Shown: one piece after another, positions 1 through 46,212 of the stretch
Numbering within the stretch: position 1 is the stretch's first letter
Layout: the number at the start of each line of letters is the position of its first letter
NCBI RefSeq assembly: GCF_017115095.1
Contig: NZ_JABXKI010000073.1
Span: 1 to 46,212, forward strand
From: Nostoc sp. NMS4
GTDB lineage: Bacteria; Cyanobacteriota; Cyanobacteriia; Cyanobacteriales; Nostocaceae
Reading direction: 5' to 3'
Length of the DNA stretch: 46,212 nt
Translations under genes and position numbers: made by a program
Notes under the pieces: generated by a model
What the model was told of the DNA's origin: nothing
What the model saw: only the letters and a program-made list of their open reading frames with translations
Databases searched by the model: none

Positions 1-54
1 CTGAGTTAATAACTCGCTTTACTAGTAATAAAAAATCTATTTTATTGATTTGTA

Positions 55-1032
55 ATGGCAAACTTATCAGATGATCCAAATCTAGGCGATGAAAATTTCA
101 ATCTAACTGGTAACATCGGCACAAATTTCTGGTTTGACCAAGGTTTTACACAGCTAGTATACTTTTTTGCTGTGATTACCGTTGCAGTACTATTTTTGAT
201 GAGTTGGGTAATTTTACACGAAGCTCTACCAGCCATTAAGCAGTTTGGATTGGGGTTTTTGTGGGGTCAAGATTGGGATACAGGTAATCAGATTTTTGGT
301 GCATTACCCTATATTTATGGAACTTTGGTAAGTAGTGCGATCGCTATTTTTTTTGCTGTCCCGGTGGGAATGGCAGTAGCCTTAGTCACGAGTGAAAACT
401 TTCTACCTATATCGCTGCGAACCATCCTAGCATTTGTTGTTGAATTAATTGCCGCAATTCCCAGTGTAATTATTGGTTTATGGGCGATTTTTGTGTTTAT
501 TCCAGTTCTAGAACCTCTACAAAAGTGGCTAGCTAGTACTTTTAAATGGATACCACTGTTTAATACAGAAGACCCTTCTGGGACTAATATGTTGACTGCT
601 GGAATTATTCTAGCCATCATGATTTTGCCCACAATGGCAGCAATTAGTCGTGATGTCTTAATGGCTATTCCTAAAGAATTACGTAGTGCATCTATGGCTT
701 TAGGTGGCACTCGTTGGGAAACAATTTTTCGAGTCTTGTTACCATCGGGATTTTCTGGAATAGTCAGTGCAGCAATGCTCGCTTTAGGGCGGGCTTTGGG
801 TGAAACAATGGCTGTCACGATGGTGATTGGTAACTCTGCTCAAATCAGCGCTTCTTTGCTCGATCCAGCTTATACAATTCCCTCTGTATTAGCTAATGAA
901 TTTGCCGAAGCTGAACCGGGTTTACATATAGGTGCTTTAAGTTATTTAGCATTAATTTTGTTTGGGTTAACTCTAATTGTAAATATTGGCGCTGTACTAT
1001 TGGTAAAGTGGGTTGGCAGGAAAAATAAATAG
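55..1032 (+). CDS. pstC: Phosphate ABC transporter permease PstC
   Basis: One of the two inner-membrane permease subunits of the high-affinity phosphate importer PstSCAB. The 325-residue product has about six hydrophobic segments and the permease coupling loop near residues 217-250 (ALGGTRWETIFRVLLPSG, followed by LGRALGETMAVT), which contacts the PstB ATPase. Length fits the family. The ATG lies just inside the window, so the upstream gene (expected to be the phosphate-binding protein pstS) is not visible. pstA follows 79 bp downstream and pstB after it, in classic operon order. Regulation by phosphate limitation is known for the family; no Pho box could be identified here. Confidence 0.95.
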   Translation: MANLSDDPNLGDENFNLTGNIGTNFWFDQGFTQLVYFFAVITVAVLFLMSWVILHEALPAIKQFGLGFLWGQDWDTGNQIFGALPYIYGTLVSSAIAIFFAVPVGMAVALVTSENFLPISLRTILAFVVELIAAIPSVIIGLWAIFVFIPVLEPLQKWLASTFKWIPLFNTEDPSGTNMLTAGIILAIMILPTMAAISRDVLMAIPKELRSASMALGGTRWETIFRVLLPSGFSGIVSAAMLALGRALGETMAVTMVIGNSAQISASLLDPAYTIPSVLANEFAEAEPGLHIGALSYLALILFGLTLIVNIGAVLLVKWVGRKNK

Positions 1033-1111
1033 TACTATCTCATTTGGAGATTACTACAAATAGCTGAGTGTAAGAAGACATTACATTTATCAATCAAAAA
1101 TTGTCAAACTT

Positions 1112-1993
1112 ATGAGTGGTTATATTAAGTCAGAAACAGATGAATCTTTGGCGGCAGAATTATGCAGTCCTCTGCCAACAGAACGATTAATATTTACTTA
1201 TGCAATGAATGCGATCGCCTTTGGTTTGACAGGTCTAGCACTCATTCCTTTATTATCAATTTTGTGGGAAATTTTCTTCCGGGGAATATCTGGACTCAAA
1301 TCAGAAATGTTTGTCAAAGCAGTTATTGATAATGGCTTTGGTAATGCCATTTTGGGAACCATAATCATGGTGGTAATTGGTTCTATTTTAAGTATTCCCA
1401 CAGGGATCATGACAGGAATTTTCTTAGCAGAATTTAGTCAAACCAACCCAGCTGCTAGTATCGTTCGTTTTATCACTAGTATTCTTACAGGCGTGCCTTC
1501 AATTGTTGTCGGCGTATTTGCTTATGGTGTGATAGTTTTGGTAACTAAAGGATTTAGTGCGATCGCAGGTGGTTTTGCTTTAGCCGTGATTATGCTACCT
1601 GTAATTATACTGACAACCGAAGAATCCTTAAAACTAATTCCCACATCTCAACGCCTCGCCTCTGCTGCTTTAGGTGGAACTCGCTTTCAAACTACTTTTC
1701 GCATTGTTGTAACTACAGCAATCCCTGGAATTACTACAGGCATTTTATTAGCAATAGCTCGTGCGGCTGGTGAAACAGCACCTTTAATTTTTACTTCTTT
1801 ATTTAGTCTAGATTGGTCAGAAGGATTGTTAAGTCCAACAGCTTCTTTACCAGTATTGATTTTTAACCTCTACAATGACCCCGACCCACAAAAAAGTCAA
1901 TTAGTATGGACTACTTCTATAGTTCTACTCGGTTTAATTTTATGTGTCAGTATTGTTTCCCGCTTAGTTATTAGGCAGAGAAGACTAAATTGA
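1112..1993 (+). CDS. pstA: Phosphate ABC transporter permease PstA
   Basis: Second permease subunit of the Pst phosphate importer, pairing with PstC in the plasma membrane. The 293-residue product has six hydrophobic segments and the coupling loop ALGGTRFQTTFRIVV near residues 185-200, followed by ARAAGETAPLIFT, typical of PstA. The N-terminal 30 residues are hydrophilic and cytoplasmic. It lies between pstC and pstB1 on the same strand. The 178-bp gap to pstB1 is unusually long for this operon and is filled by a dispersed repeat with inverted arms, which may influence read-through. Confidence 0.95.
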   Translation: MSGYIKSETDESLAAELCSPLPTERLIFTYAMNAIAFGLTGLALIPLLSILWEIFFRGISGLKSEMFVKAVIDNGFGNAILGTIIMVVIGSILSIPTGIMTGIFLAEFSQTNPAASIVRFITSILTGVPSIVVGVFAYGVIVLVTKGFSAIAGGFALAVIMLPVIILTTEESLKLIPTSQRLASAALGGTRFQTTFRIVVTTAIPGITTGILLAIARAAGETAPLIFTSLFSLDWSEGLLSPTASLPVLIFNLYNDPDPQKSQLVWTTSIVLLGLILCVSIVSRLVIRQRRLN

Positions 1994-2136
1994 AGAAGAA
2001 TTCAGAATTCAGGAGTCAGAATCAAGATGTTTGCAGACTCGCTCTCAGCAAAGCTATAACAAAGACTTTACGCTGCACTATTCGCTTTTTCGGTCAGAAT
2101 ACATACTAAATTCTAAATCCTGACTCCTGAATTCTG
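1992..2136. repeat. Dispersed repeat with inverted arms in the pstA-pstB spacer
   Basis: The left arm (1992-2027) contains GAATTCAGGAGTCAGAATCA and the right arm (2119-2136) its complement CCTGACTCCTGAATTCTG, so the transcript could fold into a long hairpin. The left-arm sequence recurs at 9351-9380, 23881-23910 and 26933-26960 in this window. It is a multi-copy non-coding repeat of the genome. Confidence 0.8.
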
Positions 2137-2171
2137 TTTTGATAAATTTTTATTTCGCACCCTGAGCAAGC

Positions 2172-2951
2172 ATGAGTAACCTAATTCCAGCTATCAAAGT
2201 TAAAAATATCAGCTTTTACTATGGCACAATAAAAGCAATTGAAAAGGTGTCAATAGACATTTATAAAAACCAAGTAACCGCAATTATTGGCCCTAGTGGT
2301 TGTGGTAAATCTACCTTCATCAAAATTCTTAATCGCATTAGCGAATTAGAAGGGCCTGTAAAAGTTGAAGGAGATGTAGAATTTTTTGGTCAAAATATTT
2401 ACGCTCCTCGTGTCAACATCAATCGGTTACGTCGCCAAATTGGTATGGTGTTTCAAAAACCAAATCCTTTTGGAATCAGCATTTACGAAAATGTTGCCTA
2501 CGGGATGAAAATAGCAGGTAGATATTCAAAATTAGAATTAGATGAAATTGTCGAATCTGCACTTCACAGCGCTGCTCTTTGGGATGAAGTCAAAGATAAG
2601 CTCAATAAATCAGCTTTAGGGCTTTCTGGTGGTCAACAACAAAGATTATGTATTGCCCGTGCTTTAGCAGTCAAGCCAAAAGTTCTGCTGATGGATGAGC
2701 CTTGCTCCGCTCTTGACCCCATCGCTACCATGAAAGTTGAAGAACTACTCCACAGTTTGCGGTCTGAGTTGACAATTGCGATCGTTACTCACAATATGCA
2801 GCAAGCCGCTCGCGTTTCTGATTTTACCGCTTTCTTTAGCACCGATGAAAGTCGGATTGGTCAAATGGTTGAATTTGGTGCTACAGAGCAAATTTTTAAC
2901 AACCCATTAGACCCCCGCACCCGCGACTACATTTCAGGGCGTTTCGGTTAA
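2172..2951 (+). CDS. pstB: Phosphate ABC transporter ATP-binding protein PstB (copy 1)
   Basis: Cytoplasmic ATPase that powers phosphate import through PstC/PstA. The 259-residue product has every ABC motif intact: Walker [10 protein letters not shown] (residues 40-48), Q-loop Gln95 in MVFQKPNPF, signature LSGGQQQ, Walker [14 protein letters not shown] and the switch His in THNMQQ. Length and motifs match canonical PstB. It closes the pstC-pstA-pstB block; a divergent second copy lies about 1.1 kb downstream. The start ATG gives the same N-terminus (MSxLIPAI) as the second copy, supporting the choice. Confidence 0.96.
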
Positions 2952-3249
2952 GGTACGTTCTAGCGTGACTGATTGATTTTTGTCGAGATGTCTTGTATTA
3001 GATAATACTCATAAAGTGTAGTTTAAAAAAATTAGTAATTTATCTTTATAAATAAATTAACTCCTCACTACCCATGAGGGGTATATGATATTAATATTTT
3101 TATGTTATACCAGCCCAAATCCTTTTTCATAAGAAAGGATGATATATAGTTAAGGGGCAAAAGATGAGTATTGAAAAACTTTAAACAAAATATATTTAAA
3201 TCTAATCAAAAATATTCAGTTACCTCAAAGATGGTATATTAATTGAATA

Positions 3250-3795
3250 TTGAAAAAAGTTATGATACGTCAAGTTGAGAAACACATAATAAAAGAGGTG
3301 CATGAGTGGTTTGATTATTGCGCTGAAATTACCACAGTTTCCCGCCAGCTTTACAATACGGCTCAATTCACTCAACGCCAAGGGTTTTTCTATGGGTGGG
3401 GAACTCGAACACAAGCTAAATTAGACTCTCTATTTAAACAAGACGAAAATTACAAAGCACTTCCTGCAAAAGTTGCTCAACTTGTATTAAAACAAAATGC
3501 CGATGCCTCTTCTTTTTTCTGTAGCTTAAATCCTCTTCATGCAGCGATAGACATTGGAGTGGATAATCTCGCAACCATTGTTTTTAACGATCCGACAATC
3601 CAACCGATTGCTGTAAATGGTAAGCCGCTAAAATCGGCTAATCAATTTTACAACAAGCAGATTGCAAAATTCCGGGGCTTCCTGCCTAGCGGAAAAGGTA
3701 AATCACGGCGTATTACAAATATTGTTCGCAACCGCAACAACTGGCGTTTAACTCCATTGTTCCGGCGCGAACGTGCTAAAAGTGGTGTTGCTTAA
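3250..3795 (+). pseudogene. tnpB: Degenerate IS200/IS605-type TnpB (OrfB) relic
   Basis: The 181-codon frame shows disordered pieces of a TnpB RNA-guided nuclease. There is an N-terminal helical part (QLYNTAQFTQRQ, then YKALPAKVAQLVLK), an abrupt jump to the first RuvC motif AIDIGVDNLATI with its catalytic Asp, and a following KxxR-rich stretch. The middle of the protein between the N-terminal part and RuvC-I is missing, and so is the whole C-terminal half (second and third RuvC motifs, zinc finger). It starts at TTG 3250 or ATG 3262. It is clearly non-functional, and it sits between the two pstB copies, so it probably entered the pst operon by transposition and then decayed. Confidence 0.8.
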
Positions 3796-4039
3796 ACCCA
3801 AGTTTTATCATGTCTGATTATATTTGACTAGAAAATTTGGAACTATAAAAAGTCTGTAAAAGATAAATTTTGGCACACAAGTTTAATACAAGTACGTACT
3901 AACAGTTTATCTGCTGCATGGCTACTGTATGGCTACGTAATTTCCATGAATCTCTCCTTTTGGAGGTAACATAGTGAAACAGCGACGTTGATTTTTACTA
4001 CTTTACCTAGTCAAGTTTTGTTTCACACGTTTTAGGAAT

Positions 4040-4819
4040 ATGAGTAAACTAATTCCAGCCATCAGAGTCAAAAACTTCAGCTTCTCTTACGACACTCAAA
4101 AGATAGTTGAAGGCGTGTCAATGGATATTTACCAAAACCAAGTCACGGCAATTATTGGTTCTAGTGGTTGTGGGAAGTCTACTTTTCTTAAATCGTTAAA
4201 TCGTATGACTGAATTAGAAGGAGATGTGAGGGTTGAAGGAAAAGTAGAATTTTATGGGCAGAGTATCTATGAGCGTCGTGTCAACATCAATCGCTTACGT
4301 CGCCAAGTTAGCATGATTTTTTCCAAACCAAATCTTTTTCCCATGAGCGTTTACGATAATGTTGCTTATGGGGTGAAGTTAGTTGGATGGCATCCGAAAG
4401 TCGAATTAGATGGGATTGTTGAATCTGCCATCAAAGCTGCCGAACTTTGGGATGAAGTGAAAAATAAGCTGCACAAATCTGCTTTAGAGCTTTCTGGCGG
4501 TCAACAGCAAAGATTATGTATTGCTCGTGCTTTAGCAGTCAAACCGAACGTTCTATTGATGGATGAGCCTTGTTCAGGTCTCGATCATATAGGTAGTATG
4601 AAAATTGAGAATTTGATCCATAACTTGCGCTCTGAGTTGACAATTGTGATTGTTACTCACAATATGCAGCAAGTTACTCGCCTATCCGATTTTACGGCTT
4701 TCTTTTATAGTAATGAAAATCGCATTACTCAAATGGTTGAGTTTGGTACTACAAATAAAATCTTTACTAACCCTGTGGATTGTCGCACCCGTGACTACGT
4801 TTTCGCTCGCGTCATGTGA
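4040..4819 (+). CDS. pstB: PstB-like ATP-binding protein (copy 2, altered Q-loop)
   Basis: Paralogue of the pstB at 2172-2951, the same length (259 aa) and alignable without gaps over its N-terminal half. Walker A (GSSGCGKST), the signature LSGGQQQ, Walker B LLMDEP and the switch THNMQQ are kept. The Q-loop glutamine at residue 95 is serine here (MIFSKPNLF against MVFQKPNPF), and the D-loop reads SGLDHIG instead of SALDPIA. The Q-loop couples ATP hydrolysis to the permease, so this copy may be slower, regulatory, or adapted to a different partner. It is followed by a strong hairpin, suggesting it ends the pst transcription unit. Confidence 0.88.
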   Translation: MSKLIPAIRVKNFSFSYDTQKIVEGVSMDIYQNQVTAIIGSSGCGKSTFLKSLNRMTELEGDVRVEGKVEFYGQSIYERRVNINRLRRQVSMIFSKPNLFPMSVYDNVAYGVKLVGWHPKVELDGIVESAIKAAELWDEVKNKLHKSALELSGGQQQRLCIARALAVKPNVLLMDEPCSGLDHIGSMKIENLIHNLRSELTIVIVTHNMQQVTRLSDFTAFFYSNENRITQMVEFGTTNKIFTNPVDCRTRDYVFARVM

Positions 4820-4862
4820 AGTGTTTCTAAAATTCTAGCTATTCAGAGGGTTACTACATGGT

Positions 4863-4912
4863 GCAAGCGGAAATGAGGGGTTAAATTTAATTTCCGCTTG
4901 CTTTGAGTTTTT
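4863..4912 (+). terminator. Rho-independent-like terminator after pstB2
   Basis: A perfect 12-bp inverted repeat (GCAAGCGGAAAT at 4863-4874, ATTTCCGCTTGC at 4890-4901) with a 15-nt loop is followed by a T-rich stretch (TTTGAGTTTTTC). It starts 44 bp after the pstB2 stop codon. Confidence 0.7.
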
Positions 4913-4999
4913 CTTGTGCTGGGCAATACGAACTGACATTGACAGTATTTTTTTATACTATATATTTAAAGACAAGTATTTGCTCTATACCACCTAATC

Positions 5000-6292
5000 A
5001 TGAAATGTCCCCGGTGCGAATCTACTTCATATCGTAAAAATGGTCGTCGGAATGACAAGCAGAATTACCTCTGCAAAAATTGTGGTAAACAATTCCTTGA
5101 GTCTGCATTCCCGCGTTCCCTAGAAACTGACTTGCTTGCTAACAGCAACGGGCATAGTAAAGTATCTATACCTGAAGCTAGAGAACTTTTTTTAGTAAAA
5201 AACCTATCAGAAGAAAAAGTTACAGAGAAAAGTCTTAGCCCTTTTAGTTTTATCTTAGCTGAAGAACTGCTGCAAACTATATTATCGTCTGATTGGCTAG
5301 AATCTGCTGCGTTCAATCAATTACTTCTCAAAATTCAGCAAAAAAATGAAATTAAACCTCAGCTAGAAACAGGAATTTCTCTTTTACTTTTGGATGCAGA
5401 AAACTTAAAATTAGATATTAATTCAGAATTATTTTTAGCTAGCATCTGCAAGTATCCTCTGCAAGTGAAAATAGCATTTGCTAACTGGAGAAATTCAAGT
5501 ACTGGTAAGCAAGATATTGAATTATATAACCGTGGCTATCAACTTGTCCATGTACCTGGAGGTAAGGACAGTGCTGATGCAAAAATGATCGCATTTGGTT
5601 CTTGTATTTTAGACTCTTATCCAACAGTTAAAGAAATCTTGGTCTGTTCTGGCGATGGAATCTTGATTCACCTTTGTAACCAACTTCAAAACCAAGGATT
5701 GATTGTTTATTGGGTTCGTAGACAAGGGCAAACTTTGCATATAGACAACCGAAATAGTGGCAAAGTTACTGATTATTCCTTAGCAAGGGCAGCAGAAATT
5801 CCATCTTTGGAAAAAGTGGTTGAGATAATTGAAGATTTAATTAAAACTGAACAGGAATCAATTAATGAGCGATTAAACAGTTTAGTCAATGTTGCGAATT
5901 TATTTCAAGAAAGATGCGATCTTATTAATATTAAAGAGCATCCCAAAAAACCAGAAGTTGAGAAAACAATCCCCGGTTTAAATAACTCATTTACTGAATC
6001 TATTCAAGAAGAAGAAAAAAAAGAAGATTTAGCGGAAAATCCTAATGGTAAAACATTAGATAAAATGCTCTTAAAAATTATTCAAGATATACAAATCAAG
6101 TCTCCTGAAACTAAATTATCTGTGTCTAAGCTAGGCTCAGAGTTACGGAGAATAACTGGGGAATCTCCTAATTCAATTATTAAAAAATTAAAGTTAGGTT
6201 CCAATTTTACTAAATATTTAGAATCATCTCCCATATTTACATTAAAGGCGATTGGCAAGGAATATGAGGTAATGGCGCTACTCTGCGAGTAA
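5000..6292 (+). CDS. Zinc ribbon + NYN/PIN-like nuclease domain + LOTUS-like domain protein
   Basis: The 430-residue protein has three recognisable parts. Residues 3-32 form a four-Cys zinc ribbon (CPRC...CKNC, Cys 3, 6, 25, 28) with the RKNG...KQNYLCKNCGKQF pattern of IS1-type transposase N-termini. Residues 125-265 resemble an NYN (LabA/DUF88) PIN-like nuclease with acidic residues Asp132 (LLLDAEN), Asp190/Asp193 (KDSADAK) and Asp219 (SGDG). Residues 353-425 resemble an OST-HTH/LOTUS RNA-binding domain. A charged linker (280-350) joins the last two. NYN and LOTUS pairing suggests RNA binding and cleavage; the zinc ribbon looks like a captured transposase piece. It stands alone between the pst terminator and an SDR gene. 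The function is inferred from domains only. Confidence 0.8.
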   Translation: MKCPRCESTSYRKNGRRNDKQNYLCKNCGKQFLESAFPRSLETDLLANSNGHSKVSIPEARELFLVKNLSEEKVTEKSLSPFSFILAEELLQTILSSDWLESAAFNQLLLKIQQKNEIKPQLETGISLLLLDAENLKLDINSELFLASICKYPLQVKIAFANWRNSSTGKQDIELYNRGYQLVHVPGGKDSADAKMIAFGSCILDSYPTVKEILVCSGDGILIHLCNQLQNQGLIVYWVRRQGQTLHIDNRNSGKVTDYSLARAAEIPSLEKVVEIIEDLIKTEQESINERLNSLVNVANLFQERCDLINIKEHPKKPEVEKTIPGLNNSFTESIQEEEKKEDLAENPNGKTLDKMLLKIIQDIQIKSPETKLSVSKLGSELRRITGESPNSIIKKLKLGSNFTKYLESSPIFTLKAIGKEYEVMALLCE

Positions 6293-6373
6293 ATACTTTT
6301 TAGATGTTTACGTACAACCTGAGCCTGTAATTCTGTATTATGTAAAAAGATGTAAAGAAATGTAAATAATACA

Positions 6374-7078
6374 ATGCAGGATAAAGTTGTTGTTATTGTC
6401 GGTGCTACTGGTGGTATTGGTTCAGCTTTAACACAAAAACTTGCGCCTACTGGAGTCCGATTGGTGTTGGCTGCGAGAGATGCGGTTCGTTTAACCGCAC
6501 TGGCTGCTGATTTACCAGGACAAGTTTTGACTGTTCCTACCGATATTACTGACCCCCAACAGGTAGATATTTTGATCGAAAAAACCATCGCTGAGTTTGG
6601 TCAAATCGATATTTTAGTGAATGCGGCTGGTGCTGGTATACTCAAGCCCTACAACAGCCTGGAACCTGCTGATTTAGACAAGATGCTAGATGTCAACTTA
6701 AAAGGCAGCTTTTACACCACTCAGGCGGCGGCTGAAGAGATGCAAAAGCGCAAGTCTGGTCACATCTGTAATGTAGTTGGAATTCTGGGTAAGCATTCGA
6801 TGGGGATGGCTGCTGCTTATTCGGCTTCTAAATTTGGTGTTGTTGGTTTCAGCAAATGCATGGCAGAGGAACTAAAGCGTTTTGGTATCAAGTTCACGTT
6901 ATTCTACTTTGGTGGGGTAGATTCTCCTTTCTGGGATAACGTCAACCTAAAAGTAGACCGGAAAAAAATGCTCAGTGCTGAAACTGCTGCCAATGCGATT
7001 TTCTTTGCCCTTTCTGCCGAACCGCAAGCTGTGCCAATGGAAATTAACATTCAACCTGATAGTCATTTGTTCTTTTAG
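6374..7078 (+). CDS. Short-chain dehydrogenase/reductase family protein
   Basis: A 234-residue Rossmann-fold SDR. The nucleotide-binding motif is VGATGGIG (residues 9-16), the NAAG stabilising motif lies at residues 83-86, and the active-site Tyr149-xxx-Lys153 is in YSASK. The usual catalytic Ser about 13 residues before the Tyr is not apparent: the aligned position is Gly136 within NVVGILGK. Substrate and cofactor preference cannot be read from the sequence. The gene is upstream of and codirectional with the 4-hydroxyphenylpyruvate dioxygenase gene (106-bp gap), but co-transcription is not shown. Confidence 0.85.
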   Translation: MQDKVVVIVGATGGIGSALTQKLAPTGVRLVLAARDAVRLTALAADLPGQVLTVPTDITDPQQVDILIEKTIAEFGQIDILVNAAGAGILKPYNSLEPADLDKMLDVNLKGSFYTTQAAAEEMQKRKSGHICNVVGILGKHSMGMAAAYSASKFGVVGFSKCMAEELKRFGIKFTLFYFGGVDSPFWDNVNLKVDRKKMLSAETAANAIFFALSAEPQAVPMEINIQPDSHLFF

Positions 7079-7184
7079 AGTGGCAGTACGTGTACATAAT
7101 TCTTGCTTAGGAAGGACGTGAAAATCTAGCAAAAAAGGCAAAATTTACAGATATATAAACTGTTATGCTGGATTTTCAATATCT

Positions 7185-8261
7185 ATGAAAATTGATCGCG
7201 TTCATTTTTATGTAGAAGATGCCAAAGTGTGGCGGGACTGGTTTGTACGCCATCTTGGTTTTCAAGCAGTAACCGATCGCATCAGTTCATTTCACACTTG
7301 TACAGAAGTGGTAAAAAGTGGCGATGTCTGCTTTTTTCTGTCTTCACCACTATTGCCTACAAGTCCAGTAGCTGAGTTTCTGCGCCAATATCCACCTGGC
7401 GTGGCAGATGTCGCTTTTGCTGTGGAAGATGTTGAAGGCGCGATCGCCCTAGCTGAAAAACACGGTGCTACAATTCTACAACCCATCCAGGAACGCCAGG
7501 TGGGTACGGAATTTCTCAAATATGGCAAAATTGCCGCCTGGGGTGGATTGACTCATACTTTGATCGAAAGGTCATTAGTTTTTGACAAAGGACAAATGAC
7601 AAATGACAAAGAACAAATAACCAATGACAACACTTTTACCGCCATAGATCACGTAGTTCTGAACGTGGCAGTTGGTGAATTGGATGGTGCTGTAGCTTGG
7701 TACGAAAAGATTCTAGATTTTCAACCCCAGCAAGCATTTAAAATTAAAACCAATCACTCTGCTTTACACAGTCAGGTGATGGTTTCGCGTAACGGTAGCG
7801 TCCAATTGCCAATTAATGAACCGGCTTCGAGGAATTCTCAAATTCAGGAGTTTCTTGATGTCAATCGGGGGCCAGGAATTCAACATATTGCCTTGCGGAC
7901 GACTAATCTTGTGAGTGCGATCGCTAAATTTCGTGCTAGTGGTTTATCCTTACTCTCGGTTCCCGAAACCTATTACACCCAGCTAAAACAGCGTCCAGGA
8001 CTCACCCTATCACCTCTAGAACTAGAAGCGATCGCCCAACAAGAAATTCTCGTAGACTGGCAAGAATATACTTCTTTAGAGGGAGGAAATACTGCGCCCT
8101 TATTACTACAAATTTTCACCCAGCCAATATTTGAACAGCCGACATTTTTCTTTGAATTTATAGAACGCCGTTTCCAAGCTCAAGGTTTTGGCGAAGGTAA
8201 CTTTCGCGCCTTATTTGAAGCCATTGAAAGCGAACAAATCAAACGCGGTACGCTGCAATGA
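7185..8261 (+). CDS. hppD: 4-hydroxyphenylpyruvate dioxygenase
   Basis: Converts 4-hydroxyphenylpyruvate to homogentisate, the head-group precursor of tocopherol in cyanobacteria. The 358-residue product has two vicinal-oxygen-chelate modules. The C-terminal module carries the iron ligands His156 (IDHVVLN), His234 (GIQHIAL) and Glu324 (FFEFIERR), followed by the conserved GFGEGNF near the end. Residues 134-149 between the modules are encoded by a run of the genome's TGACAAA-type heptamer repeat, kept in frame, which is an unusual linker expansion. Possible co-transcription with the upstream SDR or downstream HAD gene is unproven. Confidence 0.92.
   Translation: MKIDRVHFYVEDAKVWRDWFVRHLGFQAVTDRISSFHTCTEVVKSGDVCFFLSSPLLPTSPVAEFLRQYPPGVADVAFAVEDVEGAIALAEKHGATILQPIQERQVGTEFLKYGKIAAWGGLTHTLIERSLVFDKGQMTNDKEQITNDNTFTAIDHVVLNVAVGELDGAVAWYEKILDFQPQQAFKIKTNHSALHSQVMVSRNGSVQLPINEPASRNSQIQEFLDVNRGPGIQHIALRTTNLVSAIAKFRASGLSLLSVPETYYTQLKQRPGLTLSPLELEAIAQQEILVDWQEYTSLEGGNTAPLLLQIFTQPIFEQPTFFFEFIERRFQAQGFGEGNFRALFEAIESEQIKRGTLQ
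7584..7631 (+). repeat. Heptamer (TGACAAA-type) repeat inside the hppD coding sequence
   Basis: Degenerate tandem copies of GACAAATGACAAATGACAA-like heptamers encode residues 134-149 of the dioxygenase without breaking the frame. The same heptamer occurs in intergenic DNA at 37774-37797, and a variant (TGACTAA) at 11698-11735. Confidence 0.8.
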
Positions 8262-8355
8262 TGCCTGAGTACAAAATATCAATTGAAATTCAGCCAGACT
8301 CCAAACAAGTTGATTTTTCTGAGATAATTTTAATAAAAATTAACATTTTCCGCCG

Positions 8356-9048
8356 ATGCTAAGACTGATTACTGACTTCGACGGTCCCATTATTGATGTT
8401 TCCGAACGGTATTACCGCGTTTATCAATTCTGCTTAGAGAAAACCCGTCACCCAAACCAAGAAGTGCAAGAACTTCCGAAAGCGGAATTTTGGCAGTTAA
8501 AGCGATCGCGTGTTCCTGAAAAACAAATCGCCTTAAATTCCGGGTTAGACGAAGCCCAAGCCCAAGAATTCGCCCAATTGCGGCGGCAAACTGTGCATAC
8601 AGAACATTATTTTAACTATGATACTCTCGCGCCTGGTGCTGTGGATGCACTGTTAAAAATTCAACAAGCTGGAATTGATTTGGCAGTTATGACCATGCGC
8701 CGAGTTCGAGAACTAGATTATGCTTTCAAAAAATACGATTTAGGTAAATTTTTCCCAGAAGATCGTTGTTATTGCCTGAGTAACGACTACGTTAAAACTC
8801 GTGATATTGAAGATAAGCCCTTGTTAATGGCTAGGGCATTAAAAGAACTGCCCCCAGTTGCTGATACCTGGATGGTGGGAGATACGGAAGCCGATATCAC
8901 TGCTGCTAAAAATTATAGTATTAAAGTGATGGCTGTAGAATCTGGTATCCGCGATCGCACCCAATTAGAACTTTACCACCCCGACTTAATCGTTAAAGAT
9001 TTTAGCGCTGCTGTCGATTTAGTCCTAGAACCTAAACGCCTTGTCTAG
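8356..9048 (+). CDS. HAD family hydrolase
   Basis: A 230-residue haloacid-dehalogenase-fold phosphatase candidate. Motif I is DFDGPIID (nucleophile Asp7, acid/base Asp9), motif II is VMTMR near residue 117, and motif IV is GDTEAD near residue 177 with the downstream magnesium Asp. The helical cap lies between residues 15 and 90. The layout matches phosphoglycolate/pyrophosphatase-like HADs, but the motif has Pro after DFDG where Thr is usual, so the substrate is uncertain. It lies 94 bp downstream of hppD on the same strand. Confidence 0.85.
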   Translation: MLRLITDFDGPIIDVSERYYRVYQFCLEKTRHPNQEVQELPKAEFWQLKRSRVPEKQIALNSGLDEAQAQEFAQLRRQTVHTEHYFNYDTLAPGAVDALLKIQQAGIDLAVMTMRRVRELDYAFKKYDLGKFFPEDRCYCLSNDYVKTRDIEDKPLLMARALKELPPVADTWMVGDTEADITAAKNYSIKVMAVESGIRDRTQLELYHPDLIVKDFSAAVDLVLEPKRLV

Positions 9049-9153
9049 AAAGACTCTGTAGGCTGCAACAGCTTGAATTATATAATTACTCCCGGTTCGC
9101 CCATTTTTTTAGGAGTTAGGAAAATAAATATACCTAAAAGCGTATTTTCAAAA

Positions 9154-9311
9154 ATGAATATCGTTGTCGAGAATTTGGCAGTCAAGAACCTGGTAAAGAA
9201 CCATAATTTAGCTAAAGCAATTAGTGATTGTGGTTGTCAGAATTTACCAGACAACTAAAATACAAGTCAGAAAAAGAGGGAATCATTGTGACGAAGATTT
9301 TCAGACGCTAA
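9154..9311 (+). pseudogene. tnpB: Short frameshifted TnpB (OrfB) relic
   Basis: From the ATG at 9154 the frame reads VVENLAVKNLVKNHNLAKA, typical of the TnpB segment around the second RuvC motif (VVEDLNVKxMVKN in relatives). At 9232-9236 the expected TGG of DCGWSEF has lost one base. Reading resumes in the next frame as SEFTRQLKYKSEKEG and ends at a stop at 9309-9311. The N-terminal two thirds and the zinc finger are absent. The rest of the 413-bp gap between the HAD gene and rnhA holds only a dispersed repeat. Confidence 0.75.
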
Positions 9312-9350
9312 TTACTGAAGAAATGGAAAATTTGCCTCATTATGAGGATT

Positions 9351-9380
9351 AAAGAAGAATTCAGGAGTCAGAATCAAGAA
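9351..9380 (+). repeat. Copy of the GAATTCAGGAGTCAGAATCA dispersed repeat
   Basis: Matches the left arm of the repeat at 1992-2027 and the copies at 23881-23910 and 26933-26960. It lies upstream of rnhA in otherwise unremarkable intergenic DNA. Confidence 0.8.
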
Positions 9381-9461
9381 TTTTTATCAGTATAATATCC
9401 TGGATATTGTTAAAAAATTCGCCGCTAATAACTCTTACCTTCGCGGTTTGATATCCTAACT

Positions 9462-10385
9462 ATGTCCACCCAAACTATGTCCACCCAACCCAAAATTCAA
9501 AGCATATACACTGATGGTGCTTGCACTGGTAATCCTGGCCCTGGTGGTTGGGGTGTTGTCGTCTACTTCAGCGACGGTTCAATCCACGAAATGGGCGATG
9601 CATCCTCTTATACCACTAATAATAAAATGGAGATGCAAGCTGCGATCGCCGCCCTTGAATTTCTGCAAACATCTCAACAAGCCCAACCCATTACCCTTCA
9701 TACCGATAGCGAATACCTGATTAACTGCGTTACCAAGTGGGTGAAAGGCTGGAAAAATAAAGGCTGGAAAAAGTCAGATGGTAAACCCGTCCAAAACCAA
9801 GACCTTTTAGAAATCTTAGATGAACTCAATACCCAACAAGTAAAATGGCAACACGTCCGGGGACATTCTGGTAACATAGGTAACGAACGTTGTGATGCGA
9901 TCGCTCGCACTTATGCAAGTGGCAAAACCCCCTCCCTACAACAATTATCTTCCATAGATTTTTATAAATCTTTACCTTCCACAAATGAACTAAATGTAGC
10001 AAAAGTAGCTGATTATGAAAAAAACTCCAGAATAACTAACCAAAGTCCACAAAAAATCAGTACTTCTGCACCCGAAATAACCGTTATGGAACCATCAACT
10101 GGGCCAACTGCGACTGTAAGCGATGAAAAACCATCAGAAATGAGGGTATCGCAACTTCGCAGCTTGGTTGAAACTCTGCGTATAGCTGACGAAATTTCTG
10201 AAAAAGGCTACTTAATAACCAGTTCTGAATTAGCAGACTTGATGGATGTCCACGCCAGCGCTGTCACCAGTCGTGGAGATCAATGGCGTTGGCGAAACTG
10301 GATAGTGTCACGGGTACGCCGTGAAGGAAATCAAATTCTTTGGGAATTAGAACGCGGGGATCAAGTAGGAGGGGAAGAGGACTAA
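9462..10385 (+). CDS. rnhA: Ribonuclease HI with extra C-terminal domain
   Basis: Cleaves RNA in RNA:DNA hybrids. The RNase H fold occupies residues 11-155, with catalytic Asp18 (YTDGACTGNPGPGG), the helix Glu in NNKMEMQAA, Asp in HTDSEYL, and His plus the last Asp in VRGHSGNIGNERCDAIA. The product is 307 residues, twice the usual size. After a low-complexity linker (160-225), residues 225-300 form a compact domain (LRSLVETLRIADEI...WRWRNWIVSRVRREG) that resembles a small DNA-binding helical domain, but its family was not recognised. A perfect 15-bp tandem duplication at 9459-9488 duplicates the start codon, giving MSTQTMSTQ, so translation may begin at 9462 or 9477. Confidence 0.93.
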   Translation: MSTQTMSTQPKIQSIYTDGACTGNPGPGGWGVVVYFSDGSIHEMGDASSYTTNNKMEMQAAIAALEFLQTSQQAQPITLHTDSEYLINCVTKWVKGWKNKGWKKSDGKPVQNQDLLEILDELNTQQVKWQHVRGHSGNIGNERCDAIARTYASGKTPSLQQLSSIDFYKSLPSTNELNVAKVADYEKNSRITNQSPQKISTSAPEITVMEPSTGPTATVSDEKPSEMRVSQLRSLVETLRIADEISEKGYLITSSELADLMDVHASAVTSRGDQWRWRNWIVSRVRREGNQILWELERGDQVGGEED

Positions 10386-10432
10386 GGAGTTCTGAGTGCT
10401 GAGTCCTGAGTTTTGAATTTTTAACTCTTCAC

Positions 10433-10528
10433 TGCTCACTCTAAACTCTTCACTGCTCACTCTAAACTTCCTACTCAGCACGGGCTAAACCTTAGCTATC
10501 CGCTAACAGCACTCCCTACTCAGCACTA
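10433..10528. repeat. Partial copy of the 'cruF-cruG spacer' dispersed repeat
   Basis: The core CAGCACGGGCTAAACC...TAGCTATCCGCTAACAGCAC lies at about 10477-10512, next to a near-tandem duplication of CACTGCTCACTCTAAAC (10430s-10460s). The same core occurs inverted at 11740-11790 and again at 22070-22110. It overlaps the 3' end of cruG by a few bases. Confidence 0.75.
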
Positions 10529-11718
10529 TACTTGCGTCCCCGCCACTCGCGTGGGGTGCGGAACGCAGATAAGAAGATTCTTAGGACAGCTAGGGGATCG
10601 GCCAAAGGGGAAAGCCAGAATAACCAGCTGCCTTTAGCGTTTGTGCGATCGTAGGAAGGTGCGATCGCAATCAGCATACCAAAGCGAATCACCAGCAGGA
10701 ATAAATTCAGTCCCAGCAGTAAAAATAGGGGAGTGGGCGAATATGAGAGTGTGGGAGAAATCAACAAAAAAGTTAGGACAATTAAAATGGGTAAACCTTG
10801 AACCGATGTGAGTAGCCATAAATCTCCCCACAGTTGAGAACGAGAAGTTGCATCTTTGAGGTCGAGACTCCGCCCCCATTCCTTCCACGTCTCCATCGCC
10901 CCTTCATACATCCGTACCTTCAACACCTTCGCGCCATCTAAAAAGCCTACTTTATACCCTTGGATAGCAATATTCCGTGCCAAGGTGACATCATCACAAA
11001 AAGAACCACTTGCACTGCTATAACCACCCACAGCAGCTAAAACGGAGCGGCGACACAAAAAACACTGCCCATTTGCCATTACGCGTTCTGGTTGCTCTGT
11101 ATCGATCCCGGCTGGGTCAAATCGGTAAAGCAGAGTCATCAACAAAGCCGGTTGTAGCCAGCACTCCCCAGGATATTTGAGGATGAATTGAGGTGAAAGA
11201 GAAACCAAATCATAGCCTTGTGTTTCGGCTGTCTTCACCAAACCAGCAACTAAACCAGGATGTGGTTGGATATCAGCATCCAGCCCCAGAAACCACTGAC
11301 TAGCCTGTGAGCTATATAGAAAACCATTATGCAACGCCCAAGGTCGCCCCACCCAACCAGAGGGTAAGGGATCATCTGTCATCAGGCGAAAGCGCGGATC
11401 TTTCTGCTGTGAGGCTTTTACCAAGTCGGGAGTACCATCACTGGATTTGCTGTCTACAACCATAATTTCCCGAACTTCATAGCTTTGCTGACTTAAACCA
11501 GCCAACAGAGGGCTAATGCGAAGCGCCTCGTTCAGTGTGGGAACGACGATACTAACCCTACCCAAAAGCTCAGGTGTCGGCTGTTGGGGTTCTATTGCAG
11601 GATTGCGTCTTGGCCCCTTTAATAAGCGCGAAAACAGAATTGCAGTTGCTGGTACTTGGATAAGTAACAATAAAAGAGAGATAGCGCTTTCTACTATCAA
11701 AGCGTTGTCATTAGTCAT
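10516..11718 (-). CDS. cruG: CruG-like glycosyltransferase (myxoxanthophyll biosynthesis)
   Basis: Family 2 glycosyltransferase expected to attach the sugar at the 2'-hydroxyl of myxol. The 400-residue product has an N-terminal hydrophobic anchor (about residues 8-30), a GT-A domain starting VSIVVPTLNEA near residue 54, a DxD-type metal site in GLDADIQPHPG near residue 150, an acceptor-side FCDDVTLA, and two or three C-terminal membrane segments. The pairing with cruF directly upstream on the same strand, as known in Synechococcus, supports the assignment. The start codon ATGACTAATGAC lies within a heptamer repeat, so the exact start is uncertain. Confidence 0.85.
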   Translation of the reverse strand: MTNDNALIVESAISLLLLLIQVPATAILFSRLLKGPRRNPAIEPQQPTPELLGRVSIVVPTLNEALRISPLLAGLSQQSYEVREIMVVDSKSSDGTPDLVKASQQKDPRFRLMTDDPLPSGWVGRPWALHNGFLYSSQASQWFLGLDADIQPHPGLVAGLVKTAETQGYDLVSLSPQFILKYPGECWLQPALLMTLLYRFDPAGIDTEQPERVMANGQCFLCRRSVLAAVGGYSSASGSFCDDVTLARNIAIQGYKVGFLDGAKVLKVRMYEGAMETWKEWGRSLDLKDATSRSQLWGDLWLLTSVQGLPILIVLTFLLISPTLSYSPTPLFLLLGLNLFLLVIRFGMLIAIAPSYDRTNAKGSWLFWLSPLADPLAVLRIFLSAFRTPREWRGRKYSAE

Positions 11719-11930
11719 TAGTCATTAGTCATTGGGCGTTAGGAGTGCTGTTAGCGGATAGCTAGGGTTTAGCCCGTGCTGAGTTAGGAGTTAAGAGTTA
11801 AGAGTAGAGACGCGATTAATCGCGTCTGTACAAGAGTTAGGAGTTTTGTTTATCTCCTTGTCCCCTTGTCTCCCTTGTCTCCCTTGTCTCCCCTGCCCCC
11901 TACTCCCCACTCCCTAATTTCTAGACTTAT
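11698..11930. repeat. Heptamer run plus composite dispersed repeat between cruG and cruF
   Basis: TTAGTCA heptamers (11705-11735) are followed by a composite repeat: GTGCTGTTAGCGGATAGCTA (11742 on), AGGAGTTAAGAGTT units, an ACGCGATTAATCGCGT palindrome, and CTTGTCTCCCTTGTCTCCC runs up to about 11900. A copy in inverted orientation occupies 21955-22122. The whole spacer between the two carotenoid genes is repeat DNA. Confidence 0.8.
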
Positions 11931-12841
11931 TTCAAGGCAACTTCAACCTTTGCCTTTGCTACTGATACTTCTTTGGTTACTGGTTCAACAGTAACTTGAG
12001 CAGGTGTGGTTGAACTCCTTGACCACAGCGCTACAGCCGGAATCACACCTAGCAATAAGCCAATTAACACAGGAATGGAGAATCCAGCGGCCAAGCTGAG
12101 TCCGGCGGCGAAGGCAAAGTTAGTTAAATAAACGACTAAAGGTAGATTGAGTTGCGATCGCTCTAATTTAATCGAGGTATTTCTCCACAATAATCCTGCC
12201 ACACTCATAAACAGAGCGCTAGTCCCAAACCAACCTAAATAGTTCTGGTAAGGTGTTCCAAAAAAAGCTCCTGGTTGTTCCCAATACCAGAACGGCAGAG
12301 AAGTTTGACTCATAGCCGGTTCAAGGGCAAAGTCCCAGCAAGTGAAGAGCAAAGCACCAACGGCGATAGCAGCAATATGGCGACCCCAACTGGGTTTTTG
12401 AGCCACTTTCAAACCAGTTCTCGCAATTAAGTAAGACGACAACCCAACATAAAACCAAGATAGAGGAATTGTGAAAGGAACTAGCCCCCCAATTTTATAA
12501 CCCAAGCCACTTAAGTAGCTATAATCACCAAATGGAAACCCTGTACTAGTTCCCAGTAGTTCACTCCCCAAAGAGATAAACATAGCCGGTAGCATAAATG
12601 CTAGCCAAGTTCCTAATCCCAATGTCCGGTAGGCATAAATAGAAACAGCTATTGTCCCTAAGATGATATCAACTACACCACCGCCAGCCATACTTAACTG
12701 TACGGCAGTTTCTCCTACCTGCGATAAGTTAAAAATTATTTCGGCATTAGGTACTACCAGTAGCATCCCTACCAGTCCAAAGGCTTTTGACGCGATATGA
12801 CCAATGAGGCATACGCGTTCAGCAATAATAAGTTGTCTCAT
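11927..12841 (-). CDS. cruF: CruF-like carotenoid 1',2'-hydratase
   Basis: Integral membrane protein of the DUF422/CruF family, known to hydrate the 1',2' double bond of gamma-carotene-type intermediates on the way to myxol glycosides. The 304-residue product has about seven or eight hydrophobic segments. It carries acidic and aromatic residues expected for the family, for example TSTGFPFGDYSYLSGLGYKI near residue 100 and CWDFALEPAMSQ near residue 173. The last 30 residues are charged and variable. cruG follows on the same strand after a 208-bp repeat-filled spacer. Confidence 0.9.
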   Translation of the reverse strand: MRQLIIAERVCLIGHIASKAFGLVGMLLVVPNAEIIFNLSQVGETAVQLSMAGGGVVDIILGTIAVSIYAYRTLGLGTWLAFMLPAMFISLGSELLGTSTGFPFGDYSYLSGLGYKIGGLVPFTIPLSWFYVGLSSYLIARTGLKVAQKPSWGRHIAAIAVGALLFTCWDFALEPAMSQTSLPFWYWEQPGAFFGTPYQNYLGWFGTSALFMSVAGLLWRNTSIKLERSQLNLPLVVYLTNFAFAAGLSLAAGFSIPVLIGLLLGVIPAVALWSRSSTTPAQVTVEPVTKEVSVAKAKVEVALK

Positions 12842-13173
12842 GATAATTCCTTAACAAGATGTGACACGCGGCTACTCGGCTGCTAACAGTTTACAAATCT
12901 TTAACTAATTTGTACCGCAATTCTCGACAAACTTGTTTGGCTTTCTTGGGAATAGCATAAAGGTCTATTGATTGAAGCTACTATAAAAATATGATGGTAA
13001 ACTTACTAGTTTAAGCCATATATTCAAAATCTACATATTATCTGTAAGAACTTATGGTTTCTTCTGTTACCGATGTCCATTTATACTGGTAATTCGTTAA
13101 AAACGCGAACGTACCTTTAGGTCGAGGAGTGTCAAGCAATAAGACCTTAACCCCATACTAGAAATATAAACCC
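12842..13173. other. Intergenic region, no gene seen
   Basis: Spacer between the divergent genes cruF (minus) and the membrane protein at 13174 (plus). It is A+T-rich without a convincing ORF or hairpin and must hold both promoters; none could be assigned with confidence. Confidence 0.6.
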
Positions 13174-13620
13174 ATGTCAATTTTGAAAAGAGTTCCTTGG
13201 GTATCCCTGGCGCTAGTACTGCTGAGTTACAGTACTTTGGGCTGGGTAATATCTGAAACACATGCTTCTATATCTGTATGGGTGGCAACCGTAGTTGCTA
13301 TCTTGCTTCTAATTGTAACTTTAACGGCTCCTTGGCCGAAGATGACATATTACTACAGTCTTTTTCTGCAATCAAATACTAGGGCTTTCGGCGTTGCCGT
13401 CTTAGCAGCTTTCTTATTCTTTATTATGATTGCCTGGTTTCGGGTATTTCTTGATACTTTACTCATCATTTCAGCAACTATATTAGTCAGGATAGACTTT
13501 CAAAGAGCGGGTCTTAGGGAAGGGCTAGCTTTTTCAACTGCCTCTATCTTTTCATTGGGAGGTTTAGCTTTGGGTGCGCTAATCTACAAGTTTATATATT
13601 CTCAAATTCCGCTAACGTGA
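13174..13620 (+). CDS. Small membrane protein of unknown function
   Basis: A 148-residue, very hydrophobic protein with about four predicted membrane helices (residues 10-28, 35-55, 70-100 and 118-142). A short charged loop (VRIDFQRAGLREG, near residue 107) precedes the last helix. No catalytic motif is visible. It appears to be a conserved cyanobacterial type of small membrane protein, but I do not recognise a family. It converges with the MlaE-type permease gene downstream; the 107-bp spacer contains a short AAATATATCAAA tandem repeat. Confidence 0.7.
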   Translation: MSILKRVPWVSLALVLLSYSTLGWVISETHASISVWVATVVAILLLIVTLTAPWPKMTYYYSLFLQSNTRAFGVAVLAAFLFFIMIAWFRVFLDTLLIISATILVRIDFQRAGLREGLAFSTASIFSLGGLALGALIYKFIYSQIPLT

Positions 13621-13727
13621 TAAAATATATCAAAAAATATATCAAAAGCTTACCCATAACTTTCTTTTTCGCTCAGATTCTCAACTTCTTAAAAAAGCCA
13701 GGAATCTTGTTTACTATTTACTTCGGT

Positions 13728-14687
13728 TTAAAACGCAGGTTGATCGAACAGCAGTAGAGAGAGGAAAAAATCCATAATAAAAATGGATACCCAACTAGTA
13801 ACAACTGCTTTTGTTGCCGATTCTCCTACTTCCTTTGCTCCCCCTTTAGTAGTTAAACCCCAGCTACAGCCAATGACAGCAACCAGCACTCCAAAAATAA
13901 ACCCTTTTAGCAAAATAATAAATAAATCTGACGGTTCTAAAAAATTTCTGACTGATTCTAAAAATGTTTCGGGAATAATTTGGTAAAACTTTGATGCGGC
14001 AAAAACTCCGCCGATGATGCCCATAACTAAAGCCAAAATTGTCATCAAAGGTACCATCAAACTACAAGCAATTACTCTAGGAAGTACTAGATAATCAATG
14101 GGATCGGTTTTGAGCATATAAAGTGCATCAATTTGCTCGGTGACTCGCATTGCACCTATTTCTGCTGCAAAAGCAGAACCTACTTGTCCCGCCATAATAC
14201 TAGCGGTCAAAATTGGAGCCAATTCTCTACAAAAAGCTAAAGCAAAAGCACCTCCCACAGCATCAACAGCCCCAAATCTTACTAATTCTCTCGCCGTCTG
14301 AATAGTAAAAATCATTCCGGCAAAACCGCTAACAAGGAGAACTGGAGAGATAGAACCTGGCCCAGCCGTAACAAGATGTTGCAAAATCTTGCGATAGTAC
14401 GTTTTCCCTTGGAGTAAATGTAGCCACACTTGACCAAAGAGCAGTATTGCTGCAAAACAGCGTGTAATCCAAGATTGCTCAAAATTTGTTTTTGGTTGCA
14501 ATTTTATCGTCCTTACGACTGATTTTTTTTGCACATTTGTTATATCAATTCTCCAAAATAAGACTACAGATACAAATGGTGGAAACCCAGCCAGATGTAA
14601 TCTGACTTTAGCTGAAAATAGCACATAAAGCATTGTGAGCTTTTTTGCTGCTGCTCTCATGCGTTGTCTGCTAGTCTGGTCTGTCAA
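13728..14687 (-). CDS. MlaE/YrbE-family ABC transporter permease
   Basis: Permease of the MlaE (YrbE) family, which works with an ATPase and an MCE-type binding protein to move lipids between membranes. The family core is residues 75-319, with the hallmark segment AFCRELAPILTASIMAGQVGSA and AAEIGAMRVTEQIDAL near residues 160-195 and five hydrophobic segments. The first 55-65 residues are basic and not typical of the family. The real start may be further in, for example a GTG or TTG near KSVVRTIKLQPK. No ATPase or MCE gene is adjacent, so partners lie elsewhere. Confidence 0.88.
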   Translation of the reverse strand: MTDQTSRQRMRAAAKKLTMLYVLFSAKVRLHLAGFPPFVSVVLFWRIDITNVQKKSVVRTIKLQPKTNFEQSWITRCFAAILLFGQVWLHLLQGKTYYRKILQHLVTAGPGSISPVLLVSGFAGMIFTIQTARELVRFGAVDAVGGAFALAFCRELAPILTASIMAGQVGSAFAAEIGAMRVTEQIDALYMLKTDPIDYLVLPRVIACSLMVPLMTILALVMGIIGGVFAASKFYQIIPETFLESVRNFLEPSDLFIILLKGFIFGVLVAVIGCSWGLTTKGGAKEVGESATKAVVTSWVSIFIMDFFLSLLLFDQPAF

Positions 14688-14764
14688 ACTAGGAAAAGTA
14701 ATTGAATCAACTCAAAAGGTTTAAAACTTTAATCATATTTCCAAATAATGTTAAATAATTTTTT

Positions 14765-15088
14765 ATGAGCAGAATAAAATACATAATATTTGTGTTGTTA
14801 TTAATACTACCTTTCTGCGTGGTGCATCCGGCTTTTGCATCTGTATGTCGCAATTACGATGTCTACGACGGGCTACGCCACCAGATTTGCATTCTCAGTA
14901 TCAGCAGAAGTGCTAAAAATTACTGGGAATACAGGGTAACCGTTAGCGTGGATGGCATCAAAAGACCCACAGAAGTTTACAATTGTCGGGAACGAGTCAA
15001 GGTTCAACAAGCTGGGACGGTTTCGCCTTTTGAGCAAAAAGGCCCTGGTGAGATGATATGCAGCTTTTTTAATTCTTCTCGGCGGTAA
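14765..15088 (+). CDS. Small secreted protein of unknown function
   Basis: A 107-residue protein with a clear signal peptide: MSRIK, a hydrophobic core to about residue 20, and a likely cleavage after HPAFA at residue 26. The mature part has four cysteines (VCRNYDVYD, HQICILS, VYNCRER and EMICSFF), which could form two disulfides, and it looks beta-rich. No family is recognised. It is divergent from the MlaE-type permease and overlaps the end of a tiny opposite-strand ORF by 20 bp. Confidence 0.65.
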   Translation: MSRIKYIIFVLLLILPFCVVHPAFASVCRNYDVYDGLRHQICILSISRSAKNYWEYRVTVSVDGIKRPTEVYNCRERVKVQQAGTVSPFEQKGPGEMICSFFNSSRR

Positions 15089-15173
15089 ACACGCACCAGA
15101 TAATGAAGACGGTGAAACCTAGATAGATGAATACTGTTAGCCATTCTTGCCAGCTACCAAATGGGTTGTTCAT
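15069..15173 (-). CDS. Possible 34-residue single-span membrane protein
   Basis: A short ORF from ATG 15173 to TAA 15069. It has a polar N-terminus (MNNPFGSWQEW), one hydrophobic helix of about 19 residues, and a short charged tail (TAEKN). Size and layout resemble the tiny one-helix subunits of photosynthetic or respiratory complexes, but it matches none that I can name. No strong ribosome-binding site is seen. The coding case rests only on its composition and topology. Confidence 0.4.
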   Translation of the reverse strand: MNNPFGSWQEWLTVFIYLGFTVFIIWCVFTAEKN

Positions 15174-15252
15174 CAGCAAAAGCCGATTAATATTTATTAA
15201 TCCTACACGCTGATGTTACCAGTAGGTTGCTGTATTTTGAAAGTTGAAATAC

Positions 15253-15933
15253 TCACCGTCCAGCATGAGCAGTGATTCTTGACGCTTCAACGGATTCTGC
15301 TACCGAAATAGTCTTACAATTCCTCTGCGTCCGTTTAGAGTCGTGGCGATTCCCCATCCCGACTTGTTCTATGTTTTTGACGGCGTTCCCATCTCTATCG
15401 TGTTCAGTGTTGCAATTTAAGCAAAGTATTGAACGAATAGAAAGGTCAACTTTGCCCCATTTAAATCCACATTCGGAGCATACTTGGCTTGTAGGTTACC
15501 ATCTGTTAACTGTGCGAAAATCACGGCTAAGTTTTTCGGATTTAGCCTCGCACAAGTTCCTAAATTCTCTCCATCCTTGCAAGCTAATTACTCTAGACAA
15601 TCGGCGGTTTTTAACCATTCCTGACACGTTTAAATCTTCCAAAACAATAGTCTGATTTTCGCTAACTATTTTGGTAGATAGTTTATGCAAGAAGTCTTTG
15701 CGGGTATCTGTAATTTGATTATGCAGTTTTGCAATCTTAACGCGAGTGATATTTCTGCGTTTTGATTTTTTAGGCTGACGTGCTAGTTTTTTCTGGAGTT
15801 TGCGAATTTTTCTATTCTTACTTGAATAATTAGGACTTTCAGCCGTTTCGCCATTACTCATGAATGCAAAAGTTTTCAAGCCTAAATCAATACCTATGCT
15901 TTGGTTTTTAGCATCAATATGAATAGGCTCAGT
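15253..15933 (-). pseudogene. tnpB: IS200/IS605-type TnpB gene, truncated and with one nonsense codon
   Basis: On the minus strand the frame starts after a stop at 15934-15936 with EPIHIDAKNQSIGIDLGLKT, the first RuvC motif with its catalytic Asp. It continues through the second motif (IVLEDLNVSGMVKNRRLS) to LSRDFRTVNRW. An in-frame TAA at 15496-15498 replaces the usual Tyr codon of WYPTSQ. The same frame then continues through the zinc finger (CSECGFKW...CLNCN) and the third RuvC motif DRDGNAVKNI to a TGA at 15253-15255. The N-terminal domain is missing. The lesion is thus a 5' deletion plus a single base change. Its 3' end could still specify a guide-like RNA, which is speculative. Confidence 0.88.
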
Positions 15934-16284
15934 TTATACTACAAAACTCAAAAAATAACGATTAGCACAATACCCATTTTTCTGATAAAGGAAGACTAGT
16001 CAAAAAATCTTAGCTAATTTTCTGGAATCGGTAACAACTGGGTGGTAGTACATATTAGAGCATCGATATTATACTGAACTTCTATAACTAACCTTCGGGG
16101 AATATATCCCCATTGTTTCCACTCAAAAACCCGATCGTGAAGATCGGGTTTTTGATGTTTATTAGGACTAATTAGTAAAGCAGTTGGCATACATACCTGT
16201 GCGGATAATGTGTAGCGTGCGATCGCATCGCCAGATCTCCACTTTTGCACCTATAGCTTAGACTGATAAAAAAGCTTAGTATCG
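15934..16284. other. Intergenic region with a perfect inverted repeat
   Basis: Spacer between the TnpB relic and the AbrB-family gene. Apart from the inverted repeat at 16123-16155 and HIP1 sites near 16220, I see no gene. A 78-codon minus-strand frame reads through the hairpin and was not accepted as coding. Confidence 0.5.
16123..16155. terminator. Perfect 14-bp inverted repeat, possible bidirectional terminator
   Basis: TCAAAAACCCGATC, a 5-nt loop (GTGAA), then GATCGGGTTTTTGA. The stem is flanked by A-runs and T-runs on both sides, so it could terminate transcription in either direction. It may equally be a dispersed palindrome. Confidence 0.6.
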
Positions 16285-17469
16285 ATGAATCAAAGTGCAA
16301 GTGGTACTCCCAGCCTAAAAAAACACACTCATGAAAACCCTGTTGCTACTAAACAACAGCTATTTGGGAAGCAACTAATTGTCCTTACCTTGGAAATGCT
16401 TTTGGCATTACCTCTGGGTTTACTCCTGGCAAAATTCCAAATTGGCAGAGTTGCCTGGATATTTGGCGGGATTGCGGCTGGTACAGTTATTCTCCAAGGA
16501 TGTCGCATTTTTTATCAATATTCTCCCCAACCTAACCGCACCGCCAGAAAAGTGGGAATGGCACTTGTCGGCTTAACTGTCGGGGCTTCCAATGCCCACG
16601 CTAATCTAGCCAGTGTTGCTTCTGGTATTCCCATATTTATTTTTCTTACCTTATTTATGCTGTTGAGTGGAAGCTGTATCGGTTACATTTACTCCCGCGT
16701 CAGCAAAACCAACCTATTTACAGCAATGCTGGCTACAGTTCCTGGTGGTGTCGGAATTATGGCAGCGATCGCAGCCGATTACAATAAAAATGTTAGCTTG
16801 GTTGCCCTCGTTCAGGCGATTCGCGTCACCTCTGTAGTTGTTCTAATTCCCTTCATCGCTAGGACATCAGTTGGTAATGATTATCCGCAAACACTCCCAA
16901 TCAACGCTGCTTGGCTCAATCTCGATCCATCTCAACTAGAATTACTCTTATTAGTACTGCTAATCACTGGATTAGTAGTTTATCCAGCTATATTATTTAA
17001 AATTCCTGCCGGCGATTTCTTTGGTGCATTGTTGATTGGGATCGGGTTTAATCCTTTGCTACATTCGCTGCCTTTTGTGGGTGATATTAGCTTTAGTCCG
17101 CCGCCAATAATAAACTTATTGGGTCAAATGCTTCTGGGAATTACCATTGGTGAATATTGGGGAGACAAACCCAACTTTAAAAAGCGGACTGTCGGCTATG
17201 CTTTGATGTCTGTGGGCATGACTCTCGTAGCCGGAGCGATCGCTGCTATACTTGCGATGCAATTAACCTCTTGGGACTGGTTAACCTGTCTTTTAGTCAC
17301 AGCACCAGGAGGATCGGCAGAAATGATTCTAGTTTCCCTGGCATTGAATCATAATGTTGAAATTGTCACAACTGGTCATTTAGTGCGACTAATTGCGATT
17401 AATAGTTCCTTACCACTTTGGGTGTTTTTGTTTCGCCGTCTAGATGAGCAAGTTTCTGAACCAGTTTAA
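16285..17469 (+). CDS. AbrB-family integral membrane protein
   Basis: A 394-residue polytopic membrane protein of the AbrB family (PF05145-type, often named after ammonia monooxygenase regulation; not the AbrB transcription factor). After a 28-residue hydrophilic start there are two similar halves of hydrophobic helices. Each carries a Gly-rich loop: LATVPGGVGIMAAIAADY near residue 155 and LVTAPGGSAEMILVSLAL near residue 340. The paired PGG motifs are the family hallmark. The transported substrate is unknown. It stands as a single gene. Confidence 0.85.
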   Translation: MNQSASGTPSLKKHTHENPVATKQQLFGKQLIVLTLEMLLALPLGLLLAKFQIGRVAWIFGGIAAGTVILQGCRIFYQYSPQPNRTARKVGMALVGLTVGASNAHANLASVASGIPIFIFLTLFMLLSGSCIGYIYSRVSKTNLFTAMLATVPGGVGIMAAIAADYNKNVSLVALVQAIRVTSVVVLIPFIARTSVGNDYPQTLPINAAWLNLDPSQLELLLLVLLITGLVVYPAILFKIPAGDFFGALLIGIGFNPLLHSLPFVGDISFSPPPIINLLGQMLLGITIGEYWGDKPNFKKRTVGYALMSVGMTLVAGAIAAILAMQLTSWDWLTCLLVTAPGGSAEMILVSLALNHNVEIVTTGHLVRLIAINSSLPLWVFLFRRLDEQVSEPV

Positions 17470-17633
17470 TTTGCTTAAAAATAAAGGTTATAACAGAGCG
17501 ATCGCATGAAATTTAATCCAGATTGTGTACCAAAATTCCGAGCGTTCCACCTATCACATATAACTAAACAGATTTTCTGTCAAAACAACTTTAGCAAAGA
17601 CGATACTCTGAGTCAATTACTCAGCTTTTAATT

Positions 17634-18200
17634 ATGAAAATACAACGCACGATTTACTGGGACAAGCTGACAGAGATTCAAGAATTAAAAGAGTTTTTTG
17701 AAGAAGATTTTCAAGGGTTTAAAAATCTCATAGAAAATCGTATTGAAGAGGTTGAAAAATTTTCTGATGAAGCTCTAGATAAATTTAGCAAACTGCGGGC
17801 GTTAGAAGTAACTAATGGTTGCACTCAATGGGGATTTCGTCGCGGCGATAAAGAATGTTTGTCTCTAGAACAGACCCGTGAATGTATGAATCTAGTCATG
17901 GGATTTATGAAACGGACAGAATTATATTTCCCCAGTGAGGGTCAAATTGAATTTGATGACGAAGAAAAAGCATTTATTCAAGCAGTGCGATCGCTTTACA
18001 AAGATGCATTTAAAAACAATGTTAAAGAGTCAGAGCGTGAATACTACGCTGCATCAATAGCCCAGTTTATTGTCATTGGGCATGAACGTATGGAGCGAGC
18101 TATGGTATTAGTCAAGCAAAATTATGAAACTCTCTTTTCGTCCTACTACATTGAACGAGGACAAAAATATATTGCTCCCTATTTAAGAGGGTTTGAATAG
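17634..18200 (+). CDS. Protein of unknown function, 188 aa
   Basis: A soluble, largely helical, acidic protein without signal peptide or membrane helix. Residues 15-60 look like an amphipathic coiled-coil region (many Glu/Phe/Lys), and residues 110-170 are also helical (EREYYAASIAQFIVIGHERME). Two cysteines lie at NGCTQW and KECLSL. I do not recognise the family. The ORF is clean, and its codon use looks like that of the neighbours. Confidence 0.6.
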   Translation: MKIQRTIYWDKLTEIQELKEFFEEDFQGFKNLIENRIEEVEKFSDEALDKFSKLRALEVTNGCTQWGFRRGDKECLSLEQTRECMNLVMGFMKRTELYFPSEGQIEFDDEEKAFIQAVRSLYKDAFKNNVKESEREYYAASIAQFIVIGHERMERAMVLVKQNYETLFSSYYIERGQKYIAPYLRGFE

Positions 18201-18289
18201 ACATCTCTGAAATATAGCAGTCCTAAATCTTTAGAGGAGTTGGGGTTCTACATTTAGAATTAAATTCTGATTATTTACGGAGCTAAATA

Positions 18290-18544
18290 ATGAGCCTTTC
18301 AATTGAGCGTGTTTTAAGTGAAATTGATCAATTGACTCTAGTAGAGCAGATGCAGGTATTAGAGCATTTGGTGAAGCAGATCAAGCAATCTGTTGAAGCT
18401 GTTGCTGTAACTGAAAAGCCTAAGCATAAGGTGACTGATTTTTATGGGATAGCTCCCAATCTACTAGAGGGAATGGATGCTCAGGTATGGGTAAATCAGT
18501 TGCGGGATGAGTGGGAAGATCGCGAAGCATGGAAGTCAACTTAA
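18290..18544 (+). CDS. Small antitoxin-like protein without a visible toxin
   Basis: An 84-residue protein with an N-terminal amphipathic helix pair (SIERVLSEIDQLTLVEQMQV, then LEHLVKQIKQ), a variable middle, and a C-terminal tail ending WEDREAWKST. This layout resembles cyanobacterial antitoxins that precede PIN-type toxins. An AAATAATG start context is present, with GGAG 10 bp upstream. Right after the stop there is only repeat DNA and no toxin ORF, so it would be an orphan. The assignment is by resemblance only. Confidence 0.55.
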   Translation: MSLSIERVLSEIDQLTLVEQMQVLEHLVKQIKQSVEAVAVTEKPKHKVTDFYGIAPNLLEGMDAQVWVNQLRDEWEDREAWKST

Positions 18545-18552
18545 CGTTAAAA

Positions 18553-18660
18553 GGGCGGTTAGAAACCGCGTCTACACAGACGAAACCCGCCTACGCGGGT
18601 TAAAAACATTAATTTTCTCTTAGTCCGCGTAGGCAGACTTTGTTTGTGTAGCCGCGAATT
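18553..18660. repeat. Imperfect long inverted repeat (Nostoc-type palindrome)
   Basis: The left arm at 18568-18599 (CGCGTCTACACAGACGAAAC...) pairs with the right arm at 18625-18656 (...TTTGTTTGTGTAGCCGCG) at roughly 26 of 32 positions. A related sequence occurs at 35311-35382 between two LRR genes. It is a candidate mobile palindromic element. Confidence 0.75.
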
Positions 18661-18714
18661 CCATGAGACTGTTGGCGAATTAATAAGGGGTTTAACCCAT
18701 CATTCCTCATTACT

Positions 18715-18968
18715 CTAATTTCAGTCCGTTTCAACGGACTTGAGCTATTAGCCCGAAATTTATTTCAGGGCGGGAAAGCAACGCCAAACCAATGTTTTAG
18801 GGGTGAGGGGTCAAACCCATCGAGAATTGACCAACAGTCTCATTCCATTCGCCCAGGCTTAAGTTGACACCAATGGCAGGATACCCACCCCACAAGATGG
18901 ATAATTTATTTCTTGGAAATCCCTTAAAGGGGGTAACTAAAGTTTGCTAGAGGTTTAAATTTCGCCTC
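18715..18968. repeat. Second palindromic repeat and unremarkable spacer
   Basis: AGTCCGTT/TCAACGGACT (about 18723-18742) is a short perfect hairpin, followed by TAGCCCGAAATTTATTTCAGGGC (about 18750-18773), a second hairpin. The remainder up to the glutaminase stop codon shows no gene. Confidence 0.6.
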
Positions 18969-19955
18969 TTAACCTGAACACTCAAATAGATGTAAACCCA
19001 ACCTTTGGGAAAGTTCTTCACAAACCTTTACCCCCCGTACACTATTACCACGCACATCCAACAACGGTGAAAAAACTCCGATGCCCATTTTATTGGGTAC
19101 AACGGCGATAATCCCGCCACAAATCCCGCTTTTCGCCGGAATCCCAATTTTATAAGCCCACTCACCCGCAAAGTTGTACATCCCACAGGTATACATCACA
19201 CTCAAAATATCTTTGATGTAACGCTTATCTACCGCCTGTTCTTTGGTGATGGGGTTAATACCTCTGTTAGCAAGAGTAGCCGCCATCACTGCTAAGTCTT
19301 GGCAATTCACCATCACAGCACACTGCTGGAAATAAAGATCCAAAGCCTCTTCAATATTCGGGTCAATCATGCCAAAGTTGAGCATCAAATGCGCCATTGC
19401 GCGGTTGCGATGCCCTGTACTGCGTTCTGAGGTAAAAACTGAAATATCAACAAGCACGTCGCGGCCAATATATCGCCGAAACATATCTAGCATTCGGTTG
19501 AGGCGTTCAGTAGGGCCGGAACCTATAATTAAACTAGTAGTGGCGATCGCACCTGCATTTACCATTGGATTATAAGGTCGCTTCGATTGCTCATCCAAAA
19601 CAATCGCGTTGAATGCATCCCCCGTCGGTTCTACGCCAACTCTAGTTAAAACGTAATCCAGTCCATGATCTTCTAAGGCAAGTCCATAAGCAAACACCTT
19701 AGAAATTGACTGAATGGTAAAAAGTTGCTCGTAGTCCCCAACTTTGTAAACCTGACCATCTACTGTCACAATGCAAATGCTGAACAAATCCGGGTTTGCC
19801 TTTGCCAGTTCGGGAATGTATTTCGCTACTGCACCCTCTCGCAGTGACTTGTACTGGGAATGCAACTCGTAAAGAAAAGCTAATAATGGCGATGGTTCTA
19901 TTTCTAAATCTCCTGGATGTGCTTGGTTAGTCATTAGGCAGATGGCATTTCCCAA
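18969..19955 (-). CDS. glsA: Glutaminase A
   Basis: Hydrolyses glutamine to glutamate and ammonia. The product is 328 residues, or 321 from the second ATG at 19934. It has the serine-dependent beta-lactamase-like fold of bacterial glutaminases: the active-site SxxK ([15 protein letters not shown], near residue 82), a conserved [11 protein letters not shown] near residue 135, and the C-terminal [19 protein letters not shown]. The second start (MTNQAHPGD) is attractive because the first ATG adds only MGNAICL. The gene is isolated, with repeats downstream and a long spacer upstream. Confidence 0.93.
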
Positions 19956-20833
19956 AATACCTACTATATATAGAAGAGGTACACCTGTATATCCCTACAG
20001 TTACAAATATTTTGTCAAAAACAGCTTGCTCTCAAAAATCATCCTTGAGCAATTACTGAAATTAAACCAGATAAGATGTATTTTTTGTTACATGAAACAT
20101 CTGTTATCCAAGCGATCGCAAAGTTTTCTTAATTTTTAAGTCATTAATCCTGAAAAATATTAACTTGGGTATTGTCCTTTTTTTTATACTCAGCAATACG
20201 GTATCAAGAAGTTATATATATCACCCATATCAGTCTAGTTATGGAGAACAAAAGTAATGATTGATGTAAGTAGAAAAAACTTTAAAAAAAGAGATTAGAC
20301 TCAAACTAATTTGCATAATTATTTAAGATGTAACTCATATCACGACTTATTCAGAGTTAAATCTAAATATTTCATTAAATAAATGATTTTAAGTATTTAT
20401 GCCGATGCCATTTAATAAAAGTTATATTAGCTTCTTATAGGAAATAGCTAAAATCAATGTGATCTAGAATACACGAGTAGTTACGAGCCTTTAGAAGTGA
20501 TGTGAATAGGGTATCGCTACTTTAGTGTGAAATAAGCGTAAAGTTTTTTTAATAAATTTTTGACTTGCATTAAAAAGCGTTACATAGCCAAAGTCCGCTT
20601 TTGAGAAAGGTTTCGCCCTTCAAATTGGCATGGGAATTTGAGAAAGTGGCCGATAGTTACGCTAAAACCCTGATCCCCATGCCAAAAGGTTCGTGTTAGT
20701 CTGTTGCAGTTATAAGGAACAAAGTGAAAACGGAACGAGTTCGAGTTTTTCAAAAGGGAAATCACTTTCATTAGTGAAAAATCCCGCAAGTTATAAAACT
20801 TTAAGTTCTACAGTCGCTTTCAAAAACGGACGC
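19956..20833. other. Long intergenic region with a structured 3' part
   Basis: About 880 bp of A+T-rich DNA between the divergent glsA and rlpA genes. From 20560 on the composition changes, and a 10-bp inverted repeat (TTGGCATGGG 20625-20634, CCCATGCCAA 20676-20685) encloses a 41-nt loop, which could be part of an rlpA leader RNA. An in-frame GTG at 20693 would extend RlpA by 47 residues. No other gene is seen. Confidence 0.5.
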
Positions 20834-21937
20834 ATGAATCAAAGACATTTGTGGATTATTGTTGCCCTGTCTATGGCTGCTTTGGGTATACCTTCAGTCG
20901 GTTGCACTCAAACCACCAAGGGGAATGCGCTAGCATCCCAAAAATCACCTGCCCCTGATGTGGTTAAGGTGGGAGAGTACCAATCCAGAGCAGGGAAACA
21001 AACCTTGGATGCTGTGATTACAGAAATTCATCCTCACAACATTAGAGGACGTAAGGCGGCAACCCTTTTTATCAAAAATATACCTGTTCTGACCTTTTTG
21101 AGTTCTGTATCAAATACGAATCTTGAGACTAAAAAAGTTGGTGCAATTGGCAATACTGGGGGCGTACAAGGGTACGCCCTTATTGCTAGCAATTTACCGA
21201 ATGCATTGAATACTGGGAACGCAACAGATGCGATTAACCAGATCAGCGAGGGTGACAATGACCCGGTTCAGATAGCTGGTGTAATAGCAGCTAAGATTAA
21301 CCAGTTGAACCGGGAAAACGTAGATGGTAGTAAGATTACCGTCAGTTGGAAAGCAGGGGAAAAATCTACTGCCAACCAAGCCCAAAACAAAAGCGTTCCC
21401 CTCCAACAAAATGGCGATCGCTATATAATCAAAATTAATGGCGAAGAGTTGGTAGAAATCAACGAAGGTACGCGATTAGCAGGTACTACCAACGATCTAG
21501 CGCAAGATGCATTGCAAGCAACCAATCGCCTACGGAGACTACTAGGCAATGCGTCTCCCCTAAAAGAAATTGCGAATTTACCAGTGCGTCAACCAATATC
21601 AATACCAAAGCTACCCCAACAGATTGCCGTCGGAGTAGTGCGAGCCACCTTGAGAGGCATGGCTTCTTATTACGGCTATGATGGCTCTGGTACTCGTACT
21701 GCTAGCGGTCAGAGATTCAATCCAGAAGAAATGACTGCCGCCCATCGCAGCTTACCCTTTGGTACGCAAGTGCGTGTAACCAACACCCGCAACGGTCGTT
21801 CTGTAGTACTGCGGATTAACGATCGAGGCCCATATATTCGAGGTCGAATCATCGACGTATCTGCTGGCGCAGCTCGGATTTTGGGAATGATGGGCAGTGG
21901 TGTTGCACCAGTACATATTGAGGTCTTGGGGAAATAA
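20834..21937 (+). CDS. rlpA: RlpA-like septal ring lytic transglycosylase family protein
   Basis: Envelope protein with a C-terminal double-psi beta-barrel (last 95 residues). This begins GMASYYGYDGSGTRTASGQR, with the usual HRSLPFGTQVRVTN and INDRGPY motifs, and in relatives it cleaves or binds denuded peptidoglycan. From ATG 20834 the product is 367 residues. Its N-terminus (MNQRHLW, hydrophobic core, then SVGC at residue 24) looks like a signal peptide, possibly a lipoprotein one. Residues 45-270 are a variable periplasmic region. A GTG at 20693 in the same frame is the alternative start but would bury the signal sequence, so I prefer 20834. Confidence 0.88.
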   Translation: MNQRHLWIIVALSMAALGIPSVGCTQTTKGNALASQKSPAPDVVKVGEYQSRAGKQTLDAVITEIHPHNIRGRKAATLFIKNIPVLTFLSSVSNTNLETKKVGAIGNTGGVQGYALIASNLPNALNTGNATDAINQISEGDNDPVQIAGVIAAKINQLNRENVDGSKITVSWKAGEKSTANQAQNKSVPLQQNGDRYIIKINGEELVEINEGTRLAGTTNDLAQDALQATNRLRRLLGNASPLKEIANLPVRQPISIPKLPQQIAVGVVRATLRGMASYYGYDGSGTRTASGQRFNPEEMTAAHRSLPFGTQVRVTNTRNGRSVVLRINDRGPYIRGRIIDVSAGAARILGMMGSGVAPVHIEVLGK

Positions 21938-21954
21938 TTTAGAGGCTGGGGAGT

Positions 21955-22122
21955 GAGGGAGACAAGGCAGACAAGGGAGACAAGGCAGACAAGGAGATAA
22001 ACAAAACTCCTAACTCTTGTACAGACAAAGATTTTTCGCGTCTCTCTACTCCTAACTCCTAACTCTTAACTCAGCACGGGCTAAACCCTAGCTATCCGCT
22101 AACAGCACTCAGCACTCCTAAC
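21955..22122. repeat. Composite dispersed repeat, inverted copy of that at 11740-11900
   Basis: GACAAGGCAGACAAGGGAGA runs (21960-21995), ATAAACAAAACTCCTAACTC, an ACGCGA-like segment, CTCCTAACTC units, then CAGCACGGGCTAAACC and TAGCTATCCGCTAACAGCAC. The order is the reverse complement of the cruG-cruF spacer with a few substitutions. It fills most of the gap between rlpA and panC/cmk. Confidence 0.8.
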
Positions 22123-22196
22123 GTTCAATCACCTCTTCCGTCTATTTCGGATATAAACTAACGGGGGAGGGATCGATAAGAACTAGGGGTATTTTT

Positions 22197-23804
22197 GTGC
22201 GCTTGCTGACAACAGTTGCAGCTTTACGCTGCTATTTAACTAAACGCTGCTCAGAAAACAAGCTAATTGCGGTTACTGAGGATCTGAGACTAGATGAGAT
22301 GACTGGCTGGTATCAGACGGCAGTTGGTCTGGTGCCAACGATGGGGAATTTACATCAAGGTCATTTAAGCTTAATCCAACGGGCGCGGCACGAAAATTCT
22401 ACGGTGATTGTGAGTATTTTCGTCAATCCCCTACAATTTGCTCCTAATGAGGATTATCAACGCTATCCCCGCACTTTAGAGCAAGACCAAGAATTTTGCG
22501 AACAAGCTGGGGTAGATGCCATTTTTGCACCGACTCCGGGAGAAATGGCAGTTCCTCAGAAGAATATACAAGAATCTAAGGTTACACAAGTTATCCCCCC
22601 ATCTGCTATGATCACAGGCTTGTGTGGTCGTTCTCGGCTGGGTCACTTTCAGGGTGTTGCTACGATTGTTACCAAACTTTTCAACTTGGTACAGCCTGAC
22701 CGTGCCTACTTTGGTCAAAAGGATGGTCAGCAACTAGCAATTATTAAACGCTTAGTAGCTGACTTAAATTTGCCAGTAGAAATTGTTGCTTGTCCAACAG
22801 TGCGGGAAGCGTCGGGTCTTGCCTTCAGTTCTCGCAATCAATATTTGACTGCAACGGCACAAGAGCAAGCGGCTGCATTATATCGTGGCTTGCGACGAGC
22901 TGAAGCTGCATTTATTGCTGGCGATCGCAATAGCAACAAGTTGATAGCAGTGGTACAGCAAGAAGTGGCAATGGTCAGCACGGTCTGTGTGGAATATATT
23001 GAATTGGTTGAACCGACTACGTTGATGTCTTTAGAAAAAGTTGAGGAGGAAGGAATATTGGCGATCGCAGCTCGTCTTGGTGCTACACGTTTGATTGACA
23101 ATATAATATTGCGCGATCGTCAACCCATTATCGCCATTGATGGCCCGGCTGGTGCTGGAAAATCTACAGTGGCGCGGCAAGTGGCAGCAAACCTGAGTTT
23201 AGTGTATTTAGATACAGGAGCGATGTACCGTGCTGTCACTTGGTTAGTATTGCAAAAGGGGATTGATATTGATGATGAGTGTGCGATCGCAGAATTAACT
23301 AATCAGTGTAAAATTGAACTTACTCCTAACCAGGATTTACAATCGTCCGTGCGGGTTTGGATTGATGGCACTGATGTTACCCAGGTAATTCGCACCATTG
23401 AGGTAACTTCTCTTGTATCGGCGATCGCGGCACAAAGCGCTGTCCGTCAAGCACTGGTTAAACAACAGCAAAGTTGGGGTAAAAGAGGTGGTTTAGTTGC
23501 TGAAGGTCGGGATATTGGTACTCATGTATTCCCCGATGCCGAAGTGAAAATCTTCTTAACCGCTTCTGTAAGTGAACGCGCCCGTCGCCGCCATCAAGAC
23601 TTTAACACCCAAGGTCAACCCGAAGTGAGTTTAGAGCAGCTGGAACACGACATTGCCGAACGTGACTGGAAAGATAGTACACGCAAAGTTTCTCCTTTGC
23701 AAAAAGCTGCCGATGCGATCGAACTTCAAACTGATGGTTTGGACGTTTCTGAAGTCACCGCACAAATCGTTAACTATTACCAACAGCGTTTATCTCAGTG
23801 TTAA
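22197..23804 (+). CDS. panC/cmk: Bifunctional pantoate-beta-alanine ligase / cytidylate kinase
   Basis: A 535-residue fusion known from cyanobacteria. The N-terminal part (to about residue 300) is pantothenate synthetase, with the nucleotidylyltransferase signature VPTMGNLHQGHLSLI and FGQKDGQQLAII; it makes pantothenate for coenzyme A. The C-terminal part (from residue 308) is CMP kinase: P-loop IAIDGPAGAGKST, then LDTGAMYRA and EGRDIGTHVFPDA. Translation starts at GTG 22197 (MRLLTTVAALR), the only start giving a full PanC N-terminus. No neighbour is functionally related. Confidence 0.95.
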   Translation: MRLLTTVAALRCYLTKRCSENKLIAVTEDLRLDEMTGWYQTAVGLVPTMGNLHQGHLSLIQRARHENSTVIVSIFVNPLQFAPNEDYQRYPRTLEQDQEFCEQAGVDAIFAPTPGEMAVPQKNIQESKVTQVIPPSAMITGLCGRSRLGHFQGVATIVTKLFNLVQPDRAYFGQKDGQQLAIIKRLVADLNLPVEIVACPTVREASGLAFSSRNQYLTATAQEQAAALYRGLRRAEAAFIAGDRNSNKLIAVVQQEVAMVSTVCVEYIELVEPTTLMSLEKVEEEGILAIAARLGATRLIDNIILRDRQPIIAIDGPAGAGKSTVARQVAANLSLVYLDTGAMYRAVTWLVLQKGIDIDDECAIAELTNQCKIELTPNQDLQSSVRVWIDGTDVTQVIRTIEVTSLVSAIAAQSAVRQALVKQQQSWGKRGGLVAEGRDIGTHVFPDAEVKIFLTASVSERARRRHQDFNTQGQPEVSLEQLEHDIAERDWKDSTRKVSPLQKAADAIELQTDGLDVSEVTAQIVNYYQQRLSQC

Positions 23805-24072
23805 TTACCGCTATTTGCTGTTAGTTTTTTAGTTTTAAAGGGTGGTGGGTGAGTGAATAATCACTCACCATCCTCAAAATTGAAGAAGAATTCAGGAGTC
23901 AGAATCAAGACGCGACTCGAAAATCTAATCTTTAGGCAGCTGTAAAAATATTCTAAATTTATTTAAATATTAAATCAATCTCGCTTTCGACTGATTTTTC
24001 ACATCGTAATTAATCCTACTAAAGATAGAAGTATGAAAGCTTTAATTGCTAAATGCTAATTAGTTATTGGCC
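23805..24072. repeat. Intergenic region with hairpin and dispersed repeat
   Basis: A 9-bp perfect hairpin GGTGAGTGA-ATAA-TCACTCACC (23848-23869) lies 44 bp after the panC/cmk stop and may terminate it, although no T-run follows. It is followed at 23881-23910 by another copy of the GAATTCAGGAGTCAGAATCA repeat. Confidence 0.65.
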
Positions 24073-24233
24073 TTTCATAATTAGGACTTAGGCACAGGTA
24101 ACGAAAAATCGAACCACAGTAGACGCTTTGCGGCTACTCTACGAGAATGCTAAGAGCGAACCCGCAGGGTGGCGCAGAGAACACAGAGAAATGAAAGTTT
24201 TAGAGATATTTTGCGTAAGTCCTGATAATGAAA
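24073..24233. mobile_element. MITE-like element with ~22-bp terminal inverted repeats
   Basis: The left end TTTCATAATTAGGACTTA (24073-24090, continuing GGCA) is the near-complement of the right end TGCG-TAAGTCCTGATAATGAAA (24212-24233), with 16 of 18 matches in the outer part. The 161-bp element has no ORF; its core contains the GCGCAGAGAACACAGAGA-type repeat common in this genome. Size and ends fit a non-autonomous miniature transposon. Confidence 0.65.
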
Positions 24234-24447
24234 TATTAGTCATTTTTATTTATAGTCAGGAATTGCTAGCGATTTGACTTATCACCGAAGTACTTTGTTT
24301 TCATATTCACTTTGGTAGTAGAATGACGATGTTAAGTTTTATGTTCCCTGATTAAAGACATAAAACCTCTAAAAATAAAAGCTATTAATTTTCCAAACAT
24401 CTGCAATAGCTTAAAACTGGAAACCGGTAAAGAGAGGATTTGACACA

Positions 24448-25050
24448 ATGGCATTTGTACAAGACCCACTACCCTTTGAAAAGAATGCTCTAGAGCCTTT
24501 TGGCATGAAAGCTGAAACTTTCGAGTATCACTATGGCAAGCATCACAAAGCTTATGTAGACAACCTCAACAAGCTCACTGAAGGTACAGAACTTGCTGAT
24601 AAGTCGCTGGAAGAAGTGATCAAAATTTCCTTTAAAGACTCTTCTAAGGTAGGAATCTTCAACAATGCGGCCCAAGTTTGGAACCACACTTTCTTCTGGA
24701 ATTCCTTGAAACCCCAAGGTGGTGGCACACCCACAGGTGAACTCGCAGCCAAAATCGATAAAGATTTTGGTAGCTTCGACAAATTCAAAGAAGAGTTCTC
24801 TAACGCGGCTGCAACTCAATTCGGTAGCGGTTGGTCTTGGCTCGTCGATGATGGTGGTACGCTGAAGGTGATCAAAACACCAAATGCAGAAAATCCCCTA
24901 GCTCATGGTCAGAAGGCACTCCTAACCTTGGATGTTTGGGAACATGCCTACTACATTGACTATAAAAACGCCCGTCCAGCGTTCATCAAGAATTTCCTAG
25001 ACAACTTGGCCAACTGGGACTTTGCTGCTGAAAACTTGGCTAAAGCTTAA
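24448..25050 (+). CDS. sodB: Iron superoxide dismutase
   Basis: Cytoplasmic enzyme converting superoxide to hydrogen peroxide and oxygen. The 200-residue product matches Fe-SOD from end to end: metal ligand His28 in FEYHYGKHHKAYV, the second His in VWNHTFFWNSL, and Asp/His in LDVWEHAYYIDY. The AAQxWNHxFFW and GSGWSWLV segments are of the Fe type. There is no signal peptide. An AGAGAGGA ribosome-binding site lies 10 bp before the ATG. It stands as a single gene between two MITE-like elements. Confidence 0.96.
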   Translation: MAFVQDPLPFEKNALEPFGMKAETFEYHYGKHHKAYVDNLNKLTEGTELADKSLEEVIKISFKDSSKVGIFNNAAQVWNHTFFWNSLKPQGGGTPTGELAAKIDKDFGSFDKFKEEFSNAAATQFGSGWSWLVDDGGTLKVIKTPNAENPLAHGQKALLTLDVWEHAYYIDYKNARPAFIKNFLDNLANWDFAAENLAKA

Positions 25051-25132
25051 TTACTTGGCAGCTTTGAACTGGCTGCGATACCTTTTAGCCAGAGATGTAA
25101 AGTAGAAATAATTCAGTTAACACCCTTGTCAG

Positions 25133-25274
25133 CAGTCACGATAGTAGTCAGTCAAGTTTAAATTCATGGGTAAACGAGTTCGTAGTAAGGACTTTAATCC
25201 TTATTTTCTAAGCACTAAAGTGCTTACTACAAACCCTGAAAATTAGCTTAGACATTGTACTAGTATCGTGACTG
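25133..25274. mobile_element. MITE-like element with 16-bp terminal inverted repeats
   Basis: The ends CAGTCACGATAGTAGT (25133-25148) and ACTAGTATCGTGACTG (25259-25274) match at 15 of 16 positions when inverted. Inside, GTAGTAAG (25182-25189) and CTTACTAC (25223-25230) form an outer stem enclosing two smaller hairpins (AAGGA...TCCTT and AGCACT..AGTGCT). There is no ORF. It is a 142-bp non-autonomous element or structured repeat. Confidence 0.65.
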
Positions 25275-25323
25275 TTTTTGGTTAGGTGTTGAGGGATGGT
25301 GGAGAAATCAAAATATAAAATAT

Positions 25324-25530
25324 ATGGATAGCCAAGAACTAGCGCAATACATCGAAGCTACGAATAGCATCTCTAAACCTTGGGTATTGGTACAACTGCG
25401 CCTCAAGAAATTGCAAGAGCGTCGAGCCACCCTGACAAACGATGTTTATACTAAAGAATTAGAAGATATTTACCAAGACTTGATGAATTTGGGGGAATGG
25501 TGGCGCGGTATTGAAGATGAGGTATTTTAA
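25324..25530 (+). CDS. Small conserved-looking protein of unknown function, 68 aa
   Basis: A short acidic, helical protein (MDSQELAQYIEATNSI, then VLVQLRLKKLQERRATL and a tail LGEWWRGIEDEVF). It has no membrane helix, cysteines or known motif. It has an amphipathic, coiled-coil-like middle, and the codon pattern is plausible. Its expression context is unclear: a MITE-like element lies upstream and repeat DNA downstream. No family is recognised. Confidence 0.6.
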   Translation: MDSQELAQYIEATNSISKPWVLVQLRLKKLQERRATLTNDVYTKELEDIYQDLMNLGEWWRGIEDEVF

Positions 25531-25599
25531 AGTGAGGAGTTATGAGTTATGAGTTTTCCTAACTTTTAACTCCTAATACCAAGTTCTGTATGAAGATGC

Positions 25600-25745
25600 G
25601 CTAAACCATAAGTACAAAAAAGAAAAACGAACCGCAAAGGACGCATTCGCGCAGCGTCTCGTCAGAGAAGGACACAAAGAAAGAAGTTAAAAGGGAAAAG
25701 GGTTTGGCGCAGCCTCACAAAGAAATGGTATAACTCCTAACTTAA
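25600..25745. repeat. Dispersed repeat cluster (GAACCGCAAAGG / GCGCAGCGTCTCG type)
   Basis: Contains GAACCGCAAAGGACGCATTC and GCGCAGCGTCTCG, also seen in part or inverted near 24150, 30640-30665, 31500-31515 and 39360-39385. It occupies the spacer before the PurM-like gene. Confidence 0.6.
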
Positions 25746-25769
25746 AACACTAACTTAAAACACAACCTG

Positions 25770-26906
25770 ATGGCTCAAGCTCTCGATCAAGTCGATTACG
25801 ATACTCTCGATGCTGCAAAACGACGCTTCATTGATGCCGCAAAACGCACACTTGGCTTTGCAAGCGCTTATGGCATCGTACCCGCGTCAGGTCTGGGAGC
25901 GAGCGCTAACGCTTTCAGCTTCAACCTCGCTCCGTTTCTAGAGGCTGGGGCTAGAGAACTTTCGATGACACTTGTACCCGAAGGACTAGGCACAGCAGAC
26001 GATACCCGCCCTGATGACCTTTCCGAAGAAGAACTTCGACGATTTTGGTGGAATATTGGTATCAAGATCATCTCGTGTCTTACGAATGATGCCGCAACTT
26101 CAGGTATGCAGACTATACTTCTCGGTCTTTATCTGCCGTCAAGCACTCCTGAAACAATCTTTACTCCTGCTTTCCTTGATGGGTTTCTGGATGGAGTCGT
26201 TGAAGGGTGCAAACGAGTCGGGTGTGTCTATCTCTCTGGGGAAACTCCTCAACTAAAAACTAAGATGATTCCAGGGCGGCTCGACATCGCCGGCTCGGTT
26301 TTTGGGGTTATGCCCGCTGGTATCGCTCCCATTGATAGCTCGCGTCTGGATGCCGGAAATACCATTGTTCTCGTCGAAAGTTCGGGGCCTCATGAGAATG
26401 GCTTTACCCCACTGCGAAAGCTCGCTGAGTCGCTTCCTGATGGCTATAGAACAAAACTTCCGAGTGGGCAGGAGTTTTGGGAAGCGATGAATGCTGCGTC
26501 CTATCTCTACACGCCCCTTGTACAGGCAGTACTTGGCGAGGGGATTCGTCCGACGGCGATGGAGAATATCACTGGTCATGGCTGGCAAAAGCTGATGCGG
26601 TCGGTGAAGCCGCTACGCTATGTCATTGAAACGATGCTCCCAGTACCAGAGATATTTACGTTTGTTGAGAGTCATCTTGAGGGCGGGACCCAGACGATGC
26701 TTTCAGTGTTCAATTATGGTGCTGGATTCGCATTCTATACAGAGTCGGAGCAGGATGCAGAGAGAATTGTCCTGCTGGCAAGAGAACATCAACTTGCGGC
26801 TGTGATTGCCGGCAGGGTTGAAGCATCCCTTTCCCGCGAGGTAGTGGTGGAACCTTTGGGAGTCACCTTGAAGGGAGATACTTTTGGAATTGCGCGAGGG
26901 GTATGA
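25770..26906 (+). CDS. Divergent PurM-like (AIR synthetase superfamily) protein
   Basis: A 378-residue protein with the two-domain layout of phosphoribosylformylglycinamidine cyclo-ligase relatives. It has NIGIKIISCLTNDAATSGM near residue 90, a GET motif (YLSGETPQLKTKM) near residue 155, ESSGPHENGFTPLRKL near residue 202, and a C-terminal ENITGHGW where canonical PurM has a GGG-type loop. The classic PurM N-terminal KAAGVDIDAG segment is absent. It is therefore probably a paralogue with another substrate rather than housekeeping PurM. The gene is visibly richer in G+C than its surroundings and rich in CTC/CGC/GGG codons, which hints at horizontal acquisition. Confidence 0.75.
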   Translation: MAQALDQVDYDTLDAAKRRFIDAAKRTLGFASAYGIVPASGLGASANAFSFNLAPFLEAGARELSMTLVPEGLGTADDTRPDDLSEEELRRFWWNIGIKIISCLTNDAATSGMQTILLGLYLPSSTPETIFTPAFLDGFLDGVVEGCKRVGCVYLSGETPQLKTKMIPGRLDIAGSVFGVMPAGIAPIDSSRLDAGNTIVLVESSGPHENGFTPLRKLAESLPDGYRTKLPSGQEFWEAMNAASYLYTPLVQAVLGEGIRPTAMENITGHGWQKLMRSVKPLRYVIETMLPVPEIFTFVESHLEGGTQTMLSVFNYGAGFAFYTESEQDAERIVLLAREHQLAAVIAGRVEASLSREVVVEPLGVTLKGDTFGIARGV

Positions 26907-26932
26907 TGTAGGCCAAGCGATCGCGGCAATAA

Positions 26933-26960
26933 AAAAGAAGAATTCAGGAGTCAGAATCAA
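26933..26960 (+). repeat. Copy of the GAATTCAGGAGTCAGAATCA dispersed repeat
   Basis: Located in the convergent spacer between the PurM-like gene and the radical SAM gene. It is a member of the family with copies at 1992, 9351 and 23881. Confidence 0.8.
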
Positions 26961-27008
26961 TTTAAGTATGGTTTTACACCATGCTTAATTGTACACCGCC
27001 ATCGATAT

Positions 27009-27884
27009 TTATATTACAGTACAATTTTGATTAACCCAATTATCAGGAATTCTTTCTAAAATACCAGAACCAAATACCTTATTCATTTCTAAATATTCTA
27101 GATGAACATAACCAATATGACAGTGACAAGTTTGGTTGCTACAAGGTTGTTCAAATAAAGCTGCTTCCCAGGTATAATCGTAAATATTACCAATTGCTGC
27201 TTTAATAAAATGACATCGGTACATTGTCCCGTCACCATCAATAGAAATCACTGATTTTCCAGCCTGACAAGAATGCCCAAAGCTAGGATAATGTTGAGTA
27301 TTTAATTCATATAATGGGTCGATAGATTGAAAAAATTCTCGATTTTCTGGTGATAAATTAGGAAGTTCAGCTTTCACAGCATTAATCCACAAATAAACGT
27401 GGTTTGGTAACTCTTGACGTAAAGCTGCTATTTCCGCTTGAAACTTGGGAAAACCTACAACTCCAACGCTAAATTTGACATTTTTGTTGTCTAGATTTAG
27501 GCATTTTTGTAAAAAGCGATCGCGTGACACCCATTCGGAATGAAAAGTTGCCCAAAGCGCCAATTTATCTTTGTTACATTCCTCTACCCAATCTAAATTA
27601 CAAGATAGATTAGTTTGAATTGCTGCTTTATTAACATTAGGCAATTGCGTTAATTTTATCAGTGCTTGCTGATACCAAGAATGGATTAGGGCTTCTCCCC
27701 AAGGAGTAAAAAGAATTGAAAATTGATGTTGGGGATGTTGGGAAATAAAATTAACAAAACGTTCTAAAGATTGTTTATCGATTGCTAATTCGGCGGCTGT
27801 TTGTTGGCGTTTAGCAAAGGGGCAATATTCACAACCATAGTTGCAACTGATTAAAGAACCGCGATAGAGGATAGTGAGGTGCAT
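27009..27884 (-). CDS. Radical SAM protein, STM4011-like
   Basis: A 291-residue radical SAM enzyme. The [4Fe-4S]-binding CxxxCxxC is at residues 14-21 (CNYGCEYC). A C-terminal Cys-rich region (SFGHSCQAGKSV, YRCHF, and CSNQTCHCH near residues 210-260) may hold extra clusters, as in SPASM/Twitch enzymes. It is the last gene of a minus-strand cassette that also contains a HemN-like radical SAM protein, an alkaline-phosphatase-fold hydrolase, an ATP-grasp protein and LRR proteins. That combination is known as the uncharacterised STM4011-STM4015 set of Salmonella. Substrate unknown; modification of a partner in the cassette is inferred. Confidence 0.82.
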   Translation of the reverse strand: MHLTILYRGSLISCNYGCEYCPFAKRQQTAAELAIDKQSLERFVNFISQHPQHQFSILFTPWGEALIHSWYQQALIKLTQLPNVNKAAIQTNLSCNLDWVEECNKDKLALWATFHSEWVSRDRFLQKCLNLDNKNVKFSVGVVGFPKFQAEIAALRQELPNHVYLWINAVKAELPNLSPENREFFQSIDPLYELNTQHYPSFGHSCQAGKSVISIDGDGTMYRCHFIKAAIGNIYDYTWEAALFEQPCSNQTCHCHIGYVHLEYLEMNKVFGSGILERIPDNWVNQNCTVI

Positions 27885-27919
27885 AGTAATAGTTATTATT
27901 GAATATTAGTTAAATTTGA

Positions 27920-29194
27920 TTATTCGCAGACAGAATAATATCTATCTGGTGTTTTTTGTCTCTCGGAAATAACTTCAATATCAAATTGATTAAATTCTTT
28001 AATTATCTCATCAGTTAAATAATTATCAGTAATATCAAGAGTATCTAGTTGACGAATAGATGGACAATTAAGTAAACATTCTGCACCCTTGCATCCTAAG
28101 TTTCCAACTGAAAGGTCTAGTTCTAGTAAATTTTCAAGAATTGGAGAATCTACTATAGCACAAGCCAATTCATCTGAAAAGTTACAATCACGTAATCCTA
28201 AATATTTAAGATTTGGAAATATATAAGGACAATCTGTGATGAATTTAATAACAAAGTCATACGCCCAATTACTTGATCCCAACCATAATTCAAGGTATTC
28301 CAAGGCTGGTAATTCTAGTTGGCAAATTTCATCAAGCACATCATAATGGGAAAATGCATATGACTCGATAATAATTGCTTTTAAATTTTCATGTCTAACT
28401 GGAATGAATTGCATCCCGGTGAAGTATTTGTAATACCTGGAAGAACTATTGCAGCGAATCTTTAATACTTCTAATTGTGGATAAGCTAACAAAATATAAC
28501 TTAAATTACTGTATACAAGTGGCAAGTAACCCAATTCATAATCATTAACATCTCCTATAAATAAAGCTTTAATATTACTAAGTTGTTCATGAGCATTAAG
28601 TAATGCATCCATAACAGGACGGAAAGTGTAATCTTCTAAAGAACTTGTGTACCACAATCCGAATACCAAAGCTTCAATCTGATTAGCGAGAGGACTTTGC
28701 AACAATATTTGCAGCTTGTCTACACTACTCATAACGAGTTTCCCATAGCGTTCTGCTGGGATAATCCTTAAAGCGTAAGCTATATCAACTGTGTCACTAA
28801 TCTTAGTGGTAGGATCAAATTCAATCACTTTCCGGTTAGCGAATGTAGTTGAATAACCACAAGGAATACTATAGACTTTTTCAAAGCTCGTCCAGAATTT
28901 GTAATTTTTTAAAGCTAATTCTACTTGAGGATCTTCTATATTTTTTAAAATTTTTAATGCTGCTTTTTGAACTTTCCTAGATTTATTTTTCAAAGCTTCA
29001 ATTAGCAAATATAACCCTGCATCGCCATAGTTTAATGCTTCACTTACCGCTGCAATTCCAACTTCAATATTGGAACTTGATAAACGTCTTTTAACACCTT
29101 CAATCCCACCTAAAACAACACCTTGTACTGGTGGCGGTGCTTCTCCTCCGAGTACTGCATCAAATTCTCCAGGCTGATTTTGATTGTTTGTCAT
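27920..29194 (-). CDS. LRR protein with DAVLGG N-terminal module (STM4015-like), copy 1
   Basis: A 424-residue soluble protein. Residues 1-40 form the shared module (NQPGEFDAVLGGEAPPPVQG, then VVLGGIEGVKRRL). Residues 41-110 are a HEAT-like helical pair (ALNYGDAGLYLLIEALKNKS). Residues 220-410 hold leucine-rich repeats such as PALEYLELWLGS, FPNLKYLGLRDC and LDTLDITDNYL. It ends with the tail DRYYSVCE. Such repeats usually bind proteins. The gene sits between the two radical SAM genes with short gaps (35 and 81 bp), which supports co-transcription with the cassette. The function of the N-terminal module is unknown. Confidence 0.85.
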   Translation of the reverse strand: MTNNQNQPGEFDAVLGGEAPPPVQGVVLGGIEGVKRRLSSSNIEVGIAAVSEALNYGDAGLYLLIEALKNKSRKVQKAALKILKNIEDPQVELALKNYKFWTSFEKVYSIPCGYSTTFANRKVIEFDPTTKISDTVDIAYALRIIPAERYGKLVMSSVDKLQILLQSPLANQIEALVFGLWYTSSLEDYTFRPVMDALLNAHEQLSNIKALFIGDVNDYELGYLPLVYSNLSYILLAYPQLEVLKIRCNSSSRYYKYFTGMQFIPVRHENLKAIIIESYAFSHYDVLDEICQLELPALEYLELWLGSSNWAYDFVIKFITDCPYIFPNLKYLGLRDCNFSDELACAIVDSPILENLLELDLSVGNLGCKGAECLLNCPSIRQLDTLDITDNYLTDEIIKEFNQFDIEVISERQKTPDRYYSVCE

Positions 29195-29275
29195 ATTTTT
29201 TCCAACGGTAGATGTAATATAAATATCCGTAGAAACGTGATTAATCGCTTCTCTACAAATCTTTTTGAAACCCCA

Positions 29276-30619
29276 CTATTTCAATTCATAATCCTGCATT
29301 AATTCCTGAACTTTCTCAGAAAATAACCACGCGCCAATAGTGTCAGAACGCTCAATGCCAAATTCAGTTAACTGTAAAATATCCTCATCTTTTATCGCCA
29401 AATTCAAAGCAAGCAGTTCTGAAAATTCTGGAAAATCAGCGTATACTTCACTACCAAATTGCTGACGATAACTAGCACAATTCAATCCTTCATCGGAAAG
29501 CAAAGATAACAAAATATAGCGCCGACGTTGTTCTTCAGCATTTAGTTGAAAACCATAGTGCGCGTACTCAAATGACTCATCTGCTGTTTGAATATATGCT
29601 TGTAAAATCTCGCTGATTCCCTTTGCTCCCACTGCATATTCGTTGGAGTAGTGCAAAGTATTAGTATAAGAACGTGCGCCACAACCTAAACCAATCATCC
29701 CGTCGGCTTGACAGCAGTAGACGGGAGATGAGGGAGAAAGATTGCTACCTTGTCCCTCTTCCAAGCGTCGAAACATCCGCATGGAAACTTGCGTATATCC
29801 TTCTGACAATAATAGCGATCGCCCTTCCCGATAACAAGCTAAACGAATATCGTCCCATTCTCGATCTGTGCGTCCCAAACCTGTGAGCGATCGCACGTAC
29901 AATGGATATAGATAAATTTCTTCTGGTTGAAAACGCAAGGTAGCTTGTATTGATTGCAACCAAGTATTTACTGTTTGTCCGGGTAAACCGTAAATCAAAT
30001 CAATATTCAGAGTGGGAAATCCCATCTCTTTTATCCTTGTCAGGGTTGCTTCTACTTGGGTAGTAGATTGACGGCGCTGGGTGGCTAAAACTTCCGAATC
30101 GATGAAGCTTTGGACACCAATGCTAACACGATCGACGGCGTGCGATCGCAACAACTTTAACTTATCCTCAGTGGCGGTTTCTGGCGAAACTTCCACAGAA
30201 ATGGGAATTTCCAGTAACTTTGCACCCATCGTACTTTCGGCAATATTGAGAATAGTTTCGAGGTGCTGAATCGGTAATTGGGTGGGAGTTCCGCCACCAA
30301 TAGCGAACCTAGCAAATGACGCATCACCCAACACCGCTTTCATTCGTTGCGCCTGTCGCTGTAACGTGCGGACATATTGACTCATAAAATCTTCATTGTG
30401 GCTGACTGTAGTAAACAGGTTGCAGAACCCACAACGCATTTCACAAAACGGTATATGTATGTAGAGAAATAGCGCTTGCCTATCTTGCTGCGCCCAAAGT
30501 TCTGGGAGATGCACAGGTGGAGTGAGGGGACGGTAAGCTGTTTTGTGGGGATAAGAATAGACGTATGCTTGATAAGGAGACTCGGCAATTTTTGATTTAA
30601 GATTTTGGATTGTCAGCAT
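29276..30619 (-). CDS. HemN-like radical SAM protein, STM4012-like
   Basis: A 447-residue protein of the coproporphyrinogen dehydrogenase-like (HemN) radical SAM group. The cluster motif CEMRCGFC sits in YIHIPFCEMRCGFCNLF near residue 58, followed by GGGTPTQLP, SVEVSPET, VSIGVQSF and LIYGLPGQT, all typical of HemN relatives. The HemN-like C-terminal domain is present. Membership in the cassette argues for STM4012 rather than haem synthesis. The first 12 residues (LTIQNLKSKIAES) are encoded by a genome repeat (AATCCAAAATCTTAAATC type), so the true start may be further in. Confidence 0.85.
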   Translation of the reverse strand: MLTIQNLKSKIAESPYQAYVYSYPHKTAYRPLTPPVHLPELWAQQDRQALFLYIHIPFCEMRCGFCNLFTTVSHNEDFMSQYVRTLQRQAQRMKAVLGDASFARFAIGGGTPTQLPIQHLETILNIAESTMGAKLLEIPISVEVSPETATEDKLKLLRSHAVDRVSIGVQSFIDSEVLATQRRQSTTQVEATLTRIKEMGFPTLNIDLIYGLPGQTVNTWLQSIQATLRFQPEEIYLYPLYVRSLTGLGRTDREWDDIRLACYREGRSLLLSEGYTQVSMRMFRRLEEGQGSNLSPSSPVYCCQADGMIGLGCGARSYTNTLHYSNEYAVGAKGISEILQAYIQTADESFEYAHYGFQLNAEEQRRRYILLSLLSDEGLNCASYRQQFGSEVYADFPEFSELLALNLAIKDEDILQLTEFGIERSDTIGAWLFSEKVQELMQDYELK

Positions 30620-30624
30620 AAGAT

Positions 30625-30668
30625 TTAAAAGAATTTAGAACTCTGCGCCTCTGCGCCTTTGCGTGAGT
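30625..30668. repeat. CTCTGCGCCTCTGCGCCTTTGCG-type dispersed repeat
   Basis: Short direct CTCTGCGCCT/CTGCGCCTTT units in the gap between the STM4012-like and STM4013-like genes. Related sequence is seen at 31495-31515 and 39360-39380. Confidence 0.65.
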
Positions 30669-30670
30669 TT

Positions 30671-31471
30671 TCATAAAATAAACTCTGCATAGGGAACAGT
30701 CCAAACCACAGGATGGCTAAGTCGATGTCCAGTGTAACCATCTTCACCATAAGTTGTCCCGTGGTCGGAACAGAGAATGCAAAAAGTAGAATGCCTTTGT
30801 CGTATAATATTCCAGAGTTTGGCCAATTGGCGATCGACATATTCCAAAGCTGCGGCGTGAGATTCAATGGTATCGATTTTATCTTTTGCATCGGGAAGAT
30901 AGAAATAATTTGGTTGATGCAAAGCCGAAATATTTATAAATAAAAATATGCGTTGATTATTTGGCGTTTTTTCTAAAATTTGTCGCGCCAGATTTACCTG
31001 ATTTTCTGTAGATTCGGGGTTAGTAACACCTAATTCTGGACTCCAATAACTTTCGGCAAACATTGAGGGAATTACATTACCTAAAGGGTTGCATTTGTTG
31101 AAAAAACCAACTCCACCAATGCAAACTGTATAATATCCCTTTGCAGCTAATCCATTAACAATATTTGAGCTATCTAACACACAAGTTGTATCAGTTGTAG
31201 TGGTACTTCCTTCAAATCCCAAAGCAAAAAGACGGGGGTGAATTCCAGGCGTTACAGGTGTGGGTAAAAAGCCTGCAAAAAACGCATGATGAGAAGCATA
31301 AGTGAAATTTCCGGGTGAATGGCGTTCTTCCCAGCCTGTTTTAGGAAGTACTTTTGCTAAGTTTGGAGTGCGTTTTTGTGCGAGTAAATCTTTGGCTACG
31401 TCGTAACGTAGTGTGTCTAATGTGATAAATAAGATATCGTGATTTCCAACTATTTGATTCATATTGAACAT
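30671..31471 (-). CDS. Alkaline-phosphatase/sulfatase-fold hydrolase, STM4013-like
   Basis: Metal-dependent hydrolase of the alkaline phosphatase superfamily, about 266 residues from the preferred start MFNMNQIV (ATG 31471). The frame is open up to 31654, but that extension overlaps the upstream ATP-grasp gene and looks repeat-derived. Visible metal-site segments are LFITLDTLRYD near residue 20, RHSPGNFTYASHHAFFAG near residue 55 (a Thr or Ser is the likely nucleophile), and ILCSDHGTTYGEDGYTGHRLSH near residue 240. No signal peptide is seen, so it acts in the cytoplasm. Fourth step of the cassette; substrate unknown. Confidence 0.8.
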   Translation of the reverse strand: MFNMNQIVGNHDILFITLDTLRYDVAKDLLAQKRTPNLAKVLPKTGWEERHSPGNFTYASHHAFFAGFLPTPVTPGIHPRLFALGFEGSTTTTDTTCVLDSSNIVNGLAAKGYYTVCIGGVGFFNKCNPLGNVIPSMFAESYWSPELGVTNPESTENQVNLARQILEKTPNNQRIFLFINISALHQPNYFYLPDAKDKIDTIESHAAALEYVDRQLAKLWNIIRQRHSTFCILCSDHGTTYGEDGYTGHRLSHPVVWTVPYAEFIL

Positions 31472-31535
31472 GGCGAAGAAAAATATTTTTTTATGCTCAC
31501 GCAGAGGCGCAGAGTCGCAGAGAGTAAAGAGAAAT

Positions 31536-32711
31536 TTATAAAAATCTCTGTGTTTTCTGTGTCTCTGTGGTTCGTTCCAAAATAGCCTTAACTTCACTCG
31601 TGTAAGTATCCATACCATTCCACAAAATACCTGGTAGTAAATCACCGAAAGCATTAATCTCTAAAATCGCATGAGTTTTCCAATCTGGTAAAATTAATAA
31701 ATCAACTCCGCAATATAAACTATTAGGAAATAGCGCTGCTGCTTGTTCACAAGTTCGCTTCATTATCTCCCAATTTTCTACACCAAGTTTTGCTAGAAAT
31801 TCCTCAGTATTTCCCCGTTCATTGCCCAAATGCAAATTTGTCATGGGACTTTTACCAAGGCGAACAACGATATGCTGTGCTTCACCATTGATAACCACCA
31901 CACGCACATCAAATCCGCATTCTTGTAAATGTGCTTTGGGTAGCCATTCTTCAACTTGTACGCCTTCTGCTGTCAAGATATTGATAATATCGGCGATTTC
32001 TTCGTGATGGGTATAGTGCCTAATTTTCCGGGAGTTGTAAAGCAGAGTTTGCCCATTTTCTCGCACTCGTTCGACGGTGGTAATGGCTGATTCAAAACGC
32101 GAATTTGCGCGGTAAGCAACGACTCCAGAAGCTGCGGAACCGTGGGAAAGTTTGACGAATACTCGTTCTATTCCCTGCATTTGCATTTGTTCGCGTAAAT
32201 GTTCGTAGTTGTGGATTTTACCTAATGAACGCGGAACGGGGATATTATGATGGCTGAATCTTTCGTGACAAGCTGGTTTGTCAAACATCACAGCGATATC
32301 TTGGGGATGGTTCATCAACTCGCCATTTGTGAGGAGGGGAGAAAGTTGGGTTTCCCATTTTTGCAATAGATACCGCCAGCCTAAATACCACTGTCGCGGA
32401 TAGAGGATGAGTCCTTTGTCAAATTCTAATTTTGTTGCTGCTTCTGCACTGATATATTGATGACTGGAAGTAGAAAAAATCTCCTTACTCCCTTCTGCAA
32501 TGATGGCTTTATCAACATCAAAGTTTTTTTCTGGAGAGTCAAAGCGGATAATAGTGTTGGGTGTATTGAATTGTTCGAAAGTTTGTTTTCCTGCTATTAA
32601 GTCGGCGTAATCTACTACCGTGGCTGGTGGTAAGTTGAAATGGGCGATCGCTTCTTGGAGGAAACCGACACGGCGGTTTTCGGGGTTGGCGATGAGGATA
32701 AAATTTAGCAT
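31536..32711 (-). CDS. ATP-grasp protein, STM4014-like
   Basis: A 391-residue protein with an ATP-grasp fold. Recognisable segments are FDKPACHERFSHHNIPVP near residue 145, VFVKLSHGSAASGVVAY near residue 190, EEWLPKAHLQECGFDVRVVV near residue 265, and the metal-binding end GVDLLILPDW...AILEINAFGDLLPG near residues 340-370. ATP-grasp enzymes ligate carboxylates to amines or thiols. It lies upstream of the hydrolase gene in the cassette. The last 13 codons (ERTTETQKTQRFL) come from an ACACAGAGACACAGAAAACA repeat, suggesting the original stop was lost to repeat insertion. Confidence 0.82.
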   Translation of the reverse strand: MLNFILIANPENRRVGFLQEAIAHFNLPPATVVDYADLIAGKQTFEQFNTPNTIIRFDSPEKNFDVDKAIIAEGSKEIFSTSSHQYISAEAATKLEFDKGLILYPRQWYLGWRYLLQKWETQLSPLLTNGELMNHPQDIAVMFDKPACHERFSHHNIPVPRSLGKIHNYEHLREQMQMQGIERVFVKLSHGSAASGVVAYRANSRFESAITTVERVRENGQTLLYNSRKIRHYTHHEEIADIINILTAEGVQVEEWLPKAHLQECGFDVRVVVINGEAQHIVVRLGKSPMTNLHLGNERGNTEEFLAKLGVENWEIMKRTCEQAAALFPNSLYCGVDLLILPDWKTHAILEINAFGDLLPGILWNGMDTYTSEVKAILERTTETQKTQRFL

Positions 32712-32726
32712 TATCTAATATATTCT

Positions 32727-34000
32727 TTATTCGTGTAATGCCCAATAACGTGAACCTGCTTCTCCTCGACGATAGTTTTCTTCCTGCGAATCTGCAATTA
32801 ATCGACAATCAAGTTGAGACAATTGTTGAATTATCTGTGGTGATATACAGTTTTTAGAAATATTGAGTGTATGAAGCCGATTTACACTTGGACAATTTAG
32901 CAAATTTTCTGCACCGTTATCAGTTAAAATTCCCATAGATATATCAAGCACTGCTAGACGTTCAATAATTGGAGATTGTACTAAAGCTTCTACAAGCACG
33001 TCAGTATTTTCAAAGCTTGGTAGAGCAAGATAAGATAAATTAGGAAGTAATTCACCTGAAAATAGTGTCTCAAAAAAATCAAAATGTGAGTATCTACAGC
33101 GTCCTCCCCATAATTCCAGATATTCGAGTGATGGCAATTCCAGAGTACATACTTGTGCTAATGCGCGAGCATAGTTATCTGCTGTTTCTAAGATTAAAGT
33201 TTTTAAAGATTTAAAGTTTTTAAAGATGGATGGTAGATTTTTTTTGAAAAGAGATTATTATGAGGATTTCCGTGTATTTTCAGCACTTCTAATTTGGGAA
33301 AATTCTCTAAAATAGAAATCATATCACTTAAATAAATACGTGATTTTTTATATTCATGTTGACGGCGATCGCCAATAAATAAAGCTTTTAAATTTGTTAA
33401 TTTTTGACTAGCTTTACAAAGCATATTTATGAGTGTCAGACACTCTTGGTGATATATTTCTAAGTAACTTTTATCAGGCATCCAACAAGCTAAAGCTTCA
33501 ACTTCACTGACTTGGATATCATTGAGGAATACTTGAAGAGCATCTAGATTAAAATCTTCAACTACACGAAATTCTCCACGAGGATTTGGCTCCTCACGAT
33601 AGAGGTTAACATTGTAAGCTGTACTAATTGCAGAAGTGATTCCAATATTTGGATAAAAAGTTTCAAATTGCCAATCTTCTAGCATAGTAAAACATTGCTG
33701 AGGATTATGTCTCAATAAAGTTTCTTTACCCTTTTCTCCACCTTTATCCCGCAGAAGACAAGCAGCAAACATCTGCACTTTATCTGAAGGGTCTTTCAAG
33801 GCTTGAATTACTAATTGAAAACCTTCTTCTTGATAGCGTAAAGCATCAATCAATGCAGATGCTCTTTCTCTAGCTTCAGGGCTTTTCAAGCGATTTTTTA
33901 CGCCTTCAATTCCTCCTAAAACCACACCACTAACAGGAGGTGGTGCTTCACCACCAAGTACAGCATCAAATTCTCTGGGTTGATTTGGATTGTTGTTCAT
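32727..34000 (-). pseudogene. LRR protein with DAVLGG module, copy 2, frameshifted
   Basis: From ATG 34000 the frame has the shared module (NQPREFDAVLGGEAPPPVSG, VVLGGIEGVKNRL), the HEAT-like segment and the first LRR-like strands. It stops at about 33203 after HPSLKTLNL. The rest of the protein continues in another frame, as SLEYLELWGGRC from 33137 to the tail SRYWALHE at 32727. The cause is a perfect 17-bp tandem duplication (33194-33227) that shifts the frame by two. Removing one unit restores HPSLKTLILETADNYARALA and an intact gene of about 420 codons. It is thus a very recent knock-out or a switchable allele. Confidence 0.88.
33194..33227 (+). repeat. Perfect 17-bp tandem duplication causing a frameshift
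   Basis: Two identical units TTAAAGTTTTTAAAGAT at 33194-33210 and 33211-33227 lie inside the LRR copy 2 gene. One unit is enough for an intact frame. Confidence 0.92.
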
Positions 34001-34029
34001 TTTAGATAATCTTGTATTATTTTATTATT

Positions 34030-35277
34030 TTATTCCCAGACTGAGTAATAGCGATCGCTAAACTGAGAATCTGCAATTACTCGACATTTCAACTCAGAAA
34101 ATTGCTCAATTATATTTTTAGGTAAACGATTTCCAGAAATATTGAGAGTATGCAAGTAATTAATTATTGGAGACTTTAATAAAGCACTTCCATTACCTAT
34201 ATTTCCATCTGTTAACTCAAGTACCTTCAGATTTCCCATAATTGGAGAATTAACAATAGCTTGAGCAACCTCGCTCATATTTCCACATTGTCTTACTGCT
34301 AGGTATACCAATTTAGGGAACGACTCACCCGAAAGCATAGGTGCTAAACTATCGATATTGATGTTGCTTAAATCACTTCTACTTAGCCATAGCTCAAAGT
34401 ATTCTAGAGATGGTAAATTTAAATTGGAAATTTTCGCAATATTACTATCAGATATCCCATCAGCATCAACAATCAAAGTTTTTAAATTCTCATGTTTTAA
34501 AGGGTTTATAGGAATAATAGAATTATTTTGAGAGTTGCGAACCTGTAGTATTTTTCGTTCAGGCTTGAGAATATCTTCTTCAAGCATTCGACCCCGGATA
34601 TGAAGTAATTCTAAGTAAGGATAGGATTTTAGTAGAGGATGAATACTACATACCTTGATATTTGATTCTCTATATTTTATATTGATGAGGTCGCAGCAAT
34701 CTCCAATTAATAATGCTTTCAAACTCGTAAGCAATTCACGAGCGTTAACAAGTGTGTCAGCAAAATCTTTAAAGGCGATTTTGCAATTCGGATCTTTGTA
34801 GTAAGCTTGAAACTTGATTGCTTCTATGTCTTTAGCTTTCGGATCTTGAAGGAAGCGCGATAATTTATTTTTACTATTTACATAGTTTTCATTATATAAA
34901 CAATATGCCTGACCTATTGGGTCTTTAATTCTGTCATAATAGTAATCTTCCCAATCTTGAAATGTCGTTAAAACTAACCAAGGGTCATAATCTAGTAATG
35001 CCTGCTTACCTTTAGTACCAGCTTTGCGTAGTAAACAAATAGCACGATCGTGTATTTCTTCTGAAGGATCGTATAACGCTTCAATAATTAAATCTATTCC
35101 TGCGTTACCATATTTCAGCGCATCTTCAAGTGCTGAAGTTTTCACTTCATCATCTTGGCTATTTAGACGATTTTTTACTCCTTCAAGTCCTCCCAAAACT
35201 ACAGCGTAGTTTTGATTTTGCTGTTCTCCACCAAGTACTGCGTCAAATTCTCCGGGTTGATTATAATTATTATTCAT
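34030..35277 (-). CDS. LRR protein with DAVLGG N-terminal module, copy 3
   Basis: A 415-residue paralogue of the other LRR proteins. The N-terminal module is varied: NQPGEFDAVLGGEQQNQNYA, then VVLGGLEGVKNRL, so the PPP between the two LGG units is lost. The HEAT-like part (ALKYGNAGIDLIIEALYDPS) and LRR strands (LPSLEYFELWLSRS, LKVLELTDGNIG, LHTLNISGNRL) are present. The C-terminal tail is SDRYYSVWE. It is 29 bp from copy 2 and 119 bp from copy 4 on the same strand, so the copies probably arose by tandem duplication and are co-transcribed with the enzyme genes downstream. Confidence 0.85.
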   Translation of the reverse strand: MNNNYNQPGEFDAVLGGEQQNQNYAVVLGGLEGVKNRLNSQDDEVKTSALEDALKYGNAGIDLIIEALYDPSEEIHDRAICLLRKAGTKGKQALLDYDPWLVLTTFQDWEDYYYDRIKDPIGQAYCLYNENYVNSKNKLSRFLQDPKAKDIEAIKFQAYYKDPNCKIAFKDFADTLVNARELLTSLKALLIGDCCDLINIKYRESNIKVCSIHPLLKSYPYLELLHIRGRMLEEDILKPERKILQVRNSQNNSIIPINPLKHENLKTLIVDADGISDSNIAKISNLNLPSLEYFELWLSRSDLSNINIDSLAPMLSGESFPKLVYLAVRQCGNMSEVAQAIVNSPIMGNLKVLELTDGNIGNGSALLKSPIINYLHTLNISGNRLPKNIIEQFSELKCRVIADSQFSDRYYSVWE

Positions 35278-35301
35278 AGTTAAAATTGAACTAATTAAGA
35301 G

Positions 35302-35385
35302 AAAGTTTTTTAACCCGCGCAGGTGGTCACTGAGCTTGTTGAAGTGCGGGTTTTGTCTGTGTAGCCGCGACTTCTAGTCGCTCAT
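35302..35385. repeat. Palindromic dispersed repeat between LRR copies 3 and 4
   Basis: Contains AACCCGCGCAGG...GTGCGGGTT and TGTCTGTGTAGCCGCGACTT, related to the inverted repeat at 18553-18660. It separates two LRR genes within the presumed operon. Confidence 0.7.
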
Positions 35386-35396
35386 TACTGTAAATT

Positions 35397-36659
35397 TCAC
35401 TCAGAAACAGAACAATAGCGACCGTCAATGTAACTATCTTCATCTTCTGCTTTCTGATTATTTGCCAAAACACGAACATCCAAATCAGAGAATTTCTCAA
35501 TCATTTCCTGAGATAAGAAGTTTTCTGAGATATTGAGAATATCAAGATTATTTATCGCAGAAAAATTCAGCAATTCTTCCGCACCAGCATCAATCAGCGT
35601 TCCCATTGAAAGGTCAAGTACGCTGATATAATCAAGAATTGGAGAACCTATAATAACGCTGACTATTTCATCGGTAAATTGGCTATTGCGTAATCCTAAA
35701 TAATTTAACTTGGGAAATTTTTCTGCAAAAATAATTGGATTTAAATCTTCAACCCAACAATCTCCGCCGTAATCTTCACTACCAAACCATAATTCTAAAT
35801 GTTCCAAGGCTGGCAGATTCATATTACAAATTTGTGCAACAGTATCCCGACTTAATCCCCCAGTTTCAACAATCAAGGCTTTGAGGTTATTATGTCGTAT
35901 TGGCGGACTAAATTGTAAACGATCGCCTCCACGAACTTGCAAAAATTCGAGTTTGTGATAAGCTTGTAAAATGGGACTTATATCGCTTTGTTGAATCCAA
36001 GATATTTCCGAATCCTCAGAAGTAATATCACCAATAAAAACAGCTTTGAGATTAGTTAAACGTTGTTTAGCATCAACTAAAGCTTGGACAATACTACTTG
36101 AATCAGTCTGTGATGTTTCTGCCCACAAACCAAACACTAAAGCTTCTAATTTGTCGGCATTGGGTTCTTGCAGAAGTCTACTAAGTTTACTGGGTAAATT
36201 CTCATGATTTTCATACTCAAACCTGAGAGCATAAGCATTGTTAACAGGTTCAACAATACCTACATTTACATCGAACTCTATAACTTGCCGATTAGCAAAT
36301 TGAGGAACATGATAACCTTGATACCCTTGATACTGGTTAAATCTCTCTTCCAAGTTCCAAGATTTATATGCTTGCAAAGCTTGTTTGACTTGCGGTTCTA
36401 CTTGTTGCTTCAATAGTCGATAAGCAAAACGCTGCACCAATCTCGATTTATCTTGCAATGCTTGAATTAATACATCCAACCCCGCATCACCATATTTCAA
36501 GGCTTCGCTAAGTGCAGCAACCCGCACTTGAGTCACAGGATTTGATAAACAACGTTTAACCCCCTCAATTCCTCCTAAAACAACTCCATCCACAGGAGGC
36601 GGAGATTGTCCTCCCAAGACTGCATCATAATCTCTGGGTTGATTTTGGTTCTCTGTCAT
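35397..36659 (-). CDS. LRR protein with DAVLGG N-terminal module, copy 4
   Basis: A 420-residue protein, first gene of the minus-strand arm. It has the module NQPRDYDAVLGGQSPPPVDG, VVLGGIEGVKRCL (residues 6-38), a HEAT-like segment (ALKYGDAGLDVLIQALQDKS, residues 50-70), and LRRs from about residue 215 (LPALEHLELWFGSE, FPKLNYLGLRNSQF, INNLDILNISENFL). A Glu/Asp-rich stretch near residue 405 precedes the tail GRYCSVSE. Its first 110 residues resemble those of the WD40 protein at 39441 more than chance would allow. It is transcribed divergently from the DUF2997 gene, sharing a 147-bp promoter region. Confidence 0.85.
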   Translation of the reverse strand: MTENQNQPRDYDAVLGGQSPPPVDGVVLGGIEGVKRCLSNPVTQVRVAALSEALKYGDAGLDVLIQALQDKSRLVQRFAYRLLKQQVEPQVKQALQAYKSWNLEERFNQYQGYQGYHVPQFANRQVIEFDVNVGIVEPVNNAYALRFEYENHENLPSKLSRLLQEPNADKLEALVFGLWAETSQTDSSSIVQALVDAKQRLTNLKAVFIGDITSEDSEISWIQQSDISPILQAYHKLEFLQVRGGDRLQFSPPIRHNNLKALIVETGGLSRDTVAQICNMNLPALEHLELWFGSEDYGGDCWVEDLNPIIFAEKFPKLNYLGLRNSQFTDEIVSVIIGSPILDYISVLDLSMGTLIDAGAEELLNFSAINNLDILNISENFLSQEMIEKFSDLDVRVLANNQKAEDEDSYIDGRYCSVSE

Positions 36660-36806
36660 GGTGCTTTACCTTTTGATTCTTTATTAGAATTCCCAAAAAT
36701 GCTACGCATACATCAATGCAAATAATTGCCGTTGACGGAAATTTAGTAGAACATAGAGATAATTGTGGCATTTCTAACACCCTGAAAAAATCAAGAAATT
36801 ATACTT
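36660..36806. promoter_or_regulatory. Divergent promoter region of the two arms of the system
   Basis: The 147-bp A+T-rich spacer between LRR copy 4 (minus) and DUF2997 (plus) must carry promoters for both arms. No operator or clear -10/-35 pair could be assigned. Confidence 0.45.
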
Positions 36807-37019
36807 ATGGCAGAGTATCAGAAAGTTGAGTATCGCATTGCTAAAGATGGTAAAATTACTGAAACAGTAATTGACGCTTCTGGTGCAGCTTGTACAAGCA
36901 CAACATCTGGAATCGAAAACGCTTTAGGAGAGGTAGAAACTCAAGAACTGCTTCCTGAATATTATGAGGGAGACGACAATGTGACTGGAACAGAACAACA
37001 GTCTCTCAAGCAAAAATAG
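36807..37019 (+). CDS. DUF2997 domain protein
   Basis: A 70-residue acidic protein of the DUF2997 family: YQKVEYRIAKDGKITETVID, a single Cys in GAACTSTTSGIENALGEVE, then LLPEYYEGDD. The family is usually found next to DUF1257 (Ycf35) and a Ycf46-type ATPase in cyanobacteria. Those two genes are in this window but 7 kb away on the other strand. It is the first gene of the plus-strand arm and lies 44 bp before the GrpE-like gene. Biochemical function unknown. Confidence 0.85.
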   Translation: MAEYQKVEYRIAKDGKITETVIDASGAACTSTTSGIENALGEVETQELLPEYYEGDDNVTGTEQQSLKQK

Positions 37020-37063
37020 GAGGGACTTAGACGATCGCAGATAACCTGTTACATATCTAAGGA

Positions 37064-37690
37064 ATGGGGATGTTTTCTATGGAAAGCCTTTTGGCGATCG
37101 CAATCGGATTTTTAGCGTTACTTTTGATTATTCCAGCAATTAGCGCTGCGATCGCCTCTCAATCAAACAGCCTAACTGACAAGTTACAGTTGGCGCGATC
37201 GCAAATTGAATTACTCGAAAATGAACTAAAAGCAACTCATCAAAATTACTTAGAGCTAGAGCAAAAGTTACACCAGCTTGTTTTGGAAAAAGCAGCACTG
37301 CATCAAGATGGCTTGCGACTGCATGAGGAATTGCAGCAGCAGCGTCTTGAACTGACAGACGAAATACGTTCTTCGACATTTGAGCAATTGCAGACATTGT
37401 TAACAAACTATCCCAGCATCCATCAGATGGTGCGCGTTAAGCCAGAATTACCTGCGAAAAATCTGCTTTCGATGTTTACGTCTTTAGATAACCTCCTCAA
37501 TAAATGGGGTTACGAACAGATAGGTAAACCTTGGGAACAAGTACCTTACAATCCGCAAATTCATCAACCAGACACTGCTGATATTGCTGAAGATGAGTTA
37601 GTTTATATCCGATTCATTGGTTATCAGCATCAAGGACGAATTCTTGTCCCTGCGAAAGTTAGCCGCACCTTACCGGGAGGGGGGAGGTGA
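37064..37690 (+). CDS. Membrane-anchored GrpE-like protein
   Basis: A 208-residue protein with one N-terminal membrane helix (about residues 7-32), a long coiled coil (residues 35-108: LTDKLQLARSQIELLENELK and onward) and a C-terminal globular part (130-205: VKPELPAKNLLSMFTSLDNL, GYEQIGKPWEQVPYNPQIHQ, GRILVPAKVSRTL). The last part matches the GrpE head that opens Hsp70 nucleotide sites. Directly downstream lies an Hsp70-family gene, so this is probably its dedicated exchange factor, tethered to the membrane. The alternative start is ATG 37079. The stop is near a heptamer repeat run. Confidence 0.8.
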   Translation: MGMFSMESLLAIAIGFLALLLIIPAISAAIASQSNSLTDKLQLARSQIELLENELKATHQNYLELEQKLHQLVLEKAALHQDGLRLHEELQQQRLELTDEIRSSTFEQLQTLLTNYPSIHQMVRVKPELPAKNLLSMFTSLDNLLNKWGYEQIGKPWEQVPYNPQIHQPDTADIAEDELVYIRFIGYQHQGRILVPAKVSRTLPGGGR

Positions 37691-37699
37691 GGGGGCAAT

Positions 37700-37797
37700 C
37701 AATTCAAAATTCAAAATTCAAAATTCAAAATTAAAGAACTTCTGCCTCCTGTCTCCTCTTTCCCAATGCCCAATGACAAATGACAAATGACAAATGA
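37700..37797 (+). repeat. Two short tandem heptamer runs
   Basis: ATTCAAA repeated four times (37702-37729) and TGACAAA repeated three times (37774-37794). The second run directly supplies the ATG of the Hsp70 gene. Confidence 0.9.
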
Positions 37798-39353
37798 CTA
37801 CAGTAATAATTGATTTTGGTACTAGCAATACTGTTGTTTGTACTACTGATTTGATTACGCAAAAACCACGGACATTGAGATTTGAATCGATGTCGCGCCG
37901 CTTTGAGGTTGGGGCAGAACAAGTTAGCGTTGTACCCAGTTTAGTATTTGTGGAAGGGCGCGATCGCATTTCTTTTGGTGAATCTGTACGCGCCAAACGC
38001 TTAGGGTTTGCCCAGCCGGAACGCTGTTTTAGAGCTTTTAAACGCGATTTGGCAGCAGATTTTGTCCCACCTCCCCGACAGTTGGATGGTAATAGTTATA
38101 GCGCTGAGGTGGTTTCGGAACTGTTTCTCAAGGAAATTTGGCAACAGGTTGAACAGCAATTACAACCCACTAGCGTTATTTTCACAGTTCCCGTCGGTGC
38201 ATTTGAGCGATATCTTGACTGGTTCCGCAACTTGGGCGACAAGTTAAATATTCCCGCAGTGCAAATTGTCGATGAATCTACCGCAGCCGCCCTTGGTTAT
38301 GCTGTCAAGCATCCTGGGGCTGTAGTTTTGGTGGTTGATTTTGGCGGCGGTACTCTAGATTTAAGTTTAGTACGAACTGTCAGCGCTGAATCTGAACAGC
38401 AAGTAGTGCGTGCCGAAGTTATCGCTAAATCCGATGCTTTTATTGGCGGCGTAGATATTGATACATGGATTGTCGAACATTACCTGCAAAAAATCGGTTC
38501 CTCCCGTGCTGATGTTGGAGAAATCGGCTTTATGAATTTGCTGGAAGTAGCAGAAAGGGTAAAAATTCAAATTTCGGCAACAGATGAGGCGAAAGAAAGT
38601 TGGTTTGATGACGAAAATTTTATGTCCCATGAATTGCAATTACATCGGGACGAATTAGGCGAAATTTTAGAAAATCAACAATTATTAGAACAGCTAAGAC
38701 AAACCCTAGATGAAGTATTAGCGATCGCACTTGCTAAAGGTATCAGCAAATCTACAATTGAACAGGTTTTATTAGTGGGTGGTACTTGTCAAATTCCCGC
38801 CGTGCAACAACTAGTAATTTCCTATTTTGGACGACAGAAGGTAAAGTTAGACAAACCCTTTGAAGCCGTCGCACATGGCGCATTAGCTTTAAGTGAAATG
38901 GCAGCAATTGATGATTACCTGCGCCACAGTTATGCTATTCGTCTTTGGGAACCCCACAGCAAAAGTTATTCTTATTTAACTTTAATTGAAAAAGGGGCAA
39001 AGTATCCAGGAGCGCGTTCTGAAGCTTTAACTCTGCAAGTCGCCACAGAGGGACAGCGAGAAATTCGCCTTGATATTGGGGAAGTAGCAGAAGTTTCCCA
39101 AGCGGAAGTTTATTACGATACTCAAGGAAGGATGACGAGTAGCCAATTAGTCAAACAAGATAGTTATCGCTCTTTGGAAACTCATCATCAACAGGTATGT
39201 GTCGCTCATATCGAACCGCCTGGACAAACGGGAATAGACCGAATACAAGCACAATTTGAAGTGAATGAACAACGGGTGTTAGTAGTGACAGTAAAGGATT
39301 TATTGACGGGGGAGATGTTAGTTGATAAGGGTGCGATCGCTAAACTCAAATAA
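37794..39353 (+). CDS. Hsp70 family protein
   Basis: A 519-residue member of the Hsp70/actin-like ATPase superfamily. The phosphate 1 motif is IIDFGTSNTVV at the N-terminus, and VDESTAAALGYA near residue 162 and VVDFGGGTLDLSLV near residue 180 are conserved. The adenosine motif is VLLVGGTCQIPAVQQL near residue 325. The part after residue 390 is a short beta-rich substrate-binding-like region, and the usual helical lid of DnaK is missing. Paired with the GrpE-like gene upstream and a WD40 gene downstream, it looks like a specialised chaperone rather than housekeeping DnaK. The start ATG lies in a TGACAAA repeat. Confidence 0.87.
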   Translation: MTTVIIDFGTSNTVVCTTDLITQKPRTLRFESMSRRFEVGAEQVSVVPSLVFVEGRDRISFGESVRAKRLGFAQPERCFRAFKRDLAADFVPPPRQLDGNSYSAEVVSELFLKEIWQQVEQQLQPTSVIFTVPVGAFERYLDWFRNLGDKLNIPAVQIVDESTAAALGYAVKHPGAVVLVVDFGGGTLDLSLVRTVSAESEQQVVRAEVIAKSDAFIGGVDIDTWIVEHYLQKIGSSRADVGEIGFMNLLEVAERVKIQISATDEAKESWFDDENFMSHELQLHRDELGEILENQQLLEQLRQTLDEVLAIALAKGISKSTIEQVLLVGGTCQIPAVQQLVISYFGRQKVKLDKPFEAVAHGALALSEMAAIDDYLRHSYAIRLWEPHSKSYSYLTLIEKGAKYPGARSEALTLQVATEGQREIRLDIGEVAEVSQAEVYYDTQGRMTSSQLVKQDSYRSLETHHQQVCVAHIEPPGQTGIDRIQAQFEVNEQRVLVVTVKDLLTGEMLVDKGAIAKLK

Positions 39354-39440
39354 TCTTATCTTTGCGCCTTTGCGGTTCGTTTAAAAAAGAACTGTAATCA
39401 AAAATGGGAATACTAATAATAGTAAAGTGGTAAAAATGCA

Positions 39441-41048
39441 ATGACAGAGAATCAGAATCAACCTAAAGAATATGATGCTGTACTTGGTGGACAATTACCA
39501 CCACCTATTCATGGCTTAGTTTTAGGCGGAATAGAGGGTGTAAAGAAGCGTTTGGTTAGTATATCTTTTGAACAAAGAATTGCGGCGCTAGAAGATGCAC
39601 TCAATTATGGAGAAGCAGGTTTAGAATTACTAATTCAGACTTTGACAGATGTATCACCAGAAGTACAACAAACCGCTGAAAATTTGCTTTTCCAGCATCG
39701 GACAGAACCAAGAGTAAAACAAGCACTACACGAGTATGATCCTTGGCTACTTTTTGAATGTCTGCAAACAATCATCGGACACACAGATGATGTTGATAGC
39801 GTAATCATCAACCCTGATGGGCAAACTATTTTTAGTTGCAGTAGTGGCAAAACAATTCGACTATGGAGTTTATCACAAAGACAGGAAATCTCTACTTTGC
39901 AGGGACATTCCAGAGGTATCAATTCTATTGCTATTCACCCTAATGGGCAAATTCTCGCAAGCGGTAGTTATGATGAGACGATTAAACTTTGGGATGTCGA
40001 GACAAGACAAGAACTCCGTACACTCACAGCACACTCTGGTGGAGTTCATGCGATCGCCATTAGTCCAGATAGTCGAACTTTAATCAGTGGTGGTGCAGAC
40101 AATACTGTTAAAGTATGGGATTTTCAGACGGGAAATTTACTTCGCACTTTAAATGGTCATTCAGAAGCTGTTTATGCTGTTACCTTTCACCCTGATGGAC
40201 AAACTATTGTCAGTAAAAGTGATGATAAAACTCTAAAGCTGTGGTGTTTTGATACAGGGAAGGAACTTTACACCCTGCCTACTGGATCTTCAGGTGGGCG
40301 TACATCTTTAGCTTTTAGCCCCGATGGGCAGATATTAGTTAGTGCTTGTCGTGAAACACTAAAGCTGTGGGATTGGTCAAACAAACAGGAACTTCACGTT
40401 TTGAGAGGATATTTAGACTATATTCAATATCTTACTTTCAGTTCGGGAGGAATTAATAGCTTTGCTATTAGTCCTTATGGTCAATTGCTTGCTTGTAATA
40501 TTATAAATCAACGGATGATATTAGTGTGTGATTTACAAGTAAAAGAGCAATTAAATACACTGAAAGAACCTCATCATAGCGCTTATAGTCATTGCCTTGC
40601 ACTTATACCAAATAAACAAATTCTTGTCGATGCTAATCTTCATCTTCTTGATCTATGGAATTTAGATACAGGAAGACTAACCCGTACTCTAACAGCACAT
40701 TCTCAGAATTTTAAGTCTATTGCAATTAGTTCAGATGGAGAAACTTTAGTTACTGGTGATAAGAACAGTATAATTAAAGTTTGGGTTTTGCCTACAAGAG
40801 AGGAAAAACTTACCATAAATGCACAATCAGGTAGTATTCTGTGTGTTGCTATCAGTCCAGATGGACAAAATCTAATCAGCGGTTGTGAGGATGGCACCAT
40901 GAAAGTATGGGACTTACAGACAGGGCGGAGAAAAGCCATTTTCAACGGACATACAGATGGGGTTTATTTTGTCGCTATTAGCGCTGATGGGCAAACTCTT
41001 ATTAGCGGTAGTGTAGATGGGACTATTAAAATATGGGGAATGCCATAA
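39441..41048 (+). CDS. WD40 repeat protein with DAVLGG N-terminal module, copy 1
   Basis: A 535-residue protein. Residues 6-38 are the module shared with the LRR proteins (NQPKEYDAVLGGQLPPPIHG, LVLGGIEGVKKRL). Residues 45-108 are HEAT-like (ALEDALNYGEAGLELLIQTL). From residue 112 about ten WD40 repeats follow (GHTDDVDSV...IRLWSL, GHSRGINSI...IKLWDV, up to GHTDGVYFV...IKIWGM); repeats 5-7 are degenerate. Ten blades would exceed a single seven-blade propeller, so two propellers are possible. Downstream of the Hsp70 gene on the same strand (87-bp gap, with a repeat). It is presumably a protein-interaction scaffold. Confidence 0.88.
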   Translation: MTENQNQPKEYDAVLGGQLPPPIHGLVLGGIEGVKKRLVSISFEQRIAALEDALNYGEAGLELLIQTLTDVSPEVQQTAENLLFQHRTEPRVKQALHEYDPWLLFECLQTIIGHTDDVDSVIINPDGQTIFSCSSGKTIRLWSLSQRQEISTLQGHSRGINSIAIHPNGQILASGSYDETIKLWDVETRQELRTLTAHSGGVHAIAISPDSRTLISGGADNTVKVWDFQTGNLLRTLNGHSEAVYAVTFHPDGQTIVSKSDDKTLKLWCFDTGKELYTLPTGSSGGRTSLAFSPDGQILVSACRETLKLWDWSNKQELHVLRGYLDYIQYLTFSSGGINSFAISPYGQLLACNIINQRMILVCDLQVKEQLNTLKEPHHSAYSHCLALIPNKQILVDANLHLLDLWNLDTGRLTRTLTAHSQNFKSIAISSDGETLVTGDKNSIIKVWVLPTREEKLTINAQSGSILCVAISPDGQNLISGCEDGTMKVWDLQTGRRKAIFNGHTDGVYFVAISADGQTLISGSVDGTIKIWGMP

Positions 41049-41211
41049 GGGTAGAAAAAAGTGCGATCGCACTTCTGTATTTGAAAAAATTATCCCATAG
41101 AAAGCGTATTTATGAAATTAGGTGATTATAGCGATCGCACTCAACAATATTATCATATAACTAAGATACAAATTACCACAAGAACTGCAATTTTACTCAA
41201 AAAACCATCAA

Positions 41212-42132
41212 ATGATTGACCACGAATGCGCTTCGCGCACGCTACGCGAACGCCTATTTAAAGAACTTCTTTCCAACTTCTTCCCAGAGTTTATCGAGCT
41301 ATTTTTCCCAGATATAAGTGCTTATTGGGAGAGAGATTCAATAGAGTTTTTGCCACAAGAGGTATTCACAGATGTGACTGAGGGAGAACGGAAAATACTC
41401 GATATAGTTCTGCAAGTCTCAGTTAGAAACCAAGATACTTTATTTATCATTCACACTGAACATCAATCTTATTCTCAAACTAACTTCAATCAGCGAATGT
41501 TTACATATTTCGCTCGACTGCACGAAAAATATGCCCTCCCAGTGTACCCGATAGTCATTTATTCTCATGACTCTCCCCAAACACCAGAACCGAACTCTTA
41601 TCGCATCGATTTTCCCCACAAGCGGGTGCTGGAATTTAATTATGAAGTTGTCCAGCTAAATCAATTAAAATGGCAGGATTTCGTCAATCAGAGAAATCCT
41701 GTAGCCAGCGCTTTGATGGCGAAAATGCAGATTGATGTTCAAGAACGCCCAACAGTAAAGCTAATGTCGCTACAATTGCTAGCGAATTTGGGACTCAATC
41801 CCGCACAAATCCAGTTAATTTCTGGCTTTATTGATACATATCTCGATTTGAATGCTCAAGAAGAAATCATGTTTCAAGAACAACTTGCTAGTATTGAACC
41901 AAAGCAGGAGGAAAGAGTTATGCAAATCGTCACCAGTTGGATGAGACAAGGTATACAGCAAGGAGAATTGACGCTGATTTTACGCCAACTAAACCGCCGT
42001 ATAGGTGAAGTGAATCCGCAGTTACAAGAACGTATTCAAACTTTGTCAACAGATGAGTTAGAAAATTTGGGAGAAGCTTTACTAGATTTTACAACTACTG
42101 CTGATTTAGAAGCTTGGTTTGAGAGTAGATAA
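41212..42132 (+). CDS. Rpn-family nuclease-like protein with DUF4351
   Basis: A 306-residue protein of the recombination-promoting nuclease / PD-(D/E)xK transposase-like group common in cyanobacteria. The core has FPEFIELFFPD, an acidic KILDIVLQVSV, the E-x-Q site in IIHTEHQS near residue 85, and FNQRMFTYFARLHEKY. Residues 237-306 are a DUF4351 domain (MQIVTSWMRQGIQQGEL ... LEAWFESR). Near the N-terminus, an in-frame 24-bp insertion derived from a genome repeat changes the expected MIDHERLFKELL to MIDHECASRTLRERLFKELL. It is situated between two WD40 genes of the system; relatedness to that system is unproven. Confidence 0.82.
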   Translation: MIDHECASRTLRERLFKELLSNFFPEFIELFFPDISAYWERDSIEFLPQEVFTDVTEGERKILDIVLQVSVRNQDTLFIIHTEHQSYSQTNFNQRMFTYFARLHEKYALPVYPIVIYSHDSPQTPEPNSYRIDFPHKRVLEFNYEVVQLNQLKWQDFVNQRNPVASALMAKMQIDVQERPTVKLMSLQLLANLGLNPAQIQLISGFIDTYLDLNAQEEIMFQEQLASIEPKQEERVMQIVTSWMRQGIQQGELTLILRQLNRRIGEVNPQLQERIQTLSTDELENLGEALLDFTTTADLEAWFESR

Positions 42133-42368
42133 GTACGAAGGAAAGAGTTATGCAAATCGTCACCAGTTGGATGAGACAAGGTATACAGCAAGGCGAATTG
42201 AAGATGATTTTACGCTTGCTTAACCGCCGTATAGATGAAGTGAATCCGCAATTACAAGAACGTATTCAAACTTTGTCAACAAATGAGTTAGAAACTTTGG
42301 GAGAGGCTTTACTAGATTTTACAACTACTGCTGATTTAGAAGCTTGGTTTGAGGCTAGATAGTTAGGG
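41909..42368 (+). repeat. 230-bp tandem duplication of the DUF4351 end
   Basis: Two adjacent copies (about 41909-42138 and 42139-42368) with a constant offset of 230 bp between their ATGs (41920 and 42150) and stops (42130 and 42360). They differ at a few scattered positions. Confidence 0.88.
42150..42362 (+). CDS. Stand-alone DUF4351 domain (duplicate of the upstream gene's 3' end)
   Basis: A 70-codon ORF, nearly identical to residues 237-306 of the Rpn-like protein: MQIVTSWMRQGIQQGELKMI to LEAWFEAR, with about 61 of 70 residues the same. It has its own ATG with AGGAAAGAG 4 bp upstream, so it could be translated as a free DUF4351 peptide; otherwise it is a pseudogene copy. It lacks the nuclease part. 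Confidence 0.65.
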   Translation: MQIVTSWMRQGIQQGELKMILRLLNRRIDEVNPQLQERIQTLSTNELETLGEALLDFTTTADLEAWFEAR

Positions 42369-42476
42369 TTTTTCCCTCTTTTCTAGATGAAGGGGTTAAG
42401 AGCGATCGCTCAAAATTTATCAAGCCAATAGTAGCGATGGCAAATTAAATAAGCTAGTTTCAAAAGTAAAAGCACG

Positions 42477-42560
42477 ATGTCAAAAAAGTCCAATCGACCA
42501 AGACTTTATGATGCTGTCCTTGTAGGTAAAATTCCAAATAAGTGCGATCGCATTTCCTGA
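42477..42560 (+). pseudogene. 27-codon relic or mini-gene of the DAVLGG module
   Basis: ATG 42477 to TGA 42558-42560 reads MSKKSNRPRLYDAVLVGKIP and then NKCDRIS. This aligns with the start of the WD40 and LRR proteins (NQPREYDAVLGGKNPPP) but stops soon after, where a HIP1-containing sequence cuts in. It lies 37 bp before the next full member. It is either the remnant of a further family gene or an independent short peptide. Confidence 0.65.
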
Positions 42561-42597
42561 ATTGGGAATACTGGTATTAGAGTCGAGGAAGAGAATT

Positions 42598-43911
42598 ATG
42601 CCAGAAAATCCCAATCAACCAAGAGAATATGATGCTGTACTTGGCGGAAAAAATCCTCCGCCAGTCGATGGTGTAGTTTTAGGCGGATTGGAAGGCGCAA
42701 AACGAAGTTTCGCTAACAGTGATGAAAATTACCGCCTTTTAGCGCTTTCGCAACTCATTAACTATAGACAGGAAGGCTGGGATTTAGTAATTCAGGCTTT
42801 AAAAGACCCATCACAACGGCTACAGCTAGCAGCATATAAACTATTGCGGGATATCTCAGAATTAAAAGTAAAACAGGCAATTTTAGAATTTAATCCCTAT
42901 CGGTTTTTTGAGTGTGTTTATACAATTGAGCTTAATCAGTATTATGATGCAGCGATCGCCATTCATCCCGATGGCAAAACCCTAGTCTGTTGCGATGCTA
43001 GCGACACTTCTGATGAAGAATCTCAAAGAAATAGCAGTATTATTGGTGGGACTTCTCTAGATTTTAAAAAGTGGGATTTGAAGACAGGAAAAAGTCTTCG
43101 CACCATCAATAAAACCTTTGCTACGAGAATAAAGGAATACCCAGAACATTTAACTTTTAGTTCTGATGCTCAAACGTTGGCGATAGTTGGTTTTCAGCAT
43201 GACAAGACCATTATAACTGAAATTTGGAATCTCAATACTGAGCAATTAAGTCATCTTATTAGCGGACAACCGTTGGGGGACTCTAGAATTAGAAGGCGTA
43301 ATACTATTACCGCTACTACTCTTAGTTCTGATGGCAAAATATTAGCTAGCGGTAATGAAGCTGGTCATATTATCGTCTGGGATTTAGAAAATAAACAAAA
43401 TATTGACATTACCAAAGGACATTTACAACGTATAACTTCTGTCGCTATTAATGCAGATACAAACATCCTCGCAAGCGCTAGTTATGATAAACCTATAAAA
43501 ATCTGGGATTTTAGAACTGGAAGTGAAATTTACACATTGGTAGGAGAGGATACTTTTGACTATAATTCTAATGGTGCATTGCTGGCAATTAGTCCCAATG
43601 GAAAGACTTTAATAACTAGCGACCATCATATGCCAGAACTCATCAGAATATGGGACTTGAGAACTGGTAAAGAAATTCATAAATTATTTAGTAATACCGG
43701 TCCATTGAGATGTTTTACTTTGAGTGCAGATGGAAAAATCTTTGTTAGCGTTAGTTGTGGCGGTTATGTTAATATCTGGAATTTGCAAACACAAGAATTA
43801 CTTGCTAAACTTCCTCATGATGCAACAAGAACAAGTGTTGCTATTAGCCCAGATGGACAAACTATTGTCAGTTACATTGGGAAATTCATTCAAGTATGGC
43901 GAGTTCCATAG
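42598..43911 (+). CDS. WD40 repeat protein with DAVLGG N-terminal module, copy 2
   Basis: 437 residues from ATG 42598, preferred over TTG 42562 because the family N-terminus MxENPNQP begins there. The module is NQPREYDAVLGGKNPPPVDG, VVLGGLEGAKRSF. The HEAT-like part is LINYRQEGWDLVIQALKDPS. About seven WD40 repeats follow from residue 105, with typical strands IIVWDLEN, IKIWDFRTG, IRIWDLRTG, VNIWNLQT and IQVWRVP at the end. It is the last intact family member in the window. The last 75 codons overlap a shadow frame that is not coding. Confidence 0.87.
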   Translation: MPENPNQPREYDAVLGGKNPPPVDGVVLGGLEGAKRSFANSDENYRLLALSQLINYRQEGWDLVIQALKDPSQRLQLAAYKLLRDISELKVKQAILEFNPYRFFECVYTIELNQYYDAAIAIHPDGKTLVCCDASDTSDEESQRNSSIIGGTSLDFKKWDLKTGKSLRTINKTFATRIKEYPEHLTFSSDAQTLAIVGFQHDKTIITEIWNLNTEQLSHLISGQPLGDSRIRRRNTITATTLSSDGKILASGNEAGHIIVWDLENKQNIDITKGHLQRITSVAINADTNILASASYDKPIKIWDFRTGSEIYTLVGEDTFDYNSNGALLAISPNGKTLITSDHHMPELIRIWDLRTGKEIHKLFSNTGPLRCFTLSADGKIFVSVSCGGYVNIWNLQTQELLAKLPHDATRTSVAISPDGQTIVSYIGKFIQVWRVP

Positions 43912-43975
43912 AATCAAGGATAGATGCGATTCCAAATAACTTACTTTTAATACAGCACCTATAGATTCTCTACCC

Positions 43976-44047
43976 ATGATTACTCACGAAGAAATAAGAG
44001 GTGGACACTACTATCAAATTCCGCTAATTTATCGTTCAGATTTGTAA
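43976..44047 (+). other. Possible 23-codon gene remnant
   Basis: ATG 43976 to TAA 44045-44047 reads MITHEEIRGGHYYQIPLIYR and SDL. It could be a truncated end or start of an unrecognised protein. There is no supporting homology and it may be chance. Confidence 0.25.
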
Positions 44048-44064
44048 TAACTACAAATAGGTTC

Positions 44065-44097
44065 AGATCCCCGACTTCTTGAAGAAGTCGGGGATCT
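44065..44097. terminator. Long perfect inverted repeat, bidirectional terminator or palindromic repeat
   Basis: AGATCCCCGACTTCTT (44065-44080) is the exact complement of AAGAAGTCGGGGATCT (44082-44097). It lies between the convergent WD40 and DUF1257 genes, so it could stop both. The sequence looks like one of the abundant palindromes of Nostoc genomes. Confidence 0.7.
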
Positions 44098-44114
44098 TGA
44101 TTCTCACGATATAA

Positions 44115-44489
44115 TTACACCCAACGTCCTACAACTACTCGCACAGTTCCATCTTCTAACACTTCTTCGTCCTCCACATTAAAGCCTTGTTCTTGCACTG
44201 TTGCCATCAAGGTTTTATGAGCATATTTTTGGCTGATGGAGTTAACAAACTGCTGTTGATTAATTTTTGCTCCCCAAAAGTCGGCAACTATTTCGTAATT
44301 TTCACCACTGCGGCGAAAACCTAAATCATAACCATTCTTCTGGCGAATCACATACTCGGCTTGAGTCGTATCGCCTTGATATCCGCGTACATTTGTGTTG
44401 CATTCAACTTGATAGTTTAATTCTTGCAAAACTTCATGCAGAATTTCACCGCGTTTGATTTGGACTTTTATAGTTGTGAAATGAGACAT
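44115..44489 (-). CDS. ycf35: DUF1257 protein (Ycf35-like)
   Basis: 124 residues from ATG 44489 (MSHFTTIKVQIK), the conserved start of the family. An upstream ATG at 44543 only adds repeat-derived LIQNLKSKIG and is rejected. The body has NYQVECNTNVRGYQGDTTQA, YDLGFRRSGENYEIVADFWG and a C-terminal VRVVVGRW. Ycf35 is found in cyanobacteria and red-algal plastids next to Ycf46; its role is unknown. It lies 68 bp downstream of the AAA gene on the same strand. Its usual small partner DUF2997 is at 36807, on the opposite strand. Confidence 0.85.
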   Translation of the reverse strand: MSHFTTIKVQIKRGEILHEVLQELNYQVECNTNVRGYQGDTTQAEYVIRQKNGYDLGFRRSGENYEIVADFWGAKINQQQFVNSISQKYAHKTLMATVQEQGFNVEDEEVLEDGTVRVVVGRWV

Positions 44490-44557
44490 AATACCAATTT
44501 TGGATTTTAGATTTTGGATTAAAAAACGAGGCGCAGGAAACACGTATTTTTTCTATT

Positions 44558-46195
44558 TTAATCGACTTCTAAAGGGCCTATTCCTTGTTCAGTTGAGTAT
44601 TGTTTTAATTCTTCTACCAACAGCACATCGTTGGAGGCGGTTCTAGCACCGGCTTGTGCTGCCCATTGCTTTAATGCTTCAATTTGCTCATGTGCGATCG
44701 CAGCTAATGGCACTGTCTGCGCTACAGCCTGTAAAATATCCTCTGTATTAAAGTCTCGGCGCTGTCCCTCAACTCTTGTGGAAAATGCTTGGTGCATGGC
44801 ATCAACAATTACCTGCTCAATTTCCGCACCGCTAAAGTTGAGACTTTGTTTAGCTAACAAAGCTAAGTTAAATTCTCGCAGCCGATTCGGGCGTAACCGT
44901 TGCAAATGCACCTTAAAAATCTCTTGGCGTTCGGCTTCTGTAGGTAAATTCAAAAAGAAAATTTCATCAAATCTTCCTTTTCGCAACAATTCGGCTGGTA
45001 ATATTTTGACATTATTTGCCGTGGCGACAATAAACACACTCGCGGTTTTCTCCTGCATCCAGGTAATCAAACTGCCAAACACGCGGCGCGATGTCCCCGA
45101 ATCCCCATCAATGCTACTGGTAATATTGCCAAAGGCTTTATCGATTTCATCAATCCACAAAACGCACGGTGCCATTGCTTCAGTTAACTGAATCATTTGG
45201 CGCACCCGGCTTTCACTTTCGCCGACAATCCCACCAAATAAACGCCCAGAATCTAATCTTAATAACGGTAAGCGCCATTCATGGGCAATTGTCTTCGCTG
45301 AAAGAGATTTACCTGTTCCCTGAATGCCCACAAGTAACATCCCTTTGGGGTTAGGAATACCGTAGCGTCTGGCTTCTTCGGTAAAAGCATCTTGGCGCAT
45401 TAGTACCCACTGTTTGAGTTGATCTAATCCACCAACTCGTTTGAGTGATTCTTGGGGTGTGAAAAATTCTAAAATCCCAGTTTGGCGGATTGCTTGCTTT
45501 TTCTCTTCTAACACGCCGTCAATGTCAGACTCATTTACCTGCTGTTTAGCAGCTAAAGCTTTTGCCAAAACTCTCGAAATCCGGGTGCGACTTAAACCTT
45601 GACAGGCTTTAACTAACTGTTCCCGCGCTAAACCGGAAACATTTAATTTATCTGGTACTACTAACTGTTGAATTAAATTATCTATTTCGCCAACGCTAGG
45701 TAAGGGAAAATCCACTACTGTCACTTCTTGGAGTAACTCGTCGGGAAGTTCTAAAGTATGGCTAGTGGTGATGATAATTTTACGCGATCGCTTTAACTCC
45801 CGTGTCAAGTTTCGCAACTCCCGCACAATTGGGGCATTCTTCTCAGTAGTCGGATTTTTTACAAATGGATGCAAATCCCGCAGTACAAACATTGCAGGTA
45901 TTTGGGCATCAGCTTTGCCAATTCGCCCTAACGCCGCCATCACCGAACCTTTATCTGCACCATTGTCACTCCAACCCCGGACAATATCCCAAAATAAAAG
46001 CTGTCGTTTGGGCACAGAACGCAATGCAACTTGCTGCAACACTTCTTCCACAGGTTCTTCTTCAACGGAAATCACATACAGTAAGGGATACCTTGCCCGA
46101 ATCATCAAATCAAGTTGCTCTACTAAGGAGGCGTATTGCTGATTCTCGCTGTTATGAGTTGCATCTCCTTTTCCATATTGATGAAAATTGCTCAT
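44558..46195 (-). CDS. ycf46: AAA+ ATPase, Ycf46-like
   Basis: A 545-residue cytoplasmic ATPase. The C-terminal half has a complete AAA module: Walker A GIQGTGKS (residues 290-297), Walker B CVLWIDEIDKAF, the sensor ATANN, and the arginine-finger region RKGRFDEIFF. The N-terminal half (residues 20-200) is a degenerate ATPase-like domain (YPLLYVISVEEEP, ITTSHTLELPDELL). This two-part layout and size match Ycf46. It is the upstream partner of DUF1257. The start ATG at 46195 is inside the window, so the gene appears complete. Confidence 0.87.
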   Translation of the reverse strand: MSNFHQYGKGDATHNSENQQYASLVEQLDLMIRARYPLLYVISVEEEPVEEVLQQVALRSVPKRQLLFWDIVRGWSDNGADKGSVMAALGRIGKADAQIPAMFVLRDLHPFVKNPTTEKNAPIVRELRNLTRELKRSRKIIITTSHTLELPDELLQEVTVVDFPLPSVGEIDNLIQQLVVPDKLNVSGLAREQLVKACQGLSRTRISRVLAKALAAKQQVNESDIDGVLEEKKQAIRQTGILEFFTPQESLKRVGGLDQLKQWVLMRQDAFTEEARRYGIPNPKGMLLVGIQGTGKSLSAKTIAHEWRLPLLRLDSGRLFGGIVGESESRVRQMIQLTEAMAPCVLWIDEIDKAFGNITSSIDGDSGTSRRVFGSLITWMQEKTASVFIVATANNVKILPAELLRKGRFDEIFFLNLPTEAERQEIFKVHLQRLRPNRLREFNLALLAKQSLNFSGAEIEQVIVDAMHQAFSTRVEGQRRDFNTEDILQAVAQTVPLAAIAHEQIEALKQWAAQAGARTASNDVLLVEELKQYSTEQGIGPLEVD

Positions 46196-46212
46196 TTCTC
46201 TTGAAAATGGGT

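Follow-up and report, generated by a model that had tools for sequence, protein, structure and literature searches.

In the window, by which we mean the whole 46,212-nucleotide stretch of Nostoc sp. NMS4 DNA that was analysed, six proteins share an N-terminal module of about 100 residues, consisting of a leader (DAVLGGxPPPVxGVVLGGIEGVK) and a five-helix HEAT domain, which precedes either LRRs or WD40 blades. The same stretch holds a radical SAM/ATP-grasp cassette, which corresponds to STM4011-4014 and whose neighbouring LRR proteins are STM4015-like, as well as genes for Hsp70-like, GrpE-like, AAA+, DUF2997 and DUF1257 proteins (Table 1).

Table 1. Genes and features of the window.
Feature	Position	Strand	Remarks
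STM4011 radical SAM/SPASM protein	27009..27884	-	accompanies LRR copies, not the leader
LRR protein with module, 424 aa	27920..29194	-	tail RYYSVCE
STM4012 HemN-like radical SAM protein	29276..30619	-	
STM4013 sulfatase-fold hydrolase	30671..31654	-	family match from residue 65
STM4014 ATP-grasp protein	31536..32711	-	
Remainder of the 33203-34000 LRR gene, other frame	32727..33137	-	tail RYWALHE
LRR gene, first part (leader, HEAT, first LRRs)	33203..34000	-	frame breaks at about 33195-33227
LRR protein with module, 415 aa	34030..35277	-	without PPP; tail RYYSVWE
LRR (STM4015-like) protein, 420 aa	35397..36659	-	leader 1-35, HEAT about 36-98, STM4015 match from residue 145; tail RYCSVSE
DUF2997 protein, 70 aa	36807..37019	+	PF11211, E 2.4e-19
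GrpE-like protein, 208 aa	37064..37690	+	
Hsp70-A, Hsp70-like protein, 519 aa	37794..39353	+	ATPase domain and short C-terminal part; paralogue tracking the leader
WD40 protein with module, 535 aa	39441..41048	+	
Probable decayed leader (MSKKSNRPRLYDAVLVG...)	42477..42581	+	weak match, E 1.09, internal stop
WD40 protein with module, 437 aa	42598..43911	+	
DUF1257 (Ycf35-type) protein	44115..44543	-	PF06868, E 6.9e-38
AAA-A, AAA+ ATPase, 545 aa	44558..46195	-	paralogue tracking the leader

The first-pass annotation had described a start of the form NQPx[ED][YF]DAVLGG, a second motif VLGG[IL]EGxK and an internal VLGG...VLGG duplication, all of which are present in the six window proteins; the PPP said to lie usually between the motifs occurs in five of them and is replaced by QQNQNY in the copy at 34030. 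The HEAT-like helical segment that it had noted proved HEAT/ARM-like by Pfam (below cut-off), by profile matching and in an AlphaFold model. When four module proteins were scanned against Pfam, HEAT_2 matched those at 27920 (E 0.0026) and 35397 (E 0.0002) and GUN4_N matched the latter (E 0.0021), in each case below the Pfam cut-off; no family matched the 34030 protein, and the best 25 of 45 families were considered for the 42598 protein. Within residues 36-98, a profile built from 111 module copies matches designed alpha-Rep HEAT proteins, and the AlphaFold model places five helices in residues 31-103 and predicts the leader to be disordered, 22 of residues 1-27 having a pLDDT below 50. The HEAT part thus modelled resembles GUN4_N (Pfam E 0.002, below cut-off; Foldseek TM 0.57 to 1z3y, E 0.13), although we know of no VLGG leader on GUN4 itself. 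Among copies detected by leader patterns, the leader is more conserved than the HEAT domain (3.13 versus 2.33 bits). A HEAT-only model found 40 copies in the fetched regions, which had mostly been picked by the full module model, and V[LIM]GG lies upstream in 38 of these; the leader also persists in loci L120 and L128, where the HEAT match covers only about 33-43 positions.

A seventh full copy, of the WD40 kind, sits on contig C66 of the same Nostoc genome. The seven copies score between E 7.5e-42 and 6.6e-47 in this 7.58-Mb genome (alignment A2), values that indicate coherence rather than discovery because the model was built from those same seven; judged by sequence, the sharing of the module among them is not due to chance. 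The separate LRR copy initially placed at 32727 does include a module copy, but 32727 marks the tail end of a frameshifted gene whose module lies at 33203-34000, and 17 bp are duplicated at the frame break relative to the intact orthologue in locus L015. The last WD40 copy of the window starts at the ATG at 42598, 42562 being an upstream TTG.

Beyond Nostoc, we kept 80 places (74 loci) of 178 located by leader patterns, and in the fetched loci the module is joined to LRR, WD40, FGE-sulfatase-like, GUN4, LRV, pentapeptide and HEAT C-termini. The design had been called swappable, which holds for the diversity of the C-termini and, as regards exchange, only over long times: on a module tree of 103 rows, built by a quick method that left 48 of 100 inner branches without resolution, the C-terminal classes cluster and need 16 changes versus 55 for shuffled labels. 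With that proportion of unresolved branches in mind, this clustering speaks against rapid exchange of the module between LRR and WD40 proteins, a reading that we rejected. We also rejected the FGE-class proteins as targets of a diversity-generating retroelement, as template-repeat scans of the loci and of one whole genome gave no template. Long matches to the 3' ends were found only in L065 and L038, both inside FGE genes, and the whole M. vaginatus genome scanned has only two further repeat places, one of 74% (the FGE gene of L073) and one of 70%; in seven genes compared, the C-termini vary more than the N-termini, which is insufficient to show retroelement targeting.

Hsp70-A meets the general Hsp70 model PF00012 (110.2 bits against a cut-off of 20.6) and falls far below the curated DnaK cut-off (106.5 against 648), and its length suggests that the lid is absent. 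The GrpE-like protein lies below the PF01025 cut-off (19.0 against 25.8 bits) and has a profile match to 1dkg_A (E 0.001); AAA-A is presumably of the Ycf46 type. An Hsp70 ATPase fold encoded next to a GrpE-like protein recalls DnaK and GrpE, but here we find a separate, short Hsp70 paralogue, both proteins score under the curated DnaK and GrpE cut-offs, and Hsp70-A is linked to an AAA+ protein and to module proteins. A report on Synechocystis describes a DUF2997-ycf35-fed7 gene cluster (PMC4284462), in which DUF2997 and DUF1257 are encoded together as in the window; the difference is that the two genes here neighbour those for AAA+, GrpE-like, Hsp70-A and module proteins.

We surveyed 386 cyanobacterial genomes, 57 of which have any module match; 33 of these were counted as having the leader, with a match starting at query position 10 or earlier, and the other 24 start at position 15 or later. 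The best 12 (module), 3 (Hsp70), 7 (GrpE-like) and 3 (AAA) first-look candidates were scored per genome, and the paralogue classes were set by gaps in bit score, at least 574.6 versus at most 466.3 for Hsp70-A (the lower group including a fragment in G245, 363.5) and at least 871.7 versus at most 718.5 for AAA-A. On this basis, in lists compiled by hand, Hsp70-A occurs in 27 of the 33 leader genomes and the leader in 27 of the 31 Hsp70-A genomes (Fisher p 1.3e-31); for AAA-A the corresponding counts are 30 of 33 and 30 of 34 (p 5e-37). Both paralogues together are found in 27/33 leader genomes versus 1/353 leaderless ones. Shuffling within families, over the 107 genomes with a family given, never reached 27 in 20000 trials (mean 16.1). 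The p-value for the GrpE-like gene was set aside because its class was partly picked by adjacency to Hsp70-A and because six matches of 153 to 204 bits, including a second place in G187, had been omitted. Within one genus of 13 genomes, the leader, Hsp70-A and AAA-A are jointly present in two and jointly absent in 11, with STM4014 in five.

G172, the sole leaderless genome with both paralogues, encodes a single 849-aa frame composed of Hsp70, ASLGGLAGTKKRL and WD40, that is, an Hsp70–LGGLAGTKKRL–WD40 fusion, and has separately a HEAT-like match (residues 35-99) in which the leader part is missing. A motif modelled on the linker of this fusion occurs in 48 reading frames among the 1.69 million residues scanned (overlapping loci included), and 47 of these frames also bear V[LIM]GG. 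The six leader genomes lacking one or both paralogues have short leader frames (G284, 114 codons; G305, 123; G199, 67), a degenerate leader frame (G167), a broken Hsp70 gene (G121) or a 77-aa Hsp70 stump (G072). Hsp70-A stands without leader or AAA-A in G087 and G127, AAA-A without leader or Hsp70-A in G129 and G195, and G245 combines AAA-A and the Hsp70 fragment with absence of the leader.

The genes concerned are frequently neighbours. Hsp70-A-like, GrpE-like and DUF2997 genes accompany AAA and DUF1257 in 11 of 18 module regions fetched, alongside module genes with several kinds of C-terminus, and the other seven (L123-L126, L130-L132) have no Hsp70-like or GrpE-like gene. Adjacency is not strict, as the GrpE-like gene does not adjoin Hsp70-A in G193, G282, G346 and G229. 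Within the stretches fetched around the leader-selected loci, an Hsp70-like or GrpE-like gene was found in only 14 of 74, and in none of the 28 with FGE copies alone. As judged by eye from match positions, 17 of the 27 genomes positive for both have Hsp70-A and a module gene no more than 20 kb apart, and much of the co-occurrence could for this reason reflect shared gain and loss of one cluster. In eight of the other ten, the two genes are on different, sometimes short contigs; only in G346 and G177 do both sit at distant positions of the same large contig.

From comparative genomics, we consider it more likely than not that the leader serves as a docking tag by which this family of repeat proteins is handled by a dedicated Hsp70/AAA+ machine. 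The disordered leader with its two VLGG motifs would be the tag recognised by a chaperone machine that runs on ATP and that some cyanobacteria possess; it would comprise Hsp70-A, a GrpE-like exchange factor, and AAA-A together with the DUF1257 and DUF2997 proteins encoded alongside it. The tag would be shared by proteins whose target-binding C-termini differ widely, the machine would dock on it with the HEAT domain as a spacer or second surface, and the tagged proteins may thereby be folded, loaded, remodelled or switched. In the relatives of Nostoc, the LRR members are at the same time STM4015 proteins, and the separate STM4011-4014 cassette probably acts on their LRRs or C-terminal tail. Because tag and Hsp70/AAA+ tend to be present or absent together, dedicated handling of every tagged protein is suggested. 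It had been proposed at the outset that a common partner reads the leader while the repeats choose targets, and the co-occurrence with Hsp70-A and AAA-A fits this, although the partner does not appear to be the radical SAM/ATP-grasp cassette. Any assignment of the leader to one particular ATPase is conjectural, and the first VLGG, flanked by acidic residues, would be a poor site for a classical DnaK, which counts against the proposal.

In its wider form, towards which we lean by a narrow balance, the proposal is that a disordered VLGG leader of about 35 residues singles out a varying collection of unrelated repeat proteins as dedicated clients of a single Hsp70/GrpE-like/AAA+ machine with DUF1257 and DUF2997, that genomes acquire and lose core and tag jointly, and that, in the absence of the machine, the tag degenerates or is cut away, while what remains of the protein may persist. 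A literature search that covered few subscription papers found no description of such a leader/chaperone system, and the strings DAVLGG, VLGGIEG, VLGGLEG and AVLGGQ turned up only villin and cathepsin-peptide contexts. If the proposal is true, Hsp70 and AAA+ would not act here as general folding aids; they would form the core of a modular system that has an address tag of its own, and what DUF1257, DUF2997 and the AAA+ paralogue do would become testable. It would also set the STM4011-4014 chemistry apart from the tag and point the search for its substrate to the LRR body and the RYxxxxE tail.

A conflict (immunity) system of the effector-associated-domain (EAD) type, in which the module would be an adaptor recruiting diverse effectors to an NTPase/chaperone core, seems to us somewhat unlikely, and it is compatible with the docking-tag proposal, which leaves the purpose open. 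The layout is alike, as two accounts of EAD systems describe a small N-terminal module present several times per genome, C-termini of many kinds and an NTP-dependent core (Kaur et al. 2020, PMC7159879; Kaur et al. 2021, PMC8195603), and several module copies with diverse C-terminal domains are indeed observed here. The module C-termini also overlap with the FGS, GUN4, beta-propeller, pentapeptide, TPR and HEAT domains named for the effector position in PMC7159879. Sub-system PADLOC matches point the same way (AAA to IetA, E 1e-28; WD40 protein to HEAT-ARM_XIII, E 4.5e-33; Hsp70 to PDC-M61B, E 2.7e-7; GrpE-like to LmuB, E 9e-5), but the matches, from a scan of ten window proteins, are single-protein only and make no complete system, and that to IetA spans only residues 195-513. 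The constant part is here a disordered VLGG leader with HEAT, and among the Pfam matches listed (the best 25 families for the WD40 module proteins) there is no EAD model, only HEAT and GUN4_N covering the module. The core differs as well, consisting of Hsp70-A, GrpE-like, AAA-A, DUF1257 and DUF2997 proteins; in the window, its ATPases Hsp70-A and AAA-A lack the module, the one fusion being that of G172. On module proteins we recognised neither a toxin-like nor a nuclease domain, five frames with unknown C-terminus and 13 short ones being unclassed.

It is unlikely that we are dealing with a plain HEAT/GUN4_N-like domain that has been duplicated and lacks a special partner, and whose co-occurrence with Hsp70-A and AAA-A only reflects a mobile gene cluster. 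The HEAT part is generic, the C-terminal classes cluster on the module tree and the 20-kb proximity in 17/27 genomes would be expected of such a cluster; against this, G346 and G177 retain leader and Hsp70-A at a great distance from each other, leader genes are short or degenerate where ATPases are missing, and an Hsp70-leader-like-WD40 fusion exists. Moreover, it is the disordered leader that outdoes the fold in conservation and that persists in L120 and L128 beside a partial HEAT match.

Very unlikely, and largely refuted by the gene distributions, is that the leader serves as a RiPP-like recognition sequence for the STM4011-4014 cassette, with the repeats carrying the modified site. All five families of the STM4011-STM4015 set (NF038073, NF006067, NF038075, NF038074, NF038076) are found in the window, where the cassette, a trait of STM4015 surroundings, is interleaved with leader-bearing LRR genes; the 35397-36659 protein scores 304.8 bits with NF038076, above the curated cut-off of 275, and those at 27920-29194 (172.5) and 33203-34000 (broken; 52.6) fall below it. 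A cassette gene is held by 15 of 24 LRR loci but, within the stretch fetched, by none of the 50 module loci without an LRR copy. Leader and STM4014 do coincide above chance (3/33 leader genomes versus 2/353 others, p 0.005), yet STM4014 is below cut-off or absent in 30 of the 33. Conversely, STM4015 occurs leaderless with the cassette in three genomes of one cyanobacterial genus (G024, G042, G389), and six non-cyanobacterial loci in five other phyla, which retain the cassette, encode seven STM4015 proteins without the leader/HEAT module that several Nostoc copies carry; the NF038076 match begins after the module, with none inside it. The link between leader and cassette implied in the first-pass annotation was thus not borne out, the two separating in both directions, and the LRR proteins do not behave as RiPP precursors with a leader for adjacent maturases, as cassette and STM4015 occur without it. 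On these sequence comparisons it is the LRR body with its RYxxxxE tail that the cassette accompanies, a tail which the Nostoc proteins retain. Least probable of all is that VLGG signals double-glycine processing or export, as two GG motifs near the N-terminus might suggest; no peptidase or exporter was noticed in the regions mapped, there are two such sites and not one, and the leader is followed by a HEAT domain predicted to fold and by repeats of cytosolic appearance.

Translation of the window bore out the six proteins with a common N-terminal module that the first-pass annotation had described: each of them opens with NQPx[ED][YF]DAVLGG and continues with VLGG[IL]EGxK, and five carry PPP between these two leader motifs. 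The LRR copy claimed at 32727 does have a module but is not a single frame; one gene occupies frames 33203-34000 and 32727-33137, and at the break (33137-33227) there is a 17-bp duplication relative to an intact orthologue in locus L015. Another contig of the genome (C66) carries a seventh module gene, whose product has WD40 repeats. Positions 42477-42581, whose match reaches only E 1.09, are probably a decayed leader; the related locus L014 has a HEAT-class module gene whose leader they resemble. The stretch separating the two WD40 genes carries, at 41212-42362, a gene for a DUF4351 protein and a second, incomplete copy of it.

The module consists of a leader and a HEAT part, and within residues 36-98 a profile of 111 copies (A6) matched designed HEAT-like alpha-Rep proteins. 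In an AlphaFold model of 104 residues, five helices run between residues 31 and 103; Foldseek matched this model to structures of alpha-Rep and Gun4, always with E above 0.001. Because pLDDT falls below 50 at residues 1-7, 12-21 and 23-27 while conservation is 3.13 bits per column in residues 4-35 versus 2.33 in residues 36-98, an excess that may partly stem from detection by leader patterns, the leader is predicted to be disordered yet conserved. V[LIM]GG lay upstream in 38 of 40 copies found by a HEAT-only model, most of the regions scanned having been picked by a model of the whole module. The HEAT match of L120 and L128 spans only about 33-43 positions before other repeats follow (LRV by Pfam in L120), and the leader is still present.

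The module is borne by 166 distinct reading frames, which come from the window, the C66 locus and 74 cyanobacterial loci (80 places retained out of 178); further genomes also place LRV and pentapeptide C-termini on it.

C-terminal classes among the 166 module frames; names were Pfam-checked on one representative each for FGE, GUN4, HEAT, SMI1, WD40 and LRV, the remaining names come from inspection of the sequence, and five frames in three small classes carry no class name
Class	Module frames
LRR	58
FGE-sulfatase-like	35
WD40	32
HEAT	9
GUN4	8
Small classes together	11
Too short for classing	13

On the module tree the FGE (22 rows) and HEAT (4 rows) classes each form one clade, and C-terminal classes are clustered (16 changes versus 55 with shuffled labels), with 48 of 100 inner branches unresolved. 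FGE-class proteins of L037, L043, L048, L050, L054, L055 and L072 have near-invariant first 40 residues and variable C-termini; no template repeat was found for these genes.

Among or beside the module genes of the window lie genes for DUF2997, GrpE-like, Hsp70-like, DUF1257 and AAA+ ATPase proteins. The full set recurs in 11 of 18 module regions from further genomes (L116-L122, L127-L129, L133), which span several families and carry other C-termini on the module, and an Hsp70-like or GrpE-like gene is absent from seven (L123-L126, L130-L132). Beside DUF1257 and a module gene, L127 also has a 115-codon frame with a single DAVLGG (6960-7304, minus strand). Across 386 cyanobacterial genomes, Hsp70 and AAA each split into a widespread paralogue and a high-scoring one, Hsp70-A (31 genomes; 37794..39353 in the window) and AAA-A (34 genomes; 44558..46195). 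Leader and Hsp70-A occur together in 27 genomes, leader only in 6, Hsp70-A only in 4 and neither in 349; the figures for AAA-A are 30, 3, 4 and 349, and for both ATPases 27, 6, 1 and 352. None of 20000 within-family shuffles of leader labels reached 27 (107 genomes with a family label). The link to the widespread Hsp70 paralogue is much weaker (21/33 leader genomes versus 65/353 others, p 9e-8).

Of the six leader genomes lacking the ATPase pair, three have short leader frames (G284, G305 and G199; 114, 123 and 67 codons), one retains no VLGG (G167), and in two Hsp70 is broken (G121) or a 77-residue stump (G072). Under the query-start rule only G172 has both ATPases without a leader, and there a single 849-residue open frame (L137:7397-9943, plus strand) encodes Hsp70, then ASLGGLAGTKKRL, then WD40. 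The joining stretch is the leader-like LGGLAGTKKRL; a motif modelled on it found 48 frames in 1.69 million residues, 47 of them with V[LIM]GG. Counter-cases are Hsp70-A alone (G087, G127), AAA-A alone (G129, G195), AAA-A with an Hsp70 fragment (G245) and G111, seen on a 3-kb contig.

Could this pattern simply reflect co-inheritance of one cluster? Hsp70-A has a module gene no more than 20 kb away in 17 of the 27 both-positive genomes (positions read by eye), whereas the two are 1.7 Mb (G346) and 0.4 Mb (G177) apart on one contig, and on different contigs in eight; co-inheritance thus explains part, perhaps not all, of it. We lean towards a dedicated Hsp70/AAA+ machine for which the leader serves as docking tag, with support from the shared module, the predicted disorder, the co-occurrence, the neighbourhood in many genomes and the fusion. 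Such a machine would dock on the leader; here we infer the binding itself, the choice of ATPase and the purpose. Hsp70-A is favoured as binder by the G172 fusion, and AAA-A by its slightly closer co-occurrence with the leader. In its layout the system works on the principle of EAD conflict systems (PMC7159879, PMC8195603), but the core differs; as, in addition, none of the Pfam families listed for the proteins scanned is an EAD model covering the module, we do not class the system as EAD. The parts of the literature searched yielded no description of a leader/Hsp70-A/AAA-A system.

The window enzymes STM4011, STM4012, STM4013 and STM4014 were rejected as partner of the leader, as STM4015 without leader stands beside this cassette and module loci without LRR lack it. 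A cassette gene occurs in 15 of 24 loci with LRR copies versus 0 of 50 without. STM4014 exceeded the cut-off in five of the 386 genomes, three of them with the module (3/33 leader genomes versus 2/353 others, p 0.005). In one genus of 13 genomes, which are related and so not independent events, leader, Hsp70-A and AAA-A occur together in G340 and G392 and are all missing from the other 11; STM4014 is found in G340, G392, G024, G042 and, through an additional search, G389. STM4015 of the last three starts M[AT]DN[QD] and proceeds to the W-x-x-QERL that elsewhere follows HEAT, as if the module had been lost, or never inserted. In the window LRR proteins scanned, the STM4015 match begins only after the module, which is absent from seven STM4015 proteins of five phyla (two from Deinococcus, one each from Paenibacillus, Streptomyces, Embleya, Methylobacterium and Bacteroides). 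Of 52 full-length LRR copies, 41 have the tail [RY][YF]xxxxE at their end, versus 0/31 WD40 and 0/30 FGE copies; so do six of those seven proteins, the Methylobacterium one ending YRSIAVSE. With the tail, not the leader, as the common feature of STM4015 proteins, the cassette would more likely read the LRR body and tail, which it may modify. Three of the five annotated non-cyanobacterial records (L108, L110, L112) have DUF6745 genes in the vicinity of their STM4011-4015 cassettes.
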